From positions 3,953,148-4,017,147 of the forward strand of contig CM055837.1 of NCBI GenBank assembly GCA_029582265.1: DNA of 64,000 bases. Reading direction: 5' to 3'. Origin of the DNA: Zoroaster sp. YZ-2022 (lineage: Eukaryota > Echinodermata > Asteroidea > Forcipulatida > Zoroasteridae). This document shows positions 1 to 64,000 of the stretch, piece by piece (within the stretch, counting starts at the first letter, position 1; each line of letters starts with the position of its first letter). The notes beneath the pieces are model-generated. The model made no database searches, was not told the origin of the DNA, and saw nothing but the letters and a program-made list of their open reading frames with translations. The translations under genes were made by a program, and so were the position numbers.

Positions 1-191
1 TAGTTTCATTCCACAATCAGATTACTTACATTTTTATCAAATCCATTGTTCGGTAACAATTGTACATCAAGGTCTGAATTAAACACAGTCAAGAATAAAC
101 CAAGAATTTTATTCCCAATAAAAATATCAACATTTTAATTGACCTACGTCTAGTTATTAAAACTACTGGCCCGTTACAAATGACTTTTATT

Positions 192-432
192 GAACCTGTC
201 AACGTCTCATCAAAGATAGTACACAGCTCTAATAGGTAAACCAGGACATTAATATTGAACACGGAATCCCTGTTCACACTGGTAAATCTATCAGTATCAG
301 GGTTTGTGAACCTGTCAACATCATATCAAAGATACATGTTGTACACAGCTCTAATAGGTAAACCAGGATGATATTAAAATTGTGAACACGGAATCCCTGT
401 TCACACTGGTAAATCTATCTGTATCAGGGTTT
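192..432. repeat. Two-copy tandem duplication (~115 bp)
   Basis: Copy 1 (192-304) and copy 2 (308-432) both run from GAACCTGTCAAC through ACACGGAATCCCTGTTCACAC to TATCAGGGTTT. They differ by small indels and substitutions. No coding potential was recognised. Confidence 0.85.
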
Positions 433-502
433 GGAATTAATAGTGGTCTGGTTGGATGATGTCTATTGCAACTGTAGTTAATGCTTTCATCGAGGTCATT
501 TG

Positions 503-1127
503 TTGCTTTAACGGGACAGTAACGTCTGCTTTAAAGGGACAGTACCGTCTGCTTTAAAGGGACAGTACCGTCTGCTTTAAAGGGACAGTACCGTCTGCTT
601 TAAAGGGACAGTACCGTCTGCTTTAAAGGGACAGTATCGTCTGCTTTAAAGGGACAGTACCGTCTGCTTTAAAGGGACAGTATCGTCTGCTTTAAAGGGA
701 CAGTACCGTCTGCTTTAAAGGGACAATAATGTCTGCTTTAAAGGGACAGTATCGTCTGCTTTAAAGGGACAGTATCGTCTGCTTTAAAGGGACAGTACCG
801 TCTGCTTTAAAGGGACAGTACCGTCTGCTTTAAAGGGACAGTACCATCTGCTTTAAAGGGACAGTACCGTCTGCTTTAAAGGGACAGTACCGTCTGCTTT
901 AAAGGGACAGTATCGTCTGCTTTAAAGGGACAGTATCGTCTGCTTTAAAGGGACAGTACCGTCTGCTTTAAAGGGACAGTATTGTCTGCTTTAAAGGGAC
1001 AGTATCATCTGCTTTAAAGGGATAGTACCATCTGCTTTAAAGGGACAGCAACGTCTGCTTTAAAGGGGCAGTATCGTCTGCTTTAAAGGGACAGTATCGT
1101 CTGCTTTAAAGGGGCAGTATCGTCACG
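503..1127. repeat. 23-bp minisatellite, ~27 copies
   Basis: The unit is TTTAAAGGGACAGTAYCGTC followed by TGC, repeated almost without indels. Most variants are a C/T change at one site (ACC or ATC). The last unit runs straight into the palindromic MITE at 1105-1340, whose end has the same TTTAAAGGGACAGTATCGTC. The array therefore looks like an expansion of that MITE's terminus. Confidence 0.95.
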
Positions 1128-1340
1128 ATCAGAACAGACTTTCAACAGAATATGGAATCGGTGTCCTAGTTTAAGATGAACAACACAGTGAAAATTACTG
1201 AAAATTACTGGCACTCATTTATGCAGCAGCAACGGTAATATGACCTTATCATGTGGGGTATTGTTTTCAGTCACTAAGTTATCTAAAACTAGCACTCTGA
1301 TTCAATGCCCTGTTGATCGTGACAATATTGTCCCTTTAAA
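1105..1340 (+). mobile_element. Palindromic MITE family A, copy 1
   Basis: About 230 bp with ends TTTAAAGGGRCAGTATCGTC and its complement (GATCGTGACRATAYTGTCCC then TTTAA). The two halves are near-complementary over about 90 bp: GGCATGGAATCGG in the left half answers CCGATTCCATGCC in the right. A 13-bp block (GAGCAGACTTTCA) occurs only in the left half. No ORF, so it is a non-autonomous hairpin element. Related copies lie at 2101, 2364, 14342, 18176 and 57878. Confidence 0.85.
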
Positions 1341-2100
1341 GGGAAGGTATAGCATCTGGTAATCACATGTACCTGATTACAAAATTACTGAATTATTATC
1401 CATCAACAACATCTTGGCATCACAGAATCCAAATCAGAGGTGAAGGTTAAAATCAATACTAAACATTACAGAAACGTATTTCTTAGGTTAAGTTACATGT
1501 ACAGTATTGATCGCCACAGCAACACCAGCTGAACTCTATCATCAAGATGTGTCATTTTGCCCTGGGTCAAATCAAGTGGTCTAGACTAAAACTCACAACT
1601 TGTATGCTCAAAACCTCTGTCATGCTCACTTCTCCAGCATTGTGTTGACATCAATGGTTTCCTACACGTACTACAATCAGTATCCAAGTCACCTGGAACA
1701 ACAGAGAAACCCTGAATCCGAAATGCAACAAAAGCCCTTCTGAACCAAAACACATCCCCGGTTTATCTCCACGGAGACTAGTAGTCTTCTCTCAGTCTGT
1801 GTCAGTCTGATTAGTCATTGACTTGAAATCGGACCGCCACATGAAGCACACCTCTATCACATCTCATCACATAACTTGTCAGAGCAGCTGAAGGGTTACA
1901 ACGCATGAAAGACAACACCACAGTACTTGCCAAGAACAACTTGATCATTCAAGCCAGACCTGGAAATGTCAAAGAGCGCATACTACCAAAAATGTCCCGA
2001 CTTGCACAAGTTTGTCACGTCAAATGAAACATGTGTAAGAGACTGACCATATATGTTTCTTGTTACCTCTTTAAGTATTGCTTATTCATACCCCTCTTAA
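1341..2100. other. Intergenic, nothing recognised
   Basis: Read on both strands; no extended ORF, RNA gene or clear repeat was found. Confidence 0.6.
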
Positions 2101-2325
2101 TTAAAGGGACAGTATCGTCACGATCAGAGCAGACTTCCAACATGGCATGGAATCAATGTCCTAATTTAAACTGGACACAGTGACTGCAAATTACTGGCTC
2201 ATTTATGCAGCAGCAACAGTAACATTACCTTATCATGTGGGAAATTATTTTCAGTGACTGAGTTAATCTAAAAACAAGCACTTTGATTCCATGTCCTGTT
2301 GGTCGTGACGATACTGCCCCTTTAA
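2101..2325 (+). mobile_element. Palindromic MITE family A, copy 2
   Basis: Full-length copy from TTAAAGGGACAGTATCGTCA to GTGACGATACTGCCCCTTTAA, in the same orientation as copy 1. It carries the left-half-specific GAGCAGACTT block. Confidence 0.85.
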
Positions 2326-2363
2326 AGTGTACATGTGAATGCCAAAATAACAGATGTAATAAG

Positions 2364-2572
2364 TTAAAGGGACAGTATCGTCACGATCAACAGGGCATGG
2401 AATCGGAGTGCTAGTTTTAGATTAACTCAGTGACTGAAATTAATAGCCCGCATGATAAGGTCATATTACCATTGCTGCTGCATAAATGAGCCAGTAATTT
2501 TCAGTCACTGTGTTATTATTAAACTAGGACATTGATAGTCTGCTCTGATCGTGACGATACTGCCCCTTTAAT
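2364..2572 (-). mobile_element. Palindromic MITE family A, copy 3 (inverted)
   Basis: Starts TTAAAGGGACAGTATCGTCA and has the AGTCTGCTCTGATCGTGACG side on the right, so it is inverted relative to copy 2, only 38 bp away. The pair forms a close inverted arrangement. Confidence 0.85.
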
Positions 2573-2619
2573 TAACCTATGGTATCAATTTATAAATAAA
2601 TTTTTAAAGAAATATCAGG

Positions 2620-2790
2620 CCTGAAATTTTACAGAGGCCATGGCCTCCATTGCCCTGATCTTGGCCTTGGTGCCCCTTAAAATTTTTCCCATAGACATTG
2701 TGATATTCTAATGAAAGTGCCCTTTACTCAGGAAAAGTGGCATTGCCAATACAAGAATGAAATTACAGAGCTGAAATATTTCCCTTTTTT
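2620..2790. repeat. Dispersed repeat ('CAAGAATGAAATT' family)
   Basis: Contains GAGGCCATGGCCTC, TGCCCTTTACTCAG and CAAGAATGAAATTACAG. Related sequence lies at about 7170-7258 in the same orientation and, inverted and doubled, at 15476-15750. No termini were resolved. Confidence 0.6.
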
Positions 2791-2845
2791 CATGTTTTTT
2801 TACCAGCATTTTTTCCCAAATCCTTCTATGACTGCAAGCGACAAA

Positions 2846-3008
2846 AGCACTATCTTGAGGGTGGTCAAAATGACAGTCAAACCAGTCAAAAATGCCCCTG
2901 TGTGCACAGTTGGGTTCAACAGTCCAAAACAGGCAGTTGACTGATTTTGACCACTATAGCTACTTGCCACTAAAGTTCAGCTACAGTACATGTATAGTAG
3001 GAGGGTTT
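2846..3008. repeat. Fragment of the MITE with TAGTAGGAGGGTT ends
   Basis: The stretch CCAGTCAAAAATGCCCCTGT ... GGCAGTTGACTG ... TAGTAGGAGGGTT matches the right half of the intact element at 26739-27055. The left terminus is missing. Confidence 0.65.
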
Positions 3009-3916
3009 TGAGTAAGAAAATTGCTACATGTATTTAACTTTCAGAAAGTAAACATACCGGTACCATATAAATGGGATATTTCTCAAAATAATTTATGTCG
3101 AATTAAATTTATAATAGGCTCGCCATTAATGTATTTTTGAAAGTTATTTACTGTCAAACACGGCTTCTGACTATTATATTGTGCAGTAATTTACTGTCTT
3201 TCTCTAAGTAAAACGCAATGTTCAAAGACCCAACTCCAAATACTTGAAATATTTCCACAGCAGCTGGGACTAAAAAACTATCCGCAATAAACTATCCACA
3301 AAATTATGACAAGAAATATAGACTACCAAAATAAACATATTTTTATACTCACTGTTATAATGCTTTAAAAAAATGGCACCAAACGATGTCAAATTTCACC
3401 AAACTGAATCCACATAAAAATCAAAGTCAGCTGGTGGACAGATTCACTTTGGCACCAGCTTTGGCTTGCCGTAGATAAACAGAGATTTCCGATTTTTTTT
3501 TCAGAAGCCACAAAGTTGCTGAACTTACTCGTGCAGTAGAGTGAGTCTTGTACAACCAATGCCCTTACACTCACCTCAATGTTCAGTTAGACGGTGATTT
3601 CATTCTCCGATGCTGTGATTAGTTGTGATTTCCTCACATCTATATTGCGGGGCCTAGAACTGTCCATCATAATCATCTTGCCAGTGATTGGATACTGAAA
3701 GTGGATAGAACAGCAGATGATGCATTATTCATCATGCAAATGAGGGTGTTTGGAAATAAAACAATGACCTTTTGAACTTAATCAATTTGGATTTAAAGAG
3801 AGAATTAGCTGTTGCAAAGTTGGATTTAGTTTAACCTTAACACCAAACAAACAAATCTTTTTTGCCATGTTTAAAAATAATAATTAGTATTTTGTTAAGT
3901 AACAAAATACCCTGTT
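3009..3916. other. Intergenic, nothing recognised
   Basis: AT-rich sequence with only short chance ORFs on either strand. Confidence 0.6.
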
Positions 3917-3956
3917 CAAAGTCTGCTCTGATCTTGACGATATTGTCCCTTTAAGG
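3917..3956. mobile_element. MITE family A end fragment
   Basis: AAAGTCTGCTCTGATCTTGA through ATTGTCCCTTTAA matches one terminus of the palindromic family. The rest of the element is absent. Confidence 0.7.
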
Positions 3957-4857
3957 GGAGGGGACTCAACTCATTAGAGGAGGGTGCACATGCCAATTGT
4001 GTACAGAGGATACATAACCAGGCCTAGCTTGTTCTAGCAAGCCGAAGTAGTCTGAAATGAAAGACCCAAGGCTAAGTAATTATTGATAAGTAGAGAAAAC
4101 AGGCTGTGGTACATCATTGAGAGTCCTTCAATCAAGTCATGCATAACAAATCGATTCAAACAAGAACCCTCAGAAATGAGTCCATTGCACTGTGCATGAT
4201 AAGTAGAAAGTCCACTCACAGAAGAAGACTGACCCAGAGCTTTTGTTTGTCCAGGACTGTTTGTCCATTCAATTGTTCAAATTCAAGCCACTGTCCATAA
4301 CCATCACCTAGCTCTGGCCCTACCTCAAGGACATAGGAATTAAAGCAATGTGGTGTCAACTTTGGAAACATCTTGAGGGATGTGAACATTGTTATGGAGC
4401 ATGATAACTTGGCTCATTAAATTCCTCCAGACCCTGGTACCCACTCCCAGACAAAAGATGTTCTTGTAGACACAATGTTCGTCTTAACACCTAGGAGTGC
4501 ACCCCCACTAAATAGTGAGAAATTCATGCGCCGAGCTGTGTACTAATCAATCATCAAATATTTCTGAAAAACAAAGATTTGAGGGCCATACATTTGAGGG
4601 ATTGTGTAAAAATGGTCCAATATCATGACCTGGGGGTCCTTGGCTTCCAACTTTGATTATTTTGGATACACTAGGCCCTGAAAAAGTAGTCCTAATTCGA
4701 TTTCAAGCATAAAGGCCTTACTCCAAAATGGCTGCTTTTCAGTGTGGGTGTTTTCACTACTGTAGAGAGTGGTTTCCATTGGGATGCAAATAACTCAACA
4801 GGCCTCTGGACAATCCACATTAAATTGAGAATAAAATAATAGCTTCTTTATACCATA
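3957..4857. other. Intergenic, nothing recognised
   Basis: Short ORFs (for example a 61-codon frame at 4034-4219) show no recognisable protein features. Confidence 0.6.
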
Positions 4858-5621
4858 ATATATTTCACTCAGTAGTTTTTTCACAGTAGTTGCATTATAC
4901 CCAGACCTTACTCAACACAACAAAATATTTCAGAAATTTGTTATATGTTACACTATATATAAGGGGCCACTCAGAATTATCAATGTTTTCAAATTTCGAT
5001 TTTTGTTCGAAAATGTGGGTGGGTGGGTCCATGAAAATAATTGAAAATCGAAATTTAATTTTCAATTTAAAAACAAAAAACAGAGAAAAATGTACCCGGC
5101 GCGACGGTCTCTTTCCAATCGTCGGTGTCATTCCGTTGTCAGTCAAGCTTGTCCCGATAGTCTACCTCATTCCAATGGTAGATATATGGGGAGACCGAGC
5201 ACATGGGGATAATGTTGGTTAATTCGTGTAATCAGTGAAGTAGACTTGATTTCAAGTCGGTAATTGGTTGAGGTTTGTTGGTACAACACAGGCCGATACG
5301 TCCACGCGGTACGTCAGCAGAATTCTGATCCTCAATGAGCGATGAATAATCCTAGCATATGACATGCTCAGTGCAGCGCCATGCCGATAAAACAGTCGCA
5401 AAAAAAAAATTGAAAAAAAAATTTGAAATTTAAAAACATTGATAAATTAATTCTGAGTGGCCCCTAAGAGAAAAAAGTTACATTTTATGCACGTCCGAAA
5501 AATGTAACGTGTGTAACCAGCATTTTCTATTAAATAGCGTACATTTAACAAATTTATTTTCTTGTGCTGATTAAGGTCCGGGCATAATGCAACTACTGTG
5601 AAAAACTGATGAGTGAAATAT
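4858..5621. mobile_element. Foldback element (~765 bp) with nested inverted repeats
   Basis: Outer arms pair: TATATTTCACTCAGTAG with TTTCACAGTAGTTGCATTAT at the left is answered by ATAATGCAACTACTGTGAAA and CTGATGAGTGAAATATA at the right. Inner arms also pair: AAGGGGCCACTCAGAATTAT with TTAATTCTGAGTGGCCCCTAA. The middle is A/T-rich plus about 250 bp of mixed sequence. The overlapping 110- and 83-codon frames inside are by-products. Probably a non-autonomous DNA element; superfamily not determined. Confidence 0.75.
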
Positions 5622-6142
5622 ACATGTAAGGAAATAATGGCTTTAAGAGCACAAGACCTCAAAAGTGTCACGTGAGTAACCATGGAATTACCCAAATCAT
5701 CATTGAGTCATGAAGCAACATTTGATGTAATTTTTGCTTCAACCAACATTACTGAGATTCCGTTTCAGGTAAACGTGTCTAAGTGAAGAGATGTTTACGC
5801 CTTAACCATGACTTGACATTCACTGTCTGCATTTCCTCATTGCATGCAACACCTACCACTTCCTGACATAATTTCCATATCTGGTTTTTATACTGAATCT
5901 TATCTGCTAGGGATCGGGTCAATGTCATCTGAAGGCTCTTTGACCATTAAACCACTTCATTTCCTTCGCAGAAGTTTTATTGATACATTCCAAGAAGCAA
6001 TTATTTAGAGAATGTCTTGATTTTTTTTGTTTAATCTTAATTATGATTCAGTAGGAATCGAACAGTTAGCTTTGGGAGGTAAAAAAAACTGATGTTAGCA
6101 CCGATGGCACTTTCACAGATTGAATACTATCTGAAAAATTGT
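5622..6142. other. Intergenic, nothing recognised
   Basis: No coding, RNA or repeat signal could be supported. Confidence 0.55.
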
Positions 6143-6548
6143 TTTAGGTAAAGCCAAAAAAAGTCTCCAGTTTCTGGTCATAGGTCGGCTTCAAAATTGG
6201 TACCATGACGCGTTTTTTTTTTTTTCGGTTTTTTTTCGGCCATCTTTTTTCTTTTTGCCAACAGGGAAATACATGATACATGTACATTGTATACGCGGGG
6301 ACCAAATTTCCCATAAACAAAGTATGGTGTCTAAGAGAGGCCTCACAAATCAGGCAAATGTTGATACCCCTATGTGAAAAAGTCGTTTAAAGTACAGCAT
6401 GACAGAATTCCAATCAATCCAGCAATTTTGGCTGCAATTGGACATCATTTCATAGAAGAAAAAAAAGAAAATTAAGAATGCTGACGTACTGTCTTAGGTG
6501 ACGTGCACGGAGACCAGAAACCAGAGATCTTTTTTTTTTGCCTAAAGG
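6143..6548. mobile_element. MITE-like inverted-repeat element (~405 bp)
   Basis: The left end TTTTAGGTAAAGCC...GTCTCCAGTTTCTGGTC is answered by GACCAGAAACCAGAGA...TTGCCTAAAGG at the right. The terminal repeats are imperfect, about 38 bp, and the interior is rich in T and A runs. No ORF. Confidence 0.65.
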
Positions 6549-7320
6549 GGCTGGTGACAGGCACAAAATCTACTCTTATAGTGCTCTAGTAATTATTTTA
6601 ACTAAAATTAAGGAAAAAACTAAAACTCACTAAACAAATAATAAAATCTAAACTAATCTTAAACAGAAACAAACAAGAAAAAATAAAAAATAAAATAAAA
6701 TAAATAAACTAACCTTAACCACAAAAAACAAAGAAACACAGCTAAAAATGAACAAATAAGACCACAAATGGAACTATGACCCAAATACTTGGAATATCAC
6801 ATGATTCACATTTAATAGTGCTGAAAATCAACAGTACATATAGTGTATGTATTTATTGATCTAACTGTAATCTGTTTCGTCACACCATCTGTTTCCACAC
6901 ATTTCTTTGCCAAACACAAATTTTTATTTATACATAAAATCTCCCCCTGACTGCTGAGATTTACAATGTATTTCTAACCAATTTGTCACGTACATTTGTT
7001 TGAAAGTTGGAAGGCCATGCAAGTAGTCATGCTCAATATTTCAATTGTAATTGTTTATTTGCCGAACCTGACTACGGAAGTCACAACATCGCATTTCATC
7101 TTGGATTAACCCACAATACTAAAAACATGAATGGGTGAATCAGGACAACTTGCATGGCAAAAAGATTTTGAATTTAGGACATTCTGATATTCCACATTGG
7201 AAGTGCCCTTTACTCAGTAAAAGTGGCCTTGTCACTACAAGAATGAAATTCTAGGCATGCTAAATCCCATATTAGTTAGAATGAATACTGAATGAATACT
7301 GAATGAATACTGAATGCATT
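6549..7320. other. Intergenic; A-rich tract and small repeats
   Basis: 6600-6760 is strongly A-rich. 7170-7258 is a copy of the dispersed 'CAAGAATGAAATT' family. An 11-bp repeat (GAATGAATACT, three copies) lies at about 7280-7316, before the SINE. Confidence 0.6.
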
Positions 7321-7329
7321 GTCACTATC

Positions 7330-8610
<1,281 letters not shown>

Positions 8611-9850
8611 CACATCACAAGAGAACCAAGTCAACAAATGCTGACCAGATTGATAAAAATCAATATACAAATATCATTACCATAATCTGTGTGCAAACTA
8701 CAATGGGATTTCATGCCAAGATCAATTTGATCAGCCACAGTGGAATTTCACTGGTTTGATCAATGGGATATTTCTGCGTGCTAAAACTTGTCCGTAACCA
8801 AGCTACATGTATATTGTGAATGAGATTTGTAGCTGGACAGTGCGATTCTATTAGCACTTTGCACTCACAGAACTACACATATCAGGGTCTATGATGAAGT
8901 GAATGATTTAGGTGTTACTAAATGACAATTTATGTTACAAATTATTTTTACAAACAGAAAAGATTGTTTCAAGTTATTTTTAGATAAGTTATTGTTTGTT
9001 ATCAACCAAGTACCGAGTATATTCTTAAATCTTCCTGTTAAAGCTTGTATAACACTTTTGGTAAAATCTTTTTATGCATCTAATTCTAAACCAACCTGTA
9101 AAATTGTCAGATGGGATACTCTCGTTAAAGAAGAAAATCGTGAAAATGTAGGGCCGTGCGTTTTCAGTTATTTCGGGAACCTGATACCCCAAATTTGAAA
9201 TCGTCGGTTACCCATAAACAATTTTGTAAAAACACAAATACTCCTGAATGTATAAAATAACCAATGCAAAGTTTCACACAAAAGCCGGCCAGTATGTGGA
9301 AGACTGTCGGAAAATGTTACTTCTAAAGCCTTCATCCAAGTTTTCATCTTGTTAGAAAAAAATCTGAGACTTTTATTATTTTGTGTGGCTTAAAATATTC
9401 AGTTGGAATTTTTAAAAGTCATTAACAGGTAATTGGAACCGAAAAATGGAACCGGGTAATGACATTTTTGGTTGGGTATCCAGGTACCCGGACACCCGGC
9501 CCAGCCTTATAAAAATGCAATAAGATTTTTCTTATTCATTACAATATGAAATGTACATTACGTCTCTGAAAGACAAAAATGTATTTGCACTTAGTACTTA
9601 CTAAAATGATAGCACCTCAATCACGTACATGATACTGTCATCAATGAATTTATGTTTAGTTTCATATAAATATATGTGATAATTAATGTTTTTCATGTAT
9701 TCTGGAAACATTTTGCAATAATTACAGTTTTTCTTGTTTTTCCCTTCTTTTTTTAAAGAAAATTATGTTCTGCATTTAAATTTCGATAAAAGTCATAACA
9801 TGCAGTGTATGTGAACCAGCACTACATTCATCTGGTCGTGTGTACGGGGT
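8611..9850. other. Intergenic, nothing recognised
   Basis: An 88-codon frame at 8932-9198 has no recognisable motif. The rest is AT-rich. Confidence 0.55.
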
Positions 9851-9851
9851 T

Positions 9852-10166
9852 AAGACAACTCGACCCATGTGACAACTCGACCCTTGTGACAACTCGACCC
9901 TTGTGACAACTCGACCCTTGTGACAACTCGACCCACGAGACAACTCGACCCACGAGACAACTCGACCTATATGACAACTCGACCCATGTGACAACTCGAC
10001 CCTTGTGACAACTCGACCCTTGTGACAACTCGACCCACGAGACAACTCGACCCTTGTGACAACTCGACCCTAAAGACAACTCGACCCTTGTGACAACTCG
10101 ACCCACGAGACAACTCAACCCTTGTGACAACTTGACCTACGTGACAAGTCGACACGGACAACTCAA
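9852..10166. repeat. 17-bp minisatellite, ~18 copies
   Basis: The unit is GACAACTCGACCC plus a 4-base variable end (TTGT, ACGA, ATGT and others). Because 17 is not a multiple of three, all three minus frames stay open and read Gly-Ser-Ser-Cys-His-like peptides. These are not considered genes. Confidence 0.95.
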
Positions 10167-11060
10167 CCCAATTTATTGTTGCTTAGAAGTGGATCATCGT
10201 TTTCCCTCAAAAAAAGATTGATCACTAGGCTTATTCTAGCACCAAGAATGGCTTAAAGTTCTAGCACAAATTCATTCATTTACCCCGTAATACATGCGCT
10301 GGCGAAATTAGTTTTTAATGTTTAATGTTAATTCATGCGACGGTGCATTGCTTTACGGACCCATTGTGCATGTAACATATAGTACTAGTATTCATCGGCA
10401 TTTACTATTTACTTATTTTAATTGGTGTGGTTTTTTGTACTTATTAGTTTCCCTTCTAGATCGCATCACAACTAATTATATACAAATGTACACAGCAGGC
10501 TTTGTAAGGGGATCCTTTGTAATTATCAGGTTTGATTGTAGGCAGCAGCTTGGTTTTGATTGACTGCACTTCTGCTGCCAAACATATATAGGCCCTATTG
10601 ATTTCTGTTCATCAAAGAGCCGTGCTATGAGAAGTTTAACAGTGACCGTGAGCGACAGGTGTCATCACAGGATGTCAACGCACAATTGCCCGCTCTTGCC
10701 TGTCGTCAAAACATGATTCATAAAAATATATATATTGGGAAAAGATTTAAGACATATTTAACTCTTGGAAAATCCTTTTAAGAATGTTGTAAATACTAGT
10801 TGCAGTAAATATACCTAATCCCCGGAGAAAATATAATATTAAATAAAAAGAAGAGTCCAAATGTATAAAAATTTTAAATATTATATTTTATTGAATGCCA
10901 TTCAAATAATAAACCATAAAAGGTCAATAAAATCAACGACAATAGGCATATAATTAGGCCCTACACATTTTTAACACGTGTTCATGCCCATTGCCGGTAA
11001 CGGCTTTTCTCCCTCGCCCCTGTGGACGAATGCGAGATATTACGAAAGCCCATTAGTGCC
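10167..11060. other. Intergenic, nothing recognised
   Basis: AT-rich, with short chance frames only (for example 10318-10563). Confidence 0.55.
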
Positions 11061-11068
11061 AACGCTTT

Positions 11069-11705
11069 TTTATTTTCGAGAGCAGTTATTTATATTTTCG
11101 AGAGCAGTTATTTTTATTTTCAAGAGCAGTTATTTTTATTTTCGGGATCTTTACGAAACAAAGTTTTGGTCGCGGGCCTTGCCTTATTTTATGTACAACA
11201 ACGATTACAGGCCTGATAGCGGAATGGCCCTGTTTCACAAAGGCCATAGGACGCGCAGTCTATTTTTAGTAACTTTCGGTTTTACCACTATTTATATTTT
11301 CGAGAGCAGTTATTTTTATTTTCCAGAGCAGTTATTTATATTTTCGAGAGCAATTATTTATATTTTCGAGAGCAGTTATTTATATTTTCCAGAGCAGTTA
11401 TTTATATTTTCGAGAGCAGTTATTTTTATTTTCGAGGGCAGTTATTTATATTTTCCAGAGCAGTTATTTTTATTTTCCAGAGCAGTTATTTATATTTTCG
11501 AGAGCAATTATTTATATTTTCCAGAGCAGTTATTTTTATTTTCCAGAGCAGTTATTTATATTTTCGAGAGCAGTTAGGCCCTATTTATATTTTCCAGAGC
11601 AGTTATTTATATTTTCGAGAGCAGTTATTTTTATTTTCCAGAGCAGTTATTTTTATTTTCCAGAGCAGTTATTTATATTTTCGAGAGCAATTATTTATAT
11701 TTCCT
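11069..11705. repeat. 22-bp minisatellite in two blocks
   Basis: The unit is TATTTATATTTTCGAGAGCA plus GT, with variants TTTTTATTTT and CCAGAGCAG. A short block (11069-11148) and a long block (11289-11705) are separated by ~140 bp of unrelated sequence. A 199-codon plus frame (10978-11577) comes from the repeat, since three 22-bp units equal 22 codons. Confidence 0.92.
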
Positions 11706-12644
11706 TATAGAAGAAGCGAACGAAGACTACTTAATTCGTTGGTGTTTATTTCGACGGTAGTGGAAAATTATTGAGAAAATGAAACATTAATATCATGGTT
11801 ATGAAAAGAAATCTTTTATTTGACAAAATGTTAACAGCATTTTTACACATTTCAAAGTTTTAAAGTAGGCCTAGGGTACTTTTAGTTTTTGCAAAAATTT
11901 TAACCACCTTCTTTGGAGAGCTTCTCCAAATTATACCATTTTATTTTTAAAATGATCATGATCATTGCATTGAAATTCATGATCATGCATTGAAATTCAG
12001 CATTTTACAAGAGAATCCTTCACTGAAACAAACTGAAACACCAAACTGCTAATTTCACTTGTAAGTTACCGTCCAGTTGATTATATAACCTTAGCTTAGC
12101 CTTAGGTGCGTCATTTAGGGTAAATTGAGGATAAACAAACTGCATGATTTTAGTGCCACGTTTATGCTTATAAATGTAACATTATCCAGAAAATACATCT
12201 ATGTAAGCAATGTTTATATTCATTCAAAAAATAGTATTCAACTTACCAATTTTACAACGAAATGTTACATTTTTAGCAAAGATGTTTTAATTTTCTCGTA
12301 AGGTCCAGTCGCCATTTTGGTTCCTAACTGCAGTCAATGTACACAATCCCACTTTATGAAAGCAACTCACTGGTTGGTCGCCTTCTGTGAAAGGCCACTT
12401 GTGATTGGTGCAAGCTTTCACGCATGAGTAAATTTGCATAAGTAATTATTTTTTTTGTCATTGTTATTTTCTATAAAATGTGCATATTCCTTTGAGGTGA
12501 CAAATAAAATGTTTGGAATCAAGTGTGCTTCGTACCATAGGAAAGCGGCGATCCTATAACTTATTTTGTTCATTTCGTGCGCTAGTCTGGAATTAATTGG
12601 TTTGATCGATTTTGTCAACATATGTTCCCTTTGGGACTGACACA
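11706..12644. other. Intergenic, nothing recognised
   Basis: AT-rich; no supported coding or RNA signal. Confidence 0.55.
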
Positions 12645-12681
12645 CCATGGAGGTAAAAATAGACTATTTTTACCTCCATGG
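12645..12681. repeat. 37-bp perfect palindrome
   Basis: Arms CCATGGAGGTAAAAATAG and CTATTTTTACCTCCATGG (18 bp) are separated by a single A. The flanks ACAC on both sides are also similar. Function unknown. Confidence 0.9.
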
Positions 12682-14341
12682 ACACACCCATCATATATTG
12701 ATATGGAATTAATGTAAAAAGAAACACAATAAACCTGTTTGACACATGGAGCAGACGGATGGATTATATATTCGTAGATGTGTTGGTAGAATAATATTTT
12801 CGAGACAGTACATAAGCGCTATGTACAAACTACACAAGCAAGCTATTCCTTCCTCCATGAGCTATCCATACAAATGACTTGTATAAATTGAATTTGTTTG
12901 GTTTGTTTAGTACATTAATTGCTGATAAAACTGCATAAATATGATGAAAAGGAATTGTAAATATATTATGTGTTCAAGTTAATTTTATTTTGACAATTTA
13001 TTTAAATTTATTAACATAAATCGAAAAAAAATGAGCAAATTAAAAATGTAACATGCTCACCCCATGGGGGTAAACGTGTGTATATCTAATAACATTTTGT
13101 ATAAATGAGTGATCACATTCAAGTGCGCATGTTTCAACAGTCAAATGCAGTTTAGCTTGTTATGTATTGTTTTGGGATGGCATTCAAGCACTGTGAAAAT
13201 AATTAACAGAGTACTTTTCTGGTGAAGATTAGTCAATAGAGGGCACTGTTGTGGTTCATCGATTACCCCAAAAATTAATAAATAAAAATAATAATAAAGA
13301 TATGTTCAATTCGCAAAGCTTTTCTCTTTCAAGTTCTAAACGTTACTTCGAATCGTAGCCTCAAGGTGTCAAAGGTTTATTCTATTTTTTGTTTGCATTT
13401 ATTAATATAATTTTGGGACCGACAAAAGTAACATTGGGGTAATTTTTTATTCAAACTGAAAAAGTCCTTGCTCATGGTTAGCAGGAAGTTTAGTTTGAGG
13501 AAGTACTTTACAATAAGACTCATGTAACAAATTAAATTAAATTTGTATTGCCTTTTTTAATGTTAAGTAAACTTCGAGCAACTTACATTGAATAATAACA
13601 TGTAAGTCAAACGGACACATCGATTGTACAGGATTTCGGACTAACGAAAGAAGGTTAAAAGAAGGTAGGTTTAAATTAAATAAATCAAAAATTTTAAAAA
13701 GCCTTTAATCTCTAAAGAACTGCAAATAATAATACCAAGTGCAAAATATCCAGTTTTCCGTCTTAATATTTGTTGTATTAAAGGTCCAGATTCCCAACAA
13801 AAATACTTTTTAAAATGTGTGGAATTTATCAATGAGAGTTTCTCAATCTTTGAGAATGCGACATTAATTTACAGTGTAGTTTCTCCAACAGAGGGCAGTA
13901 TTCATTCCTCACATGGAGCAGGACCATCCAAAAGCCATCATAATGGCCAATTTTTTAAAATTTAATTTGTTTACCGTCGTTTGGATGAGATAACACAATT
14001 ATTTCTCAAGTTGTTTGATATATTCACTGACTTGACACTAACTAAGTTTTTTGAATGATAATTTTGACCACTGATTTCAGGTTGGTCAGTGGTGGGTCCA
14101 AGGGGGTCAAAAGGGGGAGGAGTTCCCCCTCCTGAAAATCAAGCATGTATTAAAATTCTATTTTCAAATGTTGGGGTTTTGTGCCAATCCTTTGGCTGTG
14201 TGCCCTCTCCTTATTGCCATGTGCCTGATACAGAATATTATGCATTTTAATACAAATTATAGTAATTTCAGACAATCAAGATTAAATATTTATACACTTC
14301 AATCATATGCAAATGATTCTTTTCATATAGGAGAAAAGTAC
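12682..14341. other. AT-rich intergenic with two CTCF-like words
   Basis: No gene was recognised. CAATAGAGGGCACTG (13235-13249) and CCAACAGAGGGCAGTA (13884-13899) resemble the conserved CTCF core. That reading is speculative. Confidence 0.45.
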
Positions 14342-14565
14342 TTAAAGGGGCAGTTTCATCACGATCAGAGCAGACTTTCAACAGGGCATGGAATCGGTGT
14401 CCTAGTTTAGGATGAACACAGTGACTGAAAATTACTTGCTCATTTATGCAGCAGCAACGGTAATATGACCTTATCATGTGGGGTGTTATTTTCAGTCACC
14501 GAGTTAATCTACAACTAGCACTCCGATTCCATGCCCTGTTGATCGTGACGATATTGTCCCTTTAA
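14342..14565 (+). mobile_element. Palindromic MITE family A, copy 4
   Basis: Full-length, from TTAAAGGGGCAGTTTCATCA to GTGACGATATTGTCCCTTTAA. It has the internal ATTTATGCAGCAGCAACGG block shared by the family. Confidence 0.87.
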
Positions 14566-15475
14566 CCAAATAAAGAGAAAAACACCTGGTGAATGGGAAA
14601 AGCTGTTCAACACTCAAACTAAACTTGCTGATATTTTGCATATTGAATTTGTGCATAATTATAACGAGCAACACAAATATTTCTGGGGAAAATATCTACA
14701 TGTACATAAAACACAAACAAAATCTAACATTCATAAAACTATATATATTTACACGCCATATCTCTTCGGTTTTGAATATTTAAATGTGCTTTTAACATTT
14801 ACAAAAAGTTACTAATTTACAGTGGCACTTTGTGAATTGATAAATGATTTCACGTTTTTTTTTATACATGTATTTGTTTTCTTAGCATAGTTTACTTGTG
14901 CATTGAATATAAAGTGTTCTTAATTCAAATTTCTCCTTCTGTATTTATCATTATTATAAAGATAAATGTATAACCCATGCTTCTGGCTATTTTAACAGCA
15001 ACTTCCAGTAATTGTATTTTTCATCAAACAATTCTGTGTTACTTGAGGAAGTGAAAATAAATGCTGTAAAATTTCTCAAAATAATCTTGAGAAACATGAA
15101 TTGACAGTAAATAATGTACCAAAACTAATTGATCATGGGTCCCGTCATAAATTTATTTTGAGACTTTTTACTGTTAAACCAGGATTCTGACAAGCATATT
15201 GTGAAATATCTCATGTCGAAGTATTTGCTTTTCTTTCGAAAAGGAAATTATCAACATTCCAATGATAACCAACAAATCTGGAAATTGTCGGTAAAACATG
15301 GATGATAAATCTTCAAAGCCCCAATATATATTTGGTCATTATGTGCATACTTAATGAAAATCAAGAAATATGTATATAGAAATAAATCTGTGGATGGTAT
15401 TTCTGAGAAACATGAGAAACTCTATTTGTGTCAGGGGAGGTGTTACTTGTCACCATGGCAAATTAAATACAGGTC
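14566..15475. other. Intergenic, nothing recognised
   Basis: AT-rich; the 64-codon frame at 14589-14783 has no recognisable feature. Confidence 0.55.
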
Positions 15476-15750
15476 TGTAATTTCATTCTTGTATGGGCAA
15501 GGCCACTTGTCCTGAGTAAAGAGCACTTCCATTAGAATATCAGAATGTCTATGGGAACATTTTGAAGGGGCACCAAGGCCAAGACCAGGGCAACAGAGAC
15601 CAGTTCTGGAATTTCATTCTTGTAGGGGCAAGGCCACTTGTCCTGAGTAAAGGTCATTTCCATTAGAATATCAGAATGTCTATGGGAACATTTTGAAGGG
15701 GGGCTAAGACCAGGGCAACAGTGGTCATGGCCTCTGTAAAATTCCAGTCC
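15476..15750. repeat. Two tandem copies of the dispersed 'CAAGAATGAAATT' family
   Basis: TTTCATTCTTGTA(T/G)GGGCAAGG ... TTAGAATATCAGAATGTCTA ... AACATTTTGAAGGGG occurs twice, about 127 bp apart. It is inverted relative to the copies at 2620 and 7170. Confidence 0.85.
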
Positions 15751-15784
15751 AGTAAAGAATAAGTTGTTGCAAACTGCTTACCAT

Positions 15785-15995
15785 CCAAAAGGACCTGGAC
15801 CAATTCCACAGAGGTGCCAAGCGCACAAATTTGCTAAGCACAGGAAAGTTTCGCTTAGCAAAAATAGGTCACCGGCCAAATTGTCACGTAAATGTACATT
15901 GGTTTCAGCTGGTTCTCAGCAACATTTTGCTTAGCGGATAAATTTACTAAGCAATATCTTCTGCTTAGCAGCTCTATGAGATTGTGCCTTGTAGT
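15785..15995. repeat. Relative of the 'TTGCTAAGCA' element at 20664
   Basis: Contains repeated TTTGCTAAGCA / GCTTAGCA words and a terminal AGCAGCTCTATGAGA. These match the composition and right end of the better preserved element at 20664-20886. A further fragment lies at about 18600-18725. Confidence 0.55.
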
Positions 15996-16057
15996 ACACA
16001 ATGACAATATGGTAGTTCAGTGGGCTTGTGTACAGCATCTGTTTCAAGATATAAATC

Positions 16058-16063
16058 TTTATT
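16058..16063 (-). terminator. Candidate ARL6 polyadenylation signal
   Basis: AATAAA (followed by G) on the minus strand, about 610 bp past the ARL6 stop codon. It is the best hexamer seen downstream, but there is no transcript evidence. Confidence 0.35.
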
Positions 16064-16676
16064 TGAGAAAGGTCCACTAACTATTTTTGCATCTTTTCTA
16101 TTCGCTCAGTGCACATCGTAGCCCTCTAGCGGTGAATTTACACCCAGTGTCTTGATGATAGCCACTTTTGCGTCGTGTGAGCGTTGTGCGTACACTTTAT
16201 GTGTGTATGTTATGGTACTAAGCGCGCGTGTACTTCTACCAGCCAATGATCGCTGGAGATATTCCGCGCGTACGCACATCAACTGCAAAATACGCTTTCG
16301 CCCACAGTGGTCTAACACCATGTGCCCTCAACAGCTCATGCACGGTGCGAATAGAGCTTGCAAGGTGGAGATTATCTATTGAAACACTATTACGTGTTGG
16401 TATATTTCACCAAAAACAAATTCCCCAAATCTTGGCTAAACTACTGAAAGAGTTAATGTTTCAATTGATATTGGAAGGAAATAGCTCATTGGTCCCTTAA
16501 TATTCAATGATTCACGGATGCCAATAAAAAGAGATGTGATTACAAACAGACAGTCGGTCCCTAAATTTAGGCACATTCAGTTCTGTAATCCCCTCCCTTG
16601 CCTCGCCATGTTTATCACTCCATCTGTCACCTCTCAGTCATCTATCACTGTCTCTGCACACAGTGACACCCTCTTC

Positions 16677-16693
16677 TCACCGCTTGAGCTTAT
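16677..16693 (-). CDS. ARL6: ARL6 coding exon 5 (17-nt micro-exon)
   Basis: The acceptor TTTGTTTACTCTTGCAG is followed by 17 nt that complete an Asp codon and give Lys-Leu-Lys-Arg-stop. This makes WLTDKLKR, in place of the human WLQDQIQTVKT. Phase, acceptor quality and the conserved Asp all agree. It was inferred by scanning, so it is less certain than exons 1-4. Confidence 0.7.
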
Positions 16694-19600
16694 CTGCAAG
16701 AGTAAACAAATAAAGATTCATTATTTAAACTTAATACAAATCATATAGAAATCTGTAAATAGTTTCTCAATAGCGCCCCCTATTGACCATCAAGTGTATA
16801 TACCAGTTGGCGCTAGCCTGAAGATCAGACGTCACGCTTTGAGCTAGAGTCGTGTGAATTACGCCAGATCCTGGCCGTGCAGCCACCATGTTTTCCCCGA
16901 TGCTCAACTTTGACCTTGGTAGGTAGCTAGCATGCGAGCCTCAAAGAGTGACCTCTTTAGCACAACATATCCAATGAAACCACTTGAATGGTACGCCTGA
17001 AGGAGCCTGTCTATATACTTGATATTGGATAAAGACAGGGGATCCAGTCTAAGTTGATAACCACTAGAGGGCAGCATACAAGGGGGACCACAGTTTTTCC
17101 ATTATGATCAAGATATTTTGCTGGTTATTAACCAGTTCGCACCGGGAATAAAAAAGTTTTTCCGAACCCCGTGGCGGGTTTATTTTTACCGCACAAACAC
17201 AACCAATGGTGCTCACGAGAGCGTGACTGGGGAGACCGCGTCTTCCACCGTATGCTTATGGCTCGTTGCCACGTCGACCGGGAATCTATACAAATATTCC
17301 CGAGAATCCTGTGGCGTGTTTAGACGCTCTGTGATCCGCTGTCCCCAAAAAAATTGCGTGTATACACGGCCTCCGACGCGAACTGGTTAACGGTTGTGTA
17401 ATAAATTCATACCTTTTTCTTAAATAGACCAAAGGGAGGTTCAGGGGGCTTTGTCCTCTAGACCAAAGGGAGACCCAGGCCCACTACCCATTTTTCAGGA
17501 TGTTTTACTTTTGTCAAATCACACCACTGCAATCAGAAACATTTTTGGTGTAAAAACCATTTACCTGTTAGCCATTCGATTCCCTCATGAAGGCCTTCTC
17601 CAGTAAGAGCATTACTGGCACATATATGCCATGGCTTGTCTTTGATATGCTCAAGCTCTAGATGTTTGGAGCACTGGACGGAGGATAGAGCGTCTCGTAG
17701 GTCCATCTTATTAGCAAAGAAGAGGATTGGGATACATTTTGTACATATGTCTGAGAACAGGAAATAAAATATTGAGTTGTTATTGATAGCGATTATGCAA
17801 ATAGAGGGGACTGGGGGGGGGGGGTTCATACTGCTATTAAAGGAACAATATCATCACGATCAGAGCAGACTTTCAACAGGGCATGGAATCAATGTCCTAA
17901 TTTAAGATTTCATGGTAGGATTTTCAAAATCAAAAGGTAGGATTTCCTACAAAAGTAGGAAGAATATCATGCCTGACACTTATAAACAACCATTTGTTTC
18001 CCAGTCTTGAACCAAGACTAAAGGCTTATTGGAGATACTGTGAATGTTTTTTGTACACAGCCTATGGAAGGGACGAAACAAGTGCAAATCAAATATGCCA
18101 ATAGAGATCAAGATTCCAAACGCTCTCTACATTCGACTTATTCAGTCATAAAATTCCATTCCCACTCACCACAACTTAAAGGGACAATATCATCACGCTC
18201 AGAGCAGACTTTCAACAGGGCATGGAATCAGTGTCCTAATTTAAGATGAACACAGCGACTGATAATTACTGGCTCATTTATGTAGCAGCAACGGTAGGGC
18301 CTTATCATGTGTGTACTATTTTTCAGTCACTGAGTTAATCTAAAACAAGCACTCCGATTCCATGCCCTATTGATCGTGATGATAATGTCCATATAAAGTT
18401 TTATTTACACGCAGCGTCCTAGTTTAAGATGAATATATGTTCTACAGCGCCACTTCCAAGATATCATGTTTCCTGACAGGGATCTAAAAACCTCTAGAGG
18501 CTAACCACATACCACACAACACACCATGCTAAAATCTAAATCTAGCACTCCGATTCCATGCCCTATTGACCGTGACGATACTGTCCCTTTAAGATATTTC
18601 CTTAGCAGATTTTGTTGGTTACCAGCCAAAGTTTCACACAAAATGTATATATTTTCACTGGTTGCCCGATTCACATTACAAATAAAATGCTTAGTGGAAT
18701 TCTATACTGAGAAGCTCTATGAAAATTGCAATTAAATTATTATCCGACGCAAGAATTTCACCAACCTATAAATTTTCACATATATATCTCTTGAAATGAG
18801 ATATGATAGAAAATCCCAATGTTGTACCTTTCCTTAAAGAAATACCCATGGCCTTAACACCATGCACGGATTACCGCACGGGCAAACTGGGCACGTGCCC
18901 CGGGCCCAGGAGCCAATAGGGGCCCTTGGTTTTCAAAAAAAAAAAAAAAAAGCATAGTACTAGTAGTATTATGCGCGTGTATGGGCCCGTGGTGAATTTG
19001 TGCCCAGGGCCTGTGCTCATGATGATCCGTCCATGCTTAACACAATCCATATGGAAGGTTTTTTCCCACACATTCCATGAATTTGATTATAATCGATAAG
19101 ATTCGGCATTGTTCATTTGCTGTGTTCACATGATTCCACTGTGATGGGTCGATTCTGCCCTAAGAGGTCAAATTTCTTGACCTAGATATATGAGTATCCG
19201 AGGTCAACATACCTTTGTGCTTCAGGAGTAGCTCTAGCTCTTCCTTGGCGACCACCATCCTGAGTTTATCACTGCTGTCCAGCACGTAGATGATGCCTTG
19301 AGCTTCACTGAATGGATACAAAGAAATAAAGTATAACCCTAACCTTCCCAAATCCTCCAAAATCCTCTTTGCTAAAGTGAAGGATTTTTAAGGATTGAGG
19401 TTACATGCCACATGCTCTTTGCTAAAGTGAAGGATTTTGGAGGATTGAGGTTATTAGGCATACTTGCCTTTCCATGGTACATGTACATCCATGTTTGTTG
19501 TAGTGATTGCAAGGTCAGTGCTTGGGTTAGTGGACACTGTTTATTGCTCCATGCATGCAGGGAGGGTCCCTGGCCATGTACATGTATCACAGATTAGAAA

Positions 19601-21082
19601 CACATGTGTACATACATGTCATGTGCTTGCTTTACTACTGAAGGATTTTAGAGAATTCAGGTTATGTGTAAGCAAATGGGCCTAGGGAGTTAGGGATAAT
19701 GTCAATGGGGAATATACCGACACAGCAGACATGAATATGGTAACAGTGTTGGGAAAGTGCCGAGATAAATGAAGAGAATAGCTTACCGGTAGTAATGCTC
19801 CCATAAGTTGCGGTATTTCCCCTGGCCGGACATGTCAAACACCGTGAAGTTGACTGCTGTTGACTTGAACGTCTCCACCGTGAAACCGATTGTGGGTACG
19901 ATGTCTTCAGCTTGGGACTTACAAGATCAAATAATAATAATAATAATAATAATGTATGGACTTATATAGCGCACGTATCCACCAACTAAGTGGTGCTCAA
20001 GGCGCATTCTTTTACGTGCATTACACAACACACGGGACCTACGGCTTTACGTCCCATCCGAAGGACGAAGCAATTATGGTTAAGTACATTGCTCAAGGAC
20101 ACAAGTGTCACGACCGGGGCTCGAACCCACACCCTGCTGCTGGCAACACCAGAACTTGAGTTCGGTGCGCTAGACCGCTCGGCCACGACACTCCAATGAA
20201 CAATTACATTAAATTTTGTTGGTGTATCATGTGTGCTCAATATTGGAATGCAAATACTTAGGTACTTTCATTAACCCTCTTACTGATAGACCATTTGAAA
20301 CCATTCAAAATTTCCACTTTCAAAAATGCCCATTGGTTTTGTACACACATGGTGATACCATTTGAACAGTGTTGGTAGCAAGCTTTACTACCCTTCAAAT
20401 CCATTCAAATGCATAGAGGGTCCATTGAGTCACCACTTAGAAGTATCCAAACAAGGTTTTGTATTAGCTGTACTACCATTTGGAAAGATCCAAACAAGGT
20501 TTTGTATTAGCTGACCTACCATTCAAAACCATTTGGGGGAATCAATACTGTAGACAGTTATTTCACCATTCAAAACCACAAAAGCGAATGGTTTCAAATG
20601 GTGGATCAACTTGTATGAAAAAGGTACCAAAAGTAGGAGGGTTAATCTTAAAGATCAGGGGCCAACTTCACAGAGCTGTAAAGCAGAAAATTTTGCTAAG
20701 CAAATATTTTTGCTAAGCATTTATAAAACCGACTACCAGCCAAAGTGCATACATTTTGTATGAAAGTTTGGCTGGTAACCAAAGAAATTTACTAAACAAA
20801 TTTTTCTGGTAAGCAAATTTTTCTGGTAAGCAATTTTTTCTGGTAAGCAATTTTTTCTGGTAAGCAGCTCTGAGAAATTGGCCCCTGGGTGGTCATGTGA
20901 TGTGTAATAGGTCAAAAGCCTCAGATATTACAAGTACAATGGCGTCAAACTCCACTTACATCCTTGGGCTTCAGCTCATTAATTATCGTACTCTTTCCGC
21001 TGTTGTCTAGACCAATACACAACACCTGCGCTTTCTTGTTTGTTCTTCCAAACAACTTGCTGAAGAAATCACCCCAACCCAT
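16677..21082 (-). CDS. ARL6: ARL6 / BBS3, ARF-like small GTPase (five coding exons)
   Basis: Small GTPase that, in known animals, recruits the BBSome coat to membranes for ciliary trafficking. Coding exons on the minus strand: 20960-21082, 19787-19917, 19213-19307, 17565-17750 and 16677-16693 (552 nt, 183 aa; human ARL6 is 186). All junctions are GT-AG and phases agree. Visible motifs: Gly2; P-loop GLDNSGKS (24-31); switch I PTIGF with Thr50; DMSGQG (69-74), the ARL6 form of the G3 motif; NKMD (130-133); CAS (160-162). GEGL at 167-170 keeps the human numbering, including residues altered in Bardet-Biedl syndrome. Position 31 is Ser where human has Thr. The last exon encodes only the C-terminal KLKR after a split Asp codon. 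Introns hold MITE A and B copies and a SINE. The start is the only ATG giving the family N-terminus. The assignment is firm; the last exon is inferred. Confidence 0.95.
17060..17075 (+). promoter_or_regulatory. CTCF-like site
   Basis: ACCACTAGAGGGCAGC is very close to the animal CTCF core CCACYAGRKGGCAS. Similar words lie at 16770-16785 (AGCGCCCCCTATTG, reverse) and 16118-16133 (AGCCCTCTAGCGG, reverse). Function is inferred from sequence only. Confidence 0.35.
17128..17390. mobile_element. MITE family B, copy 2 (in ARL6 intron 4)
   Basis: 263 bp from TTAACCAGTTCGCACCGGGA to CGACGCGAACTGGTTAA. Same length as the copy at 8111 and only a few substitutions apart, which implies recent mobility of the family. 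Confidence 0.9.
17565..17750 (-). CDS. ARL6: ARL6 coding exon 4
   Basis: Codes residues 117-178 plus one base, with [11 protein letters not shown] and [10 protein letters not shown]. Acceptor TTCTCAG, donor GTAAAT. Reading through the donor would give only ten further codons before a stop. Confidence 0.95.
17837..17908 (+). mobile_element. MITE family A, left-half fragment (ARL6 intron 3)
   Basis: TTAAAGGAACAATATCATCA ... GGCATGGAATCAATGTCC is present, then the match stops. Confidence 0.75.
18176..18397 (+). mobile_element. MITE family A, full-length copy (ARL6 intron 3)
   Basis: From TTAAAGGGACAATATCATCA to GATCGTGATGATAATGTCC. The right terminus is partly mutated (ATATAAAG for CTTTAA). 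Confidence 0.82.
18412..18592 (+). mobile_element. MITE family A, internally disrupted copy
   Basis: CGTCCTAGTTTAAGATGAA from the left half, then ~95 bp of foreign sequence, then CTAGCACTCCGATTCCATGC through GACGATACTGTCCCTTTAA from the right half. Confidence 0.65.
18852..19041. mobile_element. Inverted-repeat element in ARL6 intron 3
   Basis: TTAACACCATGCACGGATTA at the left and GATCCGTCCATGCTTAACAC at the right form imperfect inverted ends. The interior has GGGCCC-rich blocks and an A17 run. TTAACA may be the target duplication. Confidence 0.55.
19213..19307 (-). CDS. ARL6: ARL6 coding exon 3
   Basis: Codes from Arg85 to the first base of codon 117. It includes [17 protein letters not shown], almost the same as the human protein. 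Acceptor CATTCAG, donor GTATGT. Confidence 0.95.
19337..19455. repeat. Fragment of the TTAACCCTAAC element plus small duplication
   Basis: TAACCCTAACCTTCCCAAAT matches the left end of the elements at 21913 and 29053. CTCTTTGCTAAAGTGAAGG then occurs twice, 55 bp apart. Confidence 0.5.
19787..19917 (-). CDS. ARL6: ARL6 coding exon 2
   Basis: Codes residues 42-85 (the last codon is split) with PTIGF and DMSGQG. The donor is GTAAGC. The acceptor ATCTTGTAAG is preceded directly by the TTATT tail of a SINE, so most of the pyrimidine tract is transposon-derived. Confidence 0.95.
19929..20195 (-). mobile_element. tRNA-Leu-derived SINE in ARL6 intron 1
   Basis: On the minus strand the head reads like a tRNA-Leu: box A TGGCCGAGCGGTCTAGCGC, a CAA-anticodon-like arm (ACTCAAGT), box B GGGTTCGAGCCCC. 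The core CACTTGTGTCCTTGAGCAA follows, then GCGCCTTGAGCACCACTTAG and an ATT tail. Same 3' region as the copy at 7330. The ATT tail ends 12 bp before ARL6 exon 2. Confidence 0.88.
20271..20645. mobile_element. MITE with TTAACCCTCYTACT ends (ARL6 intron 1)
   Basis: From TTAACCCTCTTACTGATAG to AAAAGTAGGAGGGTTAA. The interior is rich in variants of CATTTGAAACCATTCAAA, giving internal inverted repeats. It shares termini with the element at 26739-27055. Confidence 0.78.
20664..20886. mobile_element. MITE with GGGGCCAACTTCACAGAGCTG ends
   Basis: AGGGGCCAACTTCACAGAGC at the left is answered by GCTCTGAGAAATTGGCCCCT at the right. Inside lie TTTGCTAAGCA words and an ~18-bp tandem repeat (TTTTTTCTGGTAAGCAA, four copies, about 20799-20868). 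Confidence 0.8.
20960..21082 (-). CDS. ARL6: ARL6 coding exon 1
   Basis: Codes residues 1-41 and ends AAG GAT before a consensus GTAAGT donor. It carries the P-loop [11 protein letters not shown] is at 21082-21080. The upstream sequence becomes a 31-bp minisatellite within 40 bp. Confidence 0.95.
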
Positions 21083-21119
21083 GTCTGCTGATTATAATCA
21101 GTCCTTGTTCTGTATAAGC

Positions 21120-21475
21120 AATGTATCAGTCAACAACAGATTTGGTGTTGATCAACTAAATGTCTGGTGGATTTGGTGTTGATCAACTAAATGTCTGGTG
21201 GATTTGGTGTTGATCAACTAAATGTCTGGTGGATTTGGTGTTGATCAGCAATGCGACTAGTAGATTTTGTGTTGATCAACTAGCCGACTGGTGGATTTTG
21301 TGTTTATCAACAAAGTGACTAGTGGATTTGGTGTTGATCAATTAAATGTCTGGTGGATTTGGTGTTGATCAGCAACGCGACTAGTAGATTTTGTGTTGAT
21401 CAACTAGCCGACTGGTGGATTTTGTGTTTATCAACAAAGTGACTAGTGGATTTGGTGTTGATCAACTTTACAACT
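21120..21475. repeat. 31-bp minisatellite with higher-order structure, at the ARL6 5' end
   Basis: The unit is TTTGGTGTTGATCAACTAAA plus TGTCTGGTGGA. Four successive variant units form a ~124-bp block that is itself repeated (about 21230-21353 and 21354-21475, each with GCGACTAGTAG and CTAGCCGACTGG variants). It starts 38 bp upstream of the ARL6 ATG, so it is in or next to the promoter or 5' UTR. Confidence 0.9.
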
Positions 21476-21912
21476 TTAGTAGGGTTGGTGTTGATCAGTT
21501 ACACATTGAATAATGTTGATTAAATCCAGGGTCAACAAAGTTAGCCTTAATACATGTGCATGTATCAACAAAAGTTGATGTTGATCAATTACAGATTCAA
21601 CAGAATCGGTGCTGATTAACCATGTGCATGAGCTAATGCTCTGGGTGACTTCCTTCAGCTTGCAGGATAATGACGTAAGTGGAACTGATCTTTTTGAGTT
21701 GAGCAGATTGTTGCTGCCTGTGCTGAATAAGAAGTGGATGTCAGGTTTTTTCTCACCTGGAAAAAAAAGACAATTGGTAAGAGGTAGTGAATATTATAGG
21801 CCAAAAATTACAGTTTGTTCCTGGACAGCCAGATATTTTTATAAGTATTTTTTGTAATTTGTACAAAGACTTGAAATAAAATTCATAAATGTGTTGCTTT
21901 TTGCTGTCTAGA

Positions 21913-22180
21913 TTAACCCTAACCCCCTAGATATTCTGACTAGGAACCTTCCCGAATCCTCCAAAATCCATCAGTGCACTTTTGGAAACATGCCCTTATC
22001 ATCAAAACGCATCATGCATTTTCGTTGACCTTTCATATTCAGCACTTATGGCCTGTACTTCTTGCCAGGTAGTAATTTTGTCCCATTTGAAGAGATGAAA
22101 GTACCAGTTTCCAACAGTGCTGAATTTTTCCCAAAAAGTGCCCCTTGGAGGATTTTGCAGGATTTGGGGTGGTTAGAGTT
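21913..22180. mobile_element. MITE with TTAACCCTAAC end, copy 1
   Basis: Matches 29053-29322 in inverted orientation over its whole length (GTACTTCTTGCCAGGTAGTA, CCAAAAAGTGCCCCT). Ends TTAACCCTAACC and GGTTAGAGTT. The telomere-like CCCTAA is only the element's terminus. Confidence 0.85.
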
Positions 22181-22395
22181 GAAAATCAAATATATGGCAC
22201 ATTAATTAGCCTACATGCATCAAATCTTAGCGGCTCATGTTAGTTGACACCAATGCACACAGTGCAAAGGCCATGTAAAACAAAGACTCTTATTGGAAAC
22301 CATGGGCATATATAACTTCTGAAAAATCTCCAAACCAAAGATTTTCAAAAAGCGTTCGCTTTATTACTAATAATGTCTATTATAACTTTGGAAAG

Positions 22396-22842
22396 AATGT
22401 CGTATCCGACCGCCACTTTTTAAGGGTTTTTGGGGAATTTTTTTGCAACCACTAACCAGTTAAAAAATTATTCTATCGATTTTTGGGGGTACAGAAAGCG
22501 TAAACTATCTTTAAAATCTACTTTTATGATGGATTTCGGACTGTATTTCCCTTCTAAAAAATCCTCCCCTTCAAAAAATAGAAGGATCCTATTATAGTTG
22601 CCACTGCGCATGTACAATGACCGTGTTGGTTACTAATGGGGGAGTTGACAAGATCAGACTGACATGACTGAAGAAGTCATCGTCTACCAAAAATGCCTGA
22701 TTCTTCATGAAATAAATATCCTGGAATAATTTGAAGTATATGTCCATCATCATCCATATGTTCTCCACCTTACTAGATAGGTAATATTACATTATTGGTA
22801 ATATTGAATGAGAAAGAGTGGCGGTCGGATACGACATTCTAC
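22396..22842. mobile_element. MITE with 23-bp terminal inverted repeats
   Basis: GAATGTCGTATCCGACCGCC then ACT at the left is matched exactly by AGT then GGCGGTCGGATACGACATTC at the right. The interior is about 400 bp without an ORF. Confidence 0.85.
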
Positions 22843-23005
22843 CCATAACTTAAATTTCTTTATTATAAGAAACATTGCCTGTAAACCAGGTCAAAGACCT
22901 TTTCACTGTTTATGTGTTATGACTTAGGCCTAATTTAAAACAAAACATGTTACAACCACAGCGATTATGCACCCAGCCATGCCAGTACTCTTGCAGTGTG
23001 ACTGC

Positions 23006-23356
23006 ATGAGGGACCTTTGTACGGAAGCGTATTTAGGACATGGCAGAAAAAAAATTCCCGGATTACTATTTCGCCCCGGCGAATTAGTAATTTTACTGTA
23101 GTCCTGTGGTCCATGCCAATGTGTAGTCATGATTACACACCGGCATGGACCACAGGACTACAGTAACATAAACCTATTTTGCCCGGGCGAAATAGTAATT
23201 CGCCCGGGCGAAATAGTAATTCGCCTGGGCGGATTAGTAATTCGCCCAGGCGGATTAGTAATTCGCCCGGGCGAAATAGTAATCCGCCCGGGCGAAATAG
23301 TAATCCGGGAATTTTTTTTCTGCCATGTCCTAAATACACTTCCGTACCTTTGCACT
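23006..23356. mobile_element. Foldback element containing a palindromic minisatellite
   Basis: The left arm (CCTTTGTACGGAAGCGTATT...GGACATGGCAGAAAAAAAATTCCCGG) is the complement of the right arm (CCGGGAATTTTTTTTCTGCC...ATACACTTCCGTACC). A second, inner inverted repeat is centred at about 23135 (ACTGTAGTCCTGTGGTCCAT and its complement). Confidence 0.85.
23180..23310. repeat. 21-bp minisatellite with palindromic units
   Basis: The unit is TAATTCGCCCGGGCGAAATAG, about six copies. Each is centred on CGCCCGGGCG or a variant (CGCCTGGGCG, CGCCCAGGCG). It occupies only the right arm of the foldback; the left arm has one diverged unit (TTCGCCCCGGCGAA). Confidence 0.9.
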
Positions 23357-24204
23357 CCAATGGCGATGAGGAAAAGTCAAATGTCATCTGTTATACATGA
23401 TTGTCTTCAATCATGTCAATCATGTCAATCATGTGCAGCATTCATGATCACATATCATGACATGATATGGACCATGGTCATGGACAGACATCATCACCAT
23501 GTAACATTAACCCATTACAATTTACATTCTTATTTTAAAAAAACACCCGATCATGACATGGTTTAGTTTATCTTATTTTACTCAATATAATATTCATAAA
23601 GCAATAACAAAAATATAAGTAATTTATACAATATATAACTTACATTATCACTGCATATCATCAGAATAATTCATACATTATTTCAGTTGTTTGGTTAAAT
23701 TTATCACAGACAAATATTCGTGAATCGTGAACACTTTCTGTCACCGGTCTGGTATCCCAGCGTGCCTGGTAACCATAGAGTTAATACATAGAGTTATGCT
23801 GGTAACGTACCCTTTGACACTTTTAACTTACTAAATATTTGTAATATTTTTCTTTTAAATTATTATTTTAAATATCAGAAAACAACAAAATATGATAACA
23901 TTTTATTAAGTGTATTTTGCTAATTTTGTTCTTGTCAACAATAAAGTCAGGTTGCGTAAAATTTTAGAAAATTTTGTTTGTTAAATTTTAAGGAAGCTAG
24001 GGATTCTAAAGGTCAAAGGTCGGAACAACAAAACCATGTGTCGTTGATGAAAGCTGCTGAAGTTATTACAGCCTGACCAAAATTCTTCTTTTTTTGGCGA
24101 TCTGTAAAACTGATTGCGTACTTTTAGACAAATCTTATGAAATCAAAAGTCATAGCATAATGCAGTTTCTATTAATCCAATTTTTATTGTGAGAAAGTTG
24201 TTGA

Positions 24205-28462
<4,258 letters not shown>

Positions 28463-29052
28463 CATACAAGCCATGGGGGTATGGGGTTAGGCGTCAAGTT
28501 TTATTGAAATCTATGATTTACATCATTGCAACTTAAGAAACTATCCAATGCCAGAGATGATCAACTACAATTACTAGAGGCATACAGTCTGTGAGGGGGG
28601 GAATGAAAATTGGGTTTTATGGAAGTTTATAAGTTAATTTTTGTTATTGTGAATGTCACTATCATCATCAATCGACCGTGGAGCAGGTGACTTCTTATGT
28701 CATCCGTGCACATCAGTCTAGGCTAGAACAGTTATTTTATCGGACTGGAGATTGAGTGTCTCCCAGAAACCTCTGTATGTAGTTGAGGTAGGAGGTGTGC
28801 CGATGACCTGCTTTTGCCGAAGGACAGAACATACAGAGTGTATGTACATTAGTTAATCGATCCTAGTAAAAGACTTTTAAGGAAACCCATGTAACTGACC
28901 GAACATGGCAGAAATGTTTTAGTGCAGCTTATAACACAATGTTCAATTCAATTACAAAGAATTATACTTTAACAAGTCAGTTGCTTTATGTCTATCTTTA
29001 TTCACATGAAGTATCACGGGTCAGAGCTGATTAACAGTGTTACATGTTCCCA
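28463..29052. other. TFB1M downstream region
   Basis: No further TFB1M coding exon could be identified here, and no repeat was recognised. Presumed 3' UTR or intergenic. Confidence 0.5.
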
Positions 29053-29322
29053 TTAACCCTAACTACCCCAAATCCTGCAAAATCCTCCGAGGGGCACTTT
29101 TTGGGAAATTTTCAGCACTGTTGGAAACTGGTACTTTCACCTCTTCAAATGGGACAAAATTACTACCTGGCAAGAAGTACAGGCCATAAGTGCTGAATAT
29201 GAAAGATCAATGAAAATGCATGGTGCATTTTGAAGATAAGGGCATGTTTCCAAAAGTGCACTGATGGTTTTTGGAGGATTCAGGAAGGTTCCTAGCCAGA
29301 ATACCTAGGGGGTTAGGGTTAA
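29053..29322. mobile_element. MITE with TTAACCCTAAC end, copy 2
   Basis: Inverted counterpart of 21913-22180, with TTAA at both ends (TTAACCCTAACTACCCC ... GGGGGTTAGGGTTAA). Confidence 0.87.
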
Positions 29323-29373
29323 TAAGCTTATTTTACAGCCACATTACATATGAGACCTGCTCCAACAAAACCA

Positions 29374-29552
29374 GGACAAAGTCACCAGAAATACTTGTTG
29401 GTTTTTGAGTGTTTTTTGAGTGTTTGAAGGGTTGTTATTACTTAGTCCCATCCCCAGTGGGTGCTACCCAACTGTACCACACACTGGGGATGGGACTAGG
29501 TGATAAAAACCCTTCAAACACTCGAGTATTCCTGGCGACTTTATCTCGTATT
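29374..29552. mobile_element. Hairpin MITE (~180 bp)
   Basis: ACAAAGTCACCAGAAATACT and TTTGAAGGGTTGTTATTACT with AGTCCCATCCCCAGTG are answered by CACTGGGGATGGGACT, AAAACCCTTCAAACACTC and AGTATTCCTGGCGACTTTA. The loop is about 25 bp, so nearly the whole element can fold. Confidence 0.8.
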
Positions 29553-29866
29553 TGATACTCATCTAAATCTATTTATAAGGAAGTGTTTTACTTAGCAGCT
29601 TAAGAGCCTTACAATCAGGGACAACATTCTTGGGACACTTGATGTCCCACCTCCCCTTCTTACAATGTTGTTATGTTTGCTGTCATTCAAAAGAGTTAGC
29701 ACACTGACCATGTAACGCAACCAGAATGTGCACCTACATCCTGCAGACATGCTGAACAACAGTGTATGAGGGAGATGGGTGGGGTAGGGGGAATGTCCCC
29801 ATTGTAGATGGCAACCAATAAGGCAAACACTAAGGTGACATTTCAGACTGTTTATCGCTGCACTCA

Positions 29867-29872
29867 ATTAAT
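29867..29872 (+). terminator. Candidate TFB1M polyadenylation signal
   Basis: AATAAA on the plus strand, 1.4 kb past the stop codon and beyond two MITEs. Weakly supported. Confidence 0.25.
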
Positions 29873-30050
29873 AAAGCTCTGCATGCAATTTATAACATAA
29901 CAGCAAAAATAAGATCAGATTTTGATTGGAAGAGCCAATCAAATGATCGTTGCATTAAATAACCAGAAGTTTAACTGTTGTTTTGTCATATTTTCTTCAT
30001 CATTTTGGCAATAAATTTGCTACCTGCCAACTTGCTTGTTTTTTGTTTAC

Positions 30051-30056
30051 TTTATT
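30051..30056 (-). terminator. Candidate poly(A) signal of the 30.7-34.4 kb gene
   Basis: AATAAA (followed by G) on the minus strand, about 660 bp past the predicted stop. If it is used, the 3' UTR contains the MITE at 30379-30650. Confidence 0.3.
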
Positions 30057-30378
30057 CAAATTTGTTTTGATTTGGAGCTTGATGGAGGCCTGACACTAGC
30101 GAGTTGTTGACTAAGACCCTGTTACCAGTTGATGATCTAAGATGTGAATACCCCCTCACTCCCCTGCCCCCCCCCACCCAAAAAAACCCAAAGCAAACAA
30201 ACCAACACAAAAAATTTCTAGGCAGCAGGCATCATCATCCCCTTTTGGACTTTTACGAAAAACAACCACAAGCCGTACTCTCCTGTGACTCGAGACTTTG
30301 TGACCAAAGGTTATTCCAATGCTTGAAATTTGTTTCTGTCACTCAGCTGGATTTTGGGCAGCACGAACAGCCTGATCG

Positions 30379-30650
30379 TGTTAAGGGACAAGGGCCAAAG
30401 TCATGGTACAGCCAAGCCTTTGAGAAGCCCGGCCAGGCCCAGGCTTTCCCCCTGCCTGCAGGCCTATATAATGAGCTCTGCTTGCCTGGGCTAAGCCCTC
30501 CAGAAGCCCAGGTTATGTTGATTGGCAGGTACTGTATTGTTACAGGATTAGGACTCGCAAAAGACAGATTAGAAGGCCAGGTAGCCTGTGCCTGGCCAGG
30601 CTTCTCAAAGGCTTGGCTGTACCATGACTTTGGCCCTCCTCCCTAAGGTC
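30379..30650. mobile_element. MITE with ~60-bp terminal inverted repeats
   Basis: TTAAGGGACAAGGGCCAAAG ... GCCAAGCCTTTGAGAAGCC at the left is answered by GGCTTCTCAAAGGCTTGGC ... CTTTGGCCCTCCTCCCTAAG at the right. A 180-codon plus frame (30104-30646) crosses it and is an artefact. Confidence 0.85.
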
Positions 30651-30711
30651 ATCTATAATTGATCTATGATCTATGCGCCAGCTAAACCCATATGTAAATC
30701 TGCTACATGAC

Positions 30712-31680
30712 TTACACTGCTGGCAAAACAAAATCTGTCGGTTTGTCTTCGCTCTCGAATATCATCAAGTGTTGTGTCCTCTTCCGTTTGTCCATTTCAA
30801 GTTTTGTAATAAACTCCTGTACTCTTTGCTGGAGCGCAGCATCCCCTACGGTGTTTTTATTGTCCTGCTGTGCAAGCCACATTTTCCTTCTGAGAGCCAT
30901 TTCGGCAGCGGTGATTGCATCGATGTGTGTCAAACGACTCAGCTCTCGTCTTGACCGACCGTGCAAGAGTGCCGCACTAGCTGTTTGAGGTCGCCCTTGT
31001 AAGCTGCTACGTCGTAGCAGGGAGGGGTTTGGTTCAGTGACAAGGTAAGGATTCTTTCCCCCAGCAGGGGCTGATGATGGGATACTTATCTGTTCAATCC
31101 CAAATGCGCTTTTCGAGCGTCGCCTTGAAGCTCCTTTAGCTGTGTCGTCAGTGTCATCTGTATCCACACTGTGCCAATTGAATCTGGTCTGAACCGGTTT
31201 AGACTGGATGTGATTTGTTTGACTCTGGTCCTGGTTGGCTTGAACTGGTTTAAACTGGTTCTGGCTTTTCTGCCTGACTCCAGGTGCAGTCTTGGCTCTG
31301 ATGCTGATTCTCTGTTTAGTTGGAGACATGGATGCATGACCACTGACTGTCCAAAGTGACTCCACCCCATGTGTTCTTCTCCCACTAAAGTTCTGCAGGG
31401 AACCGGCCATGTGGTGACCTGAAGTCAAGGGTCTTGCAACAGGGAATCCCATATAAGATCTTCTCACTGAGTCTTGCATGTGAGTGGATGAAGAGTTTCC
31501 CTGGTGTCCATTCGTATGAGTTGATGAAGGGTTTCCCTGGTTTCCACTTATGTGAGTTGATGATGGGTTTCCCTGGTGTCCATTAGCATCTGTTACTGTT
31601 ATGTTGGTGTTTATTGTCTTTGAAGACAAATGTTGCGATGAAGGGCTAAGGTGCAATTGTTGCCCTGATGATGAGGATAA
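30712..31680 (-). CDS. Unrecognised gene, coding exon 3
   Basis: Codes residues 130-451 from the acceptor TTTTCCACAACAG. Ends in DFVLPAV and TAA at 30714-30712. The final bases CCAGCAGTGTAAGT could be a donor rather than the end. Confidence 0.75.
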   Translation of the reverse strand, partial: LSSSSGQQLHLSPSSQHLSSKTINTNITVTDANGHQGNPSSTHISGNQGNPSSTHTNGHQGNSSSTHMQDSVRRSYMGFPVARPLTSGHHMAGSLQNFSGRRTHGVESLWTVSGHASMSPTKQRISIRAKTAPGVRQKSQNQFKPVQANQDQSQTNHIQSKPVQTRFNWHSVDTDDTDDTAKGASRRRSKSAFGIEQISIPSSAPAGGKNPYLVTEPNPSLLRRSSLQGRPQTASAALLHGRSRRELSRLTHIDAITAAEMALRRKMWLAQQDNKNTVGDAALQQRVQEFITKLEMDKRKRTQHLMIFESEDKPTDFVLPAV

Positions 31681-34396
31681 CTGTTGTGGAAAATGAAAAA
31701 AGGACATTGCATTCAAAATTTGTTAACGTATTTAGTAAAATATAATTATAAATTTGTTTGTTCTTTATAATGATCAGTCAATGTGCATATAAACTAAACT
31801 ATATAAATTGCAGTTCAATTTGATATTTATTGACCTCCTTTGAAAGTTAAAGATTAAGTGTATAATTTGTAATTAAAAAAGTAATCAAAAGGTATATTTT
31901 AATGTCAAACTTCCTTGATAGTATCAATTTTCCCTAGAAATAATTTAGATTAACAAAAGTGAAATTATTGCCAAGAATTTTATCAGAAAGAGTACTTTTT
32001 CCTAAATTCCACATAAGAATGGATATGAATAGTCTTAAAACATTTTCACAATTTTCTCTTCAACGGCAAAACAAAATAGGGTAAATCTTCACAAGCTGGC
32101 TGATTCAAAGATAGCAATTGTGCATAGAAGACGTTGTGCCAATATTACCAATTTGATCCTTCTTTTTTAATGCCAAAATGATACGGATGTTATAACTTTG
32201 ACTCTCAAAAAATGCATATCTTCTTAGGTTCTCGACTTTCACTTACATTTTGACTGCTTATTGATCTTCTGGGTTTCATTAACCGGCCTTTCATTGACCG
32301 GTTTCCTGGGGATTGGTGCCCGGGGCCAACAATGCGATCCGCCCGTGCGACATCCAGCAATTGCTGCTGTGACAACAAAGAGTGGAAACCTCTCTTCACC
32401 TGCAAAAAATACAATGTATACAGATTAAAGATTAACTTCCTTGCATTAAAATAGTACCATTTGTTGTGCATTTTCACGAAATTTATCCGCGAAAAAGGTG
32501 TACTAGTGGGGAAAAAGACGGGAAGCATAGACAGACCACAAAGAAATAAGGCGGACCAACAACCCGACAGCTACAAGTTTTACCTAACCCGACAGACAAC
32601 TCAGAATTTACATAGATACAGGTAGAGAGATGTGATAAATTACAACCTATACAGGGCCCGTAAATAGACAAATTCGAAAAAAAGGTGATTAATTTTTTTT
32701 AGTAGGGGGACATGGAACTCGGGGTTCTTTTTCGGAGACATGGAACTAAAGTTCGGTCGATAGAAACACTTCATAAAAAAGGCAGTTATTTTCGTATTTG
32801 TTGTGGAATGCGTAACGTGCTTGTCAACATACGTTCGCATACAACCCACAAATAGCCATTTCCAGATGTGTTGTACATCTTGATTCAAAGAAAGGATACT
32901 TTTAAAAGTAGTTTTTCCATCATTGCCATTGTCGGCTTAAAAAAAACAATAAAATTAGCTCAAACTTTCATATGTTGGTTATTAAGTGAATGGGCCTCTC
33001 TTGAATCAATGGAAGAAAGGAGTTTTAGCCAACATTACCAATAGTGTATAATGGCCTTGACGGGAGATAAGCAACGGCGCACCCAGGATTTTGTCTTGGG
33101 GGGGCTCAAAGAAAATGTTACTGTCACAAATCAACTAGGCCTAGTATGTATATGTACGTATGTATAATATGTATGGATGGATCTTCCCATTAGGAACTCG
33201 GTAACCTCCCATGGAGGGGCATAAACGCCAAGCTGGCAAGAGCCAATCTCACTCACACACAAACATTAGTGTATCGTCTATAATTACGAACTGCACAAAT
33301 CAATCAATTGTGATTCAGTAACTACCTACTTTCCATCAATGGGCGGCAAATTCCATGAACAAGTGGGCGGCAAACCCAGATCCTACCGGTAATCTTTTTC
33401 TTTTTTGTTGTTGCTAAAACGGTGTCACATAATAATTATTTATATCAGATTACTGTTAACAAATAAAATTAAAACCCTAACCTGGGCATGTATGTGATGT
33501 GTAATTTGGAAAGGGTAGGATTGCAGGCCTTTTTAATGCCCTGCACATAGCCGAGTTAAAGAAAATTGGAGAAAAGGAAGCAACACATGATAAAATAAGA
33601 TTGGATCTGGTCGTTGCACCAGAGTGACATGTTCATGCATATTCATTATACAACATCTAAAAATAAATCATTGTGGGTAAACAAAAATGTATTACTTTTT
33701 CCTTACACTTGTCCGGCATTCCCTTGAAAAGGGAAAAACACTTAAATTTGAAAAATGCCGGAACCACGTAAAATATATTTTAGCCGGGACAAATTGGCAC
33801 GTTGGTTTAAAATGTTTATGTTATTGTTGCAAATTTAAACAATTATAGTGAGATTTCATGAGACATAATAAAATAATTTTGGCAGAAAGAAGAAAAAATG
33901 CGAGTGGCATAAGATGAAAAGAAATCCACCCTTTCTCCTCCCCCTCTCTCTCTCATTTTTTCCTTCTTCTTTTTGTCCCTTTTTTTTCGTGGACCCTCTT
34001 GGGGGGGGGGGGGCTCAAGCCCCCCGAGCCCCCCCCCCCTTGGGTGCACCGTTGGAGATAAGGATAACAATATTAACACACTATGCGAAGCATAATACAC
34101 AAATAGAGAAACGACACTGAGACGGACAGACAGACACTGAAAAAAAGACCACTGAATCCCACCTTCTTTTTGTCATCTTCAATGTCCGCCACACTCCGGT
34201 ACTGCTCCAGGCTGATCCCCTCGATGGCGAGAGCCAGCTGGCGTTCCTCGGACTGATTGGCCAACTTGGCTTCGCTATCGTCATAAAACCCAGAACCCGA
34301 GACCTGCTGTCCTTCGTCGGTAGAAGTCGGATCCTTGTCGGGCTTAGGTCGGCTCTGGTCCTTGGCCGTCGTAAATCTGATGATATTTCCGGCCAT
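30712..34396 (-). CDS. Unrecognised three-exon gene, 451-aa Ser/Gln-rich protein
   Basis: Exons 34163-34396, 32247-32399 and 30712-31680 on the minus strand, all phase 0 with good GT-AG signals. Residues 1-78 are charged and end in an acidic/basic helix-like stretch (SEERQLALAIEG ... DIEDDKKK). Residues 79-129 are basic (GRLMKPRRSI). Residues 130-372 are low complexity, with three ~12-aa repeats of GHQGNPSSTH (about 163-196), a Gln-rich block and RRRSKSAFG. Residues 373-433 look helical and charged (RRELSRLTHIDAITAAEMAL, EFITKLEMDKRKRTQ). No signal peptide, membrane segment or known catalytic motif was seen, and I do not recognise the family. The ATG at 34396 follows no in-frame extension. 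The stop TAA lies inside AGT|GTAAGT, a perfect splice donor, so further exons to the left are possible. It converges on TFB1M. Confidence 0.75.
32247..32399 (-). CDS. Unrecognised gene, coding exon 2
   Basis: Codes residues 79-129 (VKRGFHSLLSQQQLL ... RRSISSQN). Acceptor ATTTTTTGCAG, donor GTAAGT. The strong donor and 51 whole codons support it. Confidence 0.8.
32872..33060. repeat. Diverged relatives of the 81-bp unit
   Basis: TGTACATCTTGATTCAAAGA and AGCCAACATTACCAATAGTG match the unit of the array at 57085. They sit in intron 1 of the unrecognised gene. A similar stretch is at about 32095-32160. Confidence 0.5.
33061..34162. other. Intron 1 remainder, low-complexity
   Basis: Contains G and C homopolymer runs (33990-34040), CT-rich sequence and a fragment CGGCGCACCCAGGATTT that looks like a transposon end. 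No exon was supported. Confidence 0.5.
34163..34396 (-). CDS. Unrecognised gene, coding exon 1
   Basis: Codes residues 1-78 from ATG 34396-34394 (MAGNIIRFTTAKDQ...). Ends AAG AAG before GTGGGA. Confidence 0.75.
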
Positions 34397-35053
34397 TTCA
34401 TTTATTTAGCCGTCATTTGTTTTTTAATCGAGCTGCAGATACATTTTCGAATATTGATTATTTTGATAGTGTTATCTCCATATCAGGATTACTCATGACA
34501 TTTTCAATTTAAAGTGAAGAATCATAACGAGTTTAAAAATAACGAGTTTAAAGTTTAAAAATCGAATTTCACATCCATAAAATGAAAAGTGTAACTAGCA
34601 GTGACTCATATTTCCTCGTCATAACATCTTCAGAATATCCTTTCGATTTCGAAACGAATTTTGAACCACTATTTCGTACACAAATGCCGCCTGTAATTCG
34701 GTTAATCACCGTGTCGCTCCTACGCTGTATGTTTGTCGTTTCTGTCCCGTCGAAATCCTCGCATACCGCTGCTCGGTTGAAGTACCATCCTAAGTTCAAA
34801 GTCATATTTGAGATGCATAATGTAGCGTCATTATTTCCAAATCGTATAGAGCATGGTTTACTTGCTATAATGATTTCGTCATGAGCTGTTTGCACGGATT
34901 AAACATGAATTGATATTATTGCCATAGGACTGGTATGTAGCTCAGCATATAGCATTTTCAAATGGTCTCTCTTTATAGAAAATCGTGGTTCAGACGCTGC
35001 GCATAGCATGACCCGATGTGTTTATTTTATTTGGTTTAAATATCGCGTCACAG
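34397..35053. other. Upstream region of the unrecognised gene
   Basis: Presumed promoter of the minus-strand gene. Overlapping frames on both strands at 34569-34895 (about 100 codons each) have no recognisable feature. No TATA box was assigned. Confidence 0.4.
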
Positions 35054-35219
35054 ACCAGACCGGTCACAGAAGAGTAAGCGACCTGCTCCCTCGACCAGGT
35101 TCGTCAGTGACCAAAGAAACTGGGGCGATGATGATCGTTCTGACGGCTCCAAGGAAATTGTGGTGAAAACCATTTACAGACGCCGTTCTTTCAACGACAA
35201 GGTCTATAACAGTTACTGA
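35054..35219 (+). CDS. Candidate orphan terminal exon
   Basis: After the acceptor-like TATCGCGTCACAG there are one base and 54 open codons to TGA, without any ATG. The peptide is hydrophilic and compositionally protein-like: SQKSKRPAPSTRFVSDQ, NWGDDDRSDGSKEIVVKTIY, RRRSFNDKVYNSY. It is richer in G+C than its surroundings. No partner exons were found, so it could be the last exon of an unannotated gene, a pseudo-exon or chance. The product is not recognised. Confidence 0.35.
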
Positions 35220-37380
35220 GTGTGCCCATCTAAAGTAGGGCCTAACCTTGTTGAATAATCACGTGTCAATCTAAGTTATACCTTGTCGAGTAACCATGGA
35301 TACATTTTCCACAAATCATCAGGAGATTTGATCTATAACAGAAACAGGATTGTCACTCAGATATCTATTTTTTTTTCGTTTCGTTGATTTGTTCAGAACG
35401 AATAATTTCACATATGTTACCGAGACTTGATGTGATGTTGTCAGCGTGACGATGATCGGGTAAGACGTGACCGGCAGTCGGGCGTCTGGCGGACTGGTGG
35501 TTCGTTCTTCGTGTACTGTACTGCCGTTGATTAGACTTGTCAAGTCATTTGTCAGATTTCTCTATACGTATTAACTGTCTGTGACGGCGGAGAGGGATTG
35601 GGGAAGTCTTCCCAATGGAAAACAAGTTTCTACCATGATGGTGGATTGCGGCAACGGGCCTGCCCCCCCCCCCCCAAAAAGTCACTTTAAAATCCAACAG
35701 AAATCAAAGAGTTTGTAATTGTTCTTCCCGTGGTATACACAAGCCAGGATTCACCCTGTACTGAGGTGGGACCTGAACCACATGCATTAGGCCTTAATGA
35801 TTCACGCGAGGCTTCTTCTAGATGAACCGGACACTCGTTTTTTCCTCAAAATAAGGATCCACTCCTGATTCACAGTTCCTGATTGAGGAGGTCCCTCCTC
35901 AGTTTTCCTTACCTAATAGCGTCTCCCAGCCGAGCCTCAAATTGTTACTGGCCACTTTAGTGCAGACGATATTGTTCGCAGATTTTCAACAAAGTTTTGA
36001 GATAAATTTCTTATCTTGTATTTGCCAACTCGGCGAATACACAAGAAGTCAACAATTTGCTATTGTCCTAGGCGACACATACTGAGGGTCCGTTGCTATA
36101 TGATATGAGTGCATGTTGTCATCGAGAACCGCACACTCGAGTAGAACAAAAGCCGTCTGTTTATCAAATGATAAAGTTCAAGATTCTCCTTGGTGGGAGA
36201 GTTATCGGGATGTAACAAAATTAGGGTTTCCCAAAACTGACGTGTCTGTGCGCTTACAAACTCACGGTGCAGGTATCGACCCCACGACCAGATCTTGGGT
36301 CGATTACGTTGAAAATGAATAGGAATCGTATTCGAATACAGTTTAATCTAATTTCAATATGACAACATATACGATAGTGATTACAATGTATTCGACCCCA
36401 GATCTTCCCCATAATCTATTTCTAAGGTATTCTAACCAGACTGTACCTTGGTGTATGTTGTCTAATTTTACACCAGAAATACTGTTTGCTGTTGCTATGG
36501 GAATGCATCATTAAAACCACATTATGTTGCTTCAAATGGAAACAAAGTCCAACAATGAGCGTATCAATTTACTCTACCCGCTCTACATAGAATTGCTACA
36601 GATTTTAAGGTTGTTGAAGTGGTGTGCATGTGCATGCACACTGTGAATTCACTATAGTAAAGTACATTCAAAAATATGCGCATGGGTTTTGTAATCGTCA
36701 CTTGTTTCTTGCAATGTTCAAATGATTTTCATCTTTCGAACGTTGAATACAATGATAGTTTACAAAATAACGAAGTGCTTACTTTATCTGAACATAAAAT
36801 TATTATTCTCTTTGATTGCAGTGTCCAGGGGGTCCACTTATGAAGATATCTGACGGATCTTTTATTGAATAAATACTGCGCCCTTTTTATTTATTGTGTA
36901 CAACATCTTTCGCACGGCCTACCATACCAACATGCAGCGTTGGATTCGTACTAATTATTCGTTCAAAGTGCATTTTTTAACTTGGTCAAAATAACTGTAT
37001 CAACTTAACCTGTTGGCCTCTTGTATTATTATAATAGGGTCTACATTGTCACATTCCTACAAATATATATATATATATTGAAATGAATTCAATGATAATC
37101 TGATGCAAAGTGATTCAAACTAAATGGATCTGTGGTATAGATACCGGTTACATTTCGAATAATAAGGCAACGTGACAGAAACAGAAAAAAACTCAAAATA
37201 GAGTTTTGTAATCAAGTCGTAAACATAGGCCTATATTTATACAGAAACACGATAGAGGAGGCCAGATGGCAAGCTTCATATAGGCGTGCTCAAACGCGAT
37301 GTCGGAGCAGAAACGGTGGAAGAGCTGGCCAAGTGCATGGAGGACAGGAGTGATTGGAACATCCAGAGGCGATCCCGCCT
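35220..37380. other. Intergenic, nothing recognised
   Basis: Only short frames (for example 36113-36322) without features. A C12 run lies near 35668. Confidence 0.55.
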
Positions 37381-37560
37381 TAGTGGCGTAACTATGGGGG
37401 TGGGGGCCACGGAGGGCACGTGCCCCCGTGCCAAGGTCTTCCCCCTCGGGTTCCCAATTCAGAATTTTGAGAAAATAGGTCCCCATTTGAGGCTGCAGGA
37501 TACAAAATGTTCAAGAATTGACAGTACTCCTCTGAAAATTGAACTCTAGTTACGCCACTG
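37381..37560. mobile_element. MITE with AGTGGCGTAACTA ends
   Basis: TAGTGGCGTAACTATGG at the left and CTAGTTACGCCACTG at the right. About 178 bp with a G/C-rich left part (GGGGGTGGGGGCCACGG). The overlapping frames inside have no coding meaning. Confidence 0.82.
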
Positions 37561-37837
37561 TCCCGCCTCAGTGCGGGCAACGTAGTAGCGATCTCCTGTG
37601 CTGACTAATAATTGCTTACTCCTGCAACAAAATATATTAAAATAATATGTACTTTTGTGGTTGAGTGTTTTAAAATACAATGCAACGCTACTTTTGATTT
37701 AAAAAAAAAACCTCAAAACAACAGACAGGTATGAAGGCATGCCTTTTCAACCCGTATAGATATCTCATGCAGTGAGTTTGTCGTACAGGTTTTAGTAAAC
37801 AGTGTTGTCCACTTATAGAAACATCACTTCGCTAATA

Positions 37838-37970
37838 ATGAAATACGCACACTTGTTTCTGGTTTATGTTCCTTGCCTTGTCGTGGTTTTCTTTCATCGA
37901 TGGGAAAGTCAATATCTTCCACAAAATAAGAACAATAAATATTTTGCAAACTTCAAGACTCAAGACACGG
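37838..37970 (+). CDS. Candidate first exon with signal anchor
   Basis: ATG AAA TAC opens a frame with a hydrophobic segment (LFLVYVPCLVVVFF), then a polar stem-like stretch (HRWESQYLPQNKNNKYF). It reaches GACACGG|GTACGT, a plausible donor. This is the pattern of a type II membrane protein start (as in Golgi transferases), but the tRNA array follows and no second exon was found. Confidence 0.2.
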
Positions 37971-38158
37971 GTACGTGTTATTCATGCGTCCGGTTTGTTT
38001 GCTGATGTTGAGTAGGATTTCTCATTCGCAATACCGCTGATGAAAGTTGACACCGTAATATAAGCTCTTAACCTTAAAGTTAAATATGTACAACTACAAG
38101 TAGCAGGCATTTACCCTGCCCCCATCAGGCTTTTAGTTGTATTGATCTTCATTTCAAT

Positions 38159-38231
38159 TACAAGGTAGGGGACTTGAACCCATGACCCTCAGATTAAAAG
38201 TCTGATGCTCTACCGACTGAGCTAACCGGGC
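38159..38231 (-). tRNA. trnK-UUU: tRNA-Lys(TTT), unit 1, edge copy
   Basis: Body and anticodon are intact, but the 3' acceptor strand is replaced by flanking DNA (two mismatches, a G-U pair and a changed discriminator). The array edge falls here; it may be inactive. Confidence 0.65.
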
Positions 38232-38336
38232 TCTGACAACGCATACGGAAGACTTGTCTAAATTGTAAAACCTTAGATCAGCGAAACCACAAGGAAAACT
38301 TCAGACACGTTGATATAACAATGAGCAAAAAACATT

Positions 38337-38409
38337 AGACACCGCTCGGATTCGAACCGGGGATCTCCTGTTTACTAGACAGGCGCTTTGCCAACTAAGC
38401 CACGGCACC
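38337..38409 (-). tRNA. trnT-AGU: tRNA-Thr(AGT), unit 1
   Basis: Anticodon loop CTAGTAA. The acceptor has three wobble pairs and the T stem one mismatch. The same T-stem change occurs in the outlying copy at 58302. Confidence 0.8.
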
Positions 38410-38501
38410 ACACACAACACTTGGCAAGAACTAATAGTCTATTTTGTGAAACTATGACCTGCGAGATTATGAACAATAGTAGAAGTTTTCAAAAAACAAC
38501 T

Positions 38502-38575
38502 AGGCGTCGCCCGGATTCGAACCAGGGATCTCCTGTTTACAAGACAGGCACTTTAACCAACTAAGCCACGACGCC
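38502..38575 (-). tRNA. trnT-UGU: tRNA-Thr(TGT), unit 1
   Basis: Consensus copy. Acceptor GGCGTCG/CGACGCC, anticodon stem CCTGT/ACAGG, loop CTTGTAA, discriminator T, T6 run ten bases downstream. Confidence 0.95.
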
Positions 38576-38648
38576 ATCTCGTACATATTTCATAGTTTGC
38601 TAGACACAGTAGATCTACAAGTTAACAGAAAAGTTAACAAAATAAACA

Positions 38649-38721
38649 CGCCCGGTAGGGGACTTGAACCCATGACCCTCAGATTAAAAGTCTGGTGCTC
38701 TACCGACTGAGCTAACCGGGC
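38649..38721 (-). tRNA. trnK-UUU: tRNA-Lys(TTT), unit 2
   Basis: Acceptor GCCCGGT/ACCGGGC, D stem GCTC/GAGC, loop CTTTTAA, discriminator G. Unique T-to-C at the first anticodon-stem position. As in all Lys copies, the T stem ATGGG/CCCCT has one T-C mismatch. Confidence 0.92.
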
Positions 38722-38825
38722 TCTGACAACGTATACGGAAGACTTGTCTAAATTGTAAAACCTTAGATCAGCGAAACCACAATGAAAACTTCAGACACGT
38801 TGATATAACAATGAGCAAAAAAATT

Positions 38826-38898
38826 AGGCACCGCCCGGATTCGAACCGGGGATCTCCTGTTTACTAGACAGGCGCTTTGCCAACTAAGCCACGGCGCC
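38826..38898 (-). tRNA. trnT-AGU: tRNA-Thr(AGT), unit 2
   Basis: Consensus copy. Acceptor GGCGCCG/CGGTGCC, anticodon stem CCTGT/ACAGG with loop CTAGTAA, T stem CCCGG/CCGGG, discriminator T. Confidence 0.96.
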
Positions 38899-38990
38899 AC
38901 ACACGACATTCGGGAAGAACTAATAATCTATTTTGTGAAACTGTGACCTGCGAGATTATGAACAATAGTACAAGTTTTCAAAAAACAACT

Positions 38991-39064
38991 AGGCGTCGCC
39001 CGGATTCGAACCAGGGATCTCCTGTTTACAAGACAGGCACTTTAACCAACTAAGCCACGACGCC
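38991..39064 (-). tRNA. trnT-UGU: tRNA-Thr(TGT), unit 2
   Basis: Consensus (GCGTC allele). Confidence 0.95.
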
Positions 39065-39137
39065 ATCTTGTACACATTTCATAGTTTGCTAGACACAGTA
39101 GATCTACAAGTTAACAGAAAAGTTAACAAAATAAACA

Positions 39138-39210
39138 CGCCCGATAGGGGACTTGAACCCATGACCCTCAGATTAAAAGTCTGATGCTCTACCGACTGAG
39201 CTAACCGGGC
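39138..39210 (-). tRNA. trnK-UUU: tRNA-Lys(TTT), unit 3
   Basis: One change gives a G-U pair in the acceptor stem (plus-strand CCGATA); otherwise consensus. Confidence 0.92.
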
Positions 39211-39315
39211 TCTGACAACGTATACGGAAGACTTGTCTAAATTGTAAAACCTTAGATCAGCGAAACCACAATGAAAACTTCAGACACGTTGATATAACAA
39301 TGAGCAAAACAAAGT

Positions 39316-39388
39316 AGGCAAAGCTCGGATTCGAACCGGGTATCTCCTGTTTACTAGATAGGCGCTTTGCCAACTAAGCCACGGCGCC
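39316..39388 (-). tRNA. trnT-AGU: tRNA-Thr(AGT), unit 3, diverged
   Basis: CAAAG in the 3' acceptor strand gives two mismatches, and there are extra changes in the T and anticodon arms. Function doubtful. Confidence 0.65.
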
Positions 39389-39479
39389 ACACCCGACATT
39401 TGACAAGAACTAATAGTCTATTTTGTGAAACTATGACCTGCGAGATTATGAACAATAGTACAAGTTTTCAAAAACAACT

Positions 39480-39553
39480 AGGCGTCGCCCGGATTCGAAC
39501 CAGGGATCTCCTGTTTACAAGACAGGCACTTTAACCAACTAAGCCACGACACC
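39480..39553 (-). tRNA. trnT-UGU: tRNA-Thr(TGT), unit 3
   Basis: 5' end GGTGTCG makes a wobble pair in the acceptor; otherwise consensus. Confidence 0.9.
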
Positions 39554-39626
39554 ATCTTGTACACATTTCATAGTTTGCTAGACACAGTAGATCTACAAGT
39601 TAACAGAAAAGTTAACAAAATAAACA

Positions 39627-39699
39627 CGCCCCGTAGGGGACTTGAACCCATGACCCTCAGATTAAAAGTCTGATGCTCTACCGACTGAGCTAACCGGGC
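39627..39699 (-). tRNA. trnK-UUU: tRNA-Lys(TTT), unit 4
   Basis: 3' strand reads GCCCCGTA on the plus strand: one acceptor mismatch. Confidence 0.88.
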
Positions 39700-39804
39700 T
39701 CTGACAACGTATACGGAAGACTTGTCTAAATTGTAAAACCTTAGATCAGCGAAACCACAAGAAAAACTTCAGACACGTTGATATAACAATGAGCAAAAAA
39801 AATT

Positions 39805-39877
39805 AGGCAAAGCCCGGATTCGAACCGGGGATCTCCTGTTTACTAGACAGGCGCTTTGCCAACTAAGCCACGCCGCC
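39805..39877 (-). tRNA. trnT-AGU: tRNA-Thr(AGT), unit 4, diverged
   Basis: CAAAG allele of the 3' acceptor, plus CGCCGCC at the 5' end; the acceptor is weakened. Confidence 0.65.
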
Positions 39878-39977
39878 ACACCGCCACACACGACACTTGG
39901 CAAGAACTAATAGTCTATTTTGTGAAACTATGACCTGCGAGATTATGAACAATAGTAGAAGTTTTCAAAAAACAACT

Positions 39978-40051
39978 AGGCGTCGCCCGGATTCGAACCA
40001 GGGATCTCCTGTTTACAAGACAGGCACTTTAACCAACTAAGCCACGACGCC
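39978..40051 (-). tRNA. trnT-UGU: tRNA-Thr(TGT), unit 4
   Basis: Consensus. Confidence 0.95.
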
Positions 40052-40124
40052 ATCTTGTACACATTTCATAGTTTGCTAGACACAGTAGATCTACAAGTTA
40101 ACAGAAAAGTTAACAAAATAAACA

Positions 40125-40197
40125 CGCCCGGTAGGGGACTTGAACCCATGACCCTCAGATTAAAAGTCTGATGCTCTACCGACTGAGCTAACCGGGC
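40125..40197 (-). tRNA. trnK-UUU: tRNA-Lys(TTT), unit 5
   Basis: Exact array consensus; TTTATTTTG terminator follows. Confidence 0.96.
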
Positions 40198-40302
40198 TCT
40201 GACAACGTATACGGAAGACTTGTCTAAATTGTAAAACCTTAGATCAGCGAAACCACAATGAAAACTTCAGACACGTTGATATAACAATGAGCAAAAAATA
40301 TT

Positions 40303-40375
40303 AGGCACCGCCCGGATTCGAACCGGGTATCTCCTGTTTACTAGACAGGTGCTTTGCCAACTAAGCCACGGCGCC
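40303..40375 (-). tRNA. trnT-AGU: tRNA-Thr(AGT), unit 5
   Basis: Two changes (variable region and D-arm side); all stems still pair. Confidence 0.88.
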
Positions 40376-40467
40376 ACACCCGACATTTGGCAAGAACTAA
40401 TAGTCTATTTTGTGAAACTATGACCTGCGAGATTATGAATAATAGTACAAGTTTTCAAAAAACAACT

Positions 40468-40541
40468 AGGCATCGCCCGGATTCGAACCAGGGATCTCCT
40501 GTTTACAAGACAGGCACTTTAACCAACTAAGCCACGACGCC
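40468..40541 (-). tRNA. trnT-UGU: tRNA-Thr(TGT), unit 5
   Basis: GCATC allele: acceptor pair 4-69 becomes G-U. Otherwise consensus. Confidence 0.94.
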
Positions 40542-40614
40542 ATCTTGTACACATTTCATAGTTTGCTAGACACAGTAGATCTACAAGTTAACAGAAAAGT
40601 TAGAAAAATAAACA

Positions 40615-40687
40615 CGCCCGATAGTGGACTTGAACCCATGACCCTCAGATTAAAAGTCTGATGCTCTACCGACTGAGCTAACCGGGC
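40615..40687 (-). tRNA. trnK-UUU: tRNA-Lys(TTT), unit 6
   Basis: CCGATAGTGG variant: G-U in the acceptor and one T-stem change. Confidence 0.85.
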
Positions 40688-40791
40688 TCTGACAACGTAT
40701 ACGGAAGACTTGTCTAAATTGTAAAACCTTAGATCAGCGAAACCACAATGAAAACTTCAGACACGTTGATATAACAATGAGCAAAGAAATT

Positions 40792-40864
40792 AGGCACCGC
40801 CCGGATTCGAACCGAGGATCTCCTGTTTACTATACAGGCGCTTTGCCAACTAAGCCACGGCGCC
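40792..40864 (-). tRNA. trnT-AGU: tRNA-Thr(AGT), unit 6
   Basis: Position 32 is A instead of C (loop ATAGTAA) and the T stem has a T-G pair. This haplotype recurs in units 11 and 26. Confidence 0.85.
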
Positions 40865-40952
40865 ACATGACATTTGGAAGAACTAATAGTCTATTTTGTG
40901 AAACTATGACCTGCGAGATTATGAACAATAGTATAAGTTTTCAAAAACAACT

Positions 40953-41026
40953 AGGCGTCGCCCGGATTCGAACCAGGGATCTCCTGTTTACAAGACAGGC
41001 ACTTTAACCAACTAAGCCACGACGCC
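40953..41026 (-). tRNA. trnT-UGU: tRNA-Thr(TGT), unit 6
   Basis: Consensus. Confidence 0.95.
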
Positions 41027-41099
41027 ATCTTGTACACATTTCATAGTTTGCTAGACACAGTAGATCTACAAGTTAACAGAAAAGTTAACAAAATAAACA

Positions 41100-41172
41100 C
41101 GCCCCGGGTAGGACTTGAACCCATGACCCTCAGATTAAAAGTCTGATGCTCTACCGACTGAGCTAACCGGGC
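41100..41172 (-). tRNA. trnK-UUU: tRNA-Lys(TTT), unit 7, diverged
   Basis: The 3' strand is shifted (plus GCCCCGGGTAGG), disturbing acceptor and T-stem pairing. Confidence 0.7.
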
Positions 41173-41277
41173 TCTGACAACTTATACGGAAGACTTGTCT
41201 AAATTGTAAAACCTTAGATCAGCGAAACCACAATGAAAACTTCAGACACGTTGATATAACAATGAGCAAAAAATATT

Positions 41278-41350
41278 AGGCACCGCCCGGATTCGAACCG
41301 GGGATCTCCTGTTTACTAGACAGGCGCTTTGCCAACTAAGCCACGGCGCC
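41278..41350 (-). tRNA. trnT-AGU: tRNA-Thr(AGT), unit 7
   Basis: Consensus. Confidence 0.96.
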
Positions 41351-41442
41351 ACACCTGACATTTGGCAAGAACTAATAGTCTATTTTGTGAAACTATGACC
41401 TGCGAGATTATGAATAATAGTACAAATTTTCAAAAAACAACT

Positions 41443-41516
41443 AGGCGTCGCCCGGATTCGAACCAGGGATCTCCTGTTTACAAGACAGGCACTTTAACCA
41501 ACTAAGCCACGACGCC
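41443..41516 (-). tRNA. trnT-UGU: tRNA-Thr(TGT), unit 7
   Basis: Consensus; preceded by the CTTCCACAAATTTC spacer allele. Confidence 0.95.
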
Positions 41517-41589
41517 ATCTTCCACAAATTTCATAGTTTGCTAGACACAGTAGATCTACAAGTTAACAGAAAAGATAACAAAATAAACA

Positions 41590-41662
41590 CGCCCGGTAAA
41601 GGACTTGAACCCATGACCCTCAGATTAAAAGTCTGATGCTCTACCGACTGAGCTAACCGGGC
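41590..41662 (-). tRNA. trnK-UUU: tRNA-Lys(TTT), unit 8
   Basis: GGTAAAGG variant (two T-stem changes), shared with unit 17. Confidence 0.82.
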
Positions 41663-41767
41663 TCTGACAACGTATACGGAAGACTTGTCTAAATTGTAAA
41701 ACCTTAGATCAGCGAAACCACAATGAAAACTTCAGACAAGTTGATATAACAATGAGCAAAAAATATT

Positions 41768-41840
41768 AGGCACCGCCCGGATTCGAACCGGGTATCTTCT
41801 GTTTACTAGACAAGTGCTTTGCCAACTAAGCCACGGCGCC
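41768..41840 (-). tRNA. trnT-AGU: tRNA-Thr(AGT), unit 8, diverged
   Basis: The anticodon stem is CTTGT/ACAGA (one mismatch, one wobble), and there is a further change before the T arm. Confidence 0.7.
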
Positions 41841-41932
41841 ACACCCGGCAATTGGCAAGAACTAATAGTCTATTTTGTGAAACTATGACCTGCGAGATTA
41901 TGAATAATAGTACAAGTTTTCAAAAAACAACT

Positions 41933-42006
41933 AGGCATCGCCCGGATTCGAACCAGGGATCTCCTGTTTACAAGACAGGCACTTTAACCAACTAAGCCAC
42001 GACGCC
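41933..42006 (-). tRNA. trnT-UGU: tRNA-Thr(TGT), unit 8
   Basis: GCATC allele. Confidence 0.94.
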
Positions 42007-42079
42007 ATCTTACACAAATTTCATAGTTTGCTAGACACAGTAGATCTACAAGTTAACAGAAAAGTTAACAAAACAAACA

Positions 42080-42152
42080 CACCCGGTAGGGGACTTGAAC
42101 CCATGACCCTCAGATTAAAAGTCTGATGCTCTACCGACTGAGCTAACCGGGC
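42080..42152 (-). tRNA. trnK-UUU: tRNA-Lys(TTT), unit 9
   Basis: ACCCGG on the plus strand: the terminal pair becomes G-U. Shared with unit 32, together with the AAACAAACAC spacer. Confidence 0.9.
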
Positions 42153-42257
42153 TCTGACAACTTATACGGAAGACTTGTCTAAATTGTAAAACCTTAGATC
42201 AGCGAAACCACAATGAAAACTTCAGACACGTTGATATAACAATGAGCAAAAAATATT

Positions 42258-42329
42258 AGGCACCGCCGGATTCGAACCGAGTATCTCCTGTTTACTAGAC
42301 AGGTGCTTTGCCAACTAAGCCACGGCGCC
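42258..42329 (-). tRNA. trnT-AGU: tRNA-Thr(AGT), unit 9, one-base deletion
   Basis: One C is lost in the T stem/acceptor junction (GCCGG) and the T stem has another change. Probably non-functional. Confidence 0.55.
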
Positions 42330-42421
42330 ACACCCGACATTTGGCAAGAACTAATAGTCTATTTTGTGAAACTATGACCTGCGAGATTATGAATAACAGT
42401 AGAAGTTTTCAAAACACAACT

Positions 42422-42495
42422 AGGCATCGCCCGGATTCGAACCAGGGATCTCCTGTTTACAAGACAGGCACTTTAACCAACTAAGCCACGACGCC
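42422..42495 (-). tRNA. trnT-UGU: tRNA-Thr(TGT), unit 9
   Basis: GCATC allele. Confidence 0.94.
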
Positions 42496-42568
42496 ATCTT
42501 GTACACATTTCATAGTTTGCTAGACACAGTAGATCTACAAGTTAACAGAAAAGTTAACAAAATAAACA

Positions 42569-42641
42569 CGCCCGGTAGGGGACTTGAACCCATGACCCTC
42601 AGATTAAAAGTCTGATGCTCTACCGACTGAGCTAACCGGGC
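42569..42641 (-). tRNA. trnK-UUU: tRNA-Lys(TTT), unit 10
   Basis: Consensus. Confidence 0.96.
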
Positions 42642-42746
42642 TCTGACAACGTATACGGAAGACTTGTCTAAATTGTAAAACCTTAGATCAGCGAAACCAC
42701 AATGAAAACTTCAGACACGTTGATATAACAATGAGCAAAAAATATT

Positions 42747-42819
42747 AGGCACCGCCCGGATTCGAACCGGGGATCTCCTGTTTACTAGACAGGCGCTTTG
42801 CCAACTAAGCCACGGCGCC
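42747..42819 (-). tRNA. trnT-AGU: tRNA-Thr(AGT), unit 10
   Basis: Consensus. Confidence 0.96.
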
Positions 42820-42910
42820 ACACACGACATTTGGAAAGAACTAATAGTCTATTTTGTGAAACTATGACCTGCGAGATTATGAACAATAGTATAAGTTTTC
42901 AAAAACAACT

Positions 42911-42984
42911 AGGCGTCGCCCGGATTCGAACCAGGGATCTCCTGTTTACAAGACAGGCACTTTAACCAACTAAGCCACGACGCC
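42911..42984 (-). tRNA. trnT-UGU: tRNA-Thr(TGT), unit 10
   Basis: Consensus; upstream spacer reads CATATTGTAC instead of CATCTTGTAC. Confidence 0.95.
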
Positions 42985-43057
42985 ATATTGTACACATTTC
43001 ATAGTTTGCTAGACACAGTAGATCTACAAGTTAACAGAAAAGTTAACAAAATAAACA

Positions 43058-43130
43058 CGCCCGGTAGTGGACTTGAACCCATGACCCTCAGATTAAAAGT
43101 CTGATGCTCTACCGACTGAGCTAACCGGGC
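43058..43130 (-). tRNA. trnK-UUU: tRNA-Lys(TTT), unit 11
   Basis: GGTAGTGG variant, one T-stem change as in unit 6. Confidence 0.88.
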
Positions 43131-43234
43131 TCTGACAACGTATACGGAAGACTTGTCTAAATTGTAAAACCTTAGATCAGCGAAACCACAATGAAAACTT
43201 CAGACACGTTGATATAACAATGAGCAAAGAAATT

Positions 43235-43307
43235 AGGCACCGCCCGGATTCGAACCGAGGATCTCATGTTTACTATACAGGCGCTTTGCCAACTAAGCCA
43301 CGTCGCC
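43235..43307 (-). tRNA. trnT-AGU: tRNA-Thr(AGT), unit 11, diverged
   Basis: Unit 6 haplotype plus a TCATG anticodon-stem change and CGTCGCC at the 5' end; two stem mismatches. Confidence 0.65.
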
Positions 43308-43400
43308 ACACCTGACATTTGGCAAGAACTAATAGTCTATTTTGTGAAACTATGACCTGCGAGATTATGAATAATAGTACAAGTTTTCAAAAAAACAATT

Positions 43401-43473
43401 AGACATCGCCCGGATTCGAACCAGTGATCTCCTGTTTACAAGACAGGCACTTTAACCAATAAGCCACGAGGCC
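43401..43473 (-). tRNA. trnT-UGU: tRNA-Thr(TGT), unit 11, degenerate
   Basis: One D-loop base deleted (AACCAATAAG) and changes at both acceptor strands and the T arm. It is the only clearly decayed Thr(TGT) before the gap. Confidence 0.55.
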
Positions 43474-43546
43474 ATCTTGTACACATTACATAGTTTGCTA
43501 GACACAGTAGATCTACAAGTTAACAGAAAAGTTAACAAAATAAACA

Positions 43547-43619
43547 CGCCCGGTAGGGGACTTGAACCCATGACCCTCAGATTAAAAGTCTGATGCTCTA
43601 CCGACTGAGCTAACCGGGC
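43547..43619 (-). tRNA. trnK-UUU: tRNA-Lys(TTT), unit 12
   Basis: Consensus. Confidence 0.96.
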
Positions 43620-43724
43620 TCTGACAACGTATACGGAAGACTTGTCTAAATTGTAAAACCTTAGATCAGCGAAACCACAATGAAAACTTCAGACAAGTTG
43701 ATATAACAATGAGCACACAAGATT

Positions 43725-43797
43725 AGGCACCGCCCGATTTCGAACCAGGGATCTCCTGTTTACTAGACAGGCGCTTTGCCAACTAAGCCACGGCGCC
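43725..43797 (-). tRNA. trnT-AGU: tRNA-Thr(AGT), unit 12
   Basis: T arm altered (GCCCGATTTCGAACCAGGG): one T-stem mismatch and one wobble. Confidence 0.8.
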
Positions 43798-43889
43798 ACA
43801 CCTGACATTTGGCAAGAACTAATAGTCTATTTTGTGAAACTATGACCTGCGAGATTATGAATAATAGTACAAATTTTCAAAAAACAACT

Positions 43890-43963
43890 AGGCGTCGCCC
43901 GGATTCGAACCAGGGATCTCCTGTTTACAAGACAGGCACTTTAACCAACTAAGCCACGACGCC
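43890..43963 (-). tRNA. trnT-UGU: tRNA-Thr(TGT), unit 12
   Basis: Consensus. Confidence 0.95.
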
Positions 43964-44036
43964 ATCTTGTACACATTTCATAGTTTGCTAGACACAGTAG
44001 ATCTACAAGTTAACAGAAAAGTTAACAAAATAAACA

Positions 44037-44109
44037 CGCCCGGTAGGGGACTTGAACCCATGACCCTCAGATTAAAAGTCTGATGCTCTACCGACTGAGC
44101 TAACCGGGC
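44037..44109 (-). tRNA. trnK-UUU: tRNA-Lys(TTT), unit 13
   Basis: Consensus; a MITE lies 58 bp upstream of its 5' end. Confidence 0.96.
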
Positions 44110-44166
44110 TCTGACAACGTGTACGGAAGACTTGTCTAAATTGTAAAACCTTAGATCAGCGAAACC

Positions 44167-44263
44167 ACACCGTCACCGACATCACGAAGTAACACCCGAC
44201 CATGGCCGTATACAGTAAAAAAAAATCAACATGAGTGTTACTTCGTGGTGTCGGTGACGACAC
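44167..44263. mobile_element. Small MITE inside the tRNA array
   Basis: 25-bp terminal inverted repeats (CGTCACCGACATCACGAAGT then AACAC; one mismatch) at 44171-44195 and 44235-44259, with ACAC on both flanks. It lies in the Lys/Thr(AGT) spacer of unit 13 only. Confidence 0.88.
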
Positions 44264-44307
44264 GGAAAACTTCAGACACGTTGATATAACAATGAGCAAA
44301 ACAAATT

Positions 44308-44380
44308 AGGCAAAGACCGGATTCGAACCGGGTATTTCTTGTTTACTAGACAGGTGCTTTGCCAACTAAGCCACAGCGCC
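44308..44380 (-). tRNA. trnT-AGU: tRNA-Thr(AGT), unit 13, diverged
   Basis: CAAAGACCGG, GTATTTCTT and CACAGCGCC changes affect acceptor, T and anticodon arms. It is the gene next to the MITE. Confidence 0.6.
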
Positions 44381-44472
44381 ACACCCGACATTTGGCAAGA
44401 ACTAATAGTCTATTTTGTGAAACTATGACCTGCGAGATTATGAATAATAGTACAAGTTTTCAAAAAACAACT

Positions 44473-44546
44473 AGGCGTCGCCCGGATTCGAACCAGGGAT
44501 CTCCTGTTTACAAGACAGGCACTTTAACCAACTAAGCCACGACGCC
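44473..44546 (-). tRNA. trnT-UGU: tRNA-Thr(TGT), unit 13
   Basis: Consensus. Confidence 0.95.
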
Positions 44547-44619
44547 ATCTTCCACAAATTTCATAGTTTACTAGACACAGTAGATCTACAAGTTAACAGA
44601 AAAGTTAACAAAATAAACA

Positions 44620-44692
44620 CGCCCGGTAGGGGACTTGAACCCATGACCCTCAGATTAAAAGTCTGATGCTCTACCGACTGAGCTAACCGGGC
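44620..44692 (-). tRNA. trnK-UUU: tRNA-Lys(TTT), unit 14
   Basis: Consensus. Confidence 0.96.
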
Positions 44693-44797
44693 TCTGACAA
44701 CGTATACGGAAGACTTGTCTAAATTGTAAAACCTTAGATCAGCGAAACCACAATGAAAACTTCAGACACGTTGATATAACAATGAGCAAAACAAATT

Positions 44798-44870
44798 AGG
44801 CAAAGTCCGGATTCGAACCGGGTATCTCCTGTTTACTAGATAGGCGCTTTGCCAACTAAGCCACGGCGCC
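44798..44870 (-). tRNA. trnT-AGU: tRNA-Thr(AGT), unit 14, diverged
   Basis: CAAAGTCCGG at the 3' side, related to units 3 and 13; acceptor mismatches. Confidence 0.62.
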
Positions 44871-44962
44871 ACACCCGACATTTGACAAGAACTAATAGTC
44901 TATTTTGTGAAACTATGACCTGCGAGATTATGAATAACAGTACAAGTTTTCAAAAAACAACT

Positions 44963-45036
44963 AGGCATCGCCCGGATTCGAACCAGGGATCTCCTGTTTA
45001 CAAGACAGGCACTTTAACCAACTAAGCCACGACGCC
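44963..45036 (-). tRNA. trnT-UGU: tRNA-Thr(TGT), unit 14
   Basis: GCATC allele. Confidence 0.94.
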
Positions 45037-45109
45037 ATCTTGTACACATTTCATAGTTTGCTAGACACAGTAGATCTACAAGTTAACAGAAAAGTTAACA
45101 AAATAAACA

Positions 45110-45182
45110 CGCCCGATAGGGGACTTGAACCCATGACCCTCAGATTAAAAGTCTGATGCTCTACCGACTGAGCTAACCGGGC
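45110..45182 (-). tRNA. trnK-UUU: tRNA-Lys(TTT), unit 15
   Basis: CCGATA variant as in units 3 and 30. Confidence 0.92.
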
Positions 45183-45286
45183 TCTGACAACGTATACGGA
45201 AGACTTGTCTAAATTGTAAAACCTTAGATCAGCGAAACCACAAGTAAAAATTCAGACACGTTGATATAACAATGAGCAAAAAAATT

Positions 45287-45359
45287 AGGCACCGCCCGGA
45301 TTCGAACCAAGGATCTCCTGTTTACTAAAAAGGCGCTTTGCCAACTAAGCCACGGCGCC
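45287..45359 (-). tRNA. trnT-AGU: tRNA-Thr(AGT), unit 15, diverged
   Basis: CTAAAAAGG disrupts the anticodon stem; AACCAAGG alters the T stem. Likely inactive. Confidence 0.58.
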
Positions 45360-45452
45360 ACACCTGACATTTGGCAAGAACTAATAGTCTATTTTGTGAA
45401 ACTATGACCTGCGAGATTATGAATAACAGTACAAGTTTTCATAAAAACAATT

Positions 45453-45526
45453 AGGCATCGCCCGGATTCGAACCAGGGATCTCCTGTTTACAAGACAGGC
45501 ACTTTAACCAACTAAGCCACGACGCC
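45453..45526 (-). tRNA. trnT-UGU: tRNA-Thr(TGT), unit 15
   Basis: GCATC allele. Confidence 0.94.
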
Positions 45527-45599
45527 ATCTTGTACACATTTCATAGTTTGCTAGACACAGTAGATCTACAAGTTAACAGAAAAGTTAACAAAATAAACA

Positions 45600-45672
45600 C
45601 GCCCGGTAGGGGACTTGAACCCATGACCCTCAGATTAAAAGTCTGATGCTCTACCGACTGAGCTAACCGGGC
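45600..45672 (-). tRNA. trnK-UUU: tRNA-Lys(TTT), unit 16
   Basis: Consensus. Confidence 0.96.
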
Positions 45673-45777
45673 TCTGACAACGTATACGGAAGACTTGTCT
45701 AAATTGTAAAACCTTAGATCAGCGAAACCACAATGAAAACTTCAGACACGTTGATATAACAATGAGCAAAAAATATT

Positions 45778-45850
45778 AGGCACCGGCCGGATTCGAACCG
45801 GGGATCTCCTGTTTACTAGACAGGCGCCTTGCCAACTAAGCCACGGCGCC
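45778..45850 (-). tRNA. trnT-AGU: tRNA-Thr(AGT), unit 16
   Basis: CACCGGCCGG and GCGCCTT variants, identical to unit 34. Confidence 0.82.
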
Positions 45851-45942
45851 ACACACGACAATTGGAAAGAACTAATAGTCTATTTTGTGAAACTATGACC
45901 TGCGAGATTATGAATAATAGTACAAATTTTCAAAAAACAACT

Positions 45943-46016
45943 AGGCGTCGCCCGGATTCGAACCAGGGATCTCCTGTTTACAAGACAGGCACTTTAACCA
46001 ACTAAGCCACGACGCC
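45943..46016 (-). tRNA. trnT-UGU: tRNA-Thr(TGT), unit 16
   Basis: Consensus. Confidence 0.95.
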
Positions 46017-46089
46017 ATCTTCCACAAATTTCATAGTTTGCTAGACACAGTAGATCTACAAGTTAACAGAAAAGTTAACAAAATAAACA

Positions 46090-46162
46090 CGCCCGGTAAA
46101 GGACTTGAACCCATGACCCTCAGATTAAAAGTCTGATGCTCTACCGACTGAGCTAACCGGGC
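46090..46162 (-). tRNA. trnK-UUU: tRNA-Lys(TTT), unit 17
   Basis: GGTAAAGG variant, shared with unit 8. Confidence 0.82.
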
Positions 46163-46267
46163 TCTGACAACGTATACGGAAGACTTGTCTAAATTGTAAA
46201 ACCTTAGATCAGCGAAACCACAATGAAAACTTCAGACACGTTGATATAACAATGAGCAAAAAATATT

Positions 46268-46340
46268 AGGCACCGCCCGGATTCGAACCGGGGATCTCCT
46301 GTTTACTAGACAGGCGCTTTGCCAACTAAGCCACGGCGCC
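46268..46340 (-). tRNA. trnT-AGU: tRNA-Thr(AGT), unit 17
   Basis: Consensus. Confidence 0.96.
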
Positions 46341-46432
46341 ACACACGACAATTGGAAAGAACTAATAGTCTATTTTGTGAAACTATGACCTGCGAGATTA
46401 TGAATAATAGTACAAATTTTCAAAAAACAACT

Positions 46433-46506
46433 AGGCGTCGCCCGGATTCGAACCAGGGATCTCCTGTTTACAAGACAGGCACTTTAACCAACTAAGCCAC
46501 GACGCC
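46433..46506 (-). tRNA. trnT-UGU: tRNA-Thr(TGT), unit 17
   Basis: Consensus. Confidence 0.95.
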
Positions 46507-46579
46507 ATCTTCCACAAATTTCATAGTTTGCTAGACACAGTAGATCTACAAGTTAACAGAAAAGATAACAAAATAAACA

Positions 46580-46652
46580 CGCCCGGTAGGGGACTTGAAC
46601 CCATGACCCTCAGATTAAAAGTCTGATGCTCTACCGACTGAGCTAACCGGGC
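46580..46652 (-). tRNA. trnK-UUU: tRNA-Lys(TTT), unit 18
   Basis: Consensus; downstream spacer has AAAGATAAC instead of AAAGTTAAC. Confidence 0.96.
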
Positions 46653-46757
46653 TCTGACAACGTATACGGAAGACTTGTCTAAATTGTAAAACCTTAGATC
46701 AGCGAAACCACAATGAAAACTTCAGACACGTTGATATAACAATGAGCAAAAAATATT

Positions 46758-46830
46758 AGGCACCGCCCGGATTCGAACCGGGGATCTCCTGTTTACTAGA
46801 CAGGCGCTTTGCCAACTAAGCCACGGCGCC
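46758..46830 (-). tRNA. trnT-AGU: tRNA-Thr(AGT), unit 18
   Basis: Consensus. Confidence 0.96.
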
Positions 46831-46921
46831 ACACCTGACATTTGGCAAGAACTAATAGTCTATTTTGTGAAACTATGACCTGCGAGATTATGAATAATAG
46901 TACAAATTTTCAAAAAAAACT

Positions 46922-46995
46922 AGGCGTCGCCCGGATTCGAACCAGGGATCTCCTGTTTACAAGACAGGCACTTTAACCAACTAAGCCACGACGCC
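46922..46995 (-). tRNA. trnT-UGU: tRNA-Thr(TGT), unit 18
   Basis: Consensus; T8 run downstream (spacer CAAAAAAAACTAG). Confidence 0.95.
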
Positions 46996-47068
46996 ATCTT
47001 CCACAAATTTCATAGTTTGCTAGACACAGTAGATCTACAAGTTAACAGAAAAGATAACAAAATAAACA

Positions 47069-47141
47069 CGCCCGGTAGGGGACTTGAACCCATGACCCTC
47101 AGATTAAAAGTCTGATGCTCTACCGACTGAGCTAACCGGGC
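47069..47141 (-). tRNA. trnK-UUU: tRNA-Lys(TTT), unit 19
   Basis: Consensus; AAAGATAAC spacer allele. Confidence 0.96.
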
Positions 47142-47246
47142 TCTGACAACGTATACGGAAGACTTGTCTAAATTGTAAAACCTTAGATCAGCGAAACCAC
47201 AATGAAAACTTCAGACACGTTGATATAACAATGAGCAAAAAATATT

Positions 47247-47319
47247 AGGCACCGCCCGGATTCGAACCGGGGATCTCCTGTTTACTAGACAGGCGCTTTG
47301 CCAACTAAGCCACGGCGCC
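47247..47319 (-). tRNA. trnT-AGU: tRNA-Thr(AGT), unit 19
   Basis: Consensus. Confidence 0.96.
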
Positions 47320-47411
47320 ACACCTGACATTTGGCAAGAACTAATAGTCTATTTTGTGAAACTATGACCTGCGAGATTATGAATAACAGTACAAGTTTTC
47401 AAAAAACAACT

Positions 47412-47485
47412 AGGCATCGCCCGGATTCGAACCAGGGATCTCCTGTTTACAAGACAGGCACTTTAACCAACTAAGCCACGACGCC
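47412..47485 (-). tRNA. trnT-UGU: tRNA-Thr(TGT), unit 19
   Basis: GCATC allele. Confidence 0.94.
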
Positions 47486-47558
47486 ATCTTGTACACATTT
47501 CATAGTTTGCTAGACACAGTAGATCTACAAGTTAACAGAAAAGTTAACAAAATAAACA

Positions 47559-47631
47559 CGCCCGGTATGGGACTTGAACCCATGACCCTCAGATTAAAAG
47601 TCTGATGCTCTACCGACTGAGCTAACCGGGC
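47559..47631 (-). tRNA. trnK-UUU: tRNA-Lys(TTT), unit 20
   Basis: GGTATGGG variant: one change at the T stem/acceptor junction. Confidence 0.9.
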
Positions 47632-47736
47632 TCTGACAACTTATACGGAAGACTTGTCTAAATTGTAAAACCTTAGATCAGCGAAACCACAATGAAAACT
47701 TCAGACACGTTGATATAACAATGAGCAAAAAATATT

Positions 47737-47809
47737 AGGCACCGCCCGGATTCGAACCGGGGATCTCCTGTTTACTAGACAGGCGCTTTGCCAACTAAGC
47801 CACGGCGCC
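47737..47809 (-). tRNA. trnT-AGU: tRNA-Thr(AGT), unit 20
   Basis: Consensus. Confidence 0.96.
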
Positions 47810-47901
47810 ACACCTGACATTTGGCAAGAACTAATAGTCTATTTTGTGAAACTATGACCTGCGAGATTATGAATAACAGTACAAGTTTTCAAAAAACAAC
47901 T

Positions 47902-47975
47902 AGGCATCGCCCGGATTCGAACCAGGGATCTCCTGTTTACAAGACAGGCACTTTAACCAACTAAGCCACGACGCC
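47902..47975 (-). tRNA. trnT-UGU: tRNA-Thr(TGT), unit 20
   Basis: GCATC allele. Confidence 0.94.
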
Positions 47976-48048
47976 ATCTTGTACACATTTCATAGTTTGC
48001 TAGACACAGTAGATCTACAAGTTAACAGAAAAGTTAACAAAATAAACA

Positions 48049-48121
48049 CGCCCGGTAGGGGACTTGAACCCATGACCCTCAGATTAAAAGTCTGATGCTC
48101 TACCGACTGAGCTAACCGGGC
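48049..48121 (-). tRNA. trnK-UUU: tRNA-Lys(TTT), unit 21
   Basis: Consensus. Confidence 0.96.
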
Positions 48122-48226
48122 TCTGACAACGTATACGGAAGACTTGTCTAAATTGTAAAACCTTAGATCAGCGAAACCACAATGAAAACTTCAGACACGT
48201 TGATATAACAATGAGCAAAAAATATT

Positions 48227-48299
48227 AGGCACCGCCCGGATTCGAACCGGGGATCTCCTGTTTACTAGACAGGCGCTTTGCCAACTAAGCCACGGCGCC
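48227..48299 (-). tRNA. trnT-AGU: tRNA-Thr(AGT), unit 21
   Basis: Consensus. Confidence 0.96.
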
Positions 48300-48389
48300 A
48301 CACCCTGCAATTGGCAAGAACTAATAGTCTATTTTGTGAAACTATGACCTGCGAGATTATGAATAATAGTACAAATTTTCAAAACAACT

Positions 48390-48463
48390 AGGCGTCGCCC
48401 GGATTCGAACCAGGGATCTCCTGTTTACAAGACAGGCACTTTAACCAACTAAGCCACGACGCC
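48390..48463 (-). tRNA. trnT-UGU: tRNA-Thr(TGT), unit 21
   Basis: Consensus; the downstream T run is only four bases here (CAAAACAACTAG). Confidence 0.94.
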
Positions 48464-48536
48464 ATCTTGTACACATTTCATAGTTTGCTAGACACAGTAG
48501 ATCTACAAGTTAACAGAAAAGTTAACAAAATAAACA

Positions 48537-48609
48537 CGCCCGGTAGGGGACTTGAACCCATGACCCTCAGATTAAAATTCTGATGCTCTACCGACTGAGC
48601 TAACCGGGC
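48537..48609 (-). tRNA. trnK-UUU: tRNA-Lys(TTT), unit 22
   Basis: Anticodon loop reads ATTTTAA (C32 to A); anticodon unchanged. Confidence 0.9.
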
Positions 48610-48713
48610 TCTGACAACGTATACGGAAGACTTGTCTAAATTGTAAAACCTTAGATCAGCGAAACCACAAGAAAAACTTCAGACACGTTGATATAACAAT
48701 GAGCAAAAATATT

Positions 48714-48786
48714 AGGCACCGCCGGATTCGAACCAGGGGATCTCCTGTTTACTAGACAGGCGCTTTGTCATCTAAGCCAGGGCGCC
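48714..48786 (-). pseudogene. tRNA-Thr(AGT) pseudogene, unit 22
   Basis: A deletion in the T/acceptor junction, an insertion in the T arm and three D-arm/acceptor changes (TTTGTCATC, GCCAGGG). The fold is badly impaired. Confidence 0.75.
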
Positions 48787-48879
48787 ACACCTGACAATTT
48801 GGCAAGAACTAATAGTCTATTTTGTGAAACTATGACCTGCGAGATTATGAATAATAGTACAAATTTTCAAAAAACAACT

Positions 48880-48953
48880 AGGCGTCGCCCGGATTCGAAC
48901 CAGGGATCTCCTGTTTACAAGACAGGCACTTTAACCAACTAAGCCACGACGCC
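48880..48953 (-). tRNA. trnT-UGU: tRNA-Thr(TGT), unit 22
   Basis: Consensus. Confidence 0.95.
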
Positions 48954-49026
48954 ATCTTCCACAAATTTCATAGTTTGCTAGACACAGTAGATCTACAAGT
49001 TAACAGAAAAGTTAACAAAATAAACA

Positions 49027-49099
49027 CGCCCGGTAGGGGACTTGAACCCATGACCCTCAGATTAAAAGTCTGATGCTCTACCGACTGAGCTAACCGGGC
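49027..49099 (-). tRNA. trnK-UUU: tRNA-Lys(TTT), unit 23
   Basis: Consensus. Confidence 0.96.
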
Positions 49100-49203
49100 T
49101 CTGACAACGTATACGGAAGACTTGTCTAAATTGTAAAACCTTAGATCAGCGAAACCACAAGTAAAAATTCAGACACGTTGATATAACAATGAGCAAAAAA
49201 ATT

Positions 49204-49276
49204 AGGCACCGCCCGGATTCGAACCGAGGATCTCCTGTTTACTAAACAGGCGCTTTGCCAACTAAGCCACGGCGCC
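49204..49276 (-). tRNA. trnT-AGU: tRNA-Thr(AGT), unit 23
   Basis: C32 to T (loop TTAGTAA) and a T-G pair in the T stem; foldable. Confidence 0.88.
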
Positions 49277-49368
49277 ACACCTGACATTTGGCAAGAACTA
49301 ATAGTCTATTTTGTGAAACTATGACCTGCGAGATTATGAATAATAGTACAAGTTTTCAAAAAACAACT

Positions 49369-49442
49369 AGGCATCGCCCGGATTCGAACCAGGGATCTCC
49401 TGTTTACAAGACAGGCACTTTAACCAACTAAGCCACGACGCC
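49369..49442 (-). tRNA. trnT-UGU: tRNA-Thr(TGT), unit 23
   Basis: GCATC allele. Confidence 0.94.
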
Positions 49443-49515
49443 ATCTTGTACACATTTCATAGTTTGCTAGACACAGTAGATCTACAAGTTAACAGAAAAG
49501 TTAACAAAATAAACA

Positions 49516-49588
49516 CGCCCGGTAGGGGACTTGAACCCATGACCCTCAGATTAAAAGTCTGATGCTCTACCGACTGAGCTAACCGGGC
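49516..49588 (-). tRNA. trnK-UUU: tRNA-Lys(TTT), unit 24
   Basis: Consensus. Confidence 0.96.
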
Positions 49589-49693
49589 TCTGACAACGTA
49601 TACGGAAGACTTGTCTAAATTGTAAAACCTTAGATCAGCGAAACCACAATGAAAACTTCAGACACGTTGATATAACAATGAGCAAAAAATATT

Positions 49694-49766
49694 AGGCACC
49701 GCCCGGATTCGAACCGGGGATCTCCTGTTTACTAGACAGGCGCTTTGCCAACTAAGCCACGGCGCT
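49694..49766 (-). tRNA. trnT-AGU: tRNA-Thr(AGT), unit 24
   Basis: First base is A instead of G, leaving an A-C terminal pair; otherwise consensus. Confidence 0.85.
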
Positions 49767-49858
49767 ACACCCGACATTTGGAAAGAACTAATAGTCTATT
49801 TTGTGAAACTATGACCTGCGAGATTGTGAATAATAGTACAAGTTTAAAAAAAAAAACT

Positions 49859-49932
49859 AGGCATCGCCCGGATTCGAACCAGGGATCTCCTGTTTACAAG
49901 ACAGGCACTTTAACCAACTAAGCCACGACGCC
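49859..49932 (-). tRNA. trnT-UGU: tRNA-Thr(TGT), unit 24
   Basis: GCATC allele; unusually long T run downstream. Confidence 0.94.
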
Positions 49933-50005
49933 ATCTTGTACACATTTCATAGTTTGCTAGACACAGTAGATCTACAAGTTAACAGAAAAGTTAACAAAAT
50001 AAACA

Positions 50006-50078
50006 CGCCCGGTAGGGGACTTGAACCCATGACCCTCAGATTAAAAGTCTGATGCTCTACCGACTGAGCTAACCGGGC
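50006..50078 (-). tRNA. trnK-UUU: tRNA-Lys(TTT), unit 25
   Basis: Consensus. Confidence 0.96.
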
Positions 50079-50183
50079 TCTGACAACGTATACGGAAGAC
50101 TTGTCTAAATTGTAAAACCTTAGATCAGCGAAACCACAATGAAAACTTCAGACACGTTGATATAACAATGAGCAAAAAATATT

Positions 50184-50255
50184 AGGCACCGCCCGGATTC
50201 GAACAGGGATCTCCTGTTTACTAGACAGGCGCTTTGCCAACTAAGCCACGGCGCC
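50184..50255 (-). tRNA. trnT-AGU: tRNA-Thr(AGT), unit 25, one-base deletion
   Basis: GAACAGGGATC: one base lost before the T arm and a T-stem mismatch. Confidence 0.65.
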
Positions 50256-50346
50256 ACACCGACATTTGGCAAGAACTAATAGTCTATTTTGTGAAACTAT
50301 GACCTGCGAGATTATGAATAATAGTACAAATTTTCAAAAAACAACT

Positions 50347-50420
50347 AGGCGTCGCCCGGATTCGAACCAGGGATCTCCTGTTTACAAGACAGGCACTTTA
50401 ACCAACTAAGCCACGACGCC
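50347..50420 (-). tRNA. trnT-UGU: tRNA-Thr(TGT), unit 25
   Basis: Consensus. Confidence 0.95.
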
Positions 50421-50493
50421 ATCTTGTACACATTTCATAGTTTGCTAGACACAGTAGATCTACAAGTTAACAGAAAAGTTAACAAAATAAACA

Positions 50494-50566
50494 CGCCCGG
50501 TAGGGGACTTGAACCCATGACCCTCAGATTAAAAGTCTGATGCTCTACCGACTGAGCTAACCGGGC
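50494..50566 (-). tRNA. trnK-UUU: tRNA-Lys(TTT), unit 26
   Basis: Consensus. Confidence 0.96.
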
Positions 50567-50670
50567 TCTGACAACGTATACGGAAGACTTGTCTAAATTG
50601 TAAAACCTTAGATCAGCGAAACCACAATGAAAACTTCAGACACGTTGATATAACAATGAGCAAAAAAATT

Positions 50671-50743
50671 AGGCACCGCCCGGATTCGAACCGAGGATCT
50701 CATGTTTACTATACAGGCGCTTTGCCAACTAAGCCACGGCGCC
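50671..50743 (-). tRNA. trnT-AGU: tRNA-Thr(AGT), unit 26
   Basis: Same TCATG/TATACAGG haplotype as unit 11; one anticodon-stem mismatch. Confidence 0.75.
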
Positions 50744-50835
50744 ACACACGACAATTGGGAAAGAACTAATAGTCTATTTTGTGAAACTATGACCTGCGAG
50801 ATTATGAATAATAGTACAAATTTTCAAAAAAAACT

Positions 50836-50909
50836 AGGCGTCGCCCGGATTCGAACCAGGGATCTCCTGTTTACAAGACAGGCACTTTAACCAACTAAGC
50901 CACGACGCC
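50836..50909 (-). tRNA. trnT-UGU: tRNA-Thr(TGT), unit 26
   Basis: Consensus. Confidence 0.95.
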
Positions 50910-50982
50910 ATCTTCCACAAATTTCATAGTTTGCTAGACACAGTAGATCTACAAGTTAACAGAAAAGATAACAAAATAAACA

Positions 50983-51055
50983 CGCCCGGTAGGGGACTTG
51001 AACCCATGACCCTCAGATTAAAAGTCTGATGCTCTACCGACTGAGCTAACCGGGC
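50983..51055 (-). tRNA. trnK-UUU: tRNA-Lys(TTT), unit 27
   Basis: Consensus. Confidence 0.96.
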
Positions 51056-51160
51056 TCTGACAACGTATACGGAAGACTTGTCTAAATTGTAAAACCTTAG
51101 ATCAGCGAAACCACAATGAAAACTTCAGACACGTTGATATAACAATGAGCAAAAAATATT

Positions 51161-51233
51161 AGGCACCGCCCGGATTCGAACCGGGGATCTCCTGTTTACT
51201 AGACAGGCGCTTTGCCAACTAAGCCACGGCGCC
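51161..51233 (-). tRNA. trnT-AGU: tRNA-Thr(AGT), unit 27
   Basis: Consensus. Confidence 0.96.
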
Positions 51234-51325
51234 ACACCTGACATTTGGCAAGAACTAATAGTCTATTTTGTGAAACTATGACCTGCGAGATTATGAATAA
51301 TAGTACAAATTTTCAAAAAACAACT

Positions 51326-51399
51326 AGGCGTCGCCCGGATTCGAACCAGGGATCTCCTGTTTACAAGACAGGCACTTTAACCAACTAAGCCACGACGCC
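51326..51399 (-). tRNA. trnT-UGU: tRNA-Thr(TGT), unit 27
   Basis: Consensus. Confidence 0.95.
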
Positions 51400-51472
51400 A
51401 TCTTCCACAAATTTCATAGTTTGCTAGACACAGTAGATCTACAAGTTAACAGAAAAGATAACAAAATAAACA

Positions 51473-51545
51473 CGCCCGGTAGGGGACTTGAACCCATGAC
51501 CCTCAGATTAAAAGTCTGATGCTCTACCGACTGAGCTAACCGGGC
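51473..51545 (-). tRNA. trnK-UUU: tRNA-Lys(TTT), unit 28
   Basis: Consensus. Confidence 0.96.
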
Positions 51546-51649
51546 TCTGACAACGTATACGGAAGACTTGTCTAAATTGTAAACCTTAGATCAGCGAAAC
51601 CACAATGAAAACTTCAGACAAGTTGATATAACAATGAGCAAAAAATATT

Positions 51650-51722
51650 AGGCACCGCCCGGATTCGAACCGGGGATCTCCTGTTTACTAGACAGGCGCT
51701 TTGCCAACTAAGCCACGGCGCC
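51650..51722 (-). tRNA. trnT-AGU: tRNA-Thr(AGT), unit 28
   Basis: Consensus; flanking spacers carry AGACAAGTTG and GAGATGATG, both repeated in unit 31. Confidence 0.96.
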
Positions 51723-51814
51723 ACACACGACATTTGGAAAGAACTAATAGTCTATTTTGTGAAACTATGACCTGCGAGATGATGAATAATAGTACAAATT
51801 TTCAAAAAACAACT

Positions 51815-51888
51815 AGGCGTCGCCCGGATTCGAACCAGGGATCTCCTGTTTACAAGACAGGCACTTTAACCAACTAAGCCACGACGCC
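51815..51888 (-). tRNA. trnT-UGU: tRNA-Thr(TGT), unit 28
   Basis: Consensus. Confidence 0.95.
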
Positions 51889-51963
51889 ATCTTACACAAA
51901 TTTCATAGTTTGCTAGACACAGTAGATCTACAAGTTAACAGAAAAGTTAACAAAACAAACACG

Positions 51964-52032
51964 CGCCCGATGGACTTGAACCCATGACCTCAGATTAAAA
52001 GTCTGATGCTCTACCGACTGAGCTAACCGGGC
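51964..52032 (-). pseudogene. tRNA-Lys(TTT) pseudogene, unit 29
   Basis: Four bases are missing in the T arm and variable region (GCCCGATGGACTTG, GACCTCAG), so the T stem cannot form. Anticodon arm intact. Confidence 0.8.
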
Positions 52033-52137
52033 TCTGACAACGTATACGGAATACTTGTCTAAATTGTAAAACCTTAGATCAGCGAAACCACAATGAAAAC
52101 TTCAGACACGTTGATATAACAATGAGCAAAAAATATT

Positions 52138-52210
52138 AGGCACCGCCCGGATTCGAACCGGGGATCTCCTGTTTACTAGACAGGCGCTTTGCCAACTAAG
52201 CCACGGCGCC
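52138..52210 (-). tRNA. trnT-AGU: tRNA-Thr(AGT), unit 29
   Basis: Consensus. Confidence 0.96.
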
Positions 52211-52302
52211 ACACACGACAATTGGAAAGAACTAATAGTCTATTTTGTGAAACTATGACCTGCGAGATTATGAATAATAGTACAAATTTTCAAAAAACAA
52301 CT

Positions 52303-52376
52303 AGGCGTCGCCCGGATTCGAACCAGGGATCTCCTGTTTACAAGACAGGCACTTTAACCAACTAAGCCACGACGCC
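52303..52376 (-). tRNA. trnT-UGU: tRNA-Thr(TGT), unit 29
   Basis: Consensus. Confidence 0.95.
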
Positions 52377-52449
52377 ATCTTGTACACATTTCATAGTTTG
52401 CTAGACACAGTAGATCTACAAGTTAACAGAAAAGTTAACAAAATAAACA

Positions 52450-52522
52450 CGCCCGATAGGGGACTTGAACCCATGACCCTCAGATTAAAAGTCTGATGCT
52501 CTACCGACTGAGCTAACCGGGC
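52450..52522 (-). tRNA. trnK-UUU: tRNA-Lys(TTT), unit 30
   Basis: CCGATA variant (G-U pair in the acceptor). Confidence 0.92.
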
Positions 52523-52627
52523 TCTGACAACGTATACGGAAGACTTGTCTAAATTGTAAAACCTTAGATCAGCGAAACCACAATGAAAACTTCAGACACG
52601 TTGATATAACAATGAGCAAAAAATATT

Positions 52628-52700
52628 AGGCACCGCCCGGATTCGAACCGGGGATCTCCTGTTTACTAGACAGGCGCTTTGCCAACTAAGCCACGGCGCC
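52628..52700 (-). tRNA. trnT-AGU: tRNA-Thr(AGT), unit 30
   Basis: Consensus. Confidence 0.96.
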
Positions 52701-52792
52701 ACACACGACAATTGGAAAGAACTAATAGTCTATTTTGTGAAACTATGACCTGCGAGATTATGAATAATAGTACAAATTTTCAAAAAACAACT

Positions 52793-52866
52793 AGGCGTCG
52801 CCCGGATTCGAACCAGGGATCTCCTGTTTACAAGACAGGCACTTTAACCAACTAAGCCACGACGCC
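52793..52866 (-). tRNA. trnT-UGU: tRNA-Thr(TGT), unit 30
   Basis: Consensus. Confidence 0.95.
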
Positions 52867-52939
52867 ATCTTACACAAATTTCATAGTTTGCTAGACACAG
52901 TAGATCTACAAGTTAACAGAAAAGTTAACAAAATAAACA

Positions 52940-53012
52940 CGCCCGGTAGGGGACTTGAACCCATGACCCTCAGATTAAAAGTCTGATGCTCTACCGACTG
53001 AGCTAACCGGGC
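52940..53012 (-). tRNA. trnK-UUU: tRNA-Lys(TTT), unit 31
   Basis: Consensus; upstream spacer has the rare GGAATACTTG seen also at unit 29. Confidence 0.96.
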
Positions 53013-53117
53013 TCTGACAACGTATACGGAATACTTGTCTAAATTGTAAAACCTTAGATCAGCGAAACCACAATGAAAACTTCAGACAAGTTGATATAAC
53101 AATGAGCAAAAAATATT

Positions 53118-53190
53118 AGGCACCGCCCGGATTCGAACCGGGGATCTCCTGTTTACTAGACAGGCGCTTTGCCAACTAAGCCACGGCGCC
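53118..53190 (-). tRNA. trnT-AGU: tRNA-Thr(AGT), unit 31
   Basis: Consensus; same flanking spacer variants as unit 28. Confidence 0.96.
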
Positions 53191-53282
53191 ACACACGACA
53201 TTTGGAAAGAACTAATAGTCTATTTTGTGAAACTATGACCTGCGAGATGATGAATAATAGTACAAATTTTCAAAAAACAACT

Positions 53283-53356
53283 AGGCGTCGCCCGGATTCG
53301 AACCAGGGATCTCCTGTTTACAAGACAGGCACTTTAACCAACTAAGCCACGACGCC
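53283..53356 (-). tRNA. trnT-UGU: tRNA-Thr(TGT), unit 31
   Basis: Consensus. Confidence 0.95.
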
Positions 53357-53429
53357 ATCTTACACAAATTTCATAGTTTGCTAGACACAGTAGATCTACA
53401 AGTTAACAGAAAAGTTAACAAAACAAACA

Positions 53430-53502
53430 CACCCGGTAGGGGACTTGAACCCATGACCCTCAGATTAAAAGTCTGATGCTCTACCGACTGAGCTAACCGG
53501 GC
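53430..53502 (-). tRNA. trnK-UUU: tRNA-Lys(TTT), unit 32
   Basis: ACCCGG variant, identical to unit 9, including the AAACAAACAC and AACTTATACGG spacers. Confidence 0.9.
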
Positions 53503-53607
53503 TCTGACAACTTATACGGAAGACTTGTCTAAATTGTAAAACCTTAGATCAGCGAAACCACAATGAAAACTTCAGACACGTTGATATAACAATGAGCAAA
53601 AAATATT

Positions 53608-53680
53608 AGGCACCGCCCGGATTCGAACCGGGGATCTCCTGTTTACTAGACAGGCGCTTTGCCAACTAAGCCACGGCGCC
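53608..53680 (-). tRNA. trnT-AGU: tRNA-Thr(AGT), unit 32
   Basis: Consensus. Confidence 0.96.
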
Positions 53681-53771
53681 ACACACGACAATTGGAAAGA
53701 ACTAATAGTCTATTTTGTGAAACTATGACCTGCGAGATTATGAATAATAGTACAAATTTTCAAAAAAAACT

Positions 53772-53845
53772 AGGCGTCGCCCGGATTCGAACCAGGGATC
53801 TCCTGTTTACAAGACAGGCACTTTAACCAACTAAGCCACGACGCC
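53772..53845 (-). tRNA. trnT-UGU: tRNA-Thr(TGT), unit 32
   Basis: Consensus. Confidence 0.95.
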
Positions 53846-53918
53846 ATCTTCCACAAATTTCATAGTTTGCTAGACACAGTAGATCTACAAGTTAACAGAA
53901 AAGTTAACAAAATAAACA

Positions 53919-53991
53919 CGCCCGGTAGGGGACTTGAACCCATGACCCTCAGATTAAAAGTCTGATGCTCTACCGACTGAGCTAACCGGGC
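53919..53991 (-). tRNA. trnK-UUU: tRNA-Lys(TTT), unit 33
   Basis: Consensus. Confidence 0.96.
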
Positions 53992-54096
53992 TCTGACAAC
54001 GTATACGGAAGACTTGTCTAAATTGTAAAACCTTAGATCAGCGAAACCACAATGAAAACTTCAGACACGTTGATATAACAATGAGCAAAAAATATT

Positions 54097-54169
54097 AGGC
54101 ACCGCCCGGATTCGAACCGGGGATCTCCTGTTTACTAGACAGGCGCTTTGCCAACTAAGCCACGGCGCC
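54097..54169 (-). tRNA. trnT-AGU: tRNA-Thr(AGT), unit 33
   Basis: Consensus. Confidence 0.96.
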
Positions 54170-54261
54170 ACACCTGACATTTGGCAAGAACTAATAGTCT
54201 ATTTTGTGAAACTATGACCTGCGAGATTATGAATAACAGTACAAGTTTTCAAAAAACAACT

Positions 54262-54335
54262 AGGCATCGCCCGGATTCGAACCAGGGATCTCCTGTTTAC
54301 AAGACAGGCACTTTAACCAACTAAGCCACGACGCC
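54262..54335 (-). tRNA. trnT-UGU: tRNA-Thr(TGT), unit 33
   Basis: GCATC allele. Confidence 0.94.
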
Positions 54336-54408
54336 ATCTTGTACACATTTCATAGTTTGCTAGACACAGTAGATCTACAAGTTAACAGAAAAGTTAACAA
54401 AATAAACA

Positions 54409-54481
54409 CGCCCGGTAGGGGACTTGAACCCATGACCCTCAGATTAAAAGTCTGATGCTCTACCGACTGAGCTAACCGGGC
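54409..54481 (-). tRNA. trnK-UUU: tRNA-Lys(TTT), unit 34
   Basis: Consensus. Confidence 0.96.
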
Positions 54482-54586
54482 TCTGACAACGTATACGGAA
54501 GACTTGTCTAAATTGTAAAACCTTAGATCAGCGAAACCACAATGAAAACTTCAGACACGTTGATATAACAATGAGCAAAAAATATT

Positions 54587-54659
54587 AGGCACCGGCCGGA
54601 TTCGAACCGGGGATCTCCTGTTTACTAGACAGGCGCCTTGCCAACTAAGCCACGGCGCC
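54587..54659 (-). tRNA. trnT-AGU: tRNA-Thr(AGT), unit 34
   Basis: CACCGGCCGG and GCGCCTT variants, identical to unit 16 about 8.8 kb away. Confidence 0.82.
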
Positions 54660-54751
54660 ACACACGACAATTGGAAAGAACTAATAGTCTATTTTGTGAA
54701 ACTATGACCTGCGAGATTATGAATAATAGTACAAATTTTCAAAAAACAACT

Positions 54752-54825
54752 AGGCGTCGCCCGGATTCGAACCAGGGATCTCCTGTTTACAAGACAGGCA
54801 CTTTAACCAACTAAGCCACGACGCC
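54752..54825 (-). tRNA. trnT-UGU: tRNA-Thr(TGT), unit 34
   Basis: Consensus. Confidence 0.95.
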
Positions 54826-54898
54826 ATCTTCCACAAATTTCATAGTTTGCTAGACACAGTAGATCTACAAGTTAACAGAAAAGATAACAAAATAAACA

Positions 54899-54971
54899 CG
54901 CCCGGTAGGGGACTTGAACCCATGACCCTCAGATTAAAAGTCTGATGCTCTACCGACTGAGCTAACCGGGC
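54899..54971 (-). tRNA. trnK-UUU: tRNA-Lys(TTT), unit 35
   Basis: Consensus. Confidence 0.96.
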
Positions 54972-55076
54972 TCTGACAACGTATACGGAAGACTTGTCTA
55001 AATTGTAAAACCTTAGATCAGCGAAACCACAATGAAAACTTCAGACACGTTGATATAACAATGAGCAAAAAATATT

Positions 55077-55144
55077 AGGCACCGCCCGGATTCGAACCGG
55101 GGATCTCCTGTTTACTAGACAGGCGCTTTGCCAACTAAGCCACC
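55077..55144 (-). pseudogene. tRNA-Thr(AGT) with truncated 5' end, unit 35
   Basis: The 5' acceptor strand has lost five bases (AAGCCACCACAC), so the acceptor stem cannot form. It lies 90 bp from the assembly gap, so an assembly error is possible. Confidence 0.75.
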
Positions 55145-55234
55145 ACACACGACATTTGGAAAGAACTAATAGTCTATTTTGTGAAACTATGACCTGCGAG
55201 ATTATGAATAATAGTACAAATTTTCAAAAAACAA

Positions 55235-55734
55235 NNNNNNNNNNNNNNNNNNNNNNNNNNNNNNNNNNNNNNNNNNNNNNNNNNNNNNNNNNNNNNNNNN
55301 NNNNNNNNNNNNNNNNNNNNNNNNNNNNNNNNNNNNNNNNNNNNNNNNNNNNNNNNNNNNNNNNNNNNNNNNNNNNNNNNNNNNNNNNNNNNNNNNNNNN
55401 NNNNNNNNNNNNNNNNNNNNNNNNNNNNNNNNNNNNNNNNNNNNNNNNNNNNNNNNNNNNNNNNNNNNNNNNNNNNNNNNNNNNNNNNNNNNNNNNNNNN
55501 NNNNNNNNNNNNNNNNNNNNNNNNNNNNNNNNNNNNNNNNNNNNNNNNNNNNNNNNNNNNNNNNNNNNNNNNNNNNNNNNNNNNNNNNNNNNNNNNNNNN
55601 NNNNNNNNNNNNNNNNNNNNNNNNNNNNNNNNNNNNNNNNNNNNNNNNNNNNNNNNNNNNNNNNNNNNNNNNNNNNNNNNNNNNNNNNNNNNNNNNNNNN
55701 NNNNNNNNNNNNNNNNNNNNNNNNNNNNNNNNNN
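55235..55734. other. Assembly gap, exactly 500 N
   Basis: Inside the tRNA array, between a unit-35 spacer and the middle of a Thr(TGT) gene. A round 500 suggests an unsized gap, so the true number of units may be larger. Confidence 0.97.
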
Positions 55735-55788
55735 CCAGGGATCTCCTGTTTACAAAACAGGCACTTTAACCAACTAAGCCACGGCGCC
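55735..55788 (-). tRNA. trnT-UGU: tRNA-Thr(TGT), partial at gap
   Basis: 5' part with anticodon loop TTTGTAA (C32 to T) and 5' end GGCGCCG; the 3' part is hidden in the gap. Confidence 0.8.
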
Positions 55789-55861
55789 ATCTTGTACACA
55801 TTTCATAGTTTGCTAGACACAGTAGATCTACAAGTTAACAGAAAAGTTAACAAAATAAACA

Positions 55862-55933
55862 CGCCCGGTAATGGACTTGAACCCATGACCCTCAGATTAA
55901 AAGTCTGATGCTCTACCGACTAGCTAACCGGGC
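55862..55933 (-). tRNA. trnK-UUU: tRNA-Lys(TTT), unit 36, D-arm deletion
   Basis: One base lost next to the D stem (GACTAGC for GACTGAGC), plus a GGTAATGG T-arm variant. Confidence 0.65.
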
Positions 55934-56039
55934 TCTGACAACGTATACGGAAGACTTGTCTAAATTGTAAAACCTTAGATCAGCGAAACCACAATGAAAA
56001 CTTCAGACACGTTGATATAACAGTGAGCAAAAAAAATTA

Positions 56040-56093
56040 CGCACCGCCCGGATTCGAACTAAACAGGCGCTTTGCCAACTAAGCCACGGCGCC
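56040..56093 (-). pseudogene. tRNA-Thr(AGT) pseudogene, unit 36
   Basis: About 18 bases including half of the anticodon arm are deleted (GATTCGAACTAAACAGG). Ends are recognisable. Confidence 0.85.
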
Positions 56094-56186
56094 ACACCTG
56101 ACATTTGGCAAGAACTAATAGTCTATTTTGTGAAACTATGACCTGCGAGATTATGAATAGTATTACAAGTTTTCAAAAAAACAACT

Positions 56187-56236
56187 TGGCATCGCCCGGA
56201 TTCGAACCAGGGATCTCCTGTTTACAAGACAGGCAC
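56187..56236 (-). pseudogene. tRNA-Thr(TGT) 3' fragment at the array's right edge
   Basis: GCATC allele with intact T and anticodon arms. The match stops after AGACAGGCAC; the D arm and 5' acceptor are replaced by unique DNA. Confidence 0.85.
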
Positions 56237-56760
56237 AAGTTTATTAAGTTTTTAGATTACAATTCAGTAATTTTGTAATCTGTTTATTTACAATGGTGTG
56301 TACTACCTTTAACATTGTAGACCACGTTGGCCTAGTATATAATGTAGCCCAATTGTCTTTTATTGACATATTTCCACAGCTGTTAGTTGTGCGATTATTT
56401 CAATATCTGCAGAGTTTTTGTCCAGAGTGTGTTTTCGCCTGGAACGCACATTTTTTCTAAACAATCAAGCTTTCTTTGTATACTCATGGAGGAAGGAAAC
56501 CAGCTAGTGCAATTTCAGTATTTTACTTCAGCTTGTTCTGTGCCCAAGACAGATTAAGGTTATACAAAGTCTGCTTGTGGCTTGATGCAACCGTGAAGCA
56601 TATCATTTATACGCAACACGACTTCTCTGAACACTTCGCTTGTCGCAATGTTTATTCACCGTGTTTACCGTAAGGTAGGCATTCTACTATGATAAATTGT
56701 TTTGCTTTGCTAAGCCGTTGCCTTCGTGACTGATCTTCAACTCCAAGGATGTACGTGTGC
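56237..56760. other. Unique sequence after the array
   Basis: A 65-codon frame (56476-56673) has no recognisable feature. Confidence 0.5.
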
Positions 56761-56761
56761 T

Positions 56762-57060
56762 TGACTGAATGGTACGAATAGAGGGTCGCATAGGCCAAGT
56801 GGGCGCGGCATCCCACCACTCCAGGCTCGGACTGTTATTATTTTCATAGTACAAATTTCATAAATCATAATAAAACACAATAAATATTAAAATTAATACG
56901 AATTAGTCTTCCGTTAACTGACTGAATGGCATAAATACAGTGGGTCGCACAGATCAAATGGGCGTAGTAATTCTCACCCCTCCCAGCTAGTACTATTACT
57001 ATTGTAACCATTACAAATTTAATTAACATAGGCCTAATTAAACACAATTAATTACAGACG
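56762..57060. repeat. Diverged tandem duplication (~150 bp)
   Basis: GACTGAATGG...GGGTCGCA...TGGGCG...CACAATAAAT-like sequence occurs at 56762-56910 and again at 56920-57060, each ending in an AT-rich AATTAAACACAATTAA-like stretch. Confidence 0.65.
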
Positions 57061-57084
57061 AAAATTTAATTAAATGTAAACATT

Positions 57085-57875
57085 TATCTTGATTCAGATT
57101 AATACTCATAGAAGCAATTTTGCCAACATTACCAATGCTGTACCTTCCCTTCAATGTATATCTTGATTCAAAGAGAGTAAGCATACTCATAGAAGCAATT
57201 TTGCCAACATCACCAATGTCGTACCTTCCCATCAATGTATATCTTGATTCAAAGAGAGTAAGCATACTCATAGAAGCAGTTTCGCCAACATTACCAATGC
57301 TGTACCTTCCCTTCAATGTATATCTTGATTCAAAGAGAGTAAGCATACTCATAGAAGCAGTTTTGCCAACATTACCAATGTTGTACCTTCCCATCAATGT
57401 ATATCTTGATTCAAAGAGAGTAAGCATACTCATAGAAGCAGTTTCGCCAACATCACCAATGTTGTACCTTCCCTTCAATGTATATCTTGATTCAAAGAGA
57501 GTAAGCATACTCATAGAAGCAGTTTGGCCAACATTACCAATGTTGTACCTTCCCATCAATGTATATCTTGATTCAAAGAGAGTAAGCATACTCATAGAAG
57601 CAGTTTGGCCAACATTACCAATGTTGTACCTTCCCATCAATGTATATCTTGATTCAAAGAGAGTAAGCATACTCATAGAAGCAGTTTGGCCAACATTACC
57701 AATGTTGTACCTTCCCATCAATGTATATCTTGATTCAAAGAGAGTAAGCATACTCATAGAAGCAGTTTGGCCAACATTACCAATGTTGTACCTTCCCTTC
57801 AATGTATATCTTGATTCAAAGAGAGTAAGCATACTCATAAGCAGTTTCGCCAACAATACTAATGTTGTACCTTCC
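57085..57875. repeat. 81-bp tandem array, ~9.5 copies
   Basis: The unit runs TATATCTTGATTCAAAGAGA ... TAAGCATACTCATAGAAGCA ... CCAACATTACCAATGTTGTA ... CCTTCCCATCAATG. The period is exactly 81 (27 codons), so long frames stay open on both strands (279 and 253 codons). Relatives are at 8030-8110, 8460-8560 and 32872-33060. Considered non-coding. Confidence 0.95.
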
Positions 57876-57877
57876 AT

Positions 57878-58078
57878 TTAAAGGGACAATATCGTCACGA
57901 TCGGAGCAGACTTTCAACAGGGCATGGAATCGGTGTCCCAGTTTAAGATGAACACAGTGACTGAAAATTACTTGCTCATTTATGCAGCAGCAATGACCTT
58001 ATCATGTGGGATATTATTTTCAGTCACCAGGACTCTGATTCCATGCCCTGTTGATTGTGGTGACATTGTCCCTTTAAA
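57878..58078 (+). mobile_element. Palindromic MITE family A, copy near the array
   Basis: TTAAAGGGACAATATCGTCA to GATTGTGGTGACATTGTCCC then TTTAA. About 20 bp shorter in the right half than other copies. Confidence 0.85.
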
Positions 58079-58227
58079 GTTGTGCGTGCCTTTAACTGTT
58101 AACTGTTACAAACGCAGCACAAACTAGTACATATATGTCGGCCGAATGGGAATTATACGTCATTCATGCCAACAGGGGATTATCCACTTATGTTGACTCG
58201 CATTACACTATTGAATGTGTATATTGT

Positions 58228-58253
58228 CAGATTAAAAGTCTGATCTCTACCGA
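58228..58253 (-). pseudogene. tRNA-Lys(TTT) fragment outside the array
   Basis: CAGATTAAAAGTCTGATCTC and ACCGA keep only the anticodon arm and part of the D arm. Confidence 0.75.
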
Positions 58254-58301
58254 CACAAGGAAAACTTCAGACAAATTGCTATAAGAATGAGCAATAAAAT
58301 A

Positions 58302-58374
58302 AGGCACCGCTCGGATTCGAACCGGGGATCTCCTGTTTACTAGACAGGCGCTTTGCCAACTAAGCCACGGCGCC
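58302..58374 (-). tRNA. trnT-AGU: tRNA-Thr(AGT), outlying copy
   Basis: Full length with acceptor GGCGCCG/CGGTGCC and loop CTAGTAA. One T-stem mismatch (GCTCGG) is shared with unit 1. Array spacers flank it. Confidence 0.85.
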
Positions 58375-58473
58375 ACACACGACACTTGGCAAGAACTAAT
58401 AGTCTATTTTGTGAAACTATGACCTGCGATGCGGTATGTGTACACCTTAACAGAAAAGTTAACAAAATAAACA

Positions 58474-58546
58474 CGCCCGGTAGGGAAGTTGAACCCATGA
58501 CTCTCAGATTAAAAGTCTGATGCTCTACCGACTGAGCTAACTGGGC
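58474..58546 (-). tRNA. trnK-UUU: tRNA-Lys(TTT), outlying copy
   Basis: Full length with three changes (TAGGGAAGTT, GACTCTCAG, AACTGGGC). The Thr(TGT) expected between it and the previous gene is deleted. Confidence 0.8.
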
Positions 58547-58625
58547 TCTGACGGAACTGGCAAAAGATGAGTTTAAATATTTAAACCCTTATCTTGATTG
58601 AGAGAAGCATAGGCCTACACATTCC

Positions 58626-58800
58626 CTTTAAAGGGACAGTATTGTCACAATCAGAGCAGACTTTTAACAGGGCATGGAATCGGTGTCCCAGTTTAAGATG
58701 AACACAGTGACTAAAAATTACTAGCTCATTTATGCAGCAGCAATGGTTATGACCTTATCATGTGGGCTATTATTTTCAGTCACCGATATTATAGACATTA
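58626..58800 (+). mobile_element. MITE family A, right-truncated copy
   Basis: TTAAAGGGACAGTATTGTCA and the left half are present; the match ends after TTTTCAGTCACCGAT. Confidence 0.75.
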
Positions 58801-58999
58801 TTTTCAGTCATCTTATTAATCTAATATTATTCACCAACATTTTTAAAGCCCTTTTCACACGACTGGTATTTGCTATGTTTTAGCATGTATGCGATTAATC
58901 AAGATCCTTTGTTAAAACGGTCTCGTGTGAAACGGCATATAGACAATGTTTTGTATAGCCTCCAAGATAACACATTGGTGTTGATTGTAACATACAATC

Positions 59000-59005
<6 letters not shown>

Positions 59006-59071
<66 letters not shown>
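59006..59071. repeat. (TA)n microsatellite
   Basis: About 33 perfect TA copies directly abutting the left end of the Penelope-like element. Confidence 0.95.
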
Positions 59072-59076
<5 letters not shown>

Positions 59077-59103
59077 TTGTAGTAAAACTAGTGGAACGCT
59101 GGT

Positions 59104-59148
59104 AGTTGTAACTCCGAGTTTCACGCGTTATGCGATCATCAGACAACT
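59104..59148 (-). ncRNA. Hammerhead ribozyme (left terminal repeat)
   Basis: Minus-strand copy, identical to the right one: conserved CTGATGA and GAAA with stem I AGTTGT/ACAACT. Details are given at 60692-60736. Confidence 0.85.
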
Positions 59149-59210
59149 GATAGTCACCAAGTGGTTACTCCTATATATAGGCCTACACGTTCACGTACAG
59201 ATTACTCGCT

Positions 59211-60546
59211 TCCATATCGGAAAGCCTGCTGAGAAAAGCCATAGCCTTCGCTAAAAAACACGCTCACATCTCCCAACAAGACACCAAGATCATCATGCAC
59301 GCCAGGAAGTCTCTACTAATCGACAAAGGCACGCCATGGAGGAAAAAAGGCAACAATGACCTCTTCGACGTAACAATGGGCAGCTACGACGGGGCTGAGG
59401 TATGCGAGTTGGTAGGCCTCTACATCCTGGACACCTTATCAAAACGGTATGGGAAAGAAGGAATTGGACTCTACAGGGACGACAGCTTGGCAGTCTTCAA
59501 AAACATCACTGGCAGCAGAGCCGACCGAATCAGGAAGGACATAACAAAGTTATTTAAGGAACTCGTCCTAAGCATCACAATCGACGGTAACCTAAAGATC
59601 ACGAACTTTCTCGACATCACCTTCAATCTGAACAACGGAAAGCACTACCCCTTCCGGAAACCAAACGACCGACCCATGTACATCCACAAGCAGTCTAACC
59701 ACCCGCCTAACATCATCAAGAACCTACCCGCCTCCATCAGCCGACGTATATCGGGCACCTCGCACGATGAAGAAATCTTCAAGAAAGCCTCCCCAGCTTA
59801 CGAGGACGCACTAAGATCCAGCGGATACACGGAAGGCCTCACCTACATCGATAGCCAACCTACTAAGGAAAAACGGAACAGGCAGCGCAACGTCATCTGG
59901 TTCAACCCTCCATTCAGCAAAAACGTGACAACAAACATTGGCGGTATATTCCTGAAACTCATCGGCAAGCACTTCCCGAGGAACTCCAAACTGAACAAGA
60001 TATTCAACAGGAACACGGTCAAGATCAGTTACAGCTGCATGCCCAACATCGCCAGTATCATCAAGGCACACAACAAACAAGTCTCATCGAACGACAAAGG
60101 GACCGACCGTAAGGACTGCAACTGCCGCAAGAAAGACCTATGCCCTCTGCAAGGAAAGTGCCAGGCCAGCAACATCATCTACAATGCCGAAGTTAAGCAA
60201 CCAAACAACTCTCAACTGTACATAGGTCTCACCGCGCCTCCATTCAAGCTAAGATACGGCAACCACACACAGTCTTTCAGGCATGAGAAGTACCAGAACA
60301 GCACGGAACTCTCCAAGCACATTTGGCAATTGGAACAAGAAACCATTCACCATCAACTGGTCGGTAGCCTGTAGATCTCAAGCATACAACAGCGAATCGA
60401 AACGGTGCAACCTTTGCCTCACAGAGAAGCTCTCCATCATAAACGCCGACAAGAGGATACTCCTGAACAAACGACCCGAACTCATATCAAAATGCCGCCA
60501 TGAAAACAAGTTCTACCTCTGCAACTTCAAAAGCGATGACACGTGA
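59211..60546 (+). pseudogene. Penelope-like RT/GIY-YIG coding fragment with frameshift
   Basis: The frame is open from the end of the left terminal repeat (TCC at 59211), 28 codons before the first ATG (59295). Counting from that ATG: MGSYDGAEVCELVGLY at 28-43; the reverse-transcriptase catalytic YRDD at 60-63; FLDITF at 105-110; a Cys cluster CNC...LCPLQGKC at 275-289; GIY-YIG endonuclease motifs YNAEV and LYIGLT (296-313), Arg320 and a STELSKHIW segment with the likely catalytic Glu338. The frame then shifts near 60330-60340 and homologous sequence continues in frame +1 (KRCNLCLTEK, LNKRPELISKCRH) to TGA at 60544-60546. The RT fingers and N-terminus are missing. Clade within the endonuclease-bearing Penelope-like elements was not determined. 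Confidence 0.9.
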
Positions 60547-60691
60547 CGAGGAACAGTACCGCGTCAACAAACCACAAACAAGCTTACACACAAGGCCCGC
60601 AAACAATAGGTAATTACCACGCATCATTGAGCGAGTAATCTGTACGTGAACGTGTAGGCCTATATATAGGAGTAACCACTTGGTGACTATC

Positions 60692-60736
60692 AGTTGTCTG
60701 ATGATCGCATAACGCGTGAAACTCGGAGTTACAACT
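60692..60736 (+). ncRNA. Hammerhead ribozyme (right terminal repeat)
   Basis: Stem I strand AGTTGT (60692-60697), core CTGATGA (60698-60704), stem II CGC/GCG with loop ATAAC, core GAAA (60718-60721), short stem III ACTC/GAGT (A60721 pairs T60729), T at the cleavage position (60730), then stem I strand ACAACT (60731-60736), a perfect 6-bp match. A very short stem III is typical of hammerheads in Penelope-like elements. Confidence 0.88.
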
Positions 60737-60823
60737 ACCAGCGTTCCACTAGTTTTACTACAAGTATAATACGCTCTGTCTATGTGGCATTGAGCACTCT
60801 ACTTCAAGATAGACCGCTACATT

Positions 60824-60825
<2 letters not shown>

Positions 60826-60865
<40 letters not shown>
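60826..60865. repeat. (TA)n microsatellite
   Basis: About 20 TA copies, 58 bp to the right of the Penelope-like element. Confidence 0.92.
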
Positions 60866-60867
<2 letters not shown>

Positions 60868-60910
60868 AGTGTTGTAACAGGTTGATCAGATTATTATTCA
60901 CAACATTTCA

Positions 60911-61205
60911 TAGACAATGTTTAAGTAAGACTAATTGCGGTGACACCATGTGGAATCTCAATTGAGTAGTAATTAGTTCTGAAAAGAACTGGAGGTACAA
61001 CTCGACGTTTCGATCAGTGTGCTCTGATCGTCCTCAGGAGAAACACTGATCGAAACGTCAGAGCACACTGATCGAAACGTCGAGTTGTACCTCCAGTTCT
61101 TTTCAGAACTAATTACTACTCAATTGAGATTCCACATGTCACCGCAATTAGTCTTACTTATCATCCTCACCCTGCAAAGCTACAAGTTTTACATAGACAA
61201 TGTTT
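60911..61205. mobile_element. Penelope-related hairpin element with 14-bp target duplication
   Basis: CATAGACAATGTTT at 60911-60924 and 61192-61205 flank an inverted pair: AAGTAAGACTAATTGCGGTG through GAACTGGAGGTACAACTCGA and its complement. Each arm holds a hammerhead-like word set (CTGAGGA, paired GATCAG/CTGATC, GAAACGTC). Same family as 25556-25742 and 27556-27716. Confidence 0.82.
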
Positions 61206-62570
61206 GTCTCGCCCCAGTATTACACAATGGGTTGCAATTGATCTTATGGACTCCAGCCATTGTAACGTTCACGCGGTGTCGACGCTCTTTCATTTTTGTG
61301 ACGGCTTTGGTACTCACATTTCTGTTCACTTATCACAAAATATCCAACGGCAAAATTCATTCTAAAAAATACCATAAATTCAGTTTAATATCACATAATG
61401 CGTCGCAATTGTTCGTTCAATCATTGTAAGGTGTCTTAATCGTTGCAAACACTTCGGTTTTACAACAAAAATTTACCATTTTCCCCGTCTCCACTCCTGC
61501 ACAATCTGCAGCAACCTGGTTATTTCACAAATTGTTCTGTGAAAAAGCAACAATGTCAATGACTTGATGGACACATCTCGTTGATCCCAATTAAGACAAT
61601 TTATATCAAATCAGAAAAACGAGGGGATTTTTTCCCAACAGCAGATGGCGACTTCTGGCTCTGACGGCTCTAACTCAAATTCGTCTTGTACTCCGGAACC
61701 AAACGGTCGACATCACTGCTTGCGCTCGTTAAATAATTATACTCACGTCCAGACGGACCGAATGAGAGTATTAACCCTTCACTAGCTGTTTCCAAAGTGA
61801 ATTATATAAGCAATAGCTCTCCTCAACCAGTTGTAGGCCTACATCATCCCACGGTCAGATGTACAACCGAATTAAGGTCTTTTTCATAGTCACATTTATC
61901 CAAATCGCCTCGAGTACCAAAGTTTCTAACTGCGTGCGTTGCAAGTCTGCTTGTGTGCTTTGAAAGAGGGAAGAATGCGAATCATTATAATTTGCAGATA
62001 AATAAGTCCCATTTGTGACAGGCAGACGAAAGTCGATTAATTATAAATCCATTCTTCGGCACTCTTGTTTACGTATAAGCTCGGGTCACGAGCTCGATTT
62101 GAATTCTATTTTTGAGATGATTAGGCCTAAACGAGTTTGAAGTCGTCCACAATTTCTACAATCGTACAGATTGTGTCATTTTATAATTTAAGGTAGAAAT
62201 GCGTCAATGGTTCACTCTCTCTCTATACGCCTAGACTCATCTTGGTATACTTTGGCGAAATCGTATCCTTCTCAGAAATCTTAAGTCGCAGTTCATTAAC
62301 AGTTTTTGTGGAGTGATAGCATTATAACCAAAATATCGATTGTTTTCATCACTATGTTTGCGCTCGGAAACGAAAACAGTTCCACGAATACGAACAAATG
62401 TTGCCAGATATTTACTTTATCTATCTCCAGGTGAAATTGTTAGCCATCCATGCAAGTTATTTTCTGTTCAATAAAACTTCTTCAAAATAAAAGATGCAGA
62501 CGATGACTCAAAAGTAGACCTATCACTAAATAATTGTGTGAGTCCCGCTCTCTCTACTGCAGTTCCAGTG
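61206..62570. other. Intergenic; one small candidate ORF
   Basis: 61645-61785 is a 46-codon plus frame from ATGGCG (MATSGSDGSNSNSSCTPEP...) that resembles a protein N-terminus but has no supporting exon. Otherwise nothing recognised. Confidence 0.4.
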
Positions 62571-62796
62571 TTTGAGTCTCTTGCGTGGCCAGGGATACGA
62601 GCTTTATAACGATCTTTGGAGGATCTTTTTATACATCTTTGGAGGACACTGTCTTTTCAAGGGAGGTAACGACCGGGACCTGCTGGGTTCCTCTGGAGGG
62701 AAAAATTCAATCATTTCTACTGATCGGGCAGGTAGAATTTCATTACAGAAAATAGATTCGATCTTTGAGAGTTACTGGAGATATTAACCCCCAACC

Positions 62797-62945
62797 ACCA
62801 CCACCACCACCACCACCACTAATAACATTTACAAACAGGAAGATTGTATTATTAATAACAACAACAACAACAACAACAATAATAATAATAATATTAAAGA
62901 TTTGTAGCGCACACATATCCACCCTGCTGGGCGCTCAAGGTGCAG
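62797..62945. repeat. (CCA)n, (ACA)n(AAT)n and minus-strand SINE 3' fragment
   Basis: CCA repeats at 62797-62819; ACA then AAT repeats at 62857-62893. Then TTTGTAGCGCACACATATCC and GGGCGCTCAAGGTGC match the 3' part of the tRNA-Leu SINE family in reverse. Confidence 0.7.
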
Positions 62946-63360
62946 AAACAAAGAAAAAACAAGAATACAAACAATATACAATGATAGCATAGAAAAAAAT
63001 TATGTACCGAGATACATGTACCTACAATGCACTTACAAATATACATCATCTTTGAAGAATTGTGACATAAGATGAATTTTAAGCAGCGACTTAAATCTAG
63101 TTATACTATGACAAGATTTGAGTTTAGTTGATTTTGAGTTTAATTGGAAGAAGTAGGAGTCATCCAGAATGGTTTTTAAAAATACTAATCATAATACAAA
63201 TACAGCCATTTTTGTATATTGCTTCTAAATATTTTATAACCATAATGAGCCTATATTTCATTGAAAACAACGTATTTACGTCCCCTAGATGCAATTCCCA
63301 TACATTTTTTATTTATTTATCTCTACTTTGGTAAATGTTCCACTGGTTTATCCAACTTGG

Positions 63361-63650
63361 TTCCTCCTGTTAGGGTGTTTGAGGGAGAAACTTGGCTTTC
63401 TGCCTCTTCTCATCCTAGCTATACCTAGATGTAGAACAAAACGTTATACTACTAGCCTTTTCCCTCATGCTGTATCTCTTTGGGAATTTCTTGCCTGGTG
63501 CATGTTTCCCTTCATCCTATGATCTATCCTGCTTCAAGAGGAATCTCAATTCCCACATTCAGCTCCTCTGAGTCTTTTTACTTTAGCCTTGTTCAGGGCG
63601 AATATGTATAAAAACAACCAAACCAAACCAAACCAAATCAAATCAAACTT
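63361..63650 (+). mobile_element. 3' end of a non-LTR retrotransposon
   Basis: The translated plus strand reads IPRCRTKRYTTSLFPHAVSLW. A +1 frame then gives YDLSCFKRNLNSH and a stop, resembling the C-terminus of CR1/L2-type LINE polymerases (RTKRY...SFFP..IRLWN...FKR). An (AACCA)n-like tail follows at 63613-63648. Frameshifted remnant. Confidence 0.6.
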
Positions 63651-64000
63651 TAAATATCAGTCAGCGATGGTAGAAGGAGCCTTTAAATACACAGCATTAT
63701 CAAGCCAATTATTTAAGTAGGCTATTCGGTCATCTTAATTGGGGATGACACGCGAATAGGTTTGCGGTGGCAAATTACACAGGACCTAATAATATAAGGC
63801 CAATTTGTTTGCATCCAAAAACGCGTAGCTGCTATATATGTCATATAAAATATTCGCCCTTGGAGAAGGCTACACAAATGACATAATTATAATGGCACGT
63901 GGTAGCATGCGATTGTTGCTAATCTAATAATTATCAGGACGCACAACGGCATGTTGATGAAGCGTGGCTGTGTGAAAGAGATACCACTCATACCATACGC
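63651..64000. other. Intergenic to window end, nothing recognised
   Basis: No supported feature on either strand. Confidence 0.5.

Follow-up and report, generated by a model that had tools for sequence, protein, structure and literature searches.

Background

Tandem repetition of tRNA genes is known from several eukaryotes: tandem tRNA units make up the tDNA repeats of Xenopus, and in Entamoeba many isotypes lie in tandem arrays. The Ser-Tyr-Tyr (SYY) cluster on chromosome 1 of Arabidopsis thaliana repeats a unit of three mixed genes in tandem, like the starfish locus described here (PMC12308677). Arrayed and dispersed gene classes exist side by side in both. In the SYY cluster the major sequence is retained at a higher rate in gene Y2 (~80%) than in the gene beside it, with a parallel in the starfish Thr(TGT) relative to Thr(AGT). 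The two systems differ in kingdom, in amino acids and in dispersed copies (16 dispersed Tyr genes in Arabidopsis, but no Thr(TGT) pattern match outside the starfish arrays). The SYY cluster is methylated and mostly silent (PMC12308677).

Animal examples include the human tDNA VNTR at 1q23.3, in which a number of different tRNA genes are likewise repeated in tandem with little variation, the units being ~98% identical (PMC4041453). Its unit is 7.3 kb long, GC-rich, contains a CTCF site and is less than 6% tRNA, whereas the starfish unit has 490 bp, 43% GC and 45% tRNA gene, and hence lacks the kilobase-long GC-rich unit of a boundary element of the human type. Zebrafish also has clustered mixed tRNA genes (5227 genes on chromosome 4), but these clusters are far larger and are near-completely CpG methylated in early embryos (PMC11574265). 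An example figure of clustered vertebrate tRNA genes, whose legend names no species, pairs Arg(TCT) with Thr(AGT or TGT), and tandem tRNA units are shared by Entamoeba and the starfish (PMC2888827), the latter differing in its Thr-Thr-Lys arrays and separate Cys array. For Asterias amurensis, 6,779 or 14,926 tRNA genes are given in starfish genome papers (PMC11090083 and PMC10625585), in passages that do not describe their arrangement. Among the papers listed in searches of open-licence literature, none showed starfish or echinoderm tRNA arrays or Thr-Lys tRNA arrays. Since tandem tRNA arrays are known in other organisms, the starfish array joins a known kind. A first, sequence-only reading had called its trio and copy number unusual, which is half right, as mixed tandem trios are known from Arabidopsis Ser-Tyr-Tyr (PMC12308677).

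Results and discussion

Organization of the array

The window, meaning the whole 64-kb stretch of Zoroaster sp. YZ-2022 DNA that was analysed, contains 107 tRNA genes by ARAGORN, all on the minus strand, and 107 matches to the Rfam tRNA model above its gathering score. The tandem array at 38159-56236 (minus strand; delimited by ARAGORN, TRF, Rfam and a parts search) holds 105 of these genes (36 Lys TTT, 35 Thr AGT and 34 Thr TGT) in approximately 35-36 units of 490 bp (489-490 bp by TRF; GC 0.43), with the order Thr(TGT)-Thr(AGT)-Lys(TTT) along transcription. Its left edge lies within a Lys gene and its right edge within a Thr(TGT) gene, and each unit segment occurs in 36-38 copies in the window, counting broken edge copies and a detached piece. 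The unit number is approximate because a 500-N gap (55235-55734), with array sequence at both contig ends, lies inside the array of an assembly scaffolded with 3D-DNA (PMC10394057). A typical near-consensus unit spans 46507-46995 on the minus strand (TGT 46922-46995, AGT 46758-46830, Lys 46580-46652), while a 583-bp unit at 43964-44546 (minus strand) carries ~90 bp inserted in the AGT-Lys spacer. On the right contig, an array remnant (55735-56236, minus strand) has truncated or rearranged genes. The other two tRNA genes of the window (58302-58546) belong to a detached partial unit at 58228-58546 (minus strand), with Thr(AGT) at 58302-58374, Lys(TTT) at 58474-58546 and a Lys fragment at the low end. 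Short head-to-tail units with tRNA genes less than 1 kb apart identify the locus as a tandem eukaryotic tRNA cluster, and a Pfam search of five ORFs flanking the array returned no family. The earlier estimates of about 36 units and about 108 genes were right within a few, and units of ~490 bp with three minus-strand genes each were borne out.

Sister arrays and gene census

The earlier reading suggested that the window array (C22) may supply the bulk of the Lys-AAA, Thr-ACU and Thr-ACA tRNA. It is neither the sole array nor the largest one: the parts search revealed ~89 related units on C10 and a small relative on C1. Among the matches listed for a unit query (46506-46995) against the assembly, near-full matches fall on C1 and C10 only; this search gives a lower bound, as very common words were skipped and the main C22 array itself is absent from those matches. 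The C10 array is a dimer array in which one half has no Thr(AGT) and the other no functional-looking Thr(TGT), with Lys in both: the long units keep AGT and Lys intact with a decayed TGT, and AGT is deleted from the short units. The gene dose Thr(UGU):Thr(AGU):Lys would accordingly be 1:1:2 in C10 versus 1:1:1 in C22. Among 84 minus-strand groups of C10, 8 contain both Thr genes, 34 only TGT, 36 only AGT and 6 neither, and half-unit types alternate in 58 of 80 cases (null 40, SD 4.4). We rejected many independent events as the origin of these complementary losses, because amplification of a dimer after two losses explains the pattern; a Fisher value on Thr losses therefore counts copies, not events.

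Concerted evolution is evident in that copies within one array resemble each other more than those of another. In the unit tree, C22 units are monophyletic with support of 1.0, and mean unit distances are 0.030 within C22, 0.056 within C10 and 0.160 between them. Units of C22 were cut as the 33 intervals between the 34 TGT genes; of 82 intervals in C10, 81 passed a length filter, and the minus-strand part was used. C10 and C1 do not separate, two of the three C1 units falling inside C10.

A DNA search with a single Thr(AGT) gene is swamped by array copies, and the census therefore relied on patterns. The whole assembly has 133 exact Thr anticodon arms and 109 exact Lys(TTT) arms, of which 130 and 101 lie in the C22, C10 and C1 arrays, leaving 3 and 8 outside. 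A looser Thr(TGT) pattern has 53 matches, every one of them in these arrays (full listing). At the level of exact patterns, the proposal that such arrays hold the bulk of the gene copies is thus supported for the three arrays together. It should be noted that the C10 shares (63 Thr, 67 Lys) were obtained by subtraction, with 100 of the 133 and 100 of the 109 matches listed and the other 33 and 9 equalling the window's remaining copies in number, and that diverged tRNA genes missed by these patterns exist. Because the arrays hold most pattern-found copies, they appear to be a functioning tRNA gene factory, of a type already described.

Terminators, promoter boxes and cloverleaf pairing

Each gene has internal A and B boxes, located by sequence, and its own terminator. 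The T-run read earlier after each gene is nearly universal: a run of at least four T within 25 nt of the 3' end follows 34 of 34 TGT, 33 of 36 AGT and 36 of 37 Lys genes in the window (103/107), and 169 of the 171 C10 genes that were assigned one of these anticodons, a count that leaves out six genes with unclear anticodon and one Leu. The suggestion that most genes have an intact cloverleaf needs correction, with every stem paired in 33/33 TGT, 19/32 AGT and 1/35 Lys genes of normal length in the window (odd-length genes set aside: TGT 1, AGT 4, Lys 2). The Lys T-stem pair 50-64 is mismatched in 34 of the 35, and 7 of those 34 are mismatched elsewhere too. We rejected the reading of the array Lys as a pseudogene because dispersed Lys(TTT) genes share the 50-64 mismatch (3/3 on C18 and 1/1 on C7, with two normal-length C19 genes paired) and because the array gene is unchanged between C22 and C10 (0/73 sites).

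Conservation between arrays and variation within them

A comparison of the C22 and C10 consensus sequences shows 60 changed sites among 265 in the spacers but only 3 among 219 in intact tRNA genes (Fisher 5e-14; C10 TGT taken from short units, AGT and Lys from long units). The contrast persists outside the A and B boxes, where gene bodies differ at 3 of 150 sites (Fisher 5e-10). Two of the three differences form one compensatory base-pair change, in the Thr(TGT) acceptor pair 4:70 (linear numbering), which is A-T in all 36 C10 short units and G-C in 22, G-T in 10 and C-G in 1 of 33 C22 units; the wobble step is still present. The decayed TGT of the C10 long units shows 11 differences from C22 over 74 sites and is spacer-like (P 0.20 versus spacer). 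The appearance of constraint could also come from conversion of gene bodies from one array to the other.

Among the C22 genes, Thr(TGT) alone clearly varies less than the spacer (5 distinct changes in 74 sites versus 55 in 270); Lys (13 in 73) is not below it and Thr(AGT) (35 in 73) lies above it. Circular-shift P values are only 0.13 (TGT) and 0.07 (AGT). For the long units of C10, pi is nominally lower in intact AGT (0.025) and Lys (0.027) than in the three spacers (0.035-0.080) and decayed TGT (0.054), and gene bodies of the short units are not less variable than spacers.

The 16 bases upstream of the genes, a window picked after the data were seen, are hypervariable. Pi at -16 to -1 is 0.087 in C22 versus 0.020 in the rest of the spacer (circular-shift P 0.015), 0.054 versus 0.018 in C10 short units (P 0.022), and 0.266 versus 0.09-0.10 in the unrelated Cys array, where 31 of 37 intervals were used and a poly-A run ending the 5' flank can inflate variation. 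Between arrays, identity in 5-base bins is 0.40-0.53 at -1 to -15 versus 0.67-1.00 at -16 to -60. Such 5' flank mutation has been ascribed to transcription-associated mutagenesis (PMC8113476). The signal varies from gene to gene and does not depend on an intact gene. It is weak upstream of C22 Lys (pi 0.017) and missing upstream of AGT in the long units of C10 (0.061 versus 0.046 and 0.059 further up; P 0.16 for long units overall), yet present before the deleted AGT of C10 short units (0.036 versus 0.009) and the decayed TGT (0.163 versus 0.131). As firm evidence of transcription it is weakened, because flanks of decayed or deleted Thr genes vary too; we read it as a hint of germline transcription, though one that pseudogenes also give.

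Potential evolutionary scenarios

We consider it fairly probable that a Pol III trio was amplified into an rDNA-like homogenised array that is selected for its products and transcribed now or recently. An ordinary RNA polymerase III gene trio would have been amplified head to tail, with unequal exchange or conversion within each array presumably keeping the units uniform. Two or more large arrays, C22 and C10 among them, would have been apart long enough for a ~20% consensus spacer difference, while selection held the consensus Thr(UGU), Thr(AGU) and Lys(UUU) genes. Every gene would be driven by the A and B boxes within it, with termination at the T-run that follows it, and the mutation pattern, conserved genes and terminators suggest present or recent transcription, probably in the germline too. 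The arrays together would hold the chief stock of genes for tRNA-Thr(UGU) and tRNA-Lys(UUU), with most pattern-matching Thr(AGU) copies, and dosage may be the selected property.

Of the competing scenarios, the one that survives best, though we regard it as unlikely, is a mostly silent, decaying satellite spread by recombination and packed in heterochromatin, as Arabidopsis SYY is in most tissues, the conservation of its genes being left over from an earlier function or from conversion. The excess of changes in C22 Thr(AGT) over the spacer, the alternate Thr pseudogenes of C10, the variable flanks of pseudogenes and the heavily methylated plant and fish precedents all fit this scenario, as do stem mismatches in most C10 TGT genes (every stem paired in only 12 of 38 of normal length). 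It accounts poorly for genes kept between arrays whose spacers differ by ~20% when a pseudogene was not kept, for the compensatory change in Thr(TGT), and for CpG that is not depleted (observed/expected 0.98 in the array and 0.88 in consensus spacers; 0.60 and 0.82 in the window flanks).

There is little to recommend the view that the array persists chiefly because TFIIIC/TFIIIB binding makes it a chromatin boundary or replication barrier, its tRNA output being incidental. The many boxes in a single orientation would suit such a role, and tDNA barrier activity is described in other species (PMC4041453), but a pure TFIIIC-binding barrier predicts otherwise than conservation across the 150 sites outside the boxes, a compensatory acceptor-stem change is among the conserved features, and the retention in C10 of Lys in both dimer halves and of one gene per Thr type reads as product choice.

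Equally improbable is an assembly or polishing artefact, in which wtdbg2 inflated or collapsed copies and short reads from other tRNA loci made the flank and AGT variants. The assembly is indeed a Nanopore wtdbg2 assembly with Illumina polishing, N gaps lie in or at both large arrays, and the C10 array fills almost its whole contig, so that its placement rests on Hi-C. A single error nevertheless does not explain two arrays that differ in spacers and in unit layout, together with an inversion; the flank variants are haplotypes common to many units, and the C22 left junction and unique sequence lie on one contig. A tRNA-derived SINE or SINE satellite, which would show many dispersed copies with a body and tail unrelated to tRNA, was rejected, the locus falling outside that class with three genes per unit, conserved bodies and, among the matches listed in the lower-bound unit search, near-full units on C1 and C10 only.

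Conclusions

Returning to the product-selected array, this pair of arrays provides an internal test in one genome, with the same trio in two homogenised arrays, diverged spacers, a same-position pseudogene control and few dispersed copies found, and it lets product selection be separated from promoter-box selection. Because few dispersed genes could be confused with array transcripts, tRNA sequencing would be easier to interpret. A bolder reading, which we offer as speculative, is that in this starfish lineage tRNA-Thr(UGU) may have no functional source other than the arrays, and tRNA-Lys(UUU) almost none. The arrays would then form an rDNA-like tRNA organiser, with entire isoacceptors reliant on a single homogenised repeat. 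Copy number would then tune ACA and AAA decoding, perhaps for egg and early-embryo translation, and the complementary Thr loss in C10 would be an array-level change of stoichiometry. The array pair bears on why some eukaryotes array hundreds of near-identical tRNA genes.

A tandem array of tRNA genes on chromosome C22

The sequence-only reading had proposed about 108 minus-strand tRNA genes in tandem trios with a unit of ~490 bp, a description that is borne out: ARAGORN places 107 tRNA genes on the minus strand of the window and none on the plus strand, the Rfam tRNA count agrees with this number, and TRF gives the array a period of 489-490 bp. Along transcription, each unit runs Thr(TGT), then Thr(AGT), then Lys(TTT). 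Within 38159-56236 (window coordinates) lie 105 of the 107 genes, with the other two at 58302-58546, in a detached partial unit. A 500-N gap at 55235-55734 falls inside the array, with array sequence on both flanking contig ends, and the C22 gene and unit count is therefore a property of the assembly. The window corresponds to C22:3953148-4017147. The assembly comprises 1,001,958,528 bases in 616 scaffolds, in which C22 spans 22.17 Mb and C1 107.18 Mb. The published Zoroaster cf. ophiactis genome (1,002.0 Mb, 616 scaffolds, 22 chromosomes of 22.2-107.2 Mb) was constructed from Nanopore reads with wtdbg2, Illumina polishing and 3D-DNA scaffolding, and the word tRNA is absent from the main text of that paper (PMC10394057).

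A 336-aa ORF flanking the array has three relatives: two in the starfish Asterias rubens (50%) and Patiria miniata (48%), and a third in the brittle star Amphiura filiformis (51%, across 30% of the query). An 81-bp unit repeated ~9.6 times (TRF) occupies 57102-57875, separating the array from the detached partial unit; this stretch is open on both strands over ~260-280 codons. A perfect 139-nt inverted repeat (arms 59072-59210 and 60630-60768) encloses a 397-aa ORF at 59181-60374; a Pfam search of this ORF gave no match, and by eye we take it to resemble a retroelement reverse transcriptase. TRF also reports a 23-bp unit repeated 27 times (504-1124) and an (ATT)125 microsatellite (7616-7991).

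Sister arrays and genome-wide census

A larger trio array lies on C10 (C10:37269278-37311794; ~89 units, minus strand, then inverted near 37308700) on a contig with an N gap at either end. C1 carries ~ten partial units in both orientations (C1:39439414-39443479), and a looser Thr/Lys group occurs on C22 ~1.4 Mb from the array (C22:2532371-2560057). Pattern searches of the whole assembly, with the C10 figures for both exact arms obtained by subtraction, found 133 copies of the exact Thr anticodon arm (60 window, 63 C10, 7 C1, 3 elsewhere) and 109 of its exact Lys(TTT) counterpart (33, 67, 1 and 8, respectively); a looser Thr(TGT) pattern matched 53 times (35 C22, 16 C10, 2 C1, none elsewhere). 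The comparison of isoacceptors inside and outside the arrays, suggested earlier, hence places 130 of 133 Thr arms, 101 of 109 Lys(TTT) arms and all 53 Thr(TGT) matches in the C22, C10 and C1 arrays, for these exact and looser patterns only. Diverged Thr(TGT) genes missed by the patterns, two on C4 near 2078676 and one at C22:2559173, mean that the arrays are not proven to be a sole source. It is doubtful that they are the sole functional source of tRNA-Thr(UGU) and nearly the sole source of tRNA-Lys(UUU), with copy number tuning ACA and AAA decoding. A Thr(AGT) tRNA carrying inosine might decode ACA as well.

The C10 array alternates long and short units as halves of a dimer (of 80 adjacent pairs, 58 are of unlike type; null 40, SD 4.4). 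Long units keep AGT and carry a decayed TGT (A box changed, anticodon stem broken); short units keep TGT, and in their AGT an internal deletion cuts out the anticodon loop together with some of the B box. Of 84 units, TGT alone is present in 34, AGT alone in 36, both in 8 and neither in 6, and Lys is callable in 75, so that a typical dimer holds one gene per Thr type and two Lys genes. Because one dimer was probably amplified, these losses represent few events rather than many.

Other arrays and known systems

At least 38 tRNA-Cys genes stand in tandem at C20:4637287-4644150 (~155-bp spacing, many with variants), and this array may start before C20:4637287. At C19:6411001-6421000 and 6421001-6431000, tRNA-Asn(GTT) genes adjoin Lys(TTT) genes; ARAGORN calls an intron of ~15 nt in the former when introns are allowed, which, if real, would be unusual in an animal. 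Further small tRNA arrays of this genome are a cluster of six Lys(CTT) genes within 1 kb (C4:43120150-43121200) and two Ile(AAT)-like genes (C20:19710450-19711050, in a ~5-kb stretch with more related matches).

Mixed tandem tRNA arrays have been described in Arabidopsis, human, fish and Entamoeba, so the starfish array belongs to a known kind, and a 2010 survey reports that large tRNA gene clusters arose independently many times (PMC2888827). The closest system is the Arabidopsis SYY cluster, whose unit also mixes three genes and preserves one gene position better than the other, and which is described as mostly silent but active in root cap cells (PMC12308677). The proposal that the trio is unusual thus stands in part: a mixed three-gene tandem unit is known, but this trio was not seen elsewhere in the literature examined. 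A starfish host, so few dispersed copies and the natural control offered by two arrays were likewise not seen elsewhere in that literature.

Variation within arrays

Within C22, distinct changes number 5 over 74 sites in TGT versus 55 over 270 in spacer, with 13 over 73 in Lys and 35 over 73 in AGT, which exceeds the spacer; TGT alone is plainly less variable than spacer. The excess in the C22 Thr(AGT) genes (38159-55234) is larger than expected from relaxed selection alone. Gene bodies of C10 short units are not less variable than their spacers, and in long units intact AGT (pi 0.025) and Lys (0.027) lie numerically below the spacers (0.035-0.080). Every stem is paired in just 12 of 38 normal-length C10 TGT genes, and C22 looks the healthier array. 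T-stem pair 50-64, which contacts EF1A, is mismatched in 39/39 normal-length C10 Thr(AGT) genes and in Lys(TTT) genes of the window (34/35 of normal length), C10 (75/75), C18 (3/3) and C7 (1/1), and is paired in C19 Lys(TTT) genes (2/2). This recurrent mismatch at a single pair may be meaningful.

Hypervariable flanks

The 16 bases 5' of the genes, taken together and as a span picked after the data were seen, form the most variable segment of the spacer: in C22, pi is 0.087 versus 0.020 in other spacer (circular-shift P 0.015), with 16/48 versus 30/222 sites variable. The same comparison gives 0.054 versus 0.018 (P 0.022) for short and 0.086 versus 0.045 (P 0.16) for long units of C10, and 0.266 versus 0.09-0.10 for the unrelated Cys array. 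Long and short C10 units differ at 9/74 sites of the decayed TGT, 7/32 of the two Thr-gene flanks, 0/73 of Lys and 7/227 of other spacer, which here includes s2 and its Lys flank. Elevated mutation in the sequence directly flanking tRNA genes has been ascribed to transcription-associated mutagenesis (PMC8113476, citing Thornlow 2018), and the flank variability hints at transcription of the array genes.

C22 Lys shows a weak signal and AGT of C10 long units shows none, and the signal does occur ahead of the deleted AGT and decayed TGT of C10; it therefore does not track intact genes. It may reflect transcription predating the gene losses, or conversion or polishing may have left edge effects, although flank haplotypes common to many units argue against polishing alone. 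This failure to track intact genes makes our preferred explanation and the sole-source reading somewhat less secure and raises the likelihood that the arrays are mostly silent and decaying satellites, their gene conservation a relic or a product of conversion, an account we nevertheless consider unlikely.

Conservation between arrays and proposed evolution

Consensus sequences of 33 C22 and 81 C10 aligned units differ at 2/74 sites of TGT (short units), 1/72 of AGT (long units) and 0/73 of Lys, versus 60/265 in long-unit spacers (Fisher 5e-14). Gene sites outside the A and B boxes differ at 3/150. As a control, the decayed TGT of C10 long units differs from C22 at 11/74, which is spacer-like (P 0.20). 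Both TGT differences form one acceptor pair, which is G-C in 22, G-T in 10 and C-G in 1 of the 33 C22 units and A-T in 36/36 C10 short units. This is a compensatory change with its wobble state still present, which points to the RNA product as the object of conservation.

Observed directly are the array, its homogeneity, the conserved consensus genes and the copy census; expression, selection on dosage and the exchange mechanism are inferred. We consider it fairly probable that these homogeneous arrays arose by tandem amplification of a founder trio, that copies were homogenised within each array, presumably by exchange, and that selection acts on the RNA products and would also act on their dosage, with the genes probably transcribed in the germline as well.
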